Below are positions 1 to 64,000 of a DNA stretch of 64,000 bases, piece after piece (positions within the stretch are counted from its first letter, which is position 1; each line of letters begins with the position of its first letter). This DNA is from Mesostigma viride. Lineage: Eukaryota; Streptophyta; Mesostigmatophyceae; Mesostigmatales; Mesostigmataceae. Under the pieces are notes generated by a model. That model was not told the DNA's origin, ran no database searches, and saw nothing but the letters and a program-made list of their open reading frames with translations. The stretch is taken from contig RPFO01000213.1 in the NCBI GenBank assembly GCA_009746045.1, positions 13,899,221-13,963,220 on the forward strand, in the 5' to 3' direction. The position numbers and the translations under genes were made by a program.

Positions 1-153
1 AATCTAGAAAACTCCCTCTACATATTCTACACCGCAACAAGCATCGCGCATGGATCGCCTTGTCCAAAGACGCCGTTTCCCAATTCCCTGCTCCCCAGCC
101 GTGTGAAGGTCCATAATTTACATGGGGTCCATAATTTACATGGGGTCCATTAA

Positions 154-1871
154 CTCGTCGTCTGTCCCAACTCAGTCCTCACAGGAGGACTGAGTTGACA
201 ATTTTCAACCGCGTGTAGCGACTAGGTGGGGGGTCCATCCCAAATGTTTTGATGTGGATCTGGGGTGTACTAGATATCATTTTGTTGGCAAAAATACTGC
301 ATATGTGAAAACTTGACCCGAACACCTGAAAATTACACGGACGTTGGGCGCCCCTCGCGAATTTGCATTTTTCGGGATAAGAACGAGTGGGAAAAATTCA
401 ATCAAATCCTGGTGCATGAAGAAAAAATATAGGCACGTAAACAACATAGTTCTTGAAGCGTGGCAAAAAACTGGGCTCCATTTGGCCACTGCAACTGCCT
501 GAAACAATTAAAAAACTCTCAGTCCTCAGGAGAGGAATGGGGCTTTTGCTAACTTTGCTAGCATGTAAGTGCGGTCATACTACATCACCGTGGCCACCAA
601 CCATCCCAATCAACTCATTTCCCTTCAAGCATTACAGGACAACACACTTGCATCATCATACTTCAGGTATATCATACCTTATCATGTAGTGAGAGCCTAT
701 GCATGCATGTAGGGAATGGGCTTGGATACCTACCAACAAAGGGTTATGTTATAAGTGCCAACCACCAATATAATGGGTAGGTTAAGCATATTTCCATTGT
801 TTCAAACAACAATAGATATGGCTATAACTGTTTTGCCTTGCCATGATGTGGCCAACATAGTTGCTGGCACATGATGGCAGTGGTTTGTCACCAAGACTTT
901 TCACTCACCCGTAAAAGCTTGAATGCACCCTTGACGCAGCCCGTGGCCACACAATCATGCAGTATGAACGTAGCAAAAGAATAACTAACATCTATGAAGG
1001 TGTTTAAACCTGCACAGCTCCTAAAACCCTGCACAACTACACTGGGTTAAGGCAAATGCCTGCTAACATCATCTGAAAAGGGGGTTTTAGAGAGGGGCAG
1101 GCAACGGTCAAGAAAGAGCATCAAGACTTGAACCTGACAACGCCTCGCAAGCTTAAACTCATGTACAAACATCAAGGAACGAAGAGGCAACGATTATCCG
1201 GCTTTACCTGGCACGGCTGGCGTTACCTTGGCCCAGGCGGTGCCCGCAAAAGTGGCACTTTGCGGCACATAGACCATGACGTGACAGAATGGTCGAGATC
1301 ATCAAATCTATACTGTCACTCAATATATTCTAATACAATTCATGTTAAAATGTAGAAAGAAACCTATCAGCCATTGAAATTGCGCCGGAAAGCAAGCGCA
1401 GTCATCAATTCCGTCGACCTGCCTTATCGCAGTTTTTTCCAGCAAGAACAGTGCCGACACCGGGTAAATCGCATCCCCGCGAGCTAAAAATTGATTTATA
1501 TCATCTTTAGGGCATTTTAAATCTATTTACTGAGTTTGGACGGCTAACTCGTCCGCAAACGTAAACTGCATGCATGGGCGCGAGCCGCCATGGCTAGGTC
1601 GTGCATTTCCGGAACTCGCGTTTCACGTGGAAAAGTACCCTTACCACCTGTACTTTGACCGTACAGTTAGCCGCGCATACCAAATCCAAAAAAATCCCAA
1701 AAATATGTCCAAGAAAGATCTTTTCACGTAGTATTTGAATAAATTTTGAGAGAAATTTTTTGTCAAACATTCTGACCGGGGCGAATTTTCTACGAAACCC
1801 AAAAACTCGGTCCTCTAGAGAGGACTGAGTTCAACTCAGTCCTCCGTAGAGGACCAGGGACAGACGACGAG
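154..1871. mobile_element. TTAA-flanked terminal-inverted-repeat transposon, non-autonomous (element T1)
   Basis: Both ends carry the perfect 15-bp inverted repeat CTCGTCGTCTGTCCC (154-168, and its complement at 1857-1871), and each end abuts TTAA (150-153 and 1872-1875). Just inside are palindromes built on AACTCAGTCCTC: 169-196 is a 12-bp perfect stem with a 4-nt loop, and related copies lie at about 1805-1855. TTAA target duplication is the hallmark of piggyBac-type cut-and-paste transposons, but the ends do not begin with CC as in classical piggyBac, so the superfamily is inferred. The 1.7-kb interior has no long ORF and no recognisable transposase. Confidence 0.6.
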
Positions 1872-1979
1872 TTAATACGCGCGTAGTTTCCCCCCTCCAT
1901 AAATACCCCGTTTTTCAATTAATATGGACCAGCATGGCCCCCCAGGCTCTACTCCCTACACCCTTCACCGTACTAGACC

Positions 1980-3674
1980 TCAACCACGGGTCACCTTGGC
2001 GGTGGAGGCCGTCGCCCCACCATTCATCTGCGCGTGGATGTAGAGCCCCCAGTTCCCTGGTGCAAAGGGGAACGAGGCTTCGAAGCCGACGGAGGACCCT
2101 GGCTTGCCCTGGCCAGGCACAAAACGGAACCGGCTGGGTCCGTAGGAGGCGTCCACCACTTTGAAGCCGTTGACCAGAACGCGGTACTCGTCAGCGGTGG
2201 CCTGCCCCATCAGCCACCTGGCAGGTAGGGGATGGGGGAGGGGAGAAAGGTCATGGAGAGAAGGATTGGTCACGGCGGTCTGGGAAGTTAGTGGGTGAGA
2301 AATGATCACTGAGCCTGCGTTGAAAGTCGATCATTTTTGTGATGTACAATGAAAGTGCAGCTTTTCACAAGTTTTCACATTTTAAACGGCGACTGAAGTG
2401 ATTTTCTCTCTGGCCATTTTCGATCAGCCAAGTACGAGGCGACCGAGTCGAAATGGGCAGGCCATCGAGGCCAAATGGGCACCCCATAGCATGGGCAGAT
2501 GTGGCAGCACTATCCCTCAATCCCTAATTGCTAAAGGCCTCATGGCAAAGAGATAGGTTAATAGGGTACCCAGAGAGGGCAGGTTATATTTGGTACATGG
2601 TCACGGGCACACATCCTTCATTTCCATTGTTATGAGGATAACCGCGATTTCACAAAATTGTGAAGTGCTGTCGTTTCTCTGTGTCCTTGTCCCAGAATCG
2701 CACTGCAGTTGGACAATTGGTAATAATAGACTTAATAAAGTAATAGAAGCGTTGGGCACTATACCTGAAACACGGATGCCTGAGCCAGCATTAATATTTC
2801 TATCTGTTTCGTATCCATAGAAGAGCAGAGGAAGGTAATAGCCTCATATGTGAAAGGGTTCAGAGAAAGAGATTTGCCTCCTATTTGGGAGGGAGCAGGG
2901 TAAGGCAGCGCATCCCTACCTGCACGCCCCGTCGAAACCCGAGAAGCCCTTGCAGCTCTCCACCCGCCTACTGAGCACCAGCACAAACAGGCTGCGGCTG
3001 CTGCATGCGTACTTGACAAAGACGTCCGCGAACTTGACCTTGTAGCTGTACATGTCCACCTGACCGCTCTCAAATAGAGCAAAAGCCCAGCCAGGGGGGT
3101 ATGCCCCCCCCACCGTGCTTGCGCATGTGTTGGGGACGCTTGAGCAGGTCACATTCCAATCTCCATAGTCCCCGTCGACCACGGGTTCTTTAGAGCCGAT
3201 TGGTTCGGTGAGCGCCGGCTCGGGGTTGTAGACATAGGCCACATACTTGACCCCGTTGCAGGCGAAAGGGGCAGGGCTGGGATCCACACACACCGGGGGA
3301 GGGACATAAGGGGGCGGCACGGCCGGCGTGTTGGGAGCCACGGGAGGCTTTGCCGAGGGGGTTGGCATGGGAGGTGGTGAGGTTGATGGAAGGCGTGGGG
3401 GTGGGGGTGACATTGGTGGAGGGCGTGGGGGCGACGGTGAGGGTGGAGGGAGTGGTGGCATTAATGAGGTAGGTGGAGAGCGTGAAGGCGGTGGTGACGA
3501 GGGTGGAGGAGGGCGTGGTTGTGGTGGTGGTGAGGGCGGAGGAGGCTGTAAGGGCGGTGGTGGGAGGGACGGCGGGCTGGCGGGGGGCGGTGACGGGCAG
3601 CTGCAGCTCCGAATTGCGATCGAAACGGGACACTTCTGCGAGGGGCGGGACATGGTGCACGCAGTTTTAAGCAT
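1980..3674 (-). CDS. Secreted Pro-rich protein with Cys-containing C-terminal domain (paralog 1; 5' end uncertain)
   Basis: Two exons on the minus strand: 3674-2920 and 2217-1980 (330 aa from the Met at 3674), joined across a 702-bp GT-AG intron (donor CAG/GTAGGG, acceptor CCAG/GTGGCTG) that restores frame through an Arg codon. Residues about 25-130 are Pro-rich (SPPP, PPPPS). After them comes a globular domain with VCVDPSPAPFACNG, a DGDYGDW element, PPGWAFALFESGQ, VKYAC...LFVLVL and, in exon 2, DEYRVLVNGFKVVD and GFEASFPFAPG. I recall this layout (DGxxxDW...LxVLVL...VNGxKVVD...EASFxxAPG) from unnamed cell-surface proteins of algae and bacteria; no enzyme activity is implied. No signal peptide follows the Met used here. 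A first exon may be missing, with an acceptor possible at CCCTCGCAG near residue 14. A structural extracellular-matrix role is inferred from its neighbour at 4358-6676. Confidence 0.7.
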
Positions 3675-4357
3675 ATTTCACACACACCGTTATCACACAA
3701 TCGTCCCACACTATCACTTGGATAACCATGCGTGTTATCGCACAGGTGAAGGTGTCCAGGCCTTGCACGCCCTTCTGCGCGGTCCTTCGTCACGGCCATG
3801 CTCATCTGTCGCCCATGCAGAATAAATCTCTCAAACAATCATCCCTGCGATTCTAATCCCTTTTTTGTTCTCATTCACTGCACTCGATCATCCCTCACAC
3901 TGCTAGATTAAACGAATGCAAGTGCATAAGCTGTATTTATGGAAGCAGAGAATCACAGTATGATTGATGGCCGGAAAAGGCTGCAGCACGCGATCATGAA
4001 ACAGGTTCCTAACCATCTCCCTTGTTTGATTAAACACTGTCACAGCCAGGGACGTCCAGCTTGCATCTCGGACAAGATGCGATACCGCATGCCCTATCGC
4101 ACATCCTCAGTCATACTAGCATCTCGCCAATATACTGGGTCCCCCATCCAACAATTAATCGCAATAAACTCCACAACTTCTCGTATTCAACATTTCCTGT
4201 GATAAACAAGTCTTGCCCAAATGATTCAGGCACGCAACTGTCTTTGTCTTATTGCACTTGTCAACAGAGCATGCAGCGTGTTTTTCTGGTCTGTTTCCTC
4301 ACCGTGATCGATCGAGTAGGAGGATATGCATCCCACCTTTGGCGTCGATGTGTCTAC
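3675..4357. other. Intergenic stretch between the two paralogs
   Basis: No coding sequence or RNA gene is supported here. It must contain the 5' flank of paralog 1 and the 3' end of paralog 2. The sequence CCACCTTTGGCGTCGATG occurs twice (4333 and 4367), the second copy overlapping the last codons of paralog 2, so a short local duplication has occurred at that gene's stop region. Confidence 0.4.
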
Positions 4358-6676
4358 CTATTTCCCCACCTTTGGCGTCGATGACGTTCTGCCTCCGACC
4401 ACGTCTGCGTGCACGTACGCGCCGTACAGCCCCGCTGACAATGGCATTGACACCTCGTAACCGACAGACCCTGCCCTCCCTGCTGCAGGGACAAAGCGGA
4501 ACGGGCTGGGTGGGTAGGAGGCGTCGACCGACCAGGTGTCGTTCACGACGACTCGCCACTCGTCAGGGCCGCCGCTGGACGCCATCAGCCACCTGTGGGA
4601 GATTTCAGGGAGGCGCGGAGTGGCAGGGAGACCAGGTAACAAGCAGCCAAATAGCATTGTTTCTTCGGCCTATAGTATTATTACTTGGAAAGAACTTTCA
4701 AGCAAATTTTCATAGGCTAATGTTTTTCATGGGTCCAAAAACATATTTCCTAGAGAAGATCCAACACTTGTTCCAGGTCGGCTGTCTTTCTCATCTTGAT
4801 TCTGATGGCGACCGGGCCTATTTCACAAGTTTCCTATTTAAAGCAGTATATAGTAACCATCATCTTCTGCGTATCTATGTGACGCAGTCGCGTGCTTTAA
4901 TTATTTAAGCCCGCTTCCCCCCACAAACCTGCAGTTGGCGTCATATCCCGCCCCCGAACACCCAGAGACGCGGCGGTTGAGGACGAGGAAATTGGCAGAG
5001 CCTGTCGCACAGTCGTACTTCACAAAGGCGTCCGCAAACTTGACCTTGGCCGCATACTTGTCCATCTGGCCACTCTCGAATAGAAGAAACACCCAGCCAG
5101 GGGGGTACGCCCCCCCCACCGCGCTCCCACACGTGTTGGGGACGCCTGAGCAGCGGGTGTCCCATTCGCTGATGTCACCGTCGATGACAACAGGGCCCCC
5201 CTGGCCGTCTGTCGCCCCCACCCCCACGGTATTGTAGGGGTACTCAGGGTAATTGATGCCGTCGCACGTCAACACGGGGGGGGGACTGCCACAGAAGGTT
5301 GTCGCAGGCGCCGGGCCCCATCGTTGTTGAGGGAGGAACGCTGGCGAGGGCGCAGGTGCCGGCGTTGGCGAGGATGCCGGCGGTGACGGTGAGGATGCTG
5401 GCGGTGGTGCCGGTGAGGACGCCGGCGGAGGCAGGGAAGATGACTTTGCTGCGGTCACAGTGAGGGGAGTCGATGCCACCAGCTTCCTAGGCACCGCCTT
5501 TTTCTTGCCAGACGTAGAGAGAGGAGAAAAGGAAGAAACCGAAGGAGGAGAGGAAGGAGAGGGAAGAGAAGAAGGAGAAGAAGAAGGAGAAGAAGGAGAA
5601 GAAGAAGGAGAAGAAGGAGAAGAAGAAGGAGAAGAAGGAGAAGAAGAAGGAGAAGAAGAAGGAGAAGAAGGAGAAGAAGAAGAAGAAGAAGGAGAAGAAG
5701 GAGGAGAGGAAGGAGAGGGAAGAGAAGAAGGATGAGAAGAAGGAGAAGAAGGATGAGAAGAAGGAGAAGAAGAAGGAGAAGAAGGAGAAGAAGGAGAAGA
5801 AGAAGGAGAAGAAGGAGAAGAAGGAGAAGAAGAAGGAGAAGAAGGAGAAGAAGAAGGAGAAGAAGGCGTATCCGGACCCACAGAGGGAGAAGAAGATGCA
5901 GACGGGTTCATAGAAAGAGAAGGAGTAGCCCCCTGGTTAACCATCGCTTCCGCCGCACGGCAGATGGACCCGTCCTCTTCAACCCTCTCCGCTCGCACCA
6001 CTTTGAAAGGGCCGCTGACCATGCCGACCGCCAGCTCGTCGCACGACATCGAGAAACTGGCTACCACCCCCCGCGATACGTCCTTGATCTCCACGGTGGC
6101 CCGCCCCCTTGGCCCCAGGGTCACCTGGGACCCCTGTTTCAGCGGAGGGCGGTACAACGCCAGCTCGCCATACTCCTCTGCTGACAGCCGCAGCTCCTCT
6201 TGTGACTCCTCTCGTTGCCTGCCCACGTACAGGAGCGTCAGGCGCCGCACGGGCGGGCACGACCCCACCCCCTCCTTCGCACAGGGTGGCCCCGTTGCAG
6301 GCTTGTCTGCTGGGCTGACGAGGCGTTGCGGGGTCCACCCCTCGGAAGATCTTGGATTGCCTAGTTCCAGGACACCTGGAGCGCTGCCGGCGTGCGACAG
6401 GGGCTGCCAGTCAGTGAGCTTGACGAGGTGACGGGCGCCAATGGTGGCACGCCCCGCGTGCGGCTCCCATCCCATGTCGTCATCCCGTGACATTCTGTAA
6501 TCCATCAGCCCCGGCCGTGCGGGCGCGCAGGCGAGGGGACCGAAGAACAAGAGCAAGGAGAACCAGGCCAGTGCGGCGAGGTGCCACACGCACATGCACC
6601 GTGGCGGCGAGGGAAGCGGCAGGCTGACCGGGAAGGCGCCAGCTGGCGGCCCGCGCTTTCCCTGCCAGGTACCCAA
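4358..6676 (-). CDS. Secreted Ser/Pro-rich protein with Cys-containing C-terminal domain (paralog 2)
   Basis: Two minus-strand exons, 6676-4929 and 4592-4358 (660 aa), with a 336-bp intron at the same codon and phase as paralog 1 (TGC AG/GT ... AG/G TGG, giving Cys-Arg-Trp-Leu-Met in both). A hydrophobic signal peptide (MCVWHLAALAWFSLLLFF) starts at Met-28, so the true start may be there, about 81 bp inside the ORF. Residues about 60-255 form a Cys-poor N-terminal region seen only in this paralog, about 259-385 are nearly pure Ser/Pro, about 385-462 are Ala/Pro-rich, and 463-660 are the domain shared with paralog 1 (DGDISEWD, PPGWVFLLFESGQ, FVKYDC, FLVLNRRV, EWRVVVNDTWSVD, GYEVSMPLSAG). This fits a secreted wall or matrix glycoprotein: a rigid Ser/Pro stalk carrying a globular head. 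That role is inference. A TATA box lies upstream at 6785-6794. Confidence 0.75.
4876..4918 (+). repeat. Family A hairpin 3' end with TTAA-like tail (A1)
   Basis: TGTGACGCAGTCGCGTG followed by CTTTAATTATTTAA. It is a diverged copy of the A hairpin (CACGTGAC-GCA-GTCACGTG plus TTAATTAA tail) and lies inside the intron of paralog 2. I found no clean target duplication. Confidence 0.5.
5515..5905 (-). repeat. Coding microsatellite (GGAGAA/GAA)n encoding the Ser/Pro stalk
   Basis: On the plus strand this is almost pure purine (GGAGAAGAAGAA and variants). On the coding strand it reads TCT/TCC/CCT triplets giving SPSS and SSPSSP repeats. Unit changes are in multiples of three, so the reading frame survives; length polymorphism of the stalk between individuals is likely. 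The plus-strand Arg/Glu-rich ORFs here are shadows. Confidence 0.85.
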
Positions 6677-6784
6677 ATGAGGCAGCAGTGGCGGTTAAGG
6701 TGCGAACAACAAGCACGGGTGGGTGCAACGGCAGCTAGCAGCATCCATGTTGAGTAACCGACAGAGGCGGTTGGCTAGCGTAGC

Positions 6785-6794
6785 CTATATATAG
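6785..6794 (-). promoter_or_regulatory. TATA box of paralog 2
   Basis: CTATATATAG lies about 110 bp upstream of the Met at 6676 (about 190 bp upstream of Met-28) on the minus strand, in otherwise mixed sequence. It is a good core-promoter candidate for the secreted-protein gene; no transcript evidence is available. Confidence 0.45.
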
Positions 6795-6799
6795 CTAGA

Positions 6800-9700
6800 C
6801 TACCCTATGCATAGCAAGAGTCCAGGCAAGTGCAGATGCATTCGATGCGGATCGGGCCAGCAGGGTCCCTGGGAACGGGCAGAGGCGATCACCGCACGAA
6901 GACATAAGCCTACACGCACAGGTCTACAGCCAACACTAGAGATGTATCCCTGAGTATGTTATTACTACTATTATACTATTATTATTTTCATCCCACAGTA
7001 TTCCACTTGGAGTTACCTTCCTGAACAGTTCTATCGCGGTACGGCCTATCGGGTGCTGCGGCATGCCAGCACATCAATGTTGACATGTCTATTGTCACAT
7101 GCCAAGGAGCCACTTGCAGAAAACAAGAGCGGTGAGCCAGGGGAGTGGACCATCGCCGCCGTTGGGATTGATCCCGATTGGTCAGATTACGGCAGCATGT
7201 TGCAGGCGACACGCTCCTGGACTGGGCCTTTCCCCCCCACGTGAAGTTCCTAGATTTCAAGCAAACCATCCCATCAACCCACCCTGGTCTGTGGTTGCAC
7301 CACGCCACCATCGCATCAGCCCCACCGTCCCATTCCACGCCATGTTGTACGTGGACTTGCCTGGTGGGTGAGACTTGCCAGGTGGCATGCATGCAACGTC
7401 CCGACAGGGCGTGGCAGTGCCTAATATCCTAGTATAACCTAATATAGATCCCTCACAGTATCCCTGGGTTACTGGCTGGCCTGCATGATGTATGCCATCT
7501 TCGCACAACTCAAATTCTTATTAGGGACCTGATAAGGAACCCAAATATGGACCTTATGAGGAACCTAAAAAGGGGTCTTAATAAAGGCCTTCTAAGGGAA
7601 CCGAACTAGCAGTCTTACTAGGGACCTTGTAAGTAACTGCATGCCAAACTCAACCCATTGTGTCGCATGCGCTGATCCCTTGGTTTCGCACGATATTATA
7701 TTTTTATACACTGACACTTATTTAAAAAATGACTGTGTAGTAGGATGCTCGTGCTATGCTGTCGATGAGGGGAGCATTTGATTTGATAAACTCACTTTAG
7801 AATCATCACCATGGTTTCAAAAATATGACTAGTATAACATGATTATTACGATATTACTACCAATATACAATTACTACATAGGCAAATATAATACAGTAGA
7901 TCATGTATCATATAGGTAGTATAGAGTAGGGAAAGATTTGTCACTGGCCGAAGGACCAGCTTTGGGTGGCTTGCACAATCAGAAGCTTGCACAAACAGAA
8001 ACTTGGCACCCTTACCGCCAACAGAAAACAAACAATGGCGGATCTAAGTATAGTGAGAACCAGGTGACAGCACTAATTTTCGCAAGCACCAAGTCTTGTG
8101 TGGCTAAACGGTTGGAACCTTTCTCGGCAAATTGTGCCTCAGTACCGACAACTGGACCTTGACAACGAGGAGATTCCTTATTCTGGCTTACGCCACGTGC
8201 AATTGTTCAGGCTTATCCATGAACATAAATTCCAACGCAAACACTCAGCCCATGTATTATTAAGTCTAATGCAAACACTCAGCCCATGCATTATGAAGCC
8301 AAGTTGAGAGTGCTTTTCAGTTCAGTTAATAGTGCAGGGACACACAGCGCTGAGATTTTGGCTTCATCAATCCATGCAGACTAGCTGCATCCACCCATGC
8401 GGGCAGCGAGCCAAAAGGGGGGAAACCTACCCCCATCCTTGCGGGAGTCTCAGTGGCGTGATGCAAGGACCAGCCTCCTCCTCCTCCTAGGTAACAAACA
8501 GATATCCGGGCAGGCAATCGGGGGATAGCAGCTGCACTCGGTCCCACGAAAGCGTGAAAGGGTACCAAGCCAGCACGGAGCGAGATTGATGAGCAGTTTT
8601 GTGTGAGTCAAAGGCAGCCAGGTGGAAATCAAGCAGTCTTATTCTCTAACAAAAGGAAAACAATCTTTTTAATTGAGTGGAGGAAAGGCAGCAACGTGCA
8701 AGCCAAAAGGACTCTTGAGTATCACAGGAAAGAGGCTGTCCTGATTGGGTGCACTGGCATCACGTGCAATGGCCTAATGGAGAGCCGCCACCACATCCGA
8801 AATAGCCTAACAGCCTGCAACAAAACACGCAGAACTCCAACAGGTGGTAGTGTACCACTTGCTAGCTGTGCGGGCGGTGTACTCCCCCTCTGGTCATGCT
8901 AATTTTAGCTTGCTCGTGCAAGCATGTCTTTCAGGCCCCCATGCATACCATTCAGCACATGGGTAAATAAGTACTTGCCTGTCATGCACATAGGCACACC
9001 ATGGAGTACTATGCTAATCTCATTAGAAAAATAATTACACACAAGTGAACAAAAGAAAAAAGATCATCTGCATATGGGTACAAAACAGCAACAGAGTAAA
9101 AACGATGGAGACTTGACATCTTAGCAAGGCGCCCCATAGGCAACGGTACACGCCCCTAAAAGATGACCAGATGGTCAGGGGGGCGCACAGGGCATTTCCT
9201 GAGCAGAAGCTCCTTGAAAATCTTAATCCCTAATGGTGTCAAGGAAGTGGGGGCACATTTGCAAGAGAGCTAAATATATCAGGCTACGGTCATGGATTGC
9301 GACGTTCTTGCCACACTGCCATACTAAGACCATGAATAGATAACTTAACTGATTCATTAATTGCTAGCACGCAGCTAACTAGATGAGGGGGTAATATTGG
9401 CGCCTAGGCTGGCAGGGGATGAGAGAGGGGGCTGTGCCCCGTGCGACTTAAGCTACTCCACAGTGCAACCCAGCGCAAAAGCAGAGTCAACAAGGTCGTA
9501 GACAGCAGCAAAGCCCTTACAAGCATGGCGCATCACGAATGGGCAGCAGGTCATCACTTACAGCGGTTCGCCAAGCTTTCCTTGACCGGAAACGCGCCTC
9601 GTGGATGACTGAAGAGCCGTTCAGGGCATGCAGTATAGTAGAAAACCTGTTCCAAGCAAAGAATATCTAGCTCTTTAGTTCAAAAGACCATGCTTTCCGA

Positions 9701-11644
9701 CAAGCTGGCCGATGAGGGCTCAAAGTACACGTTGATCCTAGCAACTGCTCATCTGGAGCTCCCACATCGCCTTTCAATGTACGTCACGCCCGGATGTAAT
9801 TGCTACCGTTGCCCTGCGCAGCAATTCGATCTAACTACCAACATTCCGCGCACAACTTGCGGATGTTGTTATCCAGAGGGCTCCGTCTCATGCCTTCAAC
9901 GTGCAACCGTGGCCACGTCGTCTCAAGAGTACCGAATGGCGCACCAGGTTCGATCCTTGACACAATATCTAGGCTATTGCAGCGCAAAGAAAGCAGTTCC
10001 TTGTGGCATTTCAGGGTCATGACGCCATGGCATTTACGTAATCGATGTACGCAAACCTTGCCGCTTATCTACGAACATGGATCCGCCAAATTGATTTCAC
10101 GCGGCCCATGCAACCGGCGAGGCGATCATGATGACTGGCATGGACCTTCAATTAATCAAATCAGCATTGAACGAAGTCCTTCGTGGACTTTCACGCTACC
10201 TACCTCTACCCGCAAGATTCTTTTTTCTCCTCCAAGCCTACTGTAAGCTTTTCTTAACCCATGGTCCGCCAAGCCCTTTTAGGCACTTTCACACCCCTGA
10301 AAATAAAAAAAATCATAACTCATAGCCCACAACTCCAAATACCCCCAACCAAGATGCTAGGAGTATCTACACTTCAAGGGCTTTCAGAATATGCAATAAT
10401 ATCATGAGTCTAGTGAGTGCTTTGGATGATACATTTAGTCAAAGTGAGCCAAAAGACGATCATTTGGTGCCAAAGAAAAAGTATACCCCCCCATTTTTTT
10501 CAGGGGAGGGTCAAAAACCTCAAACCCAACATTGGACAATTTAGTTGGATAGTCCAATGGTGCTTTCCTTGGGTCAAACCACCCGGATAGCCCATTTGGC
10601 CCATACAATGCCCGCGTTTATGTGTGTGGCTTACGCGCGCTCAAACAGCCAACTATCCCATGCCATACAATGAAGCAATATAATTGACCACAATTAACTG
10701 CCAGATATGCTGAAATACAAATATGAAGCCACCTTGCACTCACTGAACGGTATCCCCCCAAGAAATGCCACAAACTGGGCAACATTCTGGCTGAAGCCCC
10801 TCCTTGAGCAGGCATGGAAGGCTGTTGCAATTACCACTAATGTATCCACCATAAGGCATGTATAAATGTACGAGTTTCCACGCAAACAACACGAAAACGA
10901 ATTGCCGTACCTGCCTCGATCATGACCTGGCCGGGTTCCGCTGGCCACATGCTCATACGTCACGGATACTAATGCTAGTGGCAGAGGCAGCCATAGCCAC
11001 TGTATCCATGCATCCGTCATCATTACCATGTTGATTATCCATGCAGAATGACGTCTAACTCGTCGACGTTCCCAGCAGATGCTGCCGCTGACTTCCGTAA
11101 AACAATGGAAGGCCCAGGCAGACGGAAGCTACCAAGAAACCAAAAAGAAACAGGCGATACCAACTGGGACGTCTCGTCTGATGGTGACGACCAAGACAGA
11201 GGTAATAACCACCGAGCATTTTCCCAGTTCCGTGAATCTGATCATTCTTGACGTACCAACATAATGCATCATCGTTCAGGGGTCATCATCTGACCCATTT
11301 CAAGCTGCGAACCCAAATTTTTCTCCAAAATGGCACGTTGACAGCCATATCTCGTATGCGCGCGCTCAACGGTAAAAAATGTTAGCAAAAGTCACGTGAC
11401 AACTCTATCATTGCACGAGGTATTTACTGTGCTATGGCGCAATTATCTGCCCGACCTTGGCATTTTCATTCACTTTGGGTCTGCCCTGGACCGTCGGACC
11501 AATTTACGTTACGTCCCTTACGTCGGAGGTCACGGAATTACGCGGCACACTTACGTTACGTGGGTTGTTGTCCAAATGGACAACATCGGCGGACCATGGG
11601 TTAATTACTGAGCATTTTTGATGGCGTGATGGCGTGGCAACAAC
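6800..11644. other. Gene-poor intergenic region
   Basis: Only short ORFs of no recognisable family occur on either strand. Visible structure is minor: a decayed run of AGGGACCTTATAAGGAACC-like units around 7520-7640, and a small direct repeat (GCAAACACTCAGCCCATG at 8237 and 8270). I find no tRNA or rRNA. Confidence 0.5.
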
Positions 11645-12101
11645 AGACCCCTTCTGAAAACTCCTACCCCGACTAATCTACCCCGACTAATTTAGTCGGG
11701 GTTGTAGTGAGGTAGACCGCCAAAACATGCACGTTTCGCCCCTTCTGAAAACGAGTCGGACGGGTCGGACGGCAGCAGTTGGCACGTGCACGCTGAGACC
11801 GCGTAAGTGGCCTCTGACCTCCTCTGACAGCCTCTGACAGCCTCTGACGCCACTTACGTGGATAGCTACGATTGGAAAATTTGCGAGAGCCGCGTACAGA
11901 TGCCAGCACGGCCCGAGGCACACCCCGACTACATTAGTCGTACCACGACTAAACGACCCCGACTATTTTCCGGTTTTCGCGAAAATAGTGGGAAGCGCAG
12001 GGGGTAGATTACTCGGGGTACGACTAAATTCGCCGAAACGCGCCGCGCCAAAAATTTAGTCGGGGTAAATAGTCGGGGTTGGCAGTCTTCAGAAGGGGTC
12101 T
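11645..12101. mobile_element. 457-bp terminal-inverted-repeat element (MITE-like)
   Basis: The ends AGACCCCTTCTGAA (11645) and TTCAGAAGGGGTCT (12088-12101) are inverted copies, followed inwards by repeated ACCCCGACTA motifs at both ends and by the palindrome CCCCGACTAATTTAGTCGGGG split around 11690. An extra internal copy of CCCCTTCTGAAAAC occurs at about 11737. The flanks share ACAAC-like sequence (GGCAACAAC left, AAACAACAT right) but not an exact duplication, so the target duplication is eroded or short and the superfamily is not assigned. It has no coding capacity. Confidence 0.6.
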
Positions 12102-12540
12102 AAACAACATGAAACAACGGCGTGATGGCCATGTGCTGACCTGGCATTCGACCTCAGTGCTGATACTGGCATTCCTTTGCTGGCATCCAGACTACAGTGC
12201 CATCTCCTGCACAGGATATTTCGCGCAGAGGCTCTGGCAAGTGGCATCACATATGCCAAGCGCGCACGTGCCTGCCCGCGATGCCAGGGCGGGCAAACCC
12301 ACCATCCTGGCGTCATCATCCTGGCGTTTTGCTTCCTTTGGAAACTGGAAAGTCTGTAGCGGTTATGGCTACGATATGAGATTGCCGACTGAGATATGTC
12401 ATGCCGAAGCCTGGTGTTTACCCAGCAATGTCGGTACTCTGCTGTAACTTTTTCTGAGCTGAACTGAGCGGGCCGGTTAGATCACACCAACTGCATTCCA
12501 GAACGCGCGTCGTGAAAATATTGCTGTCTGCTCAAGCGTC

Positions 12541-15500
12541 ATGGCTCGCAGTCGTTTGATCCCAGCATTACAAACACTACGCCGGTCTGCACGGTCCTGT
12601 GCAAGCGTGGCAAGTCAACGTCTGGCCTCCCCGGCCGAAAGCACCGCGCTGCCTGCCCGGGCTGCCAATGGCCTCCATTCAAAAGAGCCGCTTAGTACTG
12701 CTTTGTCGTCCTGGGCAGCCAATGGCCGCAGGTACTTTTCTGCTATGGCGTTGGCCGCCGCTGCTGCTGGGGCAACCACGGCCATGTCCTTGGCCGAACA
12801 GCAGCGGGATCCGAAAGCTGGCGGGTTGCCGGAAGAACTGGTGACCGAGCTCATCGCGGCACTTGACGTAAGCGGCCAGGCTCTTGCGGTTTCATGCATG
12901 TTCCTTCGTTCTCAATTTCCGGGGCCCTTTCGCTGAGCCAGAGGCTCTTGCTCTCGATTCCCATGCTGGACCCCTGCTCGACCGCAGAGCGACCGGGTGA
13001 CCACGGACGAGGATGAGTGCCAGTCCCACGGGAAGCCCTGGAACAGCTACCACAGCATCCCGGAGTACCCTGACGCCGTGGTGTTCCCCAGGTAGGACCC
13101 CGCCAGCGCATGGCACTTTAGGGTTTGGGGTCTAGGGTTTCGGGATGGCTTCGCTGCCTGTAGTAGGCTTGGCGATGGCAACTCCTTTTGGCTCCCAACA
13201 GGTCCCATTCCACTGGTTCCTGCGGTCCTCTCTGGTGGTACGGCCAGATATGTACGTGTGCCGTTATGTACACGTTGTTGTGCTATGCTTTGCGAGGGCA
13301 GCTTCTTTTCTCAACGGGGGTTGGATTCCATATGCCTCGCGATATGTTTCCCCAGGCAGGGTGCTGCCCACGGGCCACGTACGATCCCATGATTCCCTTC
13401 CAAGACCTGAGGGACCTGGCATGCCTAACGGTGGGAGCGAGCCCGACTCATCCTGCTCCATCAAGTGGGGGCAGCGTTGGTGGGGCTGGTGGGGTTGGTG
13501 GGGCGGGGTTGGCGGAGTGGGGTTGGTGGGGCGGGGTTGGTGGGGCGGGTTTTGTGGGGCGGGGTCGGTGGGGTGGAGTTGGCGGCGCGGGGTGATGAAG
13601 CCGGGTGCCATTCATAACAGTCAGGCTAGACTGGAGATGTGCACCCAGGGGTCCTTCTGCGTGCTGCTCACGCAGCCAACTGTACCCGACATTTTGTGGT
13701 CATCCATGTCGTTGGCAAGACATGTCAGCAATGGTTGCTTCATACGCCATCTGCTGTCGATATTTCGGGTCAATATGGAAAATGGGCATGTTGGGTTGAC
13801 ATGTGCGGTTGATAGGTCGGGGGCATCACACATGCACATGCTCGTGCACATGCTCGCGGACCAGCCTATCAAGGAGACAACCAGCGCAAGCCAGAAATCT
13901 GGAGAATCCACTGACCAGCCTATGCTCACTCAAGCCCTTATTGCCCACCTCCCATCCAGTTAGGGCACAGCCCAAAATTGTGCCCTGGTCTTACCTGCTG
14001 TACAAGTGGAACTGTTACTAGCTCCCACTCCGCTTCCCATCTGTCCTCTCCTCCTCCTCCTCCCCCCCCCCCCCCGGGCCCCCCTCATAGTCGCCTTTCC
14101 TCATTTGCTTTTCTGCCCACAAGGCCGCAGAGCTGCAGCATGCGATATCAGATATGAAGTTTAGTCTAAGATATGAATTTGTATTTAAAACCAGACGAGA
14201 ATGCTCCGTTATTACACTATACCTGCCCACAGGATAACGGCGGTATGGCCGATTGGGCCACCTCCCACCTAAGGCGAGAGTACTCCCCTTTTACCTACCC
14301 ACCCAGCGTCCCTCTTGCCGTCCCCCACCGGCCCCTTTTTCCCCAGGATCACGCTGGTGCCATTATATTTTTAGGTCAATACGCTCAGAACAATACTCTA
14401 GAAAGAATAACAAAGGGTTCTCATGTTTACTTGTTGCGTCCGCCCACAGGACGACCGAGGAGGTGGTGGCCATCGTGCAAGCGTGCGCACGCCACGGCGT
14501 GCCACTTGTCGCGTACGGGGGCGGCACGTCCCTGGAGGGCCACACGCTTGCCCCCCAGCGCGGCGTCTCCATCGACTTCACCAGCATGGATGCCGTCGTT
14601 AGGCTGAATGAGGACGACCTCACCGTCACCGTTCAGCCCGGCATCGGGTGGGAGACGCTCAACGACTACCTGCGGCCGAAGTACGGTGGATGGGTGGGCT
14701 ATGTTGGTATTGATGCGTGATATTCTTTTTATTAGACCACCTCGACGCGGTGCTGTATCTTCCTGTGGCCAAAGTACGGTGGATGGGACTATGAAGGATG
14801 GACTGTCAAGGAGACAACCAGCGCAGGCCAGAATTCTGGAGAAACTAGGTTGGTATCGATGGAGAAACTAGGTTGGTATTGATGCGAGGTACGTTCTGGT
14901 CAAATATTGGTATCGATGCGAGGTACGTTCTGTTCAAATATTGGTATCGATGCGAGGTACGTTCTGGTCAAATATTGGTATCGATGGGAGGTACGTTCTG
15001 GTCAAATATTGGTATCGATGGGTGGTTAAATATTGGTATCGATGCGTGGTTAAATATTGGTATCGATGCGTGGTATGTTCTGGTTCAATATTGGTATTGA
15101 TGCGTGGTATGTTCAGGTTAAATACCCTCGACGCGGTGCTGCGGCCAAAGTGCGGTAGCGGAGTGATTCGTGGCCAACATGTGGGTGATGTGTGACGCAT
15201 GCTAGTGGTGACAACCGTCAAACCTGGGCTGGCTGTCTCATTTGATTGCCATCTCCACGCCTCGCATTGGCCTTGAACAAAGCCACCCCCTTGCCCCCTC
15301 CCCTGCAACTCCCCACTCCCCCCCCCCCCTCCAGGGGCCTCTTCTTCGCGGTGGATCCAGGCCCTGGCGCCACGGTGGGCGGCATGTGCGCCACGCGTTG
15401 CTCAGGGACCCTGGCCGTCCGCTACGGCACAATGAAGGACAACGTCGTCTCGCTGCGCGCGGTGCTGGCCAACGGGGATGTGCTTAAAACTTGCGCACGC

Positions 15501-16768
15501 GCCAAGAAGAGCGCGGCTGGATACGACCTCACGCGCCTGCTGGTGGGGTCGGAGGGCACGCTGGCACTCGTCACGGAGCTCACGTTGAAGCTGCACCGGC
15601 TGCCGCCATGCAGCGCGGTACGTAAGTTCTGTGCGGATGTCTTTGGTGCCTTACGGGTGGGGTCGGCCTTGGCATGGACCGTGTCTTGGCGCACGCTGCA
15701 CGGTGGGTGGTGTCGTGTGCACCGTGTCTTGGCTCCTTCCCCTTTTCTGGTACGTACTAAAGGTTTATTAGGCACTGAAACGTCCGAGTCTTAGCGCACC
15801 CTCAAGCTGCACAGCTGCCGCCATGCAGTGTGCGAAGGCCTGTTCCGTGGGCTGAAACCGCGGAGTACTTTGGCCGATTCAAGGTGCGCTGCGTCACCTG
15901 ATCACACGCACTGCCTTGGCGGATAATGTGTGCCTTTACTTTGTACGTATGCCTTTTGCGTCTCATTTTCTTGTGGTGTGTATCTGCCTGTGAATGGGAA
16001 CCACACAACATAACCCCCCCCCGCGACCCCCCCCAGGTCGCCATGTGTCAGTTCCCCAGTGTGCGCGCGGCCGCCGCCGCCGCCGCGTCCCTGGCGTCCC
16101 ACCTCCCCGTGACGCGCTGCGAGATGCTCGACGAGGTGATGATGCGCGCGGTCAACCTGGCGAACGAGGAGCAACTGCCAGAGGCTGTCACGCTCATGCT
16201 CGAGCTGTCCGGAAGCACAGGCGCGGTCGCGGACCAGAAGATCGACGCGGAGAGGATCATCGGCGACCACGGTGGGACCGGGCTGCGATTCGCCGACTCG
16301 GACGAGGAACGAGCCCGGCTGTGGCGCGCTCGTAAGGAGGCACTCTGGTCGGCAGCGACGTTGCGTCCGGAAGCAGAAGCGATGATCACCGACGTCTGCG
16401 TGCCCCTATCCCGGCTGGCCGACTGTGTCACAGAGACCAAGGCGGAGCTCGAGGCGTCGTTTCTGCCGGGGCCGATCGTGGCGCACGCGGGGGACGGCAA
16501 TTTCCACGTCATTCTCATGATCGACCCGAGCAGTGAAAAGGACCTCAAGGAGGCTGCGCGGCTGAACGCGAGCATTGTACGGCGGGCAATCGCGATGGAG
16601 GGCACGTGCACGGGGGAGCATGGGGTTGGCACGGGCAAGAAGAAGTACTTGGTTGAGGAGCTGGGACCGGAGGCGGTCGCGCTTATGGCCCGCATCAAGC
16701 GCACGATGGACCCCCAGGGAATCTTCAACCCTGGCAAGGTGGTGGACGTGGCGCCGGGGGATGCATAG
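12541..16768 (+). CDS. LDHD: D-lactate dehydrogenase (cytochrome-type, FAD-linked), mitochondrial
   Basis: Five exons: 12541-12867, 12988-13091, 14450-14680, 15335-15617 and 16037-16768 (558 aa; all introns GT-AG, all phases consistent). It oxidises D-lactate, for example the product of the glyoxalase pathway, to pyruvate using FAD and passes electrons to cytochrome c. The basic, Ser/Arg/Ala-rich N-terminus starting [18 protein letters not shown] fits a mitochondrial presequence. FAD-binding motifs include [43 protein letters not shown] and the following [30 protein letters not shown]. The C-terminal catalytic domain has [22 protein letters not shown] and [11 protein letters not shown]. Order, length and motifs match plant and animal D-LDH (about 560 residues). 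Glycolate dehydrogenase is the nearest alternative but lacks the HGKPxNSYH-type lead-in seen here in exon 2. Introns 2 and 3 carry retroposon fragments and a minisatellite. Confidence 0.92.
13470..13594 (+). repeat. G-rich GGTGGGG(C/T) repeat in D-LDH intron 2
   Basis: About 125 bp of GGTTGGTGGGGCGGGG-type units with many runs of four G. It lies in the 1.36-kb second intron on the transcribed (sense) strand, so it could form G-quadruplexes in the pre-mRNA; that is inference. The ORFs across it are low-complexity shadows. Confidence 0.75.
13870..13912 (-). mobile_element. 43-bp retroposon micro-insertion with 11-bp target duplication
   Basis: The insert runs from CAAGGAGACAACCAGCGC to GGAGAATCCACT and is the reverse complement of the last 43 nt of the Penelope-like element found at 34345-35194 and 35577-38087. 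It is bracketed by perfect 11-bp copies of GACCAGCCTAT (13859-13869 and 13913-13923). It sits in intron 2 of D-LDH and is minus-oriented relative to the element's coding strand. Confidence 0.85.
14807..14845 (-). mobile_element. Penelope-like 3'-end fragment in D-LDH intron 3
   Basis: CAAGGAGACAACCAGCGCAG followed by GCCAGAATTCTGGAGAA matches the same element 3' terminus with few changes. No clear flanking duplication remains, probably because later tandem expansion (14868 onward) altered the right flank: GGAGAAACTAGGTTGGTATC is itself repeated. Confidence 0.65.
14868..15123 (+). repeat. 34-bp minisatellite in D-LDH intron 3
   Basis: Seven to eight copies of a unit starting TTGGTATCGATGCGAGGTAC, with internal variants that lose 10-15 bp. 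It is flanked on both sides (14740-14790 and 15124-15165) by diverged copies of the exon 3/donor junction (GCGGCCGAA/GTACGGTGG in exon 3; GTGGCCAAAGTACGGTGG and GCGGCCAAAGTGCGGT in the intron). Confidence 0.85.
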
Positions 16769-16910
16769 AGTGTATTTAGTTCTCGTTGTTATTTGTCTCA
16801 CAAATTCAGTTTACTACGTGTGTCATGTTTGTACATGATCATGTGACACAGTCTACTTGTAAATTTGTTGTTTGTACATGAGTGTGCCTTGTGTTCCTAA
16901 ACAAGATTAA

Positions 16911-18647
16911 CCCGTGTTTTTTTAATTAGAACGCGATATATCGCGTTGTAAGCTTTTTTTAGAACGCGTATAGCACCTAAGGAAAATTTTTTTTCATGGT
17001 CATGTATATACTTTCCTGAAAGCCCATAAATCAAAGGATTTTTTGAGCTACTCAGACCTACAAACTGCTTATTCATTAGAGAGATACACTGGTTTGAATA
17101 CAGGGGGGTCTGACCATGACCGCGATTTCTTGACCCTAGGTCACAAGTCATGCGCTTATTCACAAATGGTTCATGAAAAAAATCTGGCTTCTTGCACGAG
17201 CTATGGGCAACATATGCAGGCTCTGTGAAACAAAACTCAGGCCCATTGGGCCACTGGAGCTATTTTTCATTAGCATCACAATTACAACGCAGTACAACGC
17301 AGTGGGAAACATGAGAGCCCTTGACAACATTACGCAACGACCCGAGCCCCATAAACGGGGCCATAGTGAGCTTGGAGGGTCAAAACGTTGAACATAGGCG
17401 TTGTATAAGTTATACAGCATCAAACATGCATCAAACATCATGACTGGATGACCTAATATGACTGAATCAGGCAGCCATAGCCAAAGCATCATCCACTCTC
17501 ACAACGTGTTGAGCACATGCCTCGTGGGAATGGAGGTGCTGGGTTTTCATTCCATAACGCGTGCAATACTGAAAGAAAGAGGCACGTGTAATGCAAGGCT
17601 TGGATAGGTTGAGTGATCCATGAGCTTACATGCAGGCAAAGATGACGCTGGAATGCATGCTAGCAAATGGTGGCAAGATGCTAACAACACATGATTATAC
17701 ACCATGATTATGGGCACCCAGCTGATCTTCTTGCACAATCAACGCAGTATAAACCATCAACATCCAATCCTCACGATATATGCACGGCTTGACGACGTAT
17801 ACAGCACCTAAATACTGCACAACTGCAACCTGCTATGGCTGACATGCAAGCAACGTCGAGTAGGATGGCGGTCTTAGAGAGGCTGGGCAGAGGTCGGTAG
17901 AAATAAGTGGAAAACTGGCAGAAACTAGGTAGAAACACGATATACTTACGCCTGCAAGCACTATTGAGCCGGTGGCAGAGGCCATTTCCAGGAAAATACA
18001 GCATACCGTAGCAATAGCCACGGTCACGCCTTACGCTATTTGCAGGCACCATCATGCCCGGAGCTACCCAATAAAAGTCTGCACAAATCTCGGTTTAGCC
18101 GAGAGTCCGGGCGTTCGGAATGAATAAACATGTGTTAAGAAGTCGAAACACCATGGAAATACCAAGCATGGTGCCGCAGCAGACCCGAGTCTTGACGTAA
18201 TAATATGTATGCCGGTTTCCAGGGTTTCCGCATGAAAGTTGGGTGAGAAACTGGAAAAAACTACGTTTTCTTTGCCCCAGTACCTCAACAAACTCGTAGA
18301 AACCTAATTATCAACCTTTGAACGCATCATCATGGTCGTGCTACCCAACAGCCACTGAAATTCGCGCGAAAACTGGCGAGATCTACCTGCCGCCATCGCC
18401 GTCGTCTTCACCTTCGTCCCGCGAAAATGCCTGATTTCAGTGGTACATATTTGTTTGCAGCTGTCACAAAAAAAATACCAAAAATACCAGGATTTTTTCT
18501 TGAATTCTATGAGATGTTTCTGACCTGTCTTGAAAGTTTCAGACCAAAAATCGCATGTTTAATAGGTTTGCCACGTGTCAGATTACAACGCGATACATCG
18601 CGTTCTAACCCTACAACGCGATGTATCGCGTTGTAAAAAAACACGGG
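16911..18647. mobile_element. TTAA-flanked terminal-inverted-repeat transposon, non-autonomous (element T2)
   Basis: Left end CCCGTGTTTTTTTA (16911-16924), right end its exact complement (18634-18647), each abutting TTAA (16907-16910 and 18648-18651). Both ends carry the subterminal palindrome AACGCGATATATCGCGTT (one copy left, two right). A CCC start plus TTAA duplication is what piggyBac-superfamily elements show. No transposase ORF is visible in the 1737 bp, so movement would need a transposase encoded elsewhere. The right TTAA belongs to the TTAATCAATTAATTAA tail of a family B retroposon, so the tail probably provided the target site. Confidence 0.7.
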
Positions 18648-18651
18648 TTAA

Positions 18652-18685
18652 TCAATTAATTAAACTGGTGCTCCCGTTGGGGAGT
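18652..18685 (-). repeat. Family B hairpin 3' end with TTAA tail
   Basis: CAATTAATTAAACTGG followed by TGCTCCCGTTGGGGAGTCAC. Read on the minus strand this is a stem-loop (CTCCCC-AAC-GGGAG with GTG/CAC outer pairs) followed by TTTAATTAATT. The upstream body continues into the duplicated segment 18686-18832. Confidence 0.6.
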
Positions 18686-19092
18686 CACGGAGTATTGCCT
18701 AAACGAGATGCTAGCTAATACTCGCCGCATGTGCCTGTTTTAATCAAACCACGAGGGCGTGTAACGGAACCGGCTGTACCGAGCTAAAATGGAACCAATG
18801 CGCTAACTCTGCATATCTATAGAGGCACCACCATGTTCTATGCAGCATGTGGTGTACGGGCGTGGGCAGATATTCTTGTGATGCGGGTTTATCCTCAGGA
18901 CGTCAGGACGGCCTAGGTGCTGCTTGTTCTGTTAATCGATAGTATCACCGAGTATTGCCTAAACGAGATGCTAGCTAATACTCGCCGCATGTGCCTGTGT
19001 TAATCAAACCACGAGGGCGTGTAAGGGAACCGGCTGTACCGAGCTAAAATGGAACCAATTCGCTAACTCTGCAGATCTATAGAGGCACCACT
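18686..19092. repeat. Direct duplication, 147 bp at 260-bp spacing
   Basis: 18686-18832 and 18946-19092 are near-identical (both contain AGTATTGCCTAAACGAGATG and GGAACCGGCTGTACCGAGCT). The second copy ends in a further small tandem duplication of CTGCAGATCTATAGAGGCAC. Together with the hairpin at 18652 the unit looks like the body of a family B retroposon (minus orientation). Confidence 0.8.
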
Positions 19093-19109
19093 GCAGATCT
19101 ATAGAGGCA

Positions 19110-20320
19110 CGTACCCAGCCCTGACGGAACCCCTGGCCGACCCCAACGAGCTACCGCCGTTCACCGAGCTCGAGCTGAGCACCGCCGCCAAGCAACTCTG
19201 CTTCTACGCCGCCGTTGGACCTGACCAGCTCACCCGCCCCGGTGACAATAAGTTGACGGCGCTAACGGGGTTCCTGCTTGACGTCTGCAACCGGATCCTG
19301 CTAATTGCCGACGCGCCGCCGATTCCTGAGTGGCAGCACAGCTACCGTATTAATTATGCTGTACAAAAACAAAGGTTCCCCTAACGACCCCGCCAACTAC
19401 CGAGGAGTCTGCATCCAGAGCGCCGCACTCAAGTTGTTCATGCGCATGATCCTCAACCGCCTTCGATCTGCTCTCGACCGGATCACCTAGGGGAAAGTCA
19501 AATGGGCTTTCGTCCTGGGCGCAACACCGTCATGGCCATCTTCGTCGCGCGTCGCCTCTTCGAGGAAATCGCTCTCCTGCAACCTGGTGAGTTTTCCGCC
19601 ATTCTGATCTTCGTCGACTTCATCATCAAGGCTTTTGATTCTGTCCTCTGGGATGCTCTATGGGCTGTCCTTGCTCGCGCTCGCGTCCCCACTCCCCTGA
19701 TTACCGTCATCCGCACGCTGTATAAGGGGTCGACCACTTCGGTGCGCACTCAACACGGCATGCATTACCCCGCCATGCCCATTGCAGACCGGCGTCTGGC
19801 AGGGTTGCGTCCTGTCGCCGTACCTGTTTATTATTGTAGTGGATTATGTTATGCGCCATGCAGGCACGTGCTCGCTTCGCTAGCATTGCAGGCCGTGCCC
19901 CTGGCCTAGCGATCACGAACGAGCTTGGGGAAGGGGGGCCGACTAACAAGCAGAATTTACTAGCTGACCTCAATTATGCCCACGACATCACGCTCTGATC
20001 GAGAAGCCGGAGTCTGCCCAACTTTGGCTGGACTGCCTGGCGCTCGAGGCTCGGGCGGTTGGTCTAGCTAGAAATCAGCCCCAAAACGGAGGCCCTGGCC
20101 CTCGGCATGGCAGGGCCCCCACCCACACTCCGCCGGCCTCTTAGACGACACGGAGGTCAACTACCTTACTTCAGGCCGCTTCAAGCTGCTCGGCAGCTGG
20201 CTTCCCGACTGCGAGGACGACCTGACGACACGGATCGGCATGGCGTGGGCGCACCTCCATGACCACCGCCGCTGGTGGAGCAACCCCGCCCTACCCCGGA
20301 TCGTCAAGCGCGTGACCTCT
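19110..20320 (+). pseudogene. LINE reverse transcriptase pseudogene
   Basis: In three interleaved frames one can read the full order of a non-LTR reverse transcriptase: a lead-in with VGPDQLTRPGD and DAPPIPEWQHS, then LYKNKGSPNDPANYRGVCIQ and LKLFMRMILNRLRSALDR, then MGFRPGRNTV, palm motif A FVDFIIKAFDSVLWDALW, motif B QTGVWQGCVLSPYLF in another frame, and motif C LNYAHDI, where the usual Asp-Asp is His-Asp. It ends with LEARAVGL and FKLLGSWLPD. At least three frameshifts, one stop and the lost catalytic Asp make it inactive. The element probably extends to the family A hairpin tail at 20884-20930 (see that entry). Confidence 0.85.
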
Positions 20321-20589
20321 TAACAAGGTCGTCATTCTGACGATCCTGATTTACCATATGTTTCCCACATTCTTAGGCACATGCGCCTGGGCCTAGCCGG
20401 GCGCCTGGCCCACACAGCTAGATCAGGTACTGATACATCAGGCAGACATGCAAGCACTCACAAGCACTCACAAGCTGGCACCAAGCCCGCACAGCCCGGG
20501 CGCTTTGTCCTCACGTGGCAGGCTCCAGGCTGCGCGCGCGCCGGCCGGGCCGCCCTCCATGGACTTTCATGAAGTTCGATAGGCCAGCC

Positions 20590-20942
20590 AGACATGGACT
20601 TGTGTTATCCTCGACGGGGCGGGCTCACACCTGGGGAACCCCCTGATTTGTCTGTAATATGGAGGCACAGATCGATGACACGTAAAGATAGGTGGCAGAC
20701 AATTACTAATGCAGGACACCGGCCCCCAGTAGGTGCCGGGGCCCCGCGTGTGACCACGTTTGGCGCAGGGATAGTGATTCGGGGCGTGGTGCCCGCAACG
20801 TACCCTGTAACTATAGGAACTAGATAGCTCCACTAGCTATCCACCCCATCCCATCTTCATTTATCTAAGGACTTATGCTAGATCACGTTATGCAGTAACA
20901 TGTAAATCAATTATTTAATTAATTCATAATAATTCATAATAA
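20590..20942 (+). mobile_element. Family A LINE 3' end with hairpin and TTAA-type tail (A4)
   Basis: 20590-20880 shares diverged sequence with 58880-59265 (for example GTGTGACCA...GTGATTCGGG...CATCCCAT...TTATGCT). Both end in the A hairpin: here CACGTTATGCAGTAACATG at 20884-20902, then AATCAATTATTTAATTAATT. A 7-bp CACGTAC follows the tail (20944-20950) and also occurs just before the reverse transcriptase pseudogene (19108-19114), which would make 19115-20943 one LINE insertion. That link is tentative because 7 bp is short. Confidence 0.55.
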
Positions 20943-20950
20943 ACACGTAC

Positions 20951-21583
20951 GGTGATAGGGCACAGCTAGCCTTGCCAGACACTTGTCTGCAGTGGACGTG
21001 GTGGGGTAGTGCATGCCGTGTTGAGTGTGCACGGCCGAGGTGGACATGGTGATGGAGTGTGGAATAGTCTGTATCTAGCTAGTGGTACAGTTGTTGCCAC
21101 AAGGGTTGCGCATTGGCTCCTTCATTGGTACGTTCCCCCATTGCTCTTTGATAATCTAAGCTCATCGTAAAAGGAATACAGGGTACTGTGTATTCCCCTG
21201 CACAAACTTGTGTGGGGACAAAACAAATACTTGCTTACCATCATGCACTGAACTCACCGCGTCAACGTTGGAAAAAGGTATGCCAATAAATAAAGGTCAG
21301 CAACAAGTGAAAGCATACCAATCCTGCAATTGGAGATTGGCATTCCTTGGCCCCGAGGGCCACACTCCATAAGATTTCCCGTACCTTCATCACAGCCCTA
21401 CTTGAAATCATCCTACTGAGCACAAGTGCCGCATATCTTGGTGCGCACTTCCAAAAGAATGCCTCCACCGACCCAACTTGGGTAGATACCCCACGTGGGC
21501 ATACAACCCACTTTAAGTCACTATAACTACTCATTACGACACCTGAAAGGCACGCACGTTTACAAGATGGGCGTCTGGATTCC
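20951..21583. other. Intergenic, 3' flank of the ARM-repeat gene
   Basis: I see no supported feature. It must contain the polyadenylation region of the minus-strand ARM-repeat gene that ends at 21584. Confidence 0.4.
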
Positions 21584-24500
21584 TTAAATATGGGTCGGCG
21601 AGGTCGGCAGCACCTGCGGCGACACCTCTGCCAGTATCGTCAACGTCTTGTCCAGTGCAAGTGAGAACCCAGGCCGGCTAGCCATCGGCCCGGGCCCCCG
21701 CTGCTGCAGCAAGCTGAGCTGCTGCTGCGTGCCCACGGCCACAACCGCATCGCGCCCTGCCGCCCCGCTCGCCGCCAGCGCGCCCAGCATCTCTAACGCC
21801 AGCATTGGGAGGTCGTCGAACACCGACGTGGTCGCCACCGTCAAGAACCCTGCGGCAGGGGCATGCTGGGGGAACGATGAGGGTGCGCCGTTGACCCACC
21901 CGGGCATGTGCACCACCTCGTCCGCGAGCGAGTTGTAGCGCCGCACGAGCGCCAGCAGGACCCGCAGCGCACCCTGCTTGGCCGCGGGGGGGGTCTCGGC
22001 CGCCGTTGCCACCTGGACGAGGCAAGGGAGCGTGCCCCGCCGCGTCTGCATCTCCGCAAGGCATTCCTCGCGGGTGACCGGCTCGTCCTCCCTGGTGGCA
22101 ACGACAGCATTACTGCCGTGACCAACGCCACCTGCGGCCCCCTGTCCCGATACATCGCCACCCGTGTTCATCCCCAACCTGACACCGGTCATGTCCTCCC
22201 CCTCGTCTACCGTCGCACGGATACGCGCCACGCCGTCCTCGCCCACGCCCCCCTGGCCAGGGTCCCCCGCGGCAGGGTCCCGTACCATCTCCGCCAGCAG
22301 CAGGCAGAGCGCCTCCAGGTACCCCCGGTGAGGGCTGGCGTCCGCGGCAGGGCCCTTGATCCCTGCGGCTGCTGCCGCCGCCGCGGCCAGGGGCTTGGAC
22401 TGCAGCACATCGAGCAAGAGCCCTAGCGGCCCAACCCGCATGAGCTGATCTCTGGCGCCCGCGACGTACCCATCCTCTGCCAGCAGCCACGCGCACCAGA
22501 CCGCGTGCTCAACCTCCCTCGCCCCCGCATCCGCATTGATAATCCCGCCGACCGCCCCTGTGGCACCTGAAGCCGCCGACAACCCCACGTCCGACCGTTT
22601 GGTGGCGGTTGCCAGCGTGGTGGCGGCGAGGCCCTCGCCCGGCGCCGGCTGGTTGCTGCGGCGCAGCGCGCATGCCACCAGGTGGAACAGCGGGCCCAGA
22701 CCGCCCACGCGCATCATGGCCGCCTTGCTGGCATCTGTGACCAGGAGCGCCCGCAGCACCTGCCCTGCGCTCGCACGGAGCACAGAAAGCTGCCAGATGG
22801 CGCCGCCCAGGATGCTCACGTCCAGACTGCCGGGGTATACCTGCTGGGGGCCACTCCCGGGCTGATTCAGCCCCGCGCAAAGCAGCCCTGCGAGCGGCTT
22901 CTCGGCACCCTCGGCCGTGATGGAATGGGCATTGAAAAGGGACGCGGCGGCCATCTGAGCCAGGCAGCGCGCGGCGCATGCCTTTGGCAGCGGGCCGTGG
23001 CAAGGGAGGGAGAGAAGGGCCACCAGGCGAGGCACCACGTCGCTCCGGGTCAGCACCTCGTCCTCGCCTGAGAAGGAGGATAGAATAGAGCCCAGGGACT
23101 CGAGCACGGCCGAGAGTTCCAGCTCCCGGTAAGGTGGCAGGTACGGCCCGGGCTCCGTGCCGGCGATGGCATAGCCGCCGTTGACGGCGCTGCCACCATC
23201 CATGCTGCTGCTGGGGTAGTACGCGTCAGTGGTAAGGGCGTTACCGCTGGTACCCGCGGCAATACTATCCGCGGCGTTGTTCCGGTCGCTTATGCCCGCA
23301 GCTTCCACGGAAAGAGCGAGCACGCCCTGTGATAACGCCGCCGCCACGCTGCTGCTGCGTCTATGCGAGGGACCCAGGGGGGACCGGCCGGGACCACCGG
23401 CAAGGGACAGCGGGACGTAGAAGATCTCCCGCACCACCGCCCGCAATGGTCCCCCGGGTGCCGCGACCGCTGCCCGCGTGGCCGCGTCGTAGACCGCCAG
23501 GTGGCACAGCGCGTGCGCGGCATAGCGGCGGCAAGTCTTATCGCCGCGGAGCGCTGCGGAAGAGACGGACCGGGCCGCAACCACCGGGGCAGGGGACGTG
23601 GGCGCGCTGCGATCAAACTGCTTCTCGAACTGCTTGTCAAACTGCTTTGAGCGGCCAAACCCGAGGTTGAGCCGCGGCCATCGCCCGCTGCTGTCGTCGC
23701 TGTCCGAGGACGTGTCGGACCCATCCAGGTCACTGCTCTCGTCCGAATCACTCATCTCGAAGCGCAGGTCCCGCTCCCTCCGCCTCTCCTCCTCTTCCTC
23801 TTGTTCCTTCCGTTTTCTCTCCACTTCCGCCTCGGCCGCGGCCTTTCTCGCAGCCTCAGCCGCCGCCGCCGCCACCGCAGCGGCTTTTTCATCTTCCTCG
23901 GTGGTAATCTCGGGATCTGCACCGAGTGTGGCGGCCTGTGCGGCGGCCCCCACAACCGGCTGCGGCGGCGTGGCTATACTCTCCATCTCATCCTTGAGAA
24001 TATCCACCAGCGTGGCCACCGCACCCGCCTCGACCAGCTTCGGGGCAAAGCTCTCCCTCTTGGTGCCGTATGCGAGCAGGTAGCTCATGACTGCCGCCGC
24101 CTGCGCACCCACCGAGAGCTGATCAAACGACGACGCCCCCGCCGATGACGACGTCATCGATGGCGAGGACAGCGAGGATGCCGAGGGGACCAGGGTGGCC
24201 GCTGGTCCTGTGCCGCTACTTGCAGCCGTACCTGTTTTCGCGCCGGTGGCACCCGCTTTGGTGCTAGCGGCCGCACCGGCACTTCCTGCAGCAGCTGCTG
24301 GCTGTGGTGGGGATGAAGATGCCTGCTGGCTCGCGGCGTGCAGGGCAGCCACCAGGCCCTGCGCAATCGTGGGCAGCTTGCGCGCGTCTGCCAGCAGCGC
24401 CAGGTTGGGCCCCGAGTGCGACGCAAGCGCGCCTAGGAGCACGCCCACAGCGGCCAGGGACTCCCTGGCGCAGGCCGCGCGCGCCACCGCCACCTCCGCC

Positions 24501-27500
24501 TCCTCCTTTGGCTCGCCGCCACCATCCCCCGCGCCCCCGAACGACGAGCTGCTGGTTGCGGACGCAGCAAAAGCAGCTCCTGCTCCAGAGGGCGAGGCCG
24601 GTCCCTGGGATGGGGAGAAACCCTGCAGCAGGGACGCGAGTAACGGCAGCGCGCCCGCGGCGCCGATCTTCTCCTGCCGGCGCACGTCATCGCACGCCAG
24701 GTGGCGCAGGGACCGTGCGGCCAGGGTGGCCAGGGACAGCGCCGCGGCGGTGGTGGCGGCAGAGACCGCGACGGGGGCGGGGGCAGCGGCCGCTGCGGAT
24801 GGCGTTGTGGCGGCGGCTGATGCTGCCGCTGCGGCAGTGGCAGGGCTCTGGGGGCTAGTAGGCTGTTCCCCTGCGGTGGTTGCTGCATCGGATGGCTGCG
24901 CGCCGCCGTCACTGGTCGTATCCGAGGTCATGGTACGAAGCATGCCTTCCTGCGGTGGTGGCGGCGTTAGCACCGCCACCTCACCGCCGGCAATGGCAGC
25001 CATGGACGGTGACGGCGGTGGCATGCTCGCTCCGGCCTCCGTGGCGGGGCCCTTGGTAACCGGCTGGCTGGACGCATCTTGCGATGGGGATGGCTTTGCG
25101 GGCTGGTTTAGGGGCGCCGGGGCGTTGGCAGCATTAGCTGTGGTATTGGTCGAAGGCGCTCGAGGGGCCTCCTCTTCCCCGACACAGCAAGGAAAGCACG
25201 CGAATGGGCCCTTGGCGCCGCCGCCACCGCCGCCATCATTGGTGCCCGCATTTCCTCCCTTGCCTTGCACGACGGGCGTCGCAGGCAGCGCCCCTTGCAC
25301 GTTGATGTACTTGGTGGCACGCGCCTTGGTGAGCGCGACAGCCGCATCCTGCCACCGAAGGAGGGACACCAGGGGGGCCACCGCGCCGGCTGGTGTGGGG
25401 GTGCGCGGGGGTGCGTGGGGGTAGAGGTGCATGGGGGCATTGGGGGCCGGAGGACGGCGCATGCGGGAAGGCAGAGGGTGGGGCATGCAGGGAGGCAGAG
25501 GTGTAAATATTATGATTTTGGCAAGAAGTTTAAGTTGCGATGTGGATTCTAAAAAAATGAGGGACAAAGATCCTAGGCGCCCCTGAAGGCGTGGCGTGAC
25601 GATCTAAAGGCATTAATAAATTAATTAGGAACATAACTCCGTTGTTAGTACACGTGACGATCTTAAGGCATTTCGATGATATACTACTAGAAGTATGAAA
25701 TAAGCCACAGGACGATCTGTACGAGTTGAAGGGCATGATGTTCCTTACAGACGAGGTAAAGTATGCGGTCATCATAGGTGAGCTGATAGGACCACTCCCA
25801 GTCATAGCAGCATACAACTAGTATTAGAACTAGTATGAGAACCAGGTAAGGCACTTCGACCGCAGGGGAGCTACAAGGCACCAGGCTTTGCGGGGGCAGC
25901 CCCTCGTCCAATGGTGACCATTATAGTGACCATGATAGTGACCATGACCATGATATCAGGCTTTGCAGGGGCAAACTGGCGTCCCAAGGCGTCAGATTCG
26001 ATTATCCTAGCAGGCCTCCAACACCATCACCCCTACCGCTTCGCAAGGCAACCGCCCAAGCACTGTAGTGACCAGCGCAGTGACCGATGGGTCTAGTACA
26101 GCATACTACGGCTGCGCAAGGCGACCGCCCAAGCACTGTAGTGACCAGCGCAGTGACCGATGGGTCTAGTACAGCATACCACGGCTTCGCAAGGCAACCG
26201 CCCAAGCACTGTAGTGACCAGTACAGCGACCGATGGGTCTAGTACAGCATACCACGGCTTCGCAAGGCAACCGCCCAAGCACTGTAGTGACCAGTACAGT
26301 GACCAATGGCTCTAGTACAGCATACTACGGCTTCGCAAGGCAACCCCTCGGGGGTTGGATTAGGAACATGTCGCCCTACCTTGCATGGCCTCGGCCTTGC
26401 TGGCCTCCGTCACCAACAGCGACGACAGCAGCTCCAGCCCCGCCTTCTTCTTCTCCATGTCCTTCCCCTTGATGAGCCCCACAAGCGGCACGATGATGCC
26501 TGCACCGCTGGCCCCCACCTGCCACGTCTCGCCGCCCTCCTGCCAGACCAGCACGCGCGCGAGCGTGGCCGCCGCGTGCATGCGACACGTGTCACCGCCC
26601 CCCGTGCGCGTGACCAGCGTCATGAGTAATGGGACCGCACCAGCGTCTGTCACCGCCGCCACCGCCGCCGCCACCGCCTCCTTGCCGGCATCTGGTGCGG
26701 GCGGCGGGGGTGCCGAGGATGCCCCGGGAGTGGGCGTTGGCGTTGGCGGGGTGGTCGCGGTGGCGTTTGCTAGCGGCGCCGCATCGAGGAAGAAGTGGAG
26801 GAAGCGCGCGGCGGCGGTGATGATGCCGTCGTCGTTGGCCGCCACGATGCGCAGCAGCTGGACGACAGGTGGCACCTGGTGGTTGGCCGAGCACCGACAA
26901 GGTGTGTGTGGGGGGGGGAGCAGGAATGGACGTGGCTACGTGAGGTCAACCTCTGTAATGATTTCCAAAAGGGGACAGAATCATGGGCCTGGCGCCTCAC
27001 AGGTCCCGCACTAGTCACAAGAAAGGACTACCCGATGCTCTGAGCCCTGCTACCGAGTCATTCAACCGCTACAGCGCAAACACACCCACACCTCATACAC
27101 AAACTCACCATACATACAGACACCCACACCCTCATAAGGCCCCCACGGTCACACTCATGCACACACACACACACACACACAGCCTGCAAGATTCTGGCAA
27201 AATCCTCCCCACGAATCATCCCACGCCTGCTCATGAGGCCCTGCCATCCGCAAAACAACTTGCATCTGCCACACAACTTCCGCACATACCCCCCCCGCGG
27301 CGCGCACGGCCGCCGCCGTCTCTGGGCTGCGGTGCACCAGACTGCCCAGCACCATCGCCGCGGCCTCTGTGAGCGCGGTCACTGTATTAGAGCGAACGAG
27401 GCGCAGCAGGTGCGGCAGCAGCTGCGAACGGTGCGCCGCCATCTCTGCCACCGCGGGCGCAAACACCTCGGGGTCGGCGCTCAGGTTTGCCAATGCCAGC

Positions 27501-30500
27501 AGAACGATCGTCTCCGCGCCGTGGCTCTCCTGCGGTGGAATTCCCAATGTGTGGGGTGACAGGGGGTAGCATGCAGGTTAAATATGTGGGTTCAGTGACC
27601 AATCAACCATTGTAGACATACGCAACCAGACAATCACAGACAAGACGGGCAGCAGCCGTGTCACAGCCCAGTGACTCAACAAACATGAGCACCACAACAG
27701 CAGCTGTTGGAACCATCCCCATCCCCATCCCCATCCCCATCCCCATCCCCATCCCCATCCCCATCCCCATCCCCATCCCCATCCCCATCCCCATCCCCAT
27801 CCCCATCCCCATCCCCATCCCCATCCCCATCCCCATCCCCATCCCCATCCCCATCCCCATCCCCATCCCCCCCCTTACCCCCCACCCCCACCCACCCACC
27901 CCAACCCCCACCCCCAACAGCACCAATACCTGCGCGGTGCCAGCGGTGGAGCAAGCATGGCCAATCAACCCTAAGCAACAGCCAAAGCTGAGCGAGTGTA
28001 AGGATAGGGGAAAGGGCCAGCCACGGGGATCGAAGGCATGGGGAAAGGGGCGTATGGATGAACGTGACGGCCAGCAGAAACCCAGGCATACGCCCAACAG
28101 CTGTATTACGCAGTTCTCCCCAAGTGGACATGAGGCGCCGCCAGGGTGCTGTGTGATAGTTGCGATTGAGCCATGTACCACGGTCTTGTCATCCAACATT
28201 GCATCGACATCGACGTGCTTGATCTTGCTTCTACCTGCGGCAGATCTGCAGCAGTAGTTACACGAGTACTTTTATAAATAAAAGGGATTATATCAAAAAA
28301 CAAAATTACACACAAACTCATCAATGCCTCCCGGCAGGTCAATGCCCCAAATTGCGGCAGGCCGATACGCCCCTACCTGCAGCAGGTTGATCAGCCCCTG
28401 GATGGCCCCCGTTCGCAGCAGTGGCCCCCGCCCCAGCAGCAGCTTGTTGCGCGTGAGACGCTCAATGGCCACCGCCGCCTGGATACGGCCGCCAGGGTCC
28501 CCCTCGCGCAGCACGGTCACCAGGGGGGGGATTGCGCCGGCTGCCGCCACCTCCTCGGCGCGCTCGCCTGCGGGGGAGCCGTGACAGGGGTCAGCAGGGA
28601 TGGAAGCGCAATTGGAAAGGGTGAGGTCAATAGGGATATGGGGGGGAAGGGGACTCATCTGCGTGGAAAGACCGAGAGTCAAGACAAAACGTTCACCTTC
28701 TTCATTTTCATTTCCACAATCCAGCATGAAAAGGGGGTTGCCGTGCGAAGCAATAGGATGGTATTGATGGAATTGTTCATGCCAGGAAAAGGGAGGGGTC
28801 AATTGGGACCCCTATCGATGGGAGCCGAGGGGAGGCCACTTGCCTGCGGCGAAGAATGTAGGGAGTGGCCATGCATGCGCATGCCAACAAGGTGGGGGCG
28901 AGGGGTTAGTTCGCAGTTCATAAGGTACGATGCTCGGTCTGCGGGGAAGGGAACGAGGGTGACTAGAGACTATATGGTTTGGCTATGAACAGGGATGCGT
29001 TTATAGTGATGCGCATGCCAAGAAGCTCAGAGCTTATCCTGTTGCTTTCTAGTTCATGCCATACGGAAACACTCTTCCCATCCTGGTCCCTTCCTGCTCC
29101 GTTCGTGACAGTATTTTTTGTGTGTGTGGTCGCTATAGTATGGTATTGTGTGTGGTCACTATAACATAGCATTGTGTGTGTGTTTCTCCCCTTCCTCACA
29201 GGCCTCGTAGGCTGGAAAGGCAGCAGACAACCATTGGGAGCCAACGGGCGAAGGGAGGACTCATCGGCGGAAAGTGAAACAGTCGCTGCAACCGTGGAGG
29301 TTGCAAGGCATGCCGAGGAGTGCGTTTTGCAGGGACACTAACCAAAATGTCCAAGTGCGGCACCCTGACTGTACGTTCTGTCTGCGGCTATCGAAACCAA
29401 ACACCTGACAGTCCCGTGAGGTTAACAGGCCGTGATACGAACACCTTGGTTCTAGGCTGCCACAAGTTCTGGCTGTCCCCGCACTGGTACTGATACAGGC
29501 TGGCTGACGTGCTGCAGCGCACACACAGCAATAAGAAGACGCCGTGGGGGCCAGGGTTGGATGCCTGAGAGTACGGGTTGAATGCCACTCATGCAGAGTG
29601 GAGGGGGCGTATGCCAGTTTAACTACGGTGGGCTGCACAAACCTTTCTCCCCGGCCAATGCTGCCAGCAGCGCTGCCGACTGCTCCCTCGCCCGCGCACT
29701 ACCGGTGGCCACGATGCTTGAGAGCGCAGGGATGGCGGTGGTGGCGTCGCCCCAGCCGCGCCCCTTGCGCAGCGCTGGTATCGCCTTCTTCCAGCCGTAC
29801 TGCTCCTGCGAGAAGAACAGGAGCGCCAGGCTGGCCTCGCGCACTTGCGGGCTGCTCCCCTCGCGCAGGTGGGTCGAAAGGTAGCTGGGGGCACCGGATT
29901 TGAGCACCGCGCGCCGTACGTCCCTGTCGTGCTCGGCCAGGGACGCCAGGGAGACGGCGGCCAGCTCGGACAGGGTGCGTGCCAGCTGCTTGTTCTCTGC
30001 CTCCTTGGCCTCATCGTGGCCCGCTGTGTGGGCCTTGATCTTGTCCTGGAGTTGGCGCCGGAGGCTGGACGTCTTGAGCTGATCGCACAGGCCGGTCACA
30101 ACGTCGGGCATCGCGGACAGGGTACGGGCAGATTGGGGAAGCGCGCCCAAGGGAATGAAGGCTTCCAGGACTGCTTGACGGAAGCGTCCGGCACACTCTT
30201 TCAATTTCAGGAGTCCTGCCAATGGTGCGAGTCCCGTCGCAACTGCCGTTACTTTGTTCTCGTCGTTGTACTTGAGTAGATGGGACAGCATTCTGGCCGC
30301 CGGTTCCCTACCCTCAGGGAGGGTAAACTTGTCCATTCTTTTGAGGATAAGGGAAACAGCATTTGCTTTCGTAGCCGTCGCAAGAGTTAAACGATATGGA
30401 TCAAGCGACGGCGCAGTGGCCTGTCTATCTATCACGGCACATAAAGCCGTGCATGCCAGCTCCCCCCCGGCATCGTCGCTGTCTTTTAAAAATTTAAGCA

Positions 30501-30591
30501 GTTGTGGCACGCTCCTCGCCTCCGCTTCCGCTTGGATGTCTGACATAGATCTGGTAAGCTGCGCGTTGGGAGGCTTCCCCGCTTCCGCCAT
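21584..30591 (-). CDS. Large ARM/HEAT-type repeat protein
   Basis: Five minus-strand exons: 30591-29643, 28567-28377, 27529-27290, 26875-26380 and 25389-21584, with GT-AG introns and consistent phases (1893 aa). The start ATG has a good context (GAGCCATGGCG). Armadillo-type repeats recur throughout: AGAIPPLVTVL, AAGGVPPVVQLL (joined across intron 3), AGAVAPLVSLL (joined across intron 4), SRDAVVAVGT-like helices near the end. The middle (about residues 660-1280) is low-complexity Ala/Ser/Pro, with a short CFPCC cluster that could be acylated, a coiled-coil/charged stretch ARKAAAEAEVERKRKEQEEE, and an acidic SDSDESSDLDGSDTSSDSD block. No U-box, F-box, kinase or other catalytic domain is visible. 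ARM solenoids bind proteins; partner and location are unknown. The 3.8-kb last exon is unusual against the 0.2-0.9 kb exons upstream. Confidence 0.8.
26045..26340. repeat. 73-bp minisatellite in ARM-gene intron 4
   Basis: Four tandem copies starting at 26045, 26118, 26191 and 26264 (unit begins AAGGCAACCGCCCAAGCACT), with a truncated fifth at 26337. Copies differ at a few sites only. It lies in the intron between exons 4 and 5. Confidence 0.85.
27715..27870. repeat. (ATCCCC)26 hexanucleotide microsatellite in ARM-gene intron 2
   Basis: Twenty-six uninterrupted copies of ATCCCC (GGGGAT on the transcribed minus strand), followed by a C-rich run to about 27905. In the pre-mRNA this is a G-rich GGGGAU repeat. 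Long ORFs across it are shadows. Confidence 0.95.
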
Positions 30592-31668
30592 GGCTCGAAA
30601 TAATTTATTCTAAAATCCTCTGTGATCGAAAATTCCAACGAACACCTTTAAAAATTAAACTGCAACGGACAAGAAGTAATGCAGCATGATTCCTCAGGTA
30701 ACGAGGCTGCTGAGTGCATTTTACCAACAACTAAACATTTGTGTGGCATGCATCACGAAATGTCGAATAGGCTAATCTTCTAAAATCCCACAGCGCAGAT
30801 GCCGTGAGCCTCACAATGCCTCAGTACCTCGCATGCCGAGATTATTTCAAATGGCACCTAATCGCCATTTGTGGTGGATTTCTGGTAACAAGTAACAACG
30901 TACTAACCTGTATTGCTGTGTGGAATCGTCTCGGTCCTGCTCCCATTTTCCCGGTACCTCAATTCTCAACTGGTCGCGTCACGGCCAAAAGGGTCTTTGA
31001 AACTCGTTAGGCGGACGTTCCTATTTACATTACGGCTATCTCATATATATCTAGGGTCGCAAATAGATAGACCGTAGACCTTATCCTGGCTGCTTGGAAT
31101 AGGAATCTGTAGACTATGTCATGTGTGGCAGGACCCGCTGGCATGGCATGCAGCGCCTGAGTCCAGGGCCCGGCACAGGGCTGAGGGCACTACGGTACAT
31201 AGTACGTACGTGGCAGTTGGCAGTAGGAATTGCCAGCACAGGGTCACCGTCTGCAGCACTGCGCTTAGTTCGCTGGAATTAAGGTAGGCGACGATGATGG
31301 TGACGATTGACGTCGAATGTCGAATCGCAGGATTGCCTGTCGCCATGACCGTGAACGCAGGCTGATAAAGAGGCACTGATAAAGAGGCAGTCCCAGTTTC
31401 ACCGGCAAGCCATAAACGGACAGCAGTCTTGACAATTGTCTCTTGGCGAGAAAAGTAGAGGTGATAGTCGCGTTTACGGAACGTATAACGCCGAGGTTTA
31501 GCCATTGCAAAGATGGCCACCGAGTTCGTAGTGTAGGCGGATCGAAACGTTGTACGTATTGGTCGGCTCATTTGCTGGAGTTGGGCGGCTGCTGATTGTG
31601 GCAAGCAATAATATACCTTTGAGGACAGCCAGACCAATCTCACATTTCTACTTTCCTTCTGGAGGGGA
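30592..31668. promoter_or_regulatory. Divergent intergenic region between the ARM gene and TIM21
   Basis: The two genes start head to head, 1077 bp apart, so both promoters lie here. I see no TATA box close to either start. ORFs on the minus strand (31119-31643) belong to no family I recognise. Confidence 0.4.
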
Positions 31669-32964
31669 ATGACGCGAGCAGGACTGCTCAGCAGGCATGG
31701 TCGTTCCGTTCATGCCCTGCTCAAGCGAGCACTTGTAGACAGTGCACGCTGTAGTGTCGAGGGTGCTCAGCGTGCGGCCGGTAGCGGCAGTCTAGGCAGT
31801 TATGTGCAAACGGCCGCCACCGAAGTGATGCCTTCAGAGTGTACACTGTTTTCGCAACGAAGGGCCTATGGGTTGACGCGTCTCAACGAGTGCCGCGTCT
31901 CGCATCACGGTATTCGTGCGTTGTCCTCTCAAGCCACGAACTCGGAAAAGGCTCAGAAGGAAAAAGACAGTGCCCTTGTGCAGGACGAAGGCGATGCGTT
32001 TGACTCATTGACAGACCGTATCCCTGAAAAACCTGTATCGGTGGCCGAGGCCGGCGGGTACGGAATCGTCATTCTGGCCGCTTTCGGCGTTGCCGGGGTG
32101 GCAGCATACTCGGTCTTCAAGGAACTGGTCCTTGAACCTACAGAGTACAGGATATTTGACATCGCGCTTAAAAGGGTGCAGCAGGACAGCCAGGTATGTT
32201 ATCTTACTTATCTATGTCCTCAAGTTTAGATTAGGTGGTACGTTCCTTTGCTGACGCACCTTCTTCTGTCACCTATTCTGCAACCTTCTACGCAACTTGC
32301 TTTATTCCCCCCCCTTCCCTCAAACCCTCCTTTCACCTACTTGTCCACTTTGTGATTCTTGTAAAGATGGGATGATTTCTTGGTAGCATTTGATTTCAAC
32401 CTGAGCTATCAAGGAGACAACCACTGAGCTATAATTGAATTGTTTTGGGGGGGGCAGATCCGCTCTAGTGCCATTGTAGGGTATTGTACACGGAGGCACA
32501 TATTCACTATTGGGTGCGTTTGGAGCTAATGGCTGCCTCCTTTTCCCTGTGCCGTTGTTCCCTTTGCCTCGTTCTTCCTGCATCTCTTCTCTGCGCTGCC
32601 TCTTTCCCTGCATGTCCTTTCCGTGCACCTCGTTTTCCTTTTGCCTCGTCTGTGGCAGGTGCTCCTGCGCGTGGAGGGCCCGATCAGCGGGTACGGGTCG
32701 GAGAGCCAGAACCGTGCCGCGCGCCAGCGTATCCCCCATCGTGAGTACGTGGACAAGTCGGGCAACAAGCACGTGGCGGTCCAGTTCCACATCCGCGGCC
32801 GGCATGGCGCGGGCGTGGTCACTGCAGACATGTACCAGGACAACGCAGCAGGTGGAAAGGAGTGGAAGTACGCCTACTTGACGGTGGAGATCACGGCGCC
32901 GTACCCGACGCAGATTATACTGGAGCCACCGGAGCAGTCATATGTGGAGCGGCCCGCCAAGTGA
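31669..32964 (+). CDS. TIM21: Mitochondrial import inner membrane translocase subunit TIM21
   Basis: Two exons, 31669-32193 and 32659-32964 (276 aa), GT-AG intron in phase 0. TIM21 sits in the inner mitochondrial membrane with its C-terminal domain in the intermembrane space, and links the TIM23 import channel to the TOM complex and respiratory chain. The N-terminus (MTRAGLLSRHGRSVHALLKR) is a basic presequence. A single membrane segment lies at about residues 129-151 (GYGIVILAAFGVAGVAAYSV). The conserved TIM21 domain follows: EYRIFDIALKRVQQDSQ, GPISGYGSESQNRAARQRIP, HREYVDKSGNKHVAVQFHI, GVVTADMY and WKYAYLTVEI. Length and order are normal for the family. The last codons lie inside a short tandem repeat. 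The intron carries a 14-bp retroposon micro-insertion. Confidence 0.92.
32410..32423 (-). mobile_element. 14-bp retroposon micro-insertion with 9-bp target duplication
   Basis: CAAGGAGACAACCA, the reverse complement of the last 14 nt of the Penelope-like element, is bracketed by perfect CTGAGCTAT copies (32401-32409 and 32424-32432). It lies inside the TIM21 intron. Alone it could be chance, but the same sequence in the same register flanked by different duplications occurs at 13870 and 38439. Confidence 0.75.
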
Positions 32965-33064
32965 TGGGCGTCAATTAGATGACCCGCCAAGTGATGGGGG
33001 TTGATTAGATGACCCGCCAAGTGAGGGGCGTCAATTAGATGACCCACCAAGTGAGGGCCGTCAT
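32952..33064 (+). repeat. 30-bp tandem repeat containing the TIM21 stop codon
   Basis: About four copies of CCCGCCAAGTGATGGGCGTC plus AATTAGATGA, the first of which carries the last codons (Pro-Ala-Lys) and TGA of TIM21. Each later unit again has AAGTGA. The repeat arose by duplication of the gene's 3' end and lies in the 3' untranslated region. Confidence 0.8.
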
Positions 33065-33780
33065 TTCCACTACTAAGTACAGGGGTGCATGTTGATAGCA
33101 AGTCAAGGCATGTCATGGGTTTCATCGAGGCAACGCGCATGACACAGTCCACCAAGGGGTTGACATGGCGAGGATGAACATTAGGGGAGGTGCCCAACCC
33201 ACGCTATCTAGTACATGTCTTGCCAACGCCTGTGGCATGGCGGGATTATATTTGGAGTGAAACTGATTCGATACTCTTAGTGTATGTTCAGGTGTCTTAT
33301 CCATGTCCCTAGGCTTCATGTGGAGCCCAAATGAAGTACTGCAAAACTTCAGACCTATTGGCTTGCATTGTCATTAGATCTATGTTTTTTGTTCATGTTT
33401 GAAAAATCCCTGGGGTTGGTGCAAGAGATGTACGGTGGGTTTGTGTTTTTTTCATCATGGTGAAATGCCGTTGAGTGTTCCCAAATCTCAAATGCCCGTG
33501 CGTTGAAAGTGAAGAGTGCACGACAGCTAAGTCATGGCTAGTCCTCGGGTACCGGCCTAGTCCTAGCTTTCCAGTTAACGGACTCGCTTAGCTGATAGAG
33601 ATCAAAGCATCTTGAGCAAAAATGAGATTATCAATGAGATTATAATGAGACTATAGCTGTAAGGTAGGCGCTTGACCAATCGAGATTATCAATGAGATAG
33701 TGTGCAGTGCCATGGTCCAAAAATGCATGCAATCGATCACACAAGGGGCTCTGACAATGGACCATGCATTGTCAGCCCAT

Positions 33781-33816
33781 TAATTAACTGATTAATTAAA
33801 CTCATGCTCCCGTTGG
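33781..33816 (-). mobile_element. 36-bp family B micro-insertion with 10-bp target duplication
   Basis: The insert starts TAATTAACTGATTAATTAAA and ends CTCATGCTCCCGTTGG; read on the minus strand it is half of the B hairpin followed by the TTAA tail. It is bracketed by perfect GTCAGCCCAT (33771-33780 and 33817-33826). Confidence 0.8.
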
Positions 33817-33890
33817 GTCAGCCCATGGTGCTAAAGCACCTTTGTGTACTATAGCATGTACTATAGTATGCATTTTTGCCCCCATGTTAC

Positions 33891-34205
33891 TCACTGGTGA
33901 GCTGGACATGTCGGCTGTCCGCCTCCCCCGCGCGCGGGGGAAGGCTGGCCCGGCACCCGTGCTCCTCACCTTTAAGTACATGGCGGACAAGCTGGCGTTC
34001 CTTAAATGCCGCAAGAAGCTCTCGGAGACTCGCTTCACGCTGGACGACGACTTGACCCTGGCCCAGCAATGTTCAGCGGCGACGTGAGCTATGGCCGACC
34101 TACCTTCAGCTCCGGCAGAGCGCAAGGGGGAAGCCGGTATACTGGAGGGGGGCGGTCATCCACGTTGACCACAAGCCCTGGCAGCCCCCTCCTGCCACCT
34201 CAGAC
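33891..34205 (+). pseudogene. LINE ORF1-like (nucleic-acid-binding) fragment
   Basis: Reads ELDMSAVRLPRARGK, APVLLTFKYMADKLAFLKCR, LSETRFTLDDDLTLAQQ, then after a +1 frameshift ELWPTYLQLRQSARGKPVYW and RGAVIHVDHKPW. This order (R-PRPVxVxF...K..xLK..x.L..T...xxDDLT...xLWPxY...R..GK..xWRG..xxVDG) is what L1-type LINE ORF1 C-terminal domains show. It is truncated at both ends and frameshifted, so non-functional. Confidence 0.65.
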
Positions 34206-34334
34206 TAGGAATATATATACCAGTAGTGTAGATTAGTAAGGCTTAGCCTAGCATGTGGCCCACGCGCATGTGCGCCCATAATGGCCCCCATGGATGTTGC
34301 CTTCAGAATTTAGCCAAGCCATGCCTATAATGGG

Positions 34335-35244
34335 CAGGACTTATCAAAGAGACAACCAGCGCAGGCCAGAAATCGGGAGAATCCGGACCATGGTAGCTCG
34401 AGCCTGCCGTTATCTTTTCCGCGTTTTCGAGTCGTTCAGGATGATGAAGATGAATGGTGATGGAAATGTGTATCCTTGTGCATTGAAATTATGGCTGGCT
34501 TACGTGTGGAGCGACTAGATGACCTAGACGGTGGGGCCGGAAACAGCATGCTTGATCAGGGCGTGTGTTTCTAGCCTAACTGGCCGGGAGTGTCTAGTGG
34601 TGAGCACCATTGCTGCGATCGCTCTCCCACCATTTACGAGGAAATACCCGCAAATGGAAAACCACTGAAAAGATCTAGCTAGTCAGTCATCACGTTAGCC
34701 ATGCCATGATTCCAAACGTCCAAGAACTGCACACGGTGCAAAGGCAAAAAGCCGGAGGACAGCACTTTCAAATGTGCGGCGGGAACCAAAAGCCCGCGGA
34801 TGCCAGAAAACATCGTGTTGCGGCAGCGACGCGACGATGTGGACAACGAATCCAGTGCCAAGCTCGGAACGGCCGCAAAGGAGATCTGGCATCACAGGGT
34901 TCAGATGTGCGGAGATACTATGCGATCCAGCCGGTCCACGACCTGTTTGTAGAGCTTGTGCCAAGGGGCAGCACCGAACAGATGTGGGTGACGTTGCAAA
35001 AAACATCGGACTTGACGGAGCATAATGGCTCGGTCATAGTCTTTGACCAATAAACGCTGCAAGAGTTCAACAAGAGTCGTGATGAAATCAACACGATAAG
35101 AACAAAGACGGGAAAAACGATGTAACTGAGAAAGAACAACACCATATTTTGCTGTGTGGGAAAGGAGACTGTGAATATCGGGGTAACGAATAAAAGGACT
35201 TATGCTCACGTGACGCAGTCACGTGTCTATTAATTAATTAATTA
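34335..35244 (+). mobile_element. Family A micro-element (A2) with 14-bp target duplication, split by a nested element
   Basis: ATGCCTATAATGGG occurs at 34321-34334 and 35245-35258. Between them, once the nested Penelope-like copy and its duplication are removed, only about 51 bp remain: CAGGACTTAT, then GCTCACGTGACGCAGTCACG and TGTCTATTAATTAATTAATT. The hairpin (CACGTGAC-GCA-GTCACGTG, 35206-35224) and TTAATTAA tail are complete. This is one of the best proofs that family A copies are true insertions. Confidence 0.8.
34345..35194 (-). mobile_element. Penelope-like retroelement, 5'-truncated copy 1
   Basis: 850 bp on the minus strand, bracketed by perfect AGGACTTAT (34336-34344 and 35195-35203). 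The coding strand reads the end of a reverse transcriptase (about 35209-34903, the first few codons lying in the flank): KYGVVLSQLHRFSRLCSYR, VDFITTLVELLQRLLVKDYD and FLQRHPHLFG, then a stop and about 560 bp of 3' untranslated sequence ending GGTTGTCTCTTTG. The GVxxSQxxRFxRxCS...F...L...LL..xYD pattern is the thumb region of Penelope-like and related reverse transcriptases; that assignment is from memory of the pattern. It was inserted into the family A micro-element, which gives a relative age. Confidence 0.75.
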
Positions 35245-35485
35245 ATGCCTATAATGGGACCCCCATGGATGTTGCATTAAGAATTTAGCTATGCTATACC
35301 TATGCAGAGAGATGCTCTCTGTCGAGAAGCCATGCCCTAGCCCTCGTATAGCCATGATGATCTTCCCCCCCATGGCATGCTCCCCCCCCCTTCTTGGCTG
35401 GGCATAGCATGATAGACCATGAGGGTGCGGGTGCCCTGGTGCACCTAGAGCAAGTGTTGCTTACATTCCACTCTTGCAGGAAGTA

Positions 35486-35570
35486 GCCTAGAATGTATTA
35501 AAAGCCATATGCCCCTTCTCAGGGATATGTGCTACATATTCTCCCAACGGAGTTATGTTACAATTCAATA
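35486..35570 (+). repeat. Family C retroposon 3' end (C1)
   Basis: GCCTAGAATGTATTAAAAGC...GGGATATGTGCTACATATTC followed by TCCCAACGGAGTTATGTTAC. It shares over 60 bp with the TSD-bounded C copy at 44676-44774. The hairpin is ACATA-CTCC-CAAC-GGAG-TATGT type. It abuts the second Penelope-like copy. Confidence 0.7.
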
Positions 35571-36260
35571 GTATGCATGTGTCGATTTCATCACGACTCT
35601 TGTTGAACTCTTGCATTGTTTGTTGGTCAAAGACTATGACCGAGACATTATGCTCCGTCAAGTCCGGTGTTTTTTGCAACGTCACCCACATCTGTTTGGT
35701 GCTGCCCCTTGGCACAAGCTCTACAAACAGGTCGTGGACCGGCTGGATCGCGTAGTATCTCCGCACATCTGAACCCTGTGATGCCAGATCTCCTTTGCGG
35801 CCGTTCCGAGCTTGGAACTGGATTCGTTGTCCACATCGTCGCGTCGCTGCAGCAACAAAATGTTTTCTGGCATACGAGGGCTTTTGGTTCCCGCCGCACA
35901 TTTGAAAGTGCTGTCCTCCGGATTTTTGCCTTTGCACCGTGTGCAGTTCTTGGACGTTTGGAATCATGGCATGGCTAATGTAATGACTGAGTAGCTAGAC
36001 CTTTTCAGTGGTTTTCCATTTGCGGGTATTTCCTCGTAAATGGTGGGAGAGCGATCGCAGCAATGGTGCTCACCAGCAGACCCTCCCGGCCAGTTAGGCT
36101 CGAAACACACGCCCTGATCAAGCAAGCTGTTTCCGGCCCCACCGTCTAGGTCATCTAGTCGCTCTAGACACGTAAGCCAGCCATAATTTCAATGAACAAG
36201 GCTACACATTTCCATCACCATTCATATTCATCATCCTGAACGACTCCAACACGCGGACAA

Positions 36261-38009
36261 CAGAGTGAGATCGTACGTTATACGCGTTATACGGTCACGG
36301 TGGAGTATAATGTATAATACGGTATAATGCGGTATAATACGGTATTATACGTTTTCGTACGGACACACTCAGAATACTCTGATTTTACACATTTTAAGAC
36401 ACCCACCATCAATCCACATGTTTTTAACACTGTTTTGGACATAATCCAAGGTTGCCCTACCCTCGGCTATACTCTATACGGTGGATATTGTGGACACGAT
36501 CGATGTATTGCATGTAATACTGAGAATGTAAACGTGCGCATGCATAATTGTGTGTATGTGTATATATGTGGCTTTATATTGGTTATGTTTACTTGGGTGC
36601 CTTCACTTTGATGCAAGTAATTATATATTTTAATATATATATGTGGCTGTGCATGCACGCAAATACTACAGTAGTATACAATTAATGCATGTAGTATGTT
36701 TGCATGGTGCGATGCTATGTGAATATACTGAGCTGCATGTGACTACAGGTGTGTGACTCGTGGTGTGCATTAATTAATTAATTAACTGAATTAATTAATT
36801 AATATTAATTAATCTCGTGTCCCCGTTGGGGAACCACGGAGGCTAAACAGGTGGGGATGTGATAAGTAACTCACATATTCTCACCTTCCATACAACAACC
36901 TTGTTTTCCAGCAGGCTGAAGAGCATGACAGGCGTCTATGAGCTCGCCAGCTCCTTGCAACGGTGATGCCGCTCCCAGGCAGCTAGGGTCCTTGACTACG
37001 CAATATAGAATGTCTACCGTGTGAAAACCTCCATACAGGAAGCGTAGCAAAGCCAGATAACTGCCCGATCAATTCTGGGTAGCTTTAGGAAGCATGGCAT
37101 ACGCAGCGTAAGGAAAACCATTGAAAGCTGCGGAAAATCTGATAGCACAACTGCAACAAGTGGAGAACAAAATAGCAAGAAAAACCCAGAAACGGCGCAA
37201 AAAGTTTCATGCCAGGTTCATTAAGAGCGCAAACAGACTGGGCGGTGACATGCGGCAAATCAACGTACCACGGCCGGCATTATTTCCTACCCAGGCGCGC
37301 AAGAAAAGCCAGCCAGCCATGGATGGATTAACCGCGGATCGCGCAGGCCTGAACGAAATCATTTTAGAAATGACAGGAAATGGCCGCAGATCGAAGATGC
37401 TTAGGTTATTTTCATGGTGTCCGTTACTAAACGGCTCTTGCTGCATCAAAATAACCCACGAATGTCGAGTTCTACCGTCGCAGGCACACATGCTAGATTA
37501 TTCATCGCGGCCAAATTGACGTTGGATGAGACCCCCGTGCAAATCTGTACCAACAAAGGCAGCGAATTTGCAAATAGTGCAGATCTTGCTATGAAACATC
37601 ATAATAGAACATCACTTTTAACCATCGGCTTAATTTTTTCGCCTGTCGCCCGCCGGATTAGCCATATTTTAACGGAACGCACGTCGCCATGGCCACCTCC
37701 GCACGGTGCGCGCACTGTGCACCACAATGTCAAAATAAGATCGCGTCGAATTGTGAAAGTTCAGACGGGTCAGTACTTATAGTAGAGATACGAAATCTGT
37801 GGCTTCAAATCGTTGCCCTGTCGTTCTGGCATCCTAGCCGCGCAAAACGTAAAAAAAACGCGGAAAACACGGCATCATACGGTATAATACGGTATTATAC
37901 GTCATTATACGCTAAAACGTATTATAACGTATGAATCATACGCTCAAAGCCAGCGTATTACGTATTATACCGTATTATACCGTATTATACGGCGTATGAT
38001 CTCACTCTG
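36261..38009. mobile_element. Non-autonomous hAT transposon with perfect 8-bp target duplication
   Basis: The ends are CAGAGTGAGATCGTACG (36261) and the complement CGTATGATCTCACTCTG (38009): 16 of 17 bp inverted. The flanks are exact GCGGACAA copies (36253-36260 and 38010-38017), and copy 1 of the host element shows the unoccupied site. CAGAG ends with 8-bp duplications define the hAT superfamily (YARNG terminus). Subterminal arrays of GTATAATACGGTATAATACG at both ends (36307-36355 and 37878-37992) look like the transposase-binding repeats known for hAT elements. No transposase ORF is present in 1749 bp. A family B retroposon is nested inside at 36768-36840. Confidence 0.9.
36768..36840 (-). 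repeat. Family B hairpin with long TTAA tail, nested in the hAT element
   Basis: TTAATTAATTAATTAACTGA, more TTAATTAAT units, then CTCGTGTCCCCGTTGGGGAA and CCACGG. Read on the minus strand: hairpin CGTG-CCCC-AAC-GGGG-CACG followed by about 45 bp of TTAA-type tail, the longest in the window. Confidence 0.65.
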
Positions 38010-38438
38010 GCGGACAAGATAACGGCAGGCTCGGGCTACCATGGTCCGGATTCTCCCGATTTCTGGCATGCGCTGGTTGTCTCCTTGATGTTTGTAGCGT
38101 GCAGTAGTCATGTCGATCTGGACCAATCAACTGAACTTGGGACACTCTTGCAAGCACGGAATTCGTGCAATGTGTCGTGCATGTGCCAATAAACTTGTGA
38201 GATATGTAGTGTCGACCTTCGCATACAAGTGTATCAAGGAGACCTTCACATATGTTCATGCATGACAGTTTTGTATCCGTGATGGATACTCATCTGTCGC
38301 ATTTTAAGTGAGGCAACTGGATCTAGATGAGTTGTCCATCGTGTCCGACGTACACGATGGCCACTAGCTAGCCTGTCGGTCGGTCGGTCGCAATGCGGCT
38401 ATCGTGAGTGATAGGGGATACCCAAGCGATGGATTTAT

Positions 38439-38459
38439 CAAGGAGACAACCAGATAGAG
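38439..38459 (-). mobile_element. 21-bp retroposon micro-insertion with 11-bp target duplication
   Basis: The insert starts CAAGGAGACAACCAGATAGA and is bracketed by perfect GATGGATTTAT (38428-38438 and 38460-38470). The first 15 nt match the Penelope-like 3' terminus (reverse complement); the last six (GATAGAG) do not and may be non-templated bases at the 5' junction. Confidence 0.8.
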
Positions 38460-38479
38460 GATGGATTTATTCCCGTGGT

Positions 38480-38679
38480 TTGCACACGTGGGAAGCATGC
38501 TAGACAAAACCCCTAGGGTCGCGGGCACCATAGATATAGAGTAGGGTTGTTTTGTAGATAGATTAGACCAGTAGGATTGGGTGTACCCATCCATCCATCC
38601 ATCCATCCATCCATCGGGGTTATTAATAATCATTAATGCCCCGTGACTCGATCCCCAACGGGAGCACGAGTTTAATTAA
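38480..38679 (+). mobile_element. Family B retroposon, 200 bp, with 13-bp target duplication
   Basis: TTATTCCCGTGGT occurs at 38467-38479 and 38680-38692. The element between them ends with CCGTGACTCGATCCCCAACG GGAGCACGAG and the tail TTTAATTAA. It contains a (CCAT)8 run at 38584-38614. Its left duplication overlaps the duplication of the 21-bp micro-insertion, so the two insertions are successive at almost the same spot. Confidence 0.85.
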
Positions 38680-38692
38680 TTATTCCCGTGGT

Positions 38693-39612
38693 CGACCTGC
38701 CGAGCATCTACTTTATTATTTTAAAGCCGTGTAAGGCCATCCCCGACTATTGGGAGCACTACCCCGAGTACACGACCAATCCAAAAGGAGGAACGGACCG
38801 ACGGGCCAATCCATGCGAGGCGCCAAGGAGGCGCCTCTCAGCGGCCTCCTCTCCGGAGTGCAGCGAAGAAGGAGCACGCTACTATTCCCTCCGGAGCGCA
38901 ACGAAGGAGCGCGTTACTCTGAACTCCAGTAAGCGTTGGCCCGAAACATACGGTTGGGGCACCGCGGGAGTAGCAGCAAGTAAATGGGCGCCGGGTGGCA
39001 CGCCGGGCAAGGCAAACCTTCGGGGCGGGTCGCCGCGGGGGGCCGGATGGCGGGCGCCGGGGACTGCGGGACTGCGGGACTGCGGAAGCGGTGCGGCGGC
39101 CTAACGAGTGGCATACCTGGCGGGCCAGCGGGCGGGTCTGCAGGCCACATGCAATTCACCAGCGGGCGGAGCCAGCAGGCGGGGCCGCCGGGGGTGGCCG
39201 CGGGCGGGCCCACGGGTGCGCCAGCACTTAGCACGGCGGGCCATCGACCTGACGGCGGAGCCAGCGGGCGGGCCAGCCCGGCGCTAAGGGAGGGCCGCAC
39301 GCGGGCGACCGGACCTATTATAGTGGGCTGGGCGGAGCCAACAAGCGGGTCACACTAGTTCTATATCTATGGCTTATTTCTAACGACAATGAACTCACTA
39401 CCGACAGCCGACTCGATTACATTGGTTTGTCCCGAGTGATCGACTGCACTTCAGTGCCGTGGCGGCGCCCGGCTGGACAGACAAAATTTCTTAAAGCTGA
39501 TGAAAGATTTTCATATTACTTTACAGTGTTGCAAAAATGTTTGCACCTGTCAACCAGTCCTTAGGTCGTTCTGACTCGAAGCTGTGCGAGGCCGCGCCCA
39601 ATAAAGGTTGCC
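38693..39612. other. G+C-rich non-coding stretch
   Basis: 38980-39330 is dominated by GGGCGGG/GCGGGCC units with small tandem repeats (GACTGCGG three times at about 39060). The 138-residue ORF at 38688-39104 begins in B-element flank and ends in this low-complexity tract; I recognise no family in it and do not call it a gene. Confidence 0.45.
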
Positions 39613-39625
39613 CTATCTTCCTCCT

Positions 39626-39962
39626 CCACAGCAGTTGTTGGCCGACCTCGTGGTCCCAGCCCAGCAGCTTGAACACCGCATTTCCTCCCTCTCTCTTGCT
39701 TGGACTGCTATGCAGAACAAGAAGAGTTGGCAGACCATTGTCCGGCCCATGTGGGCAAGCCCCCCCCCCCCCAATGAGAGGAAGGGGCGCTTAGCTTGCG
39801 GAGTGTGCTGAGTGGAGTAGTTAGGATTTTCCGGCTAGATGATTAGCTTAGAGCTAGCTTAGTTAGGTTTTGCGGCTTCGCTCACCTCCATCCATCAAGC
39901 AAGGGAATACGTGCTACATGATCTCCCCACGGAGTCATGTTATAATTGAATTTAATTTAAAT
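39626..39962 (+). mobile_element. Family C retroposon, about 337 bp, with 12-bp target duplication
   Basis: TATCTTCCTCCT lies at 39614-39625 and 39963-39974. The interior first reads an open frame (QQLLADLVVPAQQLEHRISS ... KKSWQTIVRPMW, stop at 39809) that could be the end of a retroelement ORF, then a 3' region ending with GTGCTACATGATCTCCCCAC GGAGTCATG and the tail ATTGAATTTAATTTAAAT. The stem is CATGA-CTCC-CCAC-GGAG-TCATG. Confidence 0.65.
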
Positions 39963-39974
39963 TATCTTCCTCCT

Positions 39975-41160
39975 GCCAACCGGGCCACCGGCCGGCCGCT
40001 CCCGGTTCGGGAGACGGCCGGCATGCCCGTAGTCAGTTGCTACGCCGCGCAAGTCCGGTCAATAGGTACCGGTAGTCATAACCTGGGTGGCGGACGGCAG
40101 CATCGGGGCATTCTTTCATGGCCATTCGCCTACCTCAGTGAGGGCAGTCATTACCTAGTATTTACGCGTAAAATAATTGCCCTTCATTCTTGCCAATATT
40201 GACACGACCCATGGCGTGGGAGATGACATGCCTAAACTGCGCACAATGAGGCATCGATCGTATGCCACAGAAAAGTTCTCACGATCGGCAAGCTTCCCAG
40301 CCAAGCAAGAAGAGCCACGCAGCTAGCCCTGGCTGTCCGCCGTTTTGCGTTTATTACCCATCTCTAATTAGATATAATTGCCGTCATGCTTTCAGGCTTA
40401 CAAGTTACAATAAGTCTCTCTCGCTTCCGTAATGATAAGCGAAGAGCCACGGTCTTATGGCAGTTTAATATGTCATCCTCTTTGATTCACATCCCAGTGC
40501 TGTAAGGGGCAAGGCACGAAATTGAATGCCAAGCATGAGTGCCTAGCCGCGACGTTCGGAAATGGAGAGCGTGTTCGAGATTCCAGGTGAATTATCGGCA
40601 TTTCGCCTCCGTGAAATCTCTATGCGTGTAGTAGAGGGACATTTGCGCACCAGCGCTTGGCGAAACGGTGGTTACCGTTGACAATCTATTATTTGTACGG
40701 GTATTTGCGGCACGCGTATTCGTGTACATGGTTATGCATTGTCCACGTCCCTTGTTTCCCTTTTCTACGCCTTTTACTGGCAATTACAAGATAAAGGCGG
40801 GACTATTGCGCGGTGGCGCCGCTAATTTTATAAGCCTCCTCCCTTGCTCCACCCTTGCAATACCCCATCCTCTTTTCCCCCTTGCTTGATGACCTACGTA
40901 CTAACATTTACATATGAATGGTTGGACGGTGACCTATGCATGGTGATGCTGCCTCAACCATCAAATCTGCACGGTGCCCTAGTCTCAGGTAAACGTGGCG
41001 CCCTAACCTGGAGTCAGTAGGATGCCCTAGTTTCTGTAATTATACTATTTGATGCCTCAACCTCAGCACACTTACTGCACCCGGAGGCCGGTTTCGCGAC
41101 TGCGCGCTAGTCGTCTTTCTAGTCGTCCAATGGTGATGCCCTGGTTTCAGGCTCCCCTGG
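39975..41160. other. 5' flank of the WASH-like gene
   Basis: There is no coding sequence that I can support. The promoter of the gene starting at 41161 should lie here; there is no obvious TATA box within 150 bp of the ATG. Confidence 0.35.
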
Positions 41161-42373
41161 ATGCCCTTATCTTTCGCTGCACCTGTGGGCCACGTTGCGC
41201 GGCCACCAGTCGTCTTCCAGGGTCTGCGGCCAGGGGAGACCTACTTCCAGCTGCTCCAGTCCCTGAGCACCCTGGACACGGTCTGCGACGCCGTGCTCTC
41301 CCGCATAAATGAGGGGGTGCGTGCCAAAGCAAGACAGGGAGTAACCCCTTTCCCTTTCCATGTGCCCCCCGATAAAGCACTTTGCTGTAGCAGGGGCAAG
41401 CGCTTGGCTTGTCCGGGATACATGTACCTGCCATGTGCGAGCCTGGGAGTGGTCCACCCCCCTGTATGCCCATCCTTGCTGTGGCTGCCAGTTCCTTACG
41501 AAGCAACCGTGAGATCAAGTAAATAAATACATATATATGTAAATATGTAACCTGTCGTTCAAGCATATAAACCGTGGGAGTAGAGGCATGGGGCCGCCAG
41601 CTCTACAGCCCCGAGCACCGTCCTGATGCACCATCACACCCATTCATTTTTCAAGCTAAAGTGCTAAAGTAACCACACATACACACACAAACTGCTCTTA
41701 GGTGCCATCCATGCCCCATCCCCTATGTCCCATTCCCATTATACACTATACTATAGTGACCAGACACCCATGCTACCTCCTCTGCGGCCACATGGTTAGT
41801 GCCCATGGAACGCGGCACCTGCGGGCCGCCTGGCTGCCCAAGCCAGGGTCCCCCGCTCGCAGCTGGAAAGGATCAAGCCTCACGACGCTATCTATTTGCG
41901 GCGTGTGGGATGGCCTGTTGCCGTGAATGCCTCCCCCATCCAGGTCTTCTGCCCCCTCAATAGCCCCTGCTTATAGTTTCGGTACACCTGTAGTTTCCGT
42001 TAGGGGCGTGGGGCAGGAGATCCTAATACCCCACGCCCTTTATGCCCACCGCCTAGTTGTGCCTGTATGTTGTGCCTGTATGTTGTGCCTTTATCTTGTG
42101 CCGAACGTTTGTTTGTTTGTTTTTGCTTTTCCCTGTCTTCCCATGGCCCTGCATGGAAGCATCGCTGGCCCCCTTCCGCGCTGTCTAACTCCTCCCCTTG
42201 CGTGGCGGTCACCCTGTGCGTCACACCGCCCCCCTGCGTGCCGGGGTGTCCCTGGCCACGGGCTCCGTGGGACACCCTGGAGCAGGTGCAGGAGCGCCAG
42301 CTGGTGCTGCGCAGCATCTCCCAGCGCCTGCAGCATGTGCAGGTGGGCGCCTATTACACACTGCGGGCGGGGG

Positions 42374-42404
<31 letters not shown>

Positions 42405-45400
42405 AGGGGTATTCCTCCAAAGGGGTTGTATTCCACGGTTCCAGCGCGGGTGTATTATTTTGGCGTGAGGATCCAAATAATCCCCTATATGGACCTCGCA
42501 CAAGGTGTGAGGAGACAAATATGGAGAGTTTTAGGAGGCTGTTGTAGCGCATGGTGTGTTTTTTTTTAATGTGATATGGTGGGCTGGATTATCATGGTGG
42601 GCTGGATCATCGTGGTGGGCTGGATTATCATGGTGGGCTGGCTTGTCATGGTGGGCTGGCTCAGCGTTCCAGCCAGCTAAGGTGCTTTATACAACGAGGG
42701 GACCTTTTTGGTGTTCATGCACTTCGATTAGTAACACGCAAGCGAATGTTTGTTTTTCTTACAAACCGACATGCGCGCGTGGTGCCCTCTGTGTGGTTTG
42801 CCGTTTGTGCCTGAGGTCTGTCATGGTCAACGTCCAACCACGGTCCACTGTAACTAAGTGTCGTGCCCCCCTATTGATCTGCGGTCACCTGTGACTAAGT
42901 ACCATGCCCCCCTATTTATCTACGTTCCAATGTAACTAGGTGCAATGCCCCCCTATTTATCTACGGTCTTCTGTAACTAAGTGCCATGCCCCCCTATTTA
43001 TCTAGGGTCTTCTGTAACTAAGTGCCATGCCCCCCTATTTGTTTACGGTCCACCATAACTAAATGCCGTGCCCCCCAGGCGGCCATCAGCACCCTGGAGG
43101 GCTCCACTAAGGCAGTCGTGATCCATTCGCCCGCGCAGTACCCCCTCCCAGCGGCCAAAGAGACGGACTACGTGCCCCTGTTTGCGGGGGAGAGGCCGGC
43201 GTCCTCGGGCGCGGTGCCGCGGCGTTTTCTGGAAGGAGAGCCGTACCGGCTGGACTTTGCGGACAAGGCGCGTTTCTTCTCCTTTTCGTGCTTGTGGTCG
43301 TGTGCGCGTTTCCTTGTTGTGGTTGTGTTGTTGTGTTAATGTGTTTCCATGGTTGTGGGCGTGGGCGTGACGTCTTCTTGGGTTGGTGATCGTGCCCTTC
43401 CCTTTTCTTGCTTGTGGGGTGTGTTCCGTTCATTCATGGTCGTGGTGGGTGGTGTGGCAGTGGGAGCTTCTTCTCCGTTCCTTAGGGCAGAGGGATAGGG
43501 TTGGGCAGATAGGGCAGGCGTTAAGAGTCTTGCGAGCAAATCATTCATCAGGCTCCCGCCACCTGGCATGCTGTTTCGGGACTCAACCAGCCCACGTGGT
43601 GCGAAACCTACAAAACATTACTCTCGTCTGGTACGGTAAACTTAGGCCACACTCGTGCTAGAGTGATTCTTGTTTGTCAGCGATAGCATGTCATGCCAAA
43701 AGGATCGGAATAGTTCTTGTGCTTCTGGTTGAGATCTAAAGGCCAACGACCACCATCCGGTTGGGAAAATGCCAGCCAGAAAATGCTTATGCCCCAAGAG
43801 GAGGAGCCTTTCCCCCAGCACATCATATCGGTTCTTTACCTTTTGTTCTGCTGCTGAGGTGCGGCATACTGGAACCAGCCACCCTTTGATCTCCCAAACC
43901 CCTTCCATCGCCCTTTTCTACCCCCCCTCCCCCCCCTCCGTCCTTATCATTAGCCTTCCTGGGTCCCCCTCCTCTCCCCTTCCACCCTCGTCCCCGTCGC
44001 GCTCTGATATTTCCCCGTCCCATATCTTTCTTAGGTTGTATGACCCCTCTACCTCCTTCCTTTCCCTTCCAGCCCCCTCTCACGACGCTCGGCCTCGAGC
44101 TCTTTCACTGCACTCTCCTTTAGTGCTCGACCTCGATCTCATCGTACTAAGCCACTATAGGAGAATACACTTTGTTACATCACCGTTCTCGCGCACGTTC
44201 AAGATACCCCCCTCGGTAGCTAATGCTTGCATATGCTGGCATCCCTCTGTGTTTTTATCCCAAACCTGTGCTGGCATCCCCCGTTCTGTGCTTGCTGGCA
44301 TACCTTTCTGTGCTTGTATTCCCCTCCCCCCCCCCCTGCAGGGTGGCTACCAACCTGACGACGCGTTTGTGGCACGCCAGCTGTTCGTGTTCTACTCGGG
44401 CGCGCTGCAGGACGCGCCCGGCGCGTGCTTGAGACAGGTGAGCGCTGCTTCAGCGCCAGCTGTCACGCTGCTCCAGGGAGCACACCGGGTATCCCATTCT
44501 CCCAGTGAGCGTGCAAGCTGGACACGTTGCCCCCACCCCTGCGAGGCATCCACATGCTGCTGGCATCTGTCCCGGTCACCGCTGCCTGGTCAATGATAGG
44601 AGCGCGGTACTTATCTCCTGGCATCCATCACGTAGCCTATGGATCTATTATATTTATAAGCCTATGGTCCTATCAGCATATAAGTAGCCTAGGATGTATT
44701 AAAAGCCATATGCCCCTTCTCAGGGATATGTGCTACATTGACTCCCAACGGAGTGATGTTGATACTTAATTAATTATGGTCCTATCACATTTGTAAGCCT
44801 ATGGTACATAGCACCACCGCGTGAGGATCCCAACTGCTCGATCAAGCGCAACCAATCAGTAAAAGTTCCAGTTTTATAGGCTGGCGTTTGTCAACGCGGG
44901 GTCGTTGTTTCCCTCATGGGTGGGCGCGGTGCATCACCACCTGTTCATGATGGATGGGTACATGCGCGCGCATGTGGTCACTCTATGTCCATCTTTCTTG
45001 GTCTGCCAACGGTGACTTGTATTTCTTACTTCACCTCGATGAATGCCTGTTTCATCCCTCCATTCGCCACAATGGCTGGCAGGCGCCGGCAGGTCTCGGC
45101 AAGCTGCCACGTGGCGCCACCTCGGTGGCCGACATCTCCCTCTTCAACGGACGCTCGTACCCGTACCTACGGTGAGGCAGCCAGCCTGCGGGGCTGATTC
45201 ATATCTAGGCCGCCAGGGCACGAGTTGGGGCCGCAGGTCAGGGCGTTCAAGGAGCCGCCATGAGGGCCCTTGAGGAAGAAGTTAGGGGTTCAAGGTGGGC
45301 ATTAGGGCTTTGATGCCGTAGCGCAATAAGGACCGTCCTGAGGCTAAAGCATTAGGTGGGCATTAGGGCTTTGACGCTGTAGCGCAATAAGGACCGTCCT

Positions 45401-48400
45401 GAGGCTAAAGCATTAAGTGGGCATTAGGGCTTTGATGCCGTAGCGCAATAAGGACGGTCCTGAGGCTAAAGCATTAGGTGGGCATTAGGGCTTTGACGCC
45501 GTAGCGCAATAAGGACCGTCCTGAGGCTAAAGCATTAGGTGGGCATTAGGGCTTTGACGCCGTAGCGCAATAAGGAGGGTCCTGAGGCCAAAGCATTAGG
45601 TGGGCATTAGGGCTTTGATGCCGTAGCGCAATAAGGACGGTCCTGAGGCCAAAGCATTAGGTGGGCATTCGGGCTTTGATGCCGTAGCGCAATAAGGACG
45701 GTCCTGAGGCTCAAGCAGCCGCTAGGGCTTGAAGGAGGGCTGCGAGGTCAACATGAAGGGATTGCGGCAGCTGCTTGGGCGTTGAGGCAGCCGTTAGGGC
45801 ACACGTTGGCGAGGCCAACGCAGATTGGGGTTGGAGGCAGCACCAATCGTAGTGGTAGTTAGTGAGGGTGACAGCTTCAAGCGGCAGAGCAGTTGGAACC
45901 ACTAATCGGCAATTGAACTGGCTGTTGGCATGAGCCTCCTCTCCCTCATCCTCTCCCTCATCCTCTCCGGACACTCTATCCTGTCCCTCCTCTACATGCC
46001 CCGTCCTCATTTAGGGGCAAGTGTTAACCCCAAACAGTCTGCAACTGCTGGTTATATCTATACGGACATTCAAGTTGGCTCGTCAACGCGGTATCTCTGT
46101 GAACGCTGCTGTACAGTGCGCAAACATGGATGCCGCTCTATGGTTGTGTACATGCAACGTGGATGTTGCTGTATACATGTGTGCAACATATATACATGAG
46201 TATGCTACGCTATAAAAGCGCATGCCATCAGGTACGAGTAGGAACGCGAGCAGGAACAATAACCCCATTCCCTGATGATACATTGTAAAGTCTGCATCTT
46301 AAACCCGAAACCCTAAACAGGTACGAGCAGGAAGACAACCTCTCAGCGCTCTACGCGCCCACCAGGAGAACCCCCAGCTCTCATCCTGGTCATCCCGACC
46401 CCCATAACCCACGGCAGCAGGCGGGGCAAGTGTCAGCAGTAAGAGCGGACGTGTATGCCAGCAGCAACCGCGCGGGGGGGGGCTCGGTGGGAGGAGATGA
46501 CCAGTTTGCGTTTGTGCCGGGTGCCAGTGCAGCGCCATCGCTCCAGGTCCCAAGCACCCTGCCCAACCTGGGCATGGTGGCTGATGTCAGCTGGACAGGT
46601 GGGCGTGGCGGCGTGGTTAGGTCTGTTTGTTGTGCTGCTGGCTGCATGTGGTCACGGACAGGTGCGTGACGTGGTAGGGTGACCGAAGGGTGCATGGTGG
46701 AGAATGTCAGTGGTGGCGTGGTTGGGTCTGTTTGTTGTGCTGCTAGCTGCATGTGGTCATGGACAGGGGCGTGGCGCGGTAGGGTGACCGAAGGGTGCGT
46801 GGTGGCGGATGTCAGTGGTGGCGTGGTTGGGTCTGTTTGTTGTGCTGCTAGCTGCATGTGGTCATGGACAGGGGCGTGGCGTGGTAGGGTGACCGAAGGG
46901 TGTGTGGTGGCGGATGTCAGCTGGACAGATGGGCGTGGTGCGGTGTGGCATGGTCTTGTTGTTCTGCTACCCGCTGTAAGCATGGTCGTGATCATGGACA
47001 GGTGGGCATGGGGTGGCCTTGCTGTGTGTTTTGTGCGGTTTGTGTGGGTTGTGTGAGCTGCGTGTGTTCTTTTGCTGCACTGGTGGTGTACCCTTGCTGC
47101 ACTGGTGCGATATGCTGGTGGCGACCAACCGGCCTCATGTTGCTGGAGGTCAGCAGGTCCGGTGAGGTGTGGTATGAGAAGCTATGATCGCATCCCTGTG
47201 GACCGCAAATGGAATTGAAACTAAGTGTATTGGGAGTGGCCGGACTGCCTGCCATGAACACACTCGTGGTCACTTTGCTATGCTGTGGTCACTATGCCAT
47301 GCTGTACCTCTCTATACTCCTTCTATAGTGACCCCCTTGTGGTGGGAGACTGCATCATTCCACCCACACTCTATAAACCCTGCAGCGGTGCACCTGCCTC
47401 GTGGTTGCATGCGCTGTTTTGGCGAATGCCAGCTCTGCCATTCTGTCCTTAATCCCGCTCCCCCTCATGGAAGCTGACGCTGTTGTATGCGCCCTGTACG
47501 TGCATTGTGTGTGCCTTGTGTCGGATGCGATTCCCATTCGTCTGTGCCGGATGCCTCACGGCGGATGCATCTCATTCGTCTGTGCCGGATGCCAGCATCA
47601 CCAAAGTGGGCCACGGATGACGGTGCTGCTCCCCCCGCCACCAACCGTCCGGACCACGGCGGGACTGCCGGGGCGGGCCAACGGATGCCAGCAGAGGACT
47701 TGGACTTGGATGTATCGGCCGGTTCCATCACGTCAGCGCCGCGTCGGGCAGCAGGGTCGTTATCGGAAGAAAGTATCCCGAGGGGGGATTGTGGTGGGTC
47801 CGTCCGAGGCAGCAGCGCGGGGGGGGAGGCGGGGTGCCCGCAGCAGTCGGCACGTCAGACCGATGTTTTGCCTTCCCAGGCATCAGGTGGGTGCTGCCAC
47901 AGTTTACTATCTTTTACAACTGCATAACATTTTCCACGACAAGATAGGAAGCGTTGCGAGAGTAGGTAGCTCTTGCTGCAATTGGGTGGGTGCGCTTACA
48001 AGAACACTATCGTTTCCACGGCAAAAATTATGATAATAATCGTTAAGGGTAAGTATCTCTTGCTGCAATCTGGTGGGCATCTTCTTCCCAGGCATCCGGT
48101 GGGTGATTCCTTCCACAATCCGTGTCGTTACATATTATGGGCGGGCATCCGGTGGGTGATTCCAACGACCTGGTCGATGCACTCTTATATGAATTCATCT
48201 TCTAATTAAGAGTGCTTGCAACGACCTGGTCCTGGCGTCTACACGATGGCATGTCTATGTGCGTTCTTTCCCCAGTTGGAGACGCAGGGCCGAGCGCTGG
48301 AGGCCACATCGGTGGGCACGATGCCGGTCGGGAGGCGCTGCTGGCGTCGATACGGGCACCAGGGCTGACCCTGCGCAAGGTGACTGGGATGGGGGTTGCC

Positions 48401-51400
48401 TTGGTGGGCACTGGCGTGTGCGACAGCTGGCGTTGGTTGGCAACAGAGTTGGTTACTGGCTGTTATCATTGATCAATGGTTGCTACTATCCATGGTATAA
48501 AGCCGGTGCTATCTATTACTATCCATAACAAGGCCCCTTGGAGTGCGCGAGACCCCAGTGAGAGCATGCTATTGAATGAATTAGATTGCTTTGCGGCACC
48601 ATTTCGCCCTGGCATAGCCCAAACGTCTGGGCGGGTCCTAGTGCAGATTCGGCTGCACCCACACATGGGGACTTGTACAAACAGAGGCTCTTTCTCGTGT
48701 GGGGGCCTGCACGCAAAGGCTTCCCCTAGAGGCTGTAGGCCACTTGACTCTCCGAGCCTTGCTGGAGGTATTGTCTGGCCACTGGATAGGCCCAATGCTG
48801 GTAGCGGAGCCGTGCCTTGTCCCAGATTCTTCAATACCCATCTTCCTGGCCCAACCACGTTCCTGGCCCAACCATCTTCCTGGCCCAACCATCTTCGTGG
48901 CCCAACCATCTTCCTGGCCCAACCATTTTCCTGGCCCAACCATCTTCCTGGCCCAACCATCTTCCTGGCCCAACCATTTTCCTGGCCCAACCATCTTCCT
49001 GGCCCAACCATCTTCCTGGCCCAACCATGTTCCTGGCCCAACCATTTTCCTGGCCCAACCATCTTCCTGGCCCAACCATGTTCATGGCCCAACCATTTTC
49101 CTGGCCCAACCATCTTCCTGGCCCAACCATCTTCCTGGCCCAACCATTTTCCTGGCCTAACCATCTTCCTGGCCCAACCATTTTCCTGGCCCAACCATTT
49201 TCCTGGCCCAACCATCTTCCTGGCCCAACCATCTTCGTGGCCCACCATCTTCCTGGCCCCACCATCTTCCTGGCCCACCATCTTCTTGGCCCAACCATCT
49301 TCCTGGCCCAACCATCTTCCTCTCCCAACCATTGTCCTGGCCCAATCATTTTCCTGGCCCAACCATTTTCCTGGCCCAACCGTCTTCGTGGCCCAACCAT
49401 GTTCCTGGCCCACCATCTTCCTGGCCCAACCATCTTCCTGGCCCAACCATGTTCCTGGCCCAACCATCTTCCTGGCCCAACCATCTTCCTGGCCCAACCA
49501 TCTTCCTGGCCCAACCATTTTCCTGGCCCAACCATCTTCCTGGCCCAACCATCTTCCTGGCCCAACCATCTTCCTGGCCCAACCATCTTCCTGGCCCAAC
49601 CATCTTCCTGGCCCAACCATCTTCCTGGCCCAACCATCTTCCTGGCCCAACCATCTTCCTGGCCCAACCATCTTCCTGGCCCAACCATTTTCCTGGCCCA
49701 ACCATCTTCCTGGCCCAACCATCTTCCTGGCCCAACCATCTTCCTGGCCCGACCATCTTCCTGGCCCAACCATCTTCCTGGCCCGACCATTTTCCTGGCC
49801 CGACCATCTTCCTGGCCCAACCATTTCCTGGCCCAACCATCTTCCTGGCCCAACCATCTTCCTGGCCCAACCATGTTCCTGGCCCAACCATCTTCCTGGC
49901 CCAACCATGTTCCTGGCCCAACCATCTTCCTGGCCCAACCATCTTCCTGGCCCAACCATCTTCCTGGCCCAACCATTTTCCTGGCCCAACCATCTTCCTG
50001 GCCCAACCATCTTCCTGGCCCAACCATCTTCCTGGCCCAACCATCTTCCTGGCCCAACCATCTTCCTGGCCCAACCATCTTCCTGGCCCAACCATCTTCC
50101 TGGCCCAACCATCTTCCTGGCCCAACCATCTTCCTGGCCCAACCATTTTCCTGGCCCAACCATCTTCCTGGCCCAACCATCTTCCTGGCCCAACCATCTT
50201 CCTGGCCCAACCATCTTCCTGGCCCAACCATCTTCCTGGCCCAACCATCTTCCTGGCCCAACCATCTTCCTGGCCCAACCATCTTCCTGGCCCAACCATT
50301 TTCCTGGCCCAACCATCTTCCTGGCCCAACCATCTTCCTGGCCTAACCATCTTCCTGGCCCAACCATCTTCCTGGCCCAACCATCTTCCTGGCCCAACCA
50401 CGTTCCTGGCCCAACCATTTTCCTGGCCCAACCATCTTCCTGGCCCAACCATCTTCCTGTCCCAACCATCTTCCTGGCCCAACCATCTTCCTGGCCCAAC
50501 CATCTTCCTGGCCCAACCATCTTCCTGGCCCAACCATCTTCCTGGCCCAACCATGTTCCTGGCCCAACCATCTTCCTGGCCCAACCATCTTCCTGGCCCA
50601 ACCATCTTCCTGGCCCAACCATGCTCCTGGCCCAACCACGTTCCTAGCCCAACCATGTTCCTGGCCCGACCATCTTCCTGGCCCAACCATCTTCCTGGCC
50701 CAACCATGTTCCTGGCCCAACCACCTTCCTGGCCCAACCATGTTCCTGGCCCAACCATCTTCCTGGCCCAACCATCTTCCTGGCCCAACCATCTTCCTGG
50801 CCCAACCATCTTCCTGGCCCAACCATTTTCCTGGCCCAACCATCTTCCTGGCCCAGCCATCTTCCTGGCCCAACCATCTTCCTGGCCCAACCATTTTCTT
50901 GGCCCAACCATCTTCCTGGCCCAACCATCTTCTTGGCCCAACCATCTTCCTGGCCCAACCACGTTCCTGGCCCAACCATCTTTTCCTGGCCCAACCATCT
51001 TCCTGGCCCAACCATCTTCCTGGCCCCACCATTTTCCTGGCCCAACCATCTTCCTGGCCCAACCATCTTCCTGGCCCAACCATCTTCCTGTCCCAACCAT
51101 CTTCCTGGCCCAACCATCTTCCTGGCCCAACCATCTTCCTGGCCCAACCATCTTCCGGGCCCAACCATCTTCCTGGCCCAACCATCTTCCTGTCCCAACC
51201 ATCTTCCTGGCCCAACCATCTTCCTGGCCCAACCATCTTCCTGGCCCAACCATTTTCCTGGCCTAACCATCTTCCTGGCCCAACCATTTTCCTGGCCCAA
51301 CCATTTTCCTGGCCCAACCATCTTCCTGGCCCAACCATCTTCGTGGCCCACCATCTTCCTGGCCCCACCATCTTCCTGGCCCACCATCTTCTTGGCCCAA

Positions 51401-54400
51401 CCATCTTCCTGGCCCAACCATCTTCCTCTCCCAACCATTGTCCTGGCCCAATCATTTTCCTGGCCCAACCATTTTCCTGGCCCAACCGTCTTCGTGGCCC
51501 AACCATGTTCCTGGCCCACCATCTTCCTGGCCCAACCATCTTCCTGGCCCAACCATGTTCCTGGCCCAACCATCTTCCTGGCCCAACCATCTTCCTGGCC
51601 CAACCATCTTCCTGGCCCAACCATTTTCCTGGCCCAACCATCTTCCTGGCCCAACCATCTTCCTGGCCCAACCATCTTCCTGGCCCAACCATCTTCCTGG
51701 CCCAACCATCTTCCTGGCCCAACCATCTTCCTGGCCCAACCATCTTCCTGGCCCAACCATCTTCCTGGCCCAACCATCTTCCTGGCCCAACCATTTTCCT
51801 GGCCCAACCATCTTCCTGGCCCAACCATCTTCCTGGCCCAACCATCTTCCTGGCCCGACCATCTTCCTGGCCCAACCATCTTCCTGGCCCGACCATTTTC
51901 CTGGCCCGACCATCTTCCTGGCCCAACCATTTTCCTGGCCCAACCATCTTCCTGGCCCAACCATCTTCCTGGCCCAACCATCTTCCTGGCCCAACCATCT
52001 TCCTGGCCCAACCATGTTCCTGGCCCAACCATCTTCCTGGCCCAACCATCTTCCTGGCCCAACCATCTTCCTGGCCCAACCATTTTCCTGGCCCAACCAT
52101 CTTCCTGGCCCAACCATCTTCCTGGCCCAACCATCTTCCTGGCCCAACCATCTTCCTGGCCCAACCATCTTCCTGGCCCAACCATCTTCCTGGCCCAACC
52201 ATCTTCCTGGCCCAACCATCTTCCTGGCCCAACCATCTTCCTGGCCCAACCATTTTCCTGGCCCAACCATCTTCCTGGCCCAACCATCTTCCTGGCCCAA
52301 CCATCTTCCTGGCCCAACCATCTTCCTGGCCCAACCATCTTCCTGGCCCAACCATCTTCCTGGCCCAACCATCTTCCTGGCCCAACCATCTTCCTGGCCC
52401 AACCATTTTCCTGGCCCAACCATCTTCCTGGCCCAACCATCTTCCTGGCCTAACCATCTTCCTGGCCCAACCATCTTCCTGGCCCAACCATCTTCCTGGC
52501 CCAACCACGTTCCTGGCCCAACCATTTTCCTGGCCCAACCATCTTCCTGGCCCAACCATCTTCCTGTCCCAACCATCTTCCTGGCCCAACCATCTTCCTG
52601 GCCCAACCATCTTCCTGGCCCAACCATCTTCCTGGCCCAACCATCTTCCTGGCCCAACCATGTTCCTGGCCCAACCATCTTCCTGGCCCAACCATCTTCC
52701 TGGCCCAACCATCTTCCTGGCCCAACCATGCTCCTGGCCCAACCACGTTCCTAGCCCAACCATGTTCCTGGCCCGACCATCTTCCTGGCCCAACCATCTT
52801 CCTGGCCCAACCATGTTCCTGGCCCAACCACCTTCCTGGCCCAACCATGTTCCTGGCCCAACCATCTTCCTGGCCCAACCATCTTCCTGGCCCAACCATC
52901 TTCCTGGCCCAACCATCTTCCTGGCCCAACCATTTTCCTGGCCCAACCATCTTCCTGGCCCAGCCATCTTCCTGGCCCAACCATCTTCCTGGCCCAACCA
53001 TTTTCTTGGCCCAACCATCTTCCTGGCCCAACCATCTTCTTGGCCCAACCATCTTCCTGGCCCAACCACGTTCCTGGCCCAACCATCTTTTCCTGGCCCA
53101 ACCATCTTCCTGGCCCAACCATCTTCCTGGCCCCACCATTTTCCTGGCCCAACCATCTTCCTGGCCCAACCATCTTCCTGGCCCAACCATCTTCCTGTCC
53201 CAACCATCTTCCTGGCCCAACCATCTTCCTGGCCCAACCATCTTCCTGGCCCAACCATCTTCCGGGCCCAACCATCTTCCTGGCCCAACCATCTTCCTGT
53301 CCCAACCATCTTCCTGGCCCAACCATCTTCCTGGCCCAACCATCTTCCTGGCCCAACCATCTTCCTGGCCCAACCATCTTCCTCGCCCAACCATGTTCCT
53401 GGCCCAACCATCTTCCTGGCCCAACCTTTTACCGATAGGTATCTAGACGGGGGGGGAAAGGTTTCATCTTTAAAGCTACCCAGGGAAGCATCGCACTCAT
53501 CAATGTGTGTGATACATGGGCATTCGACTCCAATTCCGATGTTTTGGGACCAAGGGGGGTTCTGCTTGGAAGCAAATGGCTCTTGTTTGCATTGTTTGAG
53601 ATGTATGGGTTTTCCACTACCTTTCCGTGTATGGGACATGTGGCCCAATGTTATAGGTTCTATGTTCTACCTGGGAGTAATTGCTGCGGTTGTACCTGGG
53701 AATCCACATATGGCCTAATTTGCCGCCATCTTCACCACAGGTACCCGCAACCAGGGACACAGGGGGACAGGGTGCGCCAGGGGCCGCCAGCACCGCACCC
53801 AGCGATGCCCATCCCTCGTCCTCACGAGCACGAGGGGGGGAGTCCCAGGGGGGAGCGCCAGGGGCCTCACAACGGGCCGGCGGCCTTGGCGCGTCTTCAT
53901 CAGACCCCCGAGCAGAGCTGATGGCTGCCATTCAGGTGTGTGGTAGGATGCTGTTGGGTCAGGCCTAGGGTCGTATCCTGTGGGGGTCGTACTACCCACA
54001 CTTGGGGGTTGTACTACCCACACTTGGGTGTCATACTCGAGGTAGCATGCTTTTGGGTCAGACGTGCCCTGGTATGCTTTCACCTTGTGGATGTGCCTTA
54101 ATGGAGAGGTGAACATGGGGGGCGTATATGTGTTGCATGGGAGATGAGTATACCCCTATACCCCTATGCTTTGGCGTTGTGGTTGTATCATGTTGGAGAG
54201 TGCAAGTGGCAGTTGTTTTTGTGGTTGCCCCATGCCTCATGCCTCATGCCTCATGCCTCATGCCTCATGCCTCATGCCTCATGCCTCATGCCTCATGCCT
54301 CATGCCTCATGCCTCATGCCTCATGCCTCATGCCTCATGCCTCATGCCTCATGCCTCATGCCTCATGCCTCATGCCTCATGCCTCCTGCCTCCTGCCTCC

Positions 54401-57400
54401 TGCCTCCTGCCTCCTGCCTCCTGCCTCCTGCCTCCTGCCTCCTGCCTCCTGCCTCCTGCCTCCTGCCTCCTGCCTCCTGCCTCCTGCCTCCTGCCTCCTG
54501 CCTCCTGCCTCCTGCCTCCTGCCTCCTGCCTCCTGCCTCCTGCCTCCTGCCTCCTGCCTCCTGCCTCCTGCCTCCTGCCTCCTGCCTCCTGCCTCCTGCC
54601 TCCTGCCTCCTGCCTCCTGCCTCCTGCCTCCTGCCTCCTGCCTCCTGCCTCCTGCCTCCTGCCCCTGCCCCTGCCTCCTGCCTCCTGCCTCCTGCCTCCT
54701 GCCTCCTGCCTCCTGCCTCCTGCCTCCTGCCTCCTGCCTCCTGCCTCCTGCCTCCTGCCTCCTGCCTCCTGCCTCCTGCCTCCTGCCTCCTGCCTCCTGC
54801 CTCCTGCCTCCTGCCTCCTGCCTCCTGCCTCCTGCCTCCTGCCTCCTGCCTCCTGCCTCCTGCCTCCTGCCTCCTGCCTCCTGCCTCCTGCCTCCTGCCT
54901 CCTGCCTCCTGCCTCCTGCCTCCTGCCTCCTGCCTCCTGCCTCCTGCCTCCTGCCTCCTGCCTCGTGCCTCGTGCCTCGTGCCTCGTGCCTCGTGCCTCG
55001 TGCCTCGTGCCTCGTGCCTCGTGCCTCGTGCCTCGTGCCTCGTGCCTCGTGCCTCATGCCTCATGTCTGTGCCTGTTGCCCCATGCTTGCCCCATGCTTG
55101 CCCCCCTTGCCCCCCTGGCCGTATGCTATCTCCGCCAGAGCTCCAATGTGCGCCTCCGAAAGGTGTCCGCCAGCACAAAGCACCGGCGGGGCCGCGGCAA
55201 GGGGAAGGAGGCGGCCAGCCAGGTGGTTCCTGTGAGTGGCAGTGTTTGAGACTGCCCGACTACCCAAAACAATGTATCATGTATTGTTATCTATAGACTA
55301 CTACTATATACTACTATCATCTTACCTCTGTCATGTATCGTTGTCAATGAATATATATATCGTGCCACGATGTGTGGCCTGCCTCGCCCCCGAAGAATTC
55401 GTATCGTCATTCTACTTTTCTACTTTCATCCGTTTCCCTGTGAACACCATCGCTGTACTGTGTATCGCCGAATACAATTGCTTTGCGTCATGGGTCGCCC
55501 CCGCAGCCTTGGTTGAAGCGCCGACAGCATGTCCTGCTGCCAGCTGCCAACTTTTCAGGTTGGCCAAGCGCTGATACTCCCCACTGCCAAGCGCTTTTTT
55601 CCTTTTTCCTTTCCTTTTTCCTTTCCTTTTTCCTTTCCTTTTTCCTTTCCTTTTTCCTGTCGGGTGTCGCCCAGGAACAGCCTTCGAACGGTCTTCTGTG
55701 TGCCCCAGGCTTGAGTGTGGGTGCGCCCCTTGTTGCCCTGTCCCATGGCGATCACTTGTTGGATCGCTGGCAGATCCTGTGCACGTCCTGATCCTCCTGT
55801 TTACTACTGATCACTACTGCTTACGGCTGTATTATATGTTGTTTCCCTCTTGGCGGCTATTCTCCCCTCCTACATCTTGCTCCCATGTCATCGGCTCCTA
55901 CTGGCATCTGCGGCTCTTTTTCACGTTGTTGCTTTTTGCTGGGTTCTTTACGTGATTACTTAATGAACTAGTTAATAAATAGTTTAATTAATTAGTCTGG
56001 TGTCCCCGTTGGGGGGACTGCGGAGTTCTGTTCTGTTCTTTCCGTAATGATAACCCTGCTTGCGGCTCTGTTATGTCTTGTTCCCTTTTCCGGCGATTAA
56101 ATTCCGTCGTGTTTCGTTCCTTTTCCGCCACCACTTTTCCCTCTATTTGCGTCCGCATCAGCCCCCTGCTGCTGACATGTTCTCTGAGATGGCCTCGGCG
56201 CTGGCGCTGCGTCGGCTCTCCCTCGTGGGGGGGGGCGGCGACGGGGGTGACAGCGGGCCGGTGAGTGGCGTGCTGGGGTGGGGGCGCTGATAGGCTCTGA
56301 TAGACTTACCGACTTGCGACACCTGGCACGCTCTCAGCGAACGCCGATTTCGCACGCCCCTGCCCTGCGTGTCGAATCACTGTCTTGATTGCTACCGCGG
56401 GGGAGGGATAATGGCTTAATGATTTGCACACTGGCTTCGATATGAAGCCACCTGAACATTGTACTTGATGCAGAACAGGATTGGTTGAGCTACAAGCATA
56501 ATCTTGGATGAGTAGTTATGTCAGCGGCCATGCGTTTGCACGCCAAGCACATCTGTCCAGCGACAAGAACCGGAAGCCAATCGCCCCACTATACGTATCC
56601 CGAATCTCACGAAGAAACAATTGTTGCAGGGTTAAGTTCTGTACCCGAGCACCCGTGCCTTGTTTCCCACCTGATGTGTGCCTATGAAGGTAAATGCTCC
56701 GTGTCTTCGCACCCTTATATGCACCCCAAATCTCATGAACAATGGTTAGGGTTAAAGCATGTGACTTTGCACCCGTGACTTGTTGCCTACCTGATGCGTG
56801 CCATTGAAGATTAATGCTCCCTGAATACCCTCTGGACACACCTGTCAAGCTGACGCTACTCACCGGGAACACAAGTCAAGCTAAATGCATGTGTGCATGT
56901 GATGCTTGCGTGCTCCACATGATGAATGCGCCTCTATGCTGGCCCACGGCGCGCCACACGCCATGGGGTGCATCTTTCCGGCATTGCCGGCGAGGCCTCT
57001 ATACGGTTGTGCACTATGCTGGTGGCGCACTGCTGGTTGTGCACTATGCTGGTTGTGCACTATGGTGGTGGCGCACGATGCTGGTGGGGTACGATGCTGG
57101 CGGCGCATGATGCTGGCGGCACAGGAGGACGGAAAGGCCTCTGGGACGGGCACCAGCCGCAGTCGCAGCGACGACAGCGACGACTTGTCTGCGCCAGTGC
57201 AAGCATTGCAGCAGGGCATGGCCAAGGTGAGGCATGCAGGCACTGCAGCAGGGCATGGCCAAGGTGAGGTGGTGGAAGGGCATGTGCAAGTTGACGGCTG
57301 ATAATGCGCTGCAGCAGGGCATGTCCAAGGTGAGGTGGTGGAAGGGCATGTGCAAGTTGACGGCTGATAATGCGCTGCAGCAGGGCATGGCCAAGGTGAG

Positions 57401-59505
57401 GTGGTGGAAGGGCATGTGCAAGTTGACGGCTGATAACGCGCTGCAGCAGGGCATGTCCAAGGTGAGGTGGTGGAAGGGCATGTGCAAGTTGACGCCGGAT
57501 AACGCGCTGCAGCAGGGCATGGCCAAGGTGAGGTGGTGGAAGGGCATGTGCAAGTTGACGCCGGATAACGCGCTGCAGCAGGGCATGGCCAAGGTGAGGT
57601 GGTGGAAGGGCATGTGCAAGTTGACGGCTGATAACGCGCTGCAGCAGGGCATGTCCAAGGTGAGGTGGTGGAAGGGCATGTGCAAGTTGACGCCGGATAA
57701 CGCGCTGCAGCAGGGCATGTCCAAGGTGAGGTGGTGGAAGGGCATGTGCAAGTTGACGGCTGATAACGCGCTGCAGCAGGGCATGGCCAAGGTGAGGTGG
57801 TGGAAGGGCATGTGCAAGTTGACGCCGGATAACGCGCTGCAGCAGGGCATGGCCAAGGTGAGGTGGTGGAAGGGCATGTGCAAGTTGACGGCTGATAATG
57901 CGCTGCAGCAGGGCATGTCCAAGGTGAGGTGGTGGAAGGGCATGTGCAAGTTGACGGCTGATAACGCGCTGCAGCAGGGCATGGCCAAGGTGAGCCCTTT
58001 CTATAGAATTTGCATCAAACCACAAATAATTACCACCTAGTAACTATAAGCGCTTGCCTTGCAAAGCTATGGTTGCACGCCTGTCTGTCCCCGGGCTCCT
58101 GCCTACACGTACCCCTGCCTCCATGCCTGGGTGCACCGCCCCTCACCCCTCCGCCCTACCAACTCCCTGGGGCCCAGGGCCAAGGATAAACGATGGTTGC
58201 TAGGTGCCTGGCTTTGGCCAGCCTGAGATGACGGTACACACTCTGGGGTTTGGTCCCTGGCAGTTATTTATCTAAGACTCAGCTAGTTGTGAGGCTTGAG
58301 CATCTTCTTTCTGGTCTGCCTGCTTGCTTCCGCTTCCTGCATTCCTTAGTAGCTCATGGCCAATACCATTTCAGTTCTTCCTCCTTAGTTGACAACAATA
58401 ATACATTTCATAGTAAACTTGAACACAGCCGAGGTTTCATTGCATCGCCGGCTATCCCATTCACTAAATAAATTTTTACTTACCCAAGAAATATAATCTC
58501 TGCCTCCCATCTACGCACGTTTCTAGTATACAAGCCTGTTGCCTCTTGGGATCTGACTTCCATGAAAGTTTGGTCAGCTTGGCTCTGGGTATACCTCCCA
58601 AGTCTTCCTTTTCTCTTTCCTTTTGCGAGGCTGTCCCTGCTTGGGATATCTTACCGCCTTCTGTCCCCCTAAAGATTGTATTTGTATATTCAAGGGAGGT
58701 GTGCCATCGTTTCGCTCGCCTGCCAGGGAGAGGCGGCCGCCCGGTAGGGGTGGAGCGGCGACTCGTGGTTTCCGGGTGGCCGATTGTTTACTGGCAAACC
58801 GTGCCTGGGATAGAATGTAGGAGCATGAGTTGTCTCGTTCCTTGGGGCGCAAAATGTCTCGCTCTTTACATCTTTAGTGCATGACATAAATAGTTCACTT
58901 CGTATACCCAGTCGTCCTGAATGAATGACGAGCCATCAGTGAAGCATATTCTCTCATCATACCACCCAAGTGAAATGTAGCGGGCACGTCTTATAGTACC
59001 TTCATGAATCAAATAAGGTGGTCCTGCAGGGGGGCCATGGAGCCATGCAGCCTGGCAGGGTCCCGGCTTATCTGTGTTCTGGGGGTTGATGCCTCGCAAA
59101 GAGAAATGGCAGGACGTTATATGGAAGGATACCAACCCCAAGTCGGGGGGGTGACCCACGTGTGACCAGATTGGGTAAGCATCATGATTCGGGCCGACAT
59201 GACGCCTGCAACCCTGCAACCTGAGGCTAGATAGACACCCATCCCATACCATTCATTGATGATTTATGCTCACATGACGCAGTCACGTGCTAATTCGTGA
59301 GCATGTTACTGTATCCTGGACAATTTCATCTCCCTTACCACGTATGCACCTTGGTTGATTGCATGTGCTTGCTTCCAGTCTTGCTCTCAGAGTTCTAAAC
59401 ATAAGTCAATGCCTCGCTGCCACGTGGTTGCAGATATCGGGCCTGGCAGGGTTCCTCGCGATGAAGGACTCAGAGAGCAAGGACGCTGACTCGGATTGGG
59501 ACTGA
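41161..59505 (+). CDS. WASH1: WASH-like Arp2/3 activator with two WH2 motifs, 13 exons
   Basis: Exons: 41161-41316, 42286-42342, 43079-43267, 44342-44437, 45083-45171, 46321-46598, 47596-47886, 48276-48379, 53741-53935, 55139-55222 (or 55231), 56162-56260, 57125-57226, 59434-59505; about 603 aa. Every junction keeps frame; exon 3 needs a GC donor (AAG/GCGCGT). WASH drives Arp2/3 actin branching on endosomes. The N-terminal WASH homology region aligns in length with animal WASH: LRPGETYFQLLQSLSTLD, then VLSRINEGVQERQLVLRSIS, then LEGSTKAVVIHSPAQYPLP. Next come GLGKLPRGATSVADISLFNG and LPNLGMVADV, WH2 motifs GREALLASIRAPGLTLRKV and RAELMAAIQSSNVRLRKV (the second split by intron 9), a basic stretch, MFSEMASALALRRLSL, and an acidic tail MKDSESKDADSDWD with the Arp2/3-binding Trp. 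The second WH2 is extra compared with human WASH. Exons 12-13 are least certain; a small exon could be missing in intron 12. Confidence 0.8.
42364..42408 (+). repeat. Poly-G tract in WASH intron 2
   Basis: About 30 consecutive G residues flanked by GGGGGA units, starting just 22 bp after the exon 2 donor. The exact length is doubtful because homopolymers of this kind are error-prone in sequencing and assembly. Confidence 0.8.
42575..42668 (+). repeat. 18-bp tandem repeat in WASH intron 2
   Basis: Five copies of ATGGTGGGCTGGATTATC and variants (GATCATCG, CTTGTC). Confidence 0.85.
42838..43076 (+). repeat. About 39-bp tandem repeat ending at WASH exon 3
   Basis: Six copies of CTGTAACTAAGTGCCATGCC followed by CCCCTATTTATCTACGGTC. 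The last copy runs into the polypyrimidine/acceptor sequence CCCCCCAG of exon 3, so each unit carries CTAAGT...CCCCCC, resembling a branch site plus pyrimidine tract. Confidence 0.8.
44676..44774 (+). mobile_element. Family C retroposon, 99 bp, with 13-bp target duplication
   Basis: TATGGTCCTATCA occurs at 44663-44675 and 44775-44787. The element ends GACTCCCAACGGAGTGATGT then TGATACTTAATTAAT. It lies in WASH intron 4 and defines the family C boundaries. Confidence 0.85.
45295..45715 (+). repeat. 61-bp minisatellite in WASH intron 5
   Basis: Seven tandem copies starting every 61 bp from 45295 (GTGGGCATTAGGGCTTTGAT at the start of each unit). Sequence variation is a few bases per unit (GACCGTCC, GACGGTCC, GAGGGTCC). 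Confidence 0.9.
46576..46938 (+). repeat. About 120-bp repeats derived from the WASH exon 6/donor junction
   Basis: Exon 6 ends GGTGGCTGATGTCAGCTGGA CAG/GTGGGCGTGG. The intron then holds three diverged units (GTGACCGAAGGGTGCATGGT ... GATGTCAGTGGTGGCGTGG), and the last one restores GGATGTCAGCTGGACAGATG GGCGTGG at 46912, where the donor GT has become AT. Confidence 0.75.
47870..48175 (+). repeat. Copies of the WASH exon 7/donor junction inside intron 7
   Basis: The junction CTTCCCAGGCATCAG/GTGGG (47873-47891) recurs as CTTCCCAGGCATCCGGTGGG at about 48084 and GGGCATCCGGTGGGTGATTC at about 48140, each with an intact GTGGGTG. TCTCTTGCTGCAATCTGGTG and GCTCTTGCTGCAATTGGGTG are further related units. 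Confidence 0.65.
48840..53427. repeat. 4.6-kb minisatellite, 17-bp unit, with 2.1-kb higher-order repeat (WASH intron 8)
   Basis: About 270 copies of CCTGGCCCAACCATCTT with recurrent variants at the same positions (CATTTT, CATGTT, CACGTT, TCCTGTCCC, GGCCCACC). A block with rare variants (TCCTCTCCCAACCATTGTCC, CCCAATCATT, ACCGTCTTCGTGG) at 49315-49400 recurs at 51421-51506, exactly 2106 bp later; the block ATGCTCCTGGCCCAACCACG at 50621 recurs at 52728 (2107 bp). So 17-bp units were amplified and then a segment of about 124 units was duplicated. No stop codon occurs in any frame of the basic unit on either strand. Confidence 0.95.
54234..55065. repeat. Heptanucleotide array (GCCTCAT)n-(GCCTCCT)n-(GCCTCGT)n in WASH intron 9
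   Basis: About 118 units in three homogeneous blocks: GCCTCAT to about 54382, GCCTCCT to about 54962 with one GCCCCTGCCCCT interruption at 54660, GCCTCGT to about 55050, and two GCCTCAT units at the end. Block-wise homogeneity points to successive expansions of single mutated units. Confidence 0.95.
55593..55663 (+). repeat. Pyrimidine repeat (CCTTTCCTTTTT)n in WASH intron 10
   Basis: Five 12-bp units of CTTTCCTTTTTC, purely pyrimidine on the sense strand. Confidence 0.85.
55965..56028 (-). repeat. Family B hairpin with TTAA tail in WASH intron 10
   Basis: GTTTAATTAATTAGTCTGGT followed by GTCCCCGTTGGGGGGACTGC. In minus orientation the hairpin (GTCC-CCCC-AAC-GGGG-AC) precedes ACTAATTAATTAAAC. 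A possible imperfect flank repeat is GTTCTTT at 55941 and 56034. Confidence 0.6.
57227..57989 (+). repeat. 66-bp array carrying splice-site-like modules, after WASH exon 12
   Basis: Eleven full 66-bp periods: donors AAG/GTGAGG end at 57263 and then every 66 bp to 57989, besides the exon 12 donor at 57226. Each unit reads GTGAGGTGGTGGAAGGGCAT, then GTGCAAGTTGACGGCTGATA, then ACGCGCTGCAGCAGGGCATG and GCCAAG. The last part is a copy of the end of exon 12 (LQQGMAK). The unit has 22 codons and no stop, so a 268-residue ORF results, but the first partial copy is shifted by 37 bp and breaks the frame with exon 12. Confidence 0.9.
58880..59310 (+). mobile_element. Family A LINE 3' end (A3) in WASH intron 12
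   Basis: Diverged match to 20590-20930, ending TTTATGCTCACATGACGCAG TCACGTG then CTAATT (hairpin 59271-59289). Broken plus-strand frames read PGLSVFWGLMPRKEKWQDV, comparable to LSVIWRHRSMTRKDRWQ in the other copy, so both derive from the same coding region, probably a LINE C-terminus. The 5' boundary is not resolved. Confidence 0.6.
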
Positions 59506-59647
59506 TGAGAACTGGAACTGACGGGCATGCACAGCGAGCATTTGGCGGTGATTCTTGGAACGGTAGATCTCTTCATGAGGGCATGCAACGAAACGCCTCT
59601 GCAATGTCGAACGTTTGGGGCACTGGATAATTCTGTTTGTGTACATT

Positions 59648-59780
59648 GTCGTCAGAAAGCAAAAGCCGTGAAAAAGCTAGCTGCCCAAGTCTGAGATTCC
59701 GCGGAACACAGAAAGAAAGAAAGCCTAAAAGCTACCAGCGAGGAATCGAACATAGGACCTTCTGCATGATTTCGCGGCGG
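59648..59780 (-). mobile_element. 133-bp SINE-like insertion with 19-bp target duplication
   Basis: Perfect 19-bp copies of AATTCTGTTTGTGTACATT lie at 59629-59647 and 59781-59799. On the minus strand the insert contains GGTCCTATGTTCGATTCCTC, close to the RNA polymerase III B-box (GGTTCGANNCC), as in the 3' half of a tRNA. There is no A-box or 5' tRNA half, so this would be a 5'-truncated tRNA-related SINE. It lies 142 bp downstream of the WASH stop codon. Confidence 0.7.
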
Positions 59781-59798
59781 AATTCTGTTTGTGTACAT

Positions 59799-59873
59799 TA
59801 ATTAAATAAATGATTAATTAATTATGTGTCAATGAAGTAATTAATTAGTTACATGTAACTGTGTCACGTGAGC
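59799..59873 (-). repeat. Family A hairpin with TTAA tail (A5)
   Basis: On the minus strand: GCTCACGTGACACAGTTACATGTAAC followed by TAATTAATTACTTCATTGAC and then ATAATTAATTAATCATTTAT. Its tail is directly next to the SINE-like insertion's right duplication. Confidence 0.6.
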
Positions 59874-61288
59874 AAAGTCCTCAGGAAAATGAATATATGG
59901 GGTGGATGGATGTAGCTAGCTATCTAGTTCCTAGTTGTAACAGGGTTGCGGGCACCATGGCCCGAATGGCTATGCATGCCAAGCTAGCTGGCCGCGCAGG
60001 TCCCAGAGATCGCGCCGGCCGCGCCACCATCGCTGCCCTCTCCATGCAGCCCACCCGGCAGGCAGATGGCAGCCTCTCCCCGCACTCCTACGCGGCCCCG
60101 GCTACTCGTCAGCAACCATGTACCTCGACCACGTACAGACGCCATCGCCATGAAGCTGCAGGAGATGGAAGCCCATCGCCAAGCAGATCGTAGATCGCGA
60201 GGACTCCGACCGCGCTGGCCGCCAAGGCAGAGTGCTGCGTCGCTTCCACCAGCAGCCAGGGGAGACAGCAACCTCTCTTGAGGAAGAGCTCCGGAGCATG
60301 AGCTCTTTATACCCACTTGCATGGAGCTAGCTTGAAGGTGAAATTAATAGAGCTGCGTCCACAGGCACCGCCTTCCCCATTCAAGGGACAAGACGGCACC
60401 CCCACCAGCTCTGCACTTCTGCTTACCTTCAGCCATTGCATTACCGAAAGAGGCAACATTCGTTTCCCTTGAAAATTCAAGTACAACGGACGGCGCGCAA
60501 ATTTCAGCGTACGGACTGATCCAGGACCGGATCGACCAAACCCGATCTGCCCAAATCTGCCCAAATCTTTCACTTCACGAGTCACTACCGGATCTGTACG
60601 GCACCTGCGGGCCGACTTCCTGATTCCGTGGACTCCGAGCATAGAACATTTTTTTCTGAGACGGCAGGCTTAGTCTTTAAATTAGACCAACCTCGGGCAG
60701 TGTTCGATGGCATGGAAGCTCTTGCTGTCGTTTAAACGGCGCTGTCAATTAAGTCTGTTGGTTTTTAATTTTGACAGGACTCGCCCAGCATGTTTTCCGC
60801 ATGTTTTTAGCTCCAGGAATTATAACAGCTGTAATATCACCAGTGGAATGCGGGAGGGGAGGTCGGGCTTAAGGAAAACTTTCTTTCGTTGTCATGCCAC
60901 CATTCAAGCTCCGTGGTTACATGCACGACAGTGTAAGGCCCCTTCAAGAGAAGTTTCTGCGATCATAGACCGATAGTGCGCCACCGGTACTGGTAGAGAA
61001 ATTTCATGCGTTTCTTGGAACGCCTATAGGCTTAATGACGGCTAGGCAAACGAGCTACTATCTCGCCCCGGCTAATCTATGAAACGTAAGTGTGCCGCCT
61101 TTCCCGTGCGCTTGCAAGTGTGGGGATCTCAGCGGGTCATTCGTTGTCACGTTTACGAAGCGTCTACCCATGTGTTCCATGGCAAACGCGGTGTGCCTGG
61201 CATCCGCAATGTGCTCTGAGCATGGGTGTGTTCGGCATTGGTCTCGGCCGCAGCTTGTCAGGCCCTGAGTCGCGATGCACGAAGCACG

Positions 61289-61322
<34 letters not shown>

Positions 61323-61633
61323 ATGACTCTTTGTGTCCGTAGCCAGTGTTGCCGCTTTAGTTCTGATGTATGACTTGCATCGCAGCACTTTGATATCAAC
61401 ACGGCTCACATTACCAGATTACTAGCAACACTGGTTACATGTTGCAAACTGCATTGGTATACAGATAATATTACAAATGCAAATAATCTGTACATAATAT
61501 ACAAAAGAGATGTCAATAATCTGCATTGAAGAAGATGCAGGTGTTTGACTGTGCATGGAGGCAAGAGCTGCTTGTTGATAGCAGCCACCGCCATGGGCTA
61601 TGTTGTGTCGCTTTCACATATATTTGCCCATCG
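59874..61633. other. Intergenic, no supported gene
   Basis: Short ORFs (for example 59861-60193) show no family resemblance. A (TG)n/(CG)n run lies at 61291-61322. Confidence 0.4.
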
Positions 61634-62573
<940 letters not shown>

Positions 62574-64000
62574 AACGGCACATGGATTATGAAACAAATT
62601 GAAAGCACGGGCGCACAACATCAACCAATATCATAACTTATTTTACTGTACAAGGTAATGTTCATTGGTACCACATGCATTACTGGACAACTTTGGAGTT
62701 GGGTTTGATATGGCCTGCAGGCTATCTATTGTGAAAACTGCAAGGCATGCTGGTATGGCTACTAAGTGGAACACCATGAATGGAATCCCTAGGAACACCA
62801 AGCCTAGTAATGTAAATTACAGGTGGCACAACTGGCACACACCACATCGTGGCAAATATAAGCCTGGACTGCAACAGATGATGGCATTTTCCTGTTATGG
62901 CATGGTCGATCGGAGGGAATTTTCAACTTTTAATGCCGATGGACAATGTGAAAGTTATTCCACATAGGGCGGCCCGGCACTCAGCTGCTAACGTCTAGCT
63001 GACAACAAGCTTCACGGCCGAATCAGGGATGCAGCGTCCACTATTAAACCAAGGCATATGAAAAAAAATTCCTGCACAACGTCGGCTTACCGATGGTTGT
63101 GGTTAGCATGCGTGAACAAGAAGATTGTGTGGTTTGTACGCCAGTCTGATCCGGCGACATGGCAGTGGCTGCCGGCCAGCACATGCGCATGCCATTCGAC
63201 ATGCTGAATGGGGGGCTGTGCGTTAAAATCAAAATGAACATGACAAACATCTCATGTAAGAAATTTATATACAGCTTTCTGTCTCAAGCCAAAAAAGGGT
63301 GTGTCGTCATGCAATATATCAGTCCTGCCAGCCATAAACCTTAACTCCTAATCTGGAATTCACAATTGGCTTGTTTGAATCACACGCATAAACAAAGTAG
63401 TCGACACATGTCTACGGAAGCGGCATTTTGAACGTGAGATTGGATTGATTCGCCGTTTGGTTAGTAAGTTTCCCAGACTGCCATCGCTAGCAAATTTACC
63501 ATGGCTAGCAGGTGCTGCGGTGCATTTTTTTGCTTAGGCAACGGGACCATTTTTCTTTAGTCTAGCGCAAAAAAGGCTAAGCATGGGCGGGTCGACATGG
63601 CGTCGCATGGGCCGTGAGGCCGGACTTGAACGGACGATAGTGTTGTACTAGTTCAGGCTGAAAATGATTCCACCGTTTTCCTTTTCTGATTCCACCGTTT
63701 TTCCTTTCCGATTCCTTGGATGAAATCTGGCCGAATCAGACAGAATAGTTCCTGCGGTGCCAAAAGGGCGGTTACGAAAATGTGTGGCTGGAGTTTGTGC
63801 GAAGGGTAACTACTTTGACTGGTGCGCACTTGAAACTAGTCGGCATTGCTAGATGCCGCGGGGGTACACTCCAACTTGAAAGCCGGACGTCTTGGGGGTC
63901 AAGGCCTGGCTTTCGGTAATGCAATGTCCATGGAGGATAAGCGGCTGTGTACGTCCTCTCTAATTTGCCACAAGAATTGCACGACCTCGCCTGGACTAGC
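62574..64000. other. Intergenic, no supported gene
   Basis: I recognise no coding sequence, RNA or repeat here apart from ordinary A+T-rich stretches. Confidence 0.4.

What the first reader, a model, noticed from the sequence alone, without database searches (positions are those of the whole stretch)
13859..38692. Ultra-short retroposon insertions (14, 21, 36, 43, about 51 bp) with perfect 9-14 bp target duplications
Five tiny inserts each consist only of the extreme 3' end of a known local element family and are bracketed by different host duplications: 13870-13912 (GACCAGCCTAT), 32410-32423 (CTGAGCTAT), 38439-38459 (GATGGATTTAT), 33781-33816 (GTCAGCCCAT), 34335-35244 minus its nested insert (ATGCCTATAATGGG). 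Two unrelated 3' ends show the same behaviour, so the cell or a shared reverse transcriptase machinery seems to abort reverse transcription very early yet complete integration. Such footprints are invisible to repeat maskers and could be a widespread source of small insertions in introns. A weaker candidate is 38226-38240 between imperfect 12-bp GACCTTC(G/A)CATA copies.
Basis: seen in the sequence. Interest (0 to 1): 0.88.

Follow-up and report, generated by a model that had tools for sequence, protein, structure and literature searches.

The report
Tiny 3'-end retroposon footprints, alga
In a stretch of the Mesostigma viride (green alga) genome, jumping-gene copying events that broke off after only about 14 to 100 letters seem to have been sealed into the DNA all the same, leaving tiny scars; the process is known, but these scars are unusually short and easy to recognise.

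Summary
In detail: all five named inserts carry perfect 9-14 bp duplications. For family A, a 9-nt or longer duplication abutting the 3' end has a background of 0.4% per site; 3 of 6 plus-strand sites give P about 1e-6, 3 of 8 with the two dropped sites about 3e-6. The window is Mesostigma viride. Family A is the 3' end of a reverse-transcriptase-coding element. Families B, C and D behave alike; B and D share a 3' stem-loop with covariation. BLAST hits of A, B and D are 3'-anchored. An unbiased scan found 17 duplications of 11 bp or more around 10-110 bp inserts against 1.2 in shuffles; 12 of the 17 have no known source. Best explanation: target-primed reverse transcription with extreme 5' truncation. 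Human precedents exist (a 6-nt Alu remnant plus poly-A, poly-A-only insertions; PMC4859970), so this is a known kind; the shortness, the perfect duplications and the lack of poly-A in A stand out. 10 of 21 copies show no accepted duplication. Genome-wide tests could not be run (genome search did not complete).

The parts
13859..13923 (-). A footprint: 43-bp insert 13870-13912, duplication GACCAGCCTAT on both sides; 40 aligned nt plus ACT
32401..32432 (-). A footprint: 14-bp insert 32410-32423, duplication CTGAGCTAT; inside the TIM21 intron 32194-32658
38428..38470 (-). A footprint: 21-bp insert 38439-38459 (15 nt of A + ATAGAG), duplication GATGGATTTAT
34336..35203 (-). A long copy 34345-35194 (850 bp), duplication AGGACTTAT, nested in a C insert; carries an RT C-terminal ORF
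34904..35218 (-). Open frame read for the RT C-terminus; the element part is the 98 residues from PFIRYPD on
35579..38087 (+). A second long copy, 95% identical to the first over 682 columns, split by a DNA transposon at 36261-38009; no duplication found
14807..14843 (-). A 3' end, 37 nt, no duplication found
38226..38247 (-). Possible decayed A end (TATCAAGGAGAC) between imperfect 12-mers; not counted
34321..35258 (+). C footprint: 51 bp net (34335-34344 and 35204-35244), duplication ATGCCTATAATGGG
33771..33826 (-). B footprint: 36-bp insert 33781-33816, duplication GTCAGCCCAT; truncation point at the terminal stem-loop (my reading)
38467..38692 (+). B copy of 200 bp (38480-38679), duplication TTATTCCCGTGGT
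16826..16881 (+). C-like footprint: 30-bp insert 16839-16868, duplication TGTTTGTACATGA; found through the duplication scan
25595..25672 (-). D footprint: 38-bp insert 25615-25652, 20-bp duplication with one mismatch (11 nt exact with a 47-bp insert); in the ARM-gene intron; found through the duplication scan
44663..44787 (+). D footprint: 99-bp insert 44676-44774, duplication TATGGTCCTATCA
39614..39974 (+). D copy of about 337 bp (39626-39962), duplication TATCTTCCTCCT, 5 nt off the assumed 3' end; weaker (background 2.3%)

Best explanation
These are insertions made by target-primed reverse transcription (TPRT) of retroposon RNAs in the nuclear genome of Mesostigma viride. A nick exposes a 3' end (TAT in the four duplicated A sites); the RNA's 3' end is copied from there; copying stops after 14 to a few hundred nt; host end joining then closes the 5' side with a few extra or shared bases and the staggered break is filled in, giving a 9-20 bp duplication. 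Shown: duplications, 3' anchoring, variable 5' ends, RT coding in A, a 3' stem-loop in B and D. Inferred: the nick and its enzyme, that copying rather than the RNA itself was short, and the end-joining step.
For: Perfect duplications abut a constant 3' end; 3 of 6 A sites against a 0.4% background. Of 21 copies of families A-D examined, 11 have an accepted duplication of 9 nt or more at the 3' junction. Seven of the 21 have it with a short insert (10-110 bp), against 3.1% at random positions treated the same way: P 2e-6, or 5 of 19 and P 2e-4 after dropping the two copies found through the duplication scan. BLAST hits of A (862 nt), B (202) and D (338) reach the 3' end or its last 7 bases, except the 35579-36260 piece, which is the 5' part of a copy split by a transposon. 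Two other C copies run uninterrupted across the point where A sits at 34345 (59264-59289, 25 of 26; 20868-20879, 12 of 12), and a neighbouring unit (44634-44668, 30 of 35) runs across the D44663 point. A encodes an RT C-terminus: 98 of 98 residues identical to the Mesostigma gene model P0003, which also carries a YIDD motif; PADLOC RT models hit that part weakly (E 0.0045 and 0.021). B and D share a hairpin before the tail (covariation 0.429, shuffles 0.210, slid versions at most 0.219).
Against: 10 of 21 copies show no accepted duplication, including A at 14807 and 38087. For long inserts a 9-nt duplication is common by chance (19.8% within 2,600 bp), so the 9-nt one at A34345 rests on its empty-site match, and the 12-nt one at D39957 is weak (2.3%); a comparable 11-nt one at D35565 (insert 1,694 bp, background 4.6%) was not accepted. 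No endonuclease domain was seen, because only the RT C-terminus is available, and no Pfam or NCBIfam model matched. The very short A and B inserts have no empty-site match in the window. Only 64 kb was examined. 12 of 17 strong duplications flank inserts with no known family, so duplication plus small insert is not by itself proof of TPRT here.
Confidence: 0.86

Rival explanations
1. The templates themselves were short: 3' fragments of degraded element RNA were retroposed whole, so reverse transcription did not abort.
For: Gives the same footprint; RNA fragments with intact 3' ends would be recognised by an RT that needs only the 3' end (the stringent type described in PMC3747384, passages seen).
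Against: Extra nucleotides at the 5' side of 13870 and 38439 and likely junction microhomology at 34345 are as expected for an unfinished cDNA joined by repair (about 40% extra nucleotides and 50% microhomology for ZfL2-2, PMC2666801, passages), though fragments could be joined the same way.
Confidence: 0.12
2. Small pieces of DNA or cDNA were captured as filler at staggered double-strand breaks; the duplications come from fill-in of the overhangs.
For: 12 of 17 strong duplication-flanked inserts in the window match no family (flanks); capture of retrotransposon sequence at breaks is known (PMC4516963, start of abstract seen).
Against: Captured pieces should come from anywhere in the element; the BLAST hits of A, B and D are 3'-anchored, and outside the long copies exact 13-mers of A match only its 3' part and its first base position (a C-derived flank); three isolated internal 12-mers look like chance. 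The primer side ends in TAT in 4 of 4 duplicated A sites.
Confidence: 0.05
3. Longer insertions that later lost their 5' part by deletion.
For: The genome is repeat-rich and deletions happen.
Against: Each deletion would have to end at the inner edge of the upstream duplication, in eight inserts shorter than 100 bp.
Confidence: 0.02
4. Chance direct repeats near chance matches.
For: The duplication-only scan at 9 bp has a background of about 15; for long inserts short duplications are common by chance.
Against: 17 against 1.2 at 11 bp or more, 11 against 0.2 at 12 bp or more; P about 1e-6 for A; the 0-100 bp bin exceeds the fourteen longer-distance bins.
Confidence: 0.01

Closest known systems
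5'-truncated LINE-1/Alu insertions in humans, including poly-A-only insertions (PMC4859970, Table 1: Alu of 6 nt + 40 A in SERPINC1; Alu of 46 nt with an 18-bp duplication in CFTR; L1 of 90 nt with a 21-bp duplication in PTEN; four poly-A-only rows)
   Same: Only the 3' end is inserted; several have target duplications.
   Different: Human cases end in poly-A, so the shortest are hard to assign. Here the 3' end of A is a unique sequence without poly-A, so a 14-bp insert can be assigned. The 6-nt Alu sits at a 1.4-kb deletion and three of the four poly-A-only rows at 2-13.4 kb deletions without duplication; here the duplications are perfect.
ZfL2-2 LINE insertions in DT40 cells (PMC2666801, passages)
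   Same: 5' truncation, extra nucleotides or microhomology at the 5' junction, microhomology at the 3' junction; loss of NHEJ factors lengthens inserts.
   Different: Reporter-selected insertions there; fossils in an alga here.
Stringent-type LINE/SINE pairs of green plants with a 3' stem-loop and short tail repeats (PMC3747384, passages)
   Same: B and D have a covarying 3' stem-loop followed by an A/T-rich, often TTAATTAA, tail.
   Different: No partner LINE was identified in the window; family A has neither a clear hairpin (z -0.14 and -0.74) nor a repeat tail.
Tailless retropseudogenes (PMC5322556, passages)
   Same: TPRT products without poly-A, primed by short pairing with the target.
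   Different: Those are cut at the 3' side; A has a constant 3' end and is cut at the 5' side.

Membership tests
5'-truncated non-LTR (LINE-type) insertion | Variable-length target duplication abutting the element 3' end | tested here: met
   9-20 bp in 11 of 21 copies of A-D (D39957 weak); none accepted in 10
5'-truncated non-LTR (LINE-type) insertion | Copies share the 3' end and differ at the 5' end | tested here: met
   duplicated A inserts of 14, 21, 43 and 850 bp
5'-truncated non-LTR (LINE-type) insertion | Parent element encodes reverse transcriptase | tested here: met
   Family A only: 98 of 98 residues identical to P0003, which has a YIDD motif; weak PADLOC RT hits. The motif reading is mine; no Pfam hit
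5'-truncated non-LTR (LINE-type) insertion | Element-encoded APE or REL endonuclease and assignment to a LINE clade | not testable with these tools
   Only the RT C-terminal part (213 aa) was found; structure model of low confidence (mean pLDDT 45), not used
Penelope-like element | PLE-type RT with or without GIY-YIG endonuclease | tested here: inconclusive
   The Mesostigma genome paper lists PLE in a figure legend of repeat classes (PMC6947507); the RT piece resembles PLE motifs only by recall; no profile hit
LINE/SINE with stringent 3' recognition (B, C, D) | Conserved 3' stem-loop with compensatory changes and short repeat tail | tested here: met
   B and D: 6 of 10 pairs change on both sides (28 of 500 shuffles reach that), covariation 0.429 against 0.210 (0 of 500); further pair types not above shuffles (201 of 500) (7 sequences). 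C: hairpin present but covariation not above shuffles (88 of 500, 6 sequences)
SINE (B, C, D) | Small-RNA-derived 5' part with Pol III promoter | tested here: inconclusive
   No Rfam match at gathering score and no tRNA in the window; many copies are 5' truncated, so the 5' part may be missing
Tailless retropseudogene | 3' end truncated at internal single-stranded sites | tested here: not met
   A copies share one 3' end

The most novel reading that the evidence does not exclude
In this alga many TPRT events abort at one early step, when the reverse transcriptase must leave the terminal RNA structure, so footprints of about 15-50 bp form a separate class and not the tail of a smooth 5'-truncation spread. 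Hints: two A inserts stop at 14 and 15 templated nt; the shortest B and D inserts both stop at the loop or first 5'-arm base of the shared terminal stem-loop (my reading); 7 of 11 duplication-bracketed inserts are 51 bp or shorter. Against: A shows no significant terminal structure, and two of the seven were found because they are short and duplicated.
Probability: 0.2. Interest if true: 0.7.

Novelty: new member of a known kind. Interest (0 to 1): 0.45.

Why it matters
Because these elements end in unique sequence or a recognisable stem-loop and not poly-A, even 14-bp products of a failed retrotransposition can be identified to the base. That makes it possible to measure, from a genome alone, how often TPRT stops at each step, and how many small intron insertions come from it. 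Mesostigma is an early-diverging streptophyte, so the 3' stem-loop and tail of B and D may also bear on how the ancestors of plant LINEs recognised their RNA.

Tried and rejected
Genome-wide test: the genome search was asked for CAAGGAGACAACCAGCGC in the own genome 16 times; it did not complete. One viral contigs pattern scan found nothing, and two protein-guided scans found no relative.

RT clade: Pfam, NCBIfam and the PDB gave no acceptable match (one sub-threshold PAH hit at E 0.26 and one PDB hit at E 0.78, both for P0002). The AlphaFold2 model had mean pLDDT 45 and was not used for fold searches.

Considered and rejected: fixed-length-duplication DNA transposons (duplication length varies 9-20), Helitrons (duplications present; recalled features), later deletion, chance (see rivals). 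I did not count 38226-38240 or the pattern match 43156. Family-free duplication-flanked inserts (for example 4332, 8237, 47535, 48091) were not added to the parts because no shared 3' end was found. A link between the A truncation points and RNA structure was looked for; the A 3' end does not fold better than shuffles (z -0.14 and -0.74), so it is left as a hint only.

Limits of the controls: the A null is from plus-strand unmasked positions and includes the other real insertions; the shuffle null ignores ancient local duplications, so its excess is an upper bound for TPRT. The stem-loop was written by me from these sequences, which favours it over slid versions. In one search the B38480 query was built one base off; the right coordinates are.

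Paper searches: answered; 75, 77, 92, 94 timed out. So no claim is made that such short footprints are unreported.
Full report
WHERE IT IS. The armadillo-repeat protein frame at 21584-25603 (-) is 100% identical over the searched part (residues 760-1330) to a Mesostigma viride gene model (eukprot jgi/Mesvir1/12444), so the window is from this streptophyte alga (taxonomy). The published genome (strain NIES-296) is 66% repeats and 30.1% of intron space is repetitive (PMC6947507, passages and section 2.3 read).

CHECKING THE OBSERVATION. The five duplications and insert lengths are as reported. Small corrections: the 21-bp insert is 15 nt of element plus 6 nt extra; the 43-bp insert is 40 aligned nt (38 identical) plus 3 extra. 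The 34335-35244 insert is 910 bp, of which 850 bp is a nested A copy with its own AGGACTTAT duplication, leaving 51 bp of family C. One A end (14807) and one long A copy (ending 38087) have no duplication. At 37,581 unmasked plus-strand positions, an abutting duplication of 9 nt or more around a 10-110 bp insert occurs at 0.40%; 3 of the 6 plus-strand A-type sites (13870, 14807, 32410, 34345, 38235, 38439) have it, P 1.2e-6. The pattern also matched 43156 (9 nt, dropped as chance) and 38087 (minus strand); 3 of 8 gives 3.4e-6. 34345 has a 9-nt duplication around its 850-bp insert.

WHAT FAMILY A IS. The two long copies are 95% identical over 682 columns and share the 3' end but begin at different places, as 5'-truncated copies do. 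The first contains an open frame, 34904-35218 (-), whose element part (98 residues from PFIRYPD on) is identical to P0003, a 213-aa Mesostigma gene model with five member sequences in its cluster; P0002 (ENA) is identical at 81 of 98. P0003 has the sequence RYIDDV, which I read as RT motif C; PADLOC RT models hit the same region weakly (E 0.0045 and 0.021); Pfam has no match. So A is the 3' end of an RT-coding element of unassigned clade. P0003 reads on through the 5' junction of copy 1 (QQIPFIRYPD), and the CCT of its proline codon is also the end of the duplication: a likely 3-nt junction microhomology (my reading).

OTHER FAMILIES. B (18648, 33781, 36770, 38679, 55985), C (4908, 16868, 20923, 35244, 59289, 59832) and D (25606, 35565, 39957, 44774) have different 3' ends, mostly with TTAATTAA-like tails. 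Of 21 copies of A-D, 11 have an accepted duplication of at least 9 nt at the 3' junction: A 13870, 32410, 34345, 38439; B 33781, 38679; C 16868, 35244; D 25606 (19 of 20), 39957, 44774. Ten have none accepted: A 14807, 38087; B 18648, 36770, 55985; C 4908, 20923, 59289, 59832; D 35565. One search did list best hits for B 18648, B 36770 and C 59832 (in A/T tails or with a mismatch at long distance) and D 35565 (11 nt, 1,694 bp away), which I did not accept; for A 13870, 32410 and 34345 its best hits lie within or around the element, so searches were used. The 11 inserts measure 14, 21, 30, 36, 38, 43, 51, 99, 200, about 337 and 850 bp.

CALIBRATION. At 3,000 random unmasked positions treated like the copies (junction free within 24 bases), an exact duplication of 9 nt or more is found in 3.1% with inserts up to 110 bp, but in 19.8% with inserts up to 2,600 bp (2.3% at 12 nt, 1.4% at 13 nt). 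Seven of 21 copies have the short-insert kind (P 2e-6); leaving out C 16868 and D 25606, which were found through the duplication scan, 5 of 19 (P 2e-4). For long inserts only B 38679 (13 nt) and C 35244 (14 nt) are strong by length; D 39957 (12 nt, 5 nt off) is weak and A 34345 (9 nt) rests on its empty-site match.

3' ANCHORING. BLAST of the 862-nt A copy, the 202-nt B copy and the 338-nt D copy against the window gave hits that reach the 3' end or its last 7 bases, apart from the 35579-36260 piece, which is the 5' part of a copy whose 3' part lies beyond an inserted transposon. The shortest copies (A 32410 and 38439, D 25606) fall below that search's threshold; they were found as exact 3'-end matches or by the duplication scan. 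Three isolated internal 12-mers of A occur elsewhere and no internal 13-mer does. This is what TPRT predicts and random capture does not.

EMPTY SITES. Two other C copies (59264-59289, 25 of 26; 20868-20879, 12 of 12) run unbroken across the point where A sits in C at 34345. A neighbouring unit (44634-44668, 30 of 35) runs across the D 44663 point. For the C 34335 insertion, the neighbouring unit at 34281-34296 (CATAATGGCCCCCATGG) sets ATAATGG next to CCCCCATGG with two bases fewer, by eye. C 16826 has a 16-nt match elsewhere (1157-1172) that crosses the joint by two bases only, with unlike surroundings. For the remaining six joined queries no match across the joint other than short chance-like ones (and the B duplication at 38680 for A 38439) was seen, so the very short A and B inserts lack empty-site proof.

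UNBIASED SCAN. Ignoring families, duplications around 10-110 bp inserts outside tandem repeats number 51 at 9 bp or more (shuffled mean 15.3), 30 against 4.5 at 10, 17 against 1.2 at 11, and 11 against 0.2 at 12 (60 shuffles each). In the real sequence the 0-100 bp bin holds 19 at 11 bp or more against 0-7 in the fourteen longer bins. Of the 17, five belong to A-D (13859, 16826, 25595, 38428, 44663); the other 12 have no identified source and may be other retroposons, break-repair filler or decayed tandem copies.

RNA STRUCTURE. The RNA just before the tail, one copy each, folds better than shuffles in B (z -3.74), D (-2.92) and C (-2.08), not in A (-0.14 for 80 nt, -0.74 for 40 nt). Aligned together, four B and three D copies support one ten-pair hairpin: 79.7% of cells pair (0 of 500 shuffles reach it), six pairs change on both sides (28 of 500), covariation 0.429 against 0.210 (0 of 500) and at most 0.219 in slid versions; the number of further pair types is not above shuffles (201 of 500), and two of the ten pairs form in fewer than half of the copies. 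The truncated B 33781 and D 25606 copies were left out of this alignment, and I wrote the structure from these sequences. C has its own hairpin, but covariation does not exceed shuffles (88 of 500). Stem-loops with compensatory changes mark stringent 3' recognition in plant LINEs and SINEs (PMC3747384, passages). The truncated B and D copies begin at the loop or the first base of the 5' arm (my reading).

MECHANISM. In TPRT the nicked strand primes copying of the RNA from its 3' end. In the duplicated A sites the primer side ends in TAT in 4 of 4 cases; in the two without duplications it ends in TGT (14807) and CAT (38087). Copying stops early and the 5' side is joined with extra bases or microhomology, as in LINE insertions, which become longer when NHEJ factors are missing (PMC2666801, passages).

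COMPARISON. Human L1-driven insertions include a 6-nt Alu remnant with 40 A at a 1.4-kb deletion, a 46-nt Alu with an 18-bp duplication, a 90-nt L1 with a 21-bp duplication and four poly-A-only events, three of them with deletions and no duplication (PMC4859970 Table 1, read). LINE copies are said to be usually 100-1,000 bp (PMC3747384, passage). So the kind is known; the length, the lack of poly-A in A and the number of cases in one 64-kb window stand out.

VERDICT. Real, above chance, and best explained by TPRT with extreme 5' truncation. A new example of a known kind, with a testable and possibly novel point about where copying stops.

Noticed in passing
36261-38009: A DNA transposon with inverted ends (CAGAGTGAGATC...) and an 8-bp duplication GCGGACAA, read by eye, sits inside the second long A copy; hAT-like by recall.
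   Followed up: partly
4332-4383, 8237-8288, 47535-47593, 48091-48231: 13-21 bp perfect direct repeats around 14-43 bp inserts of unknown origin; the 8237 and B 33781 duplications share ATGGGCTGA next to the insert.
   Followed up: partly
about 48681-53450: Large minisatellite array with 17-bp spacing, read as long open frames in several frames.
   Followed up: no
38428-38692: An A footprint and a B copy in opposite orientation used overlapping target bases (GATGGATTTAT and TTATTCCCGTGGT).
   Followed up: partly
35478-35583: A D copy lies directly before the 5' start of the second long A copy; an 11-nt repeat of its 3' flank occurs 1,694 bp upstream and could mark a larger nested insert.
   Followed up: partly
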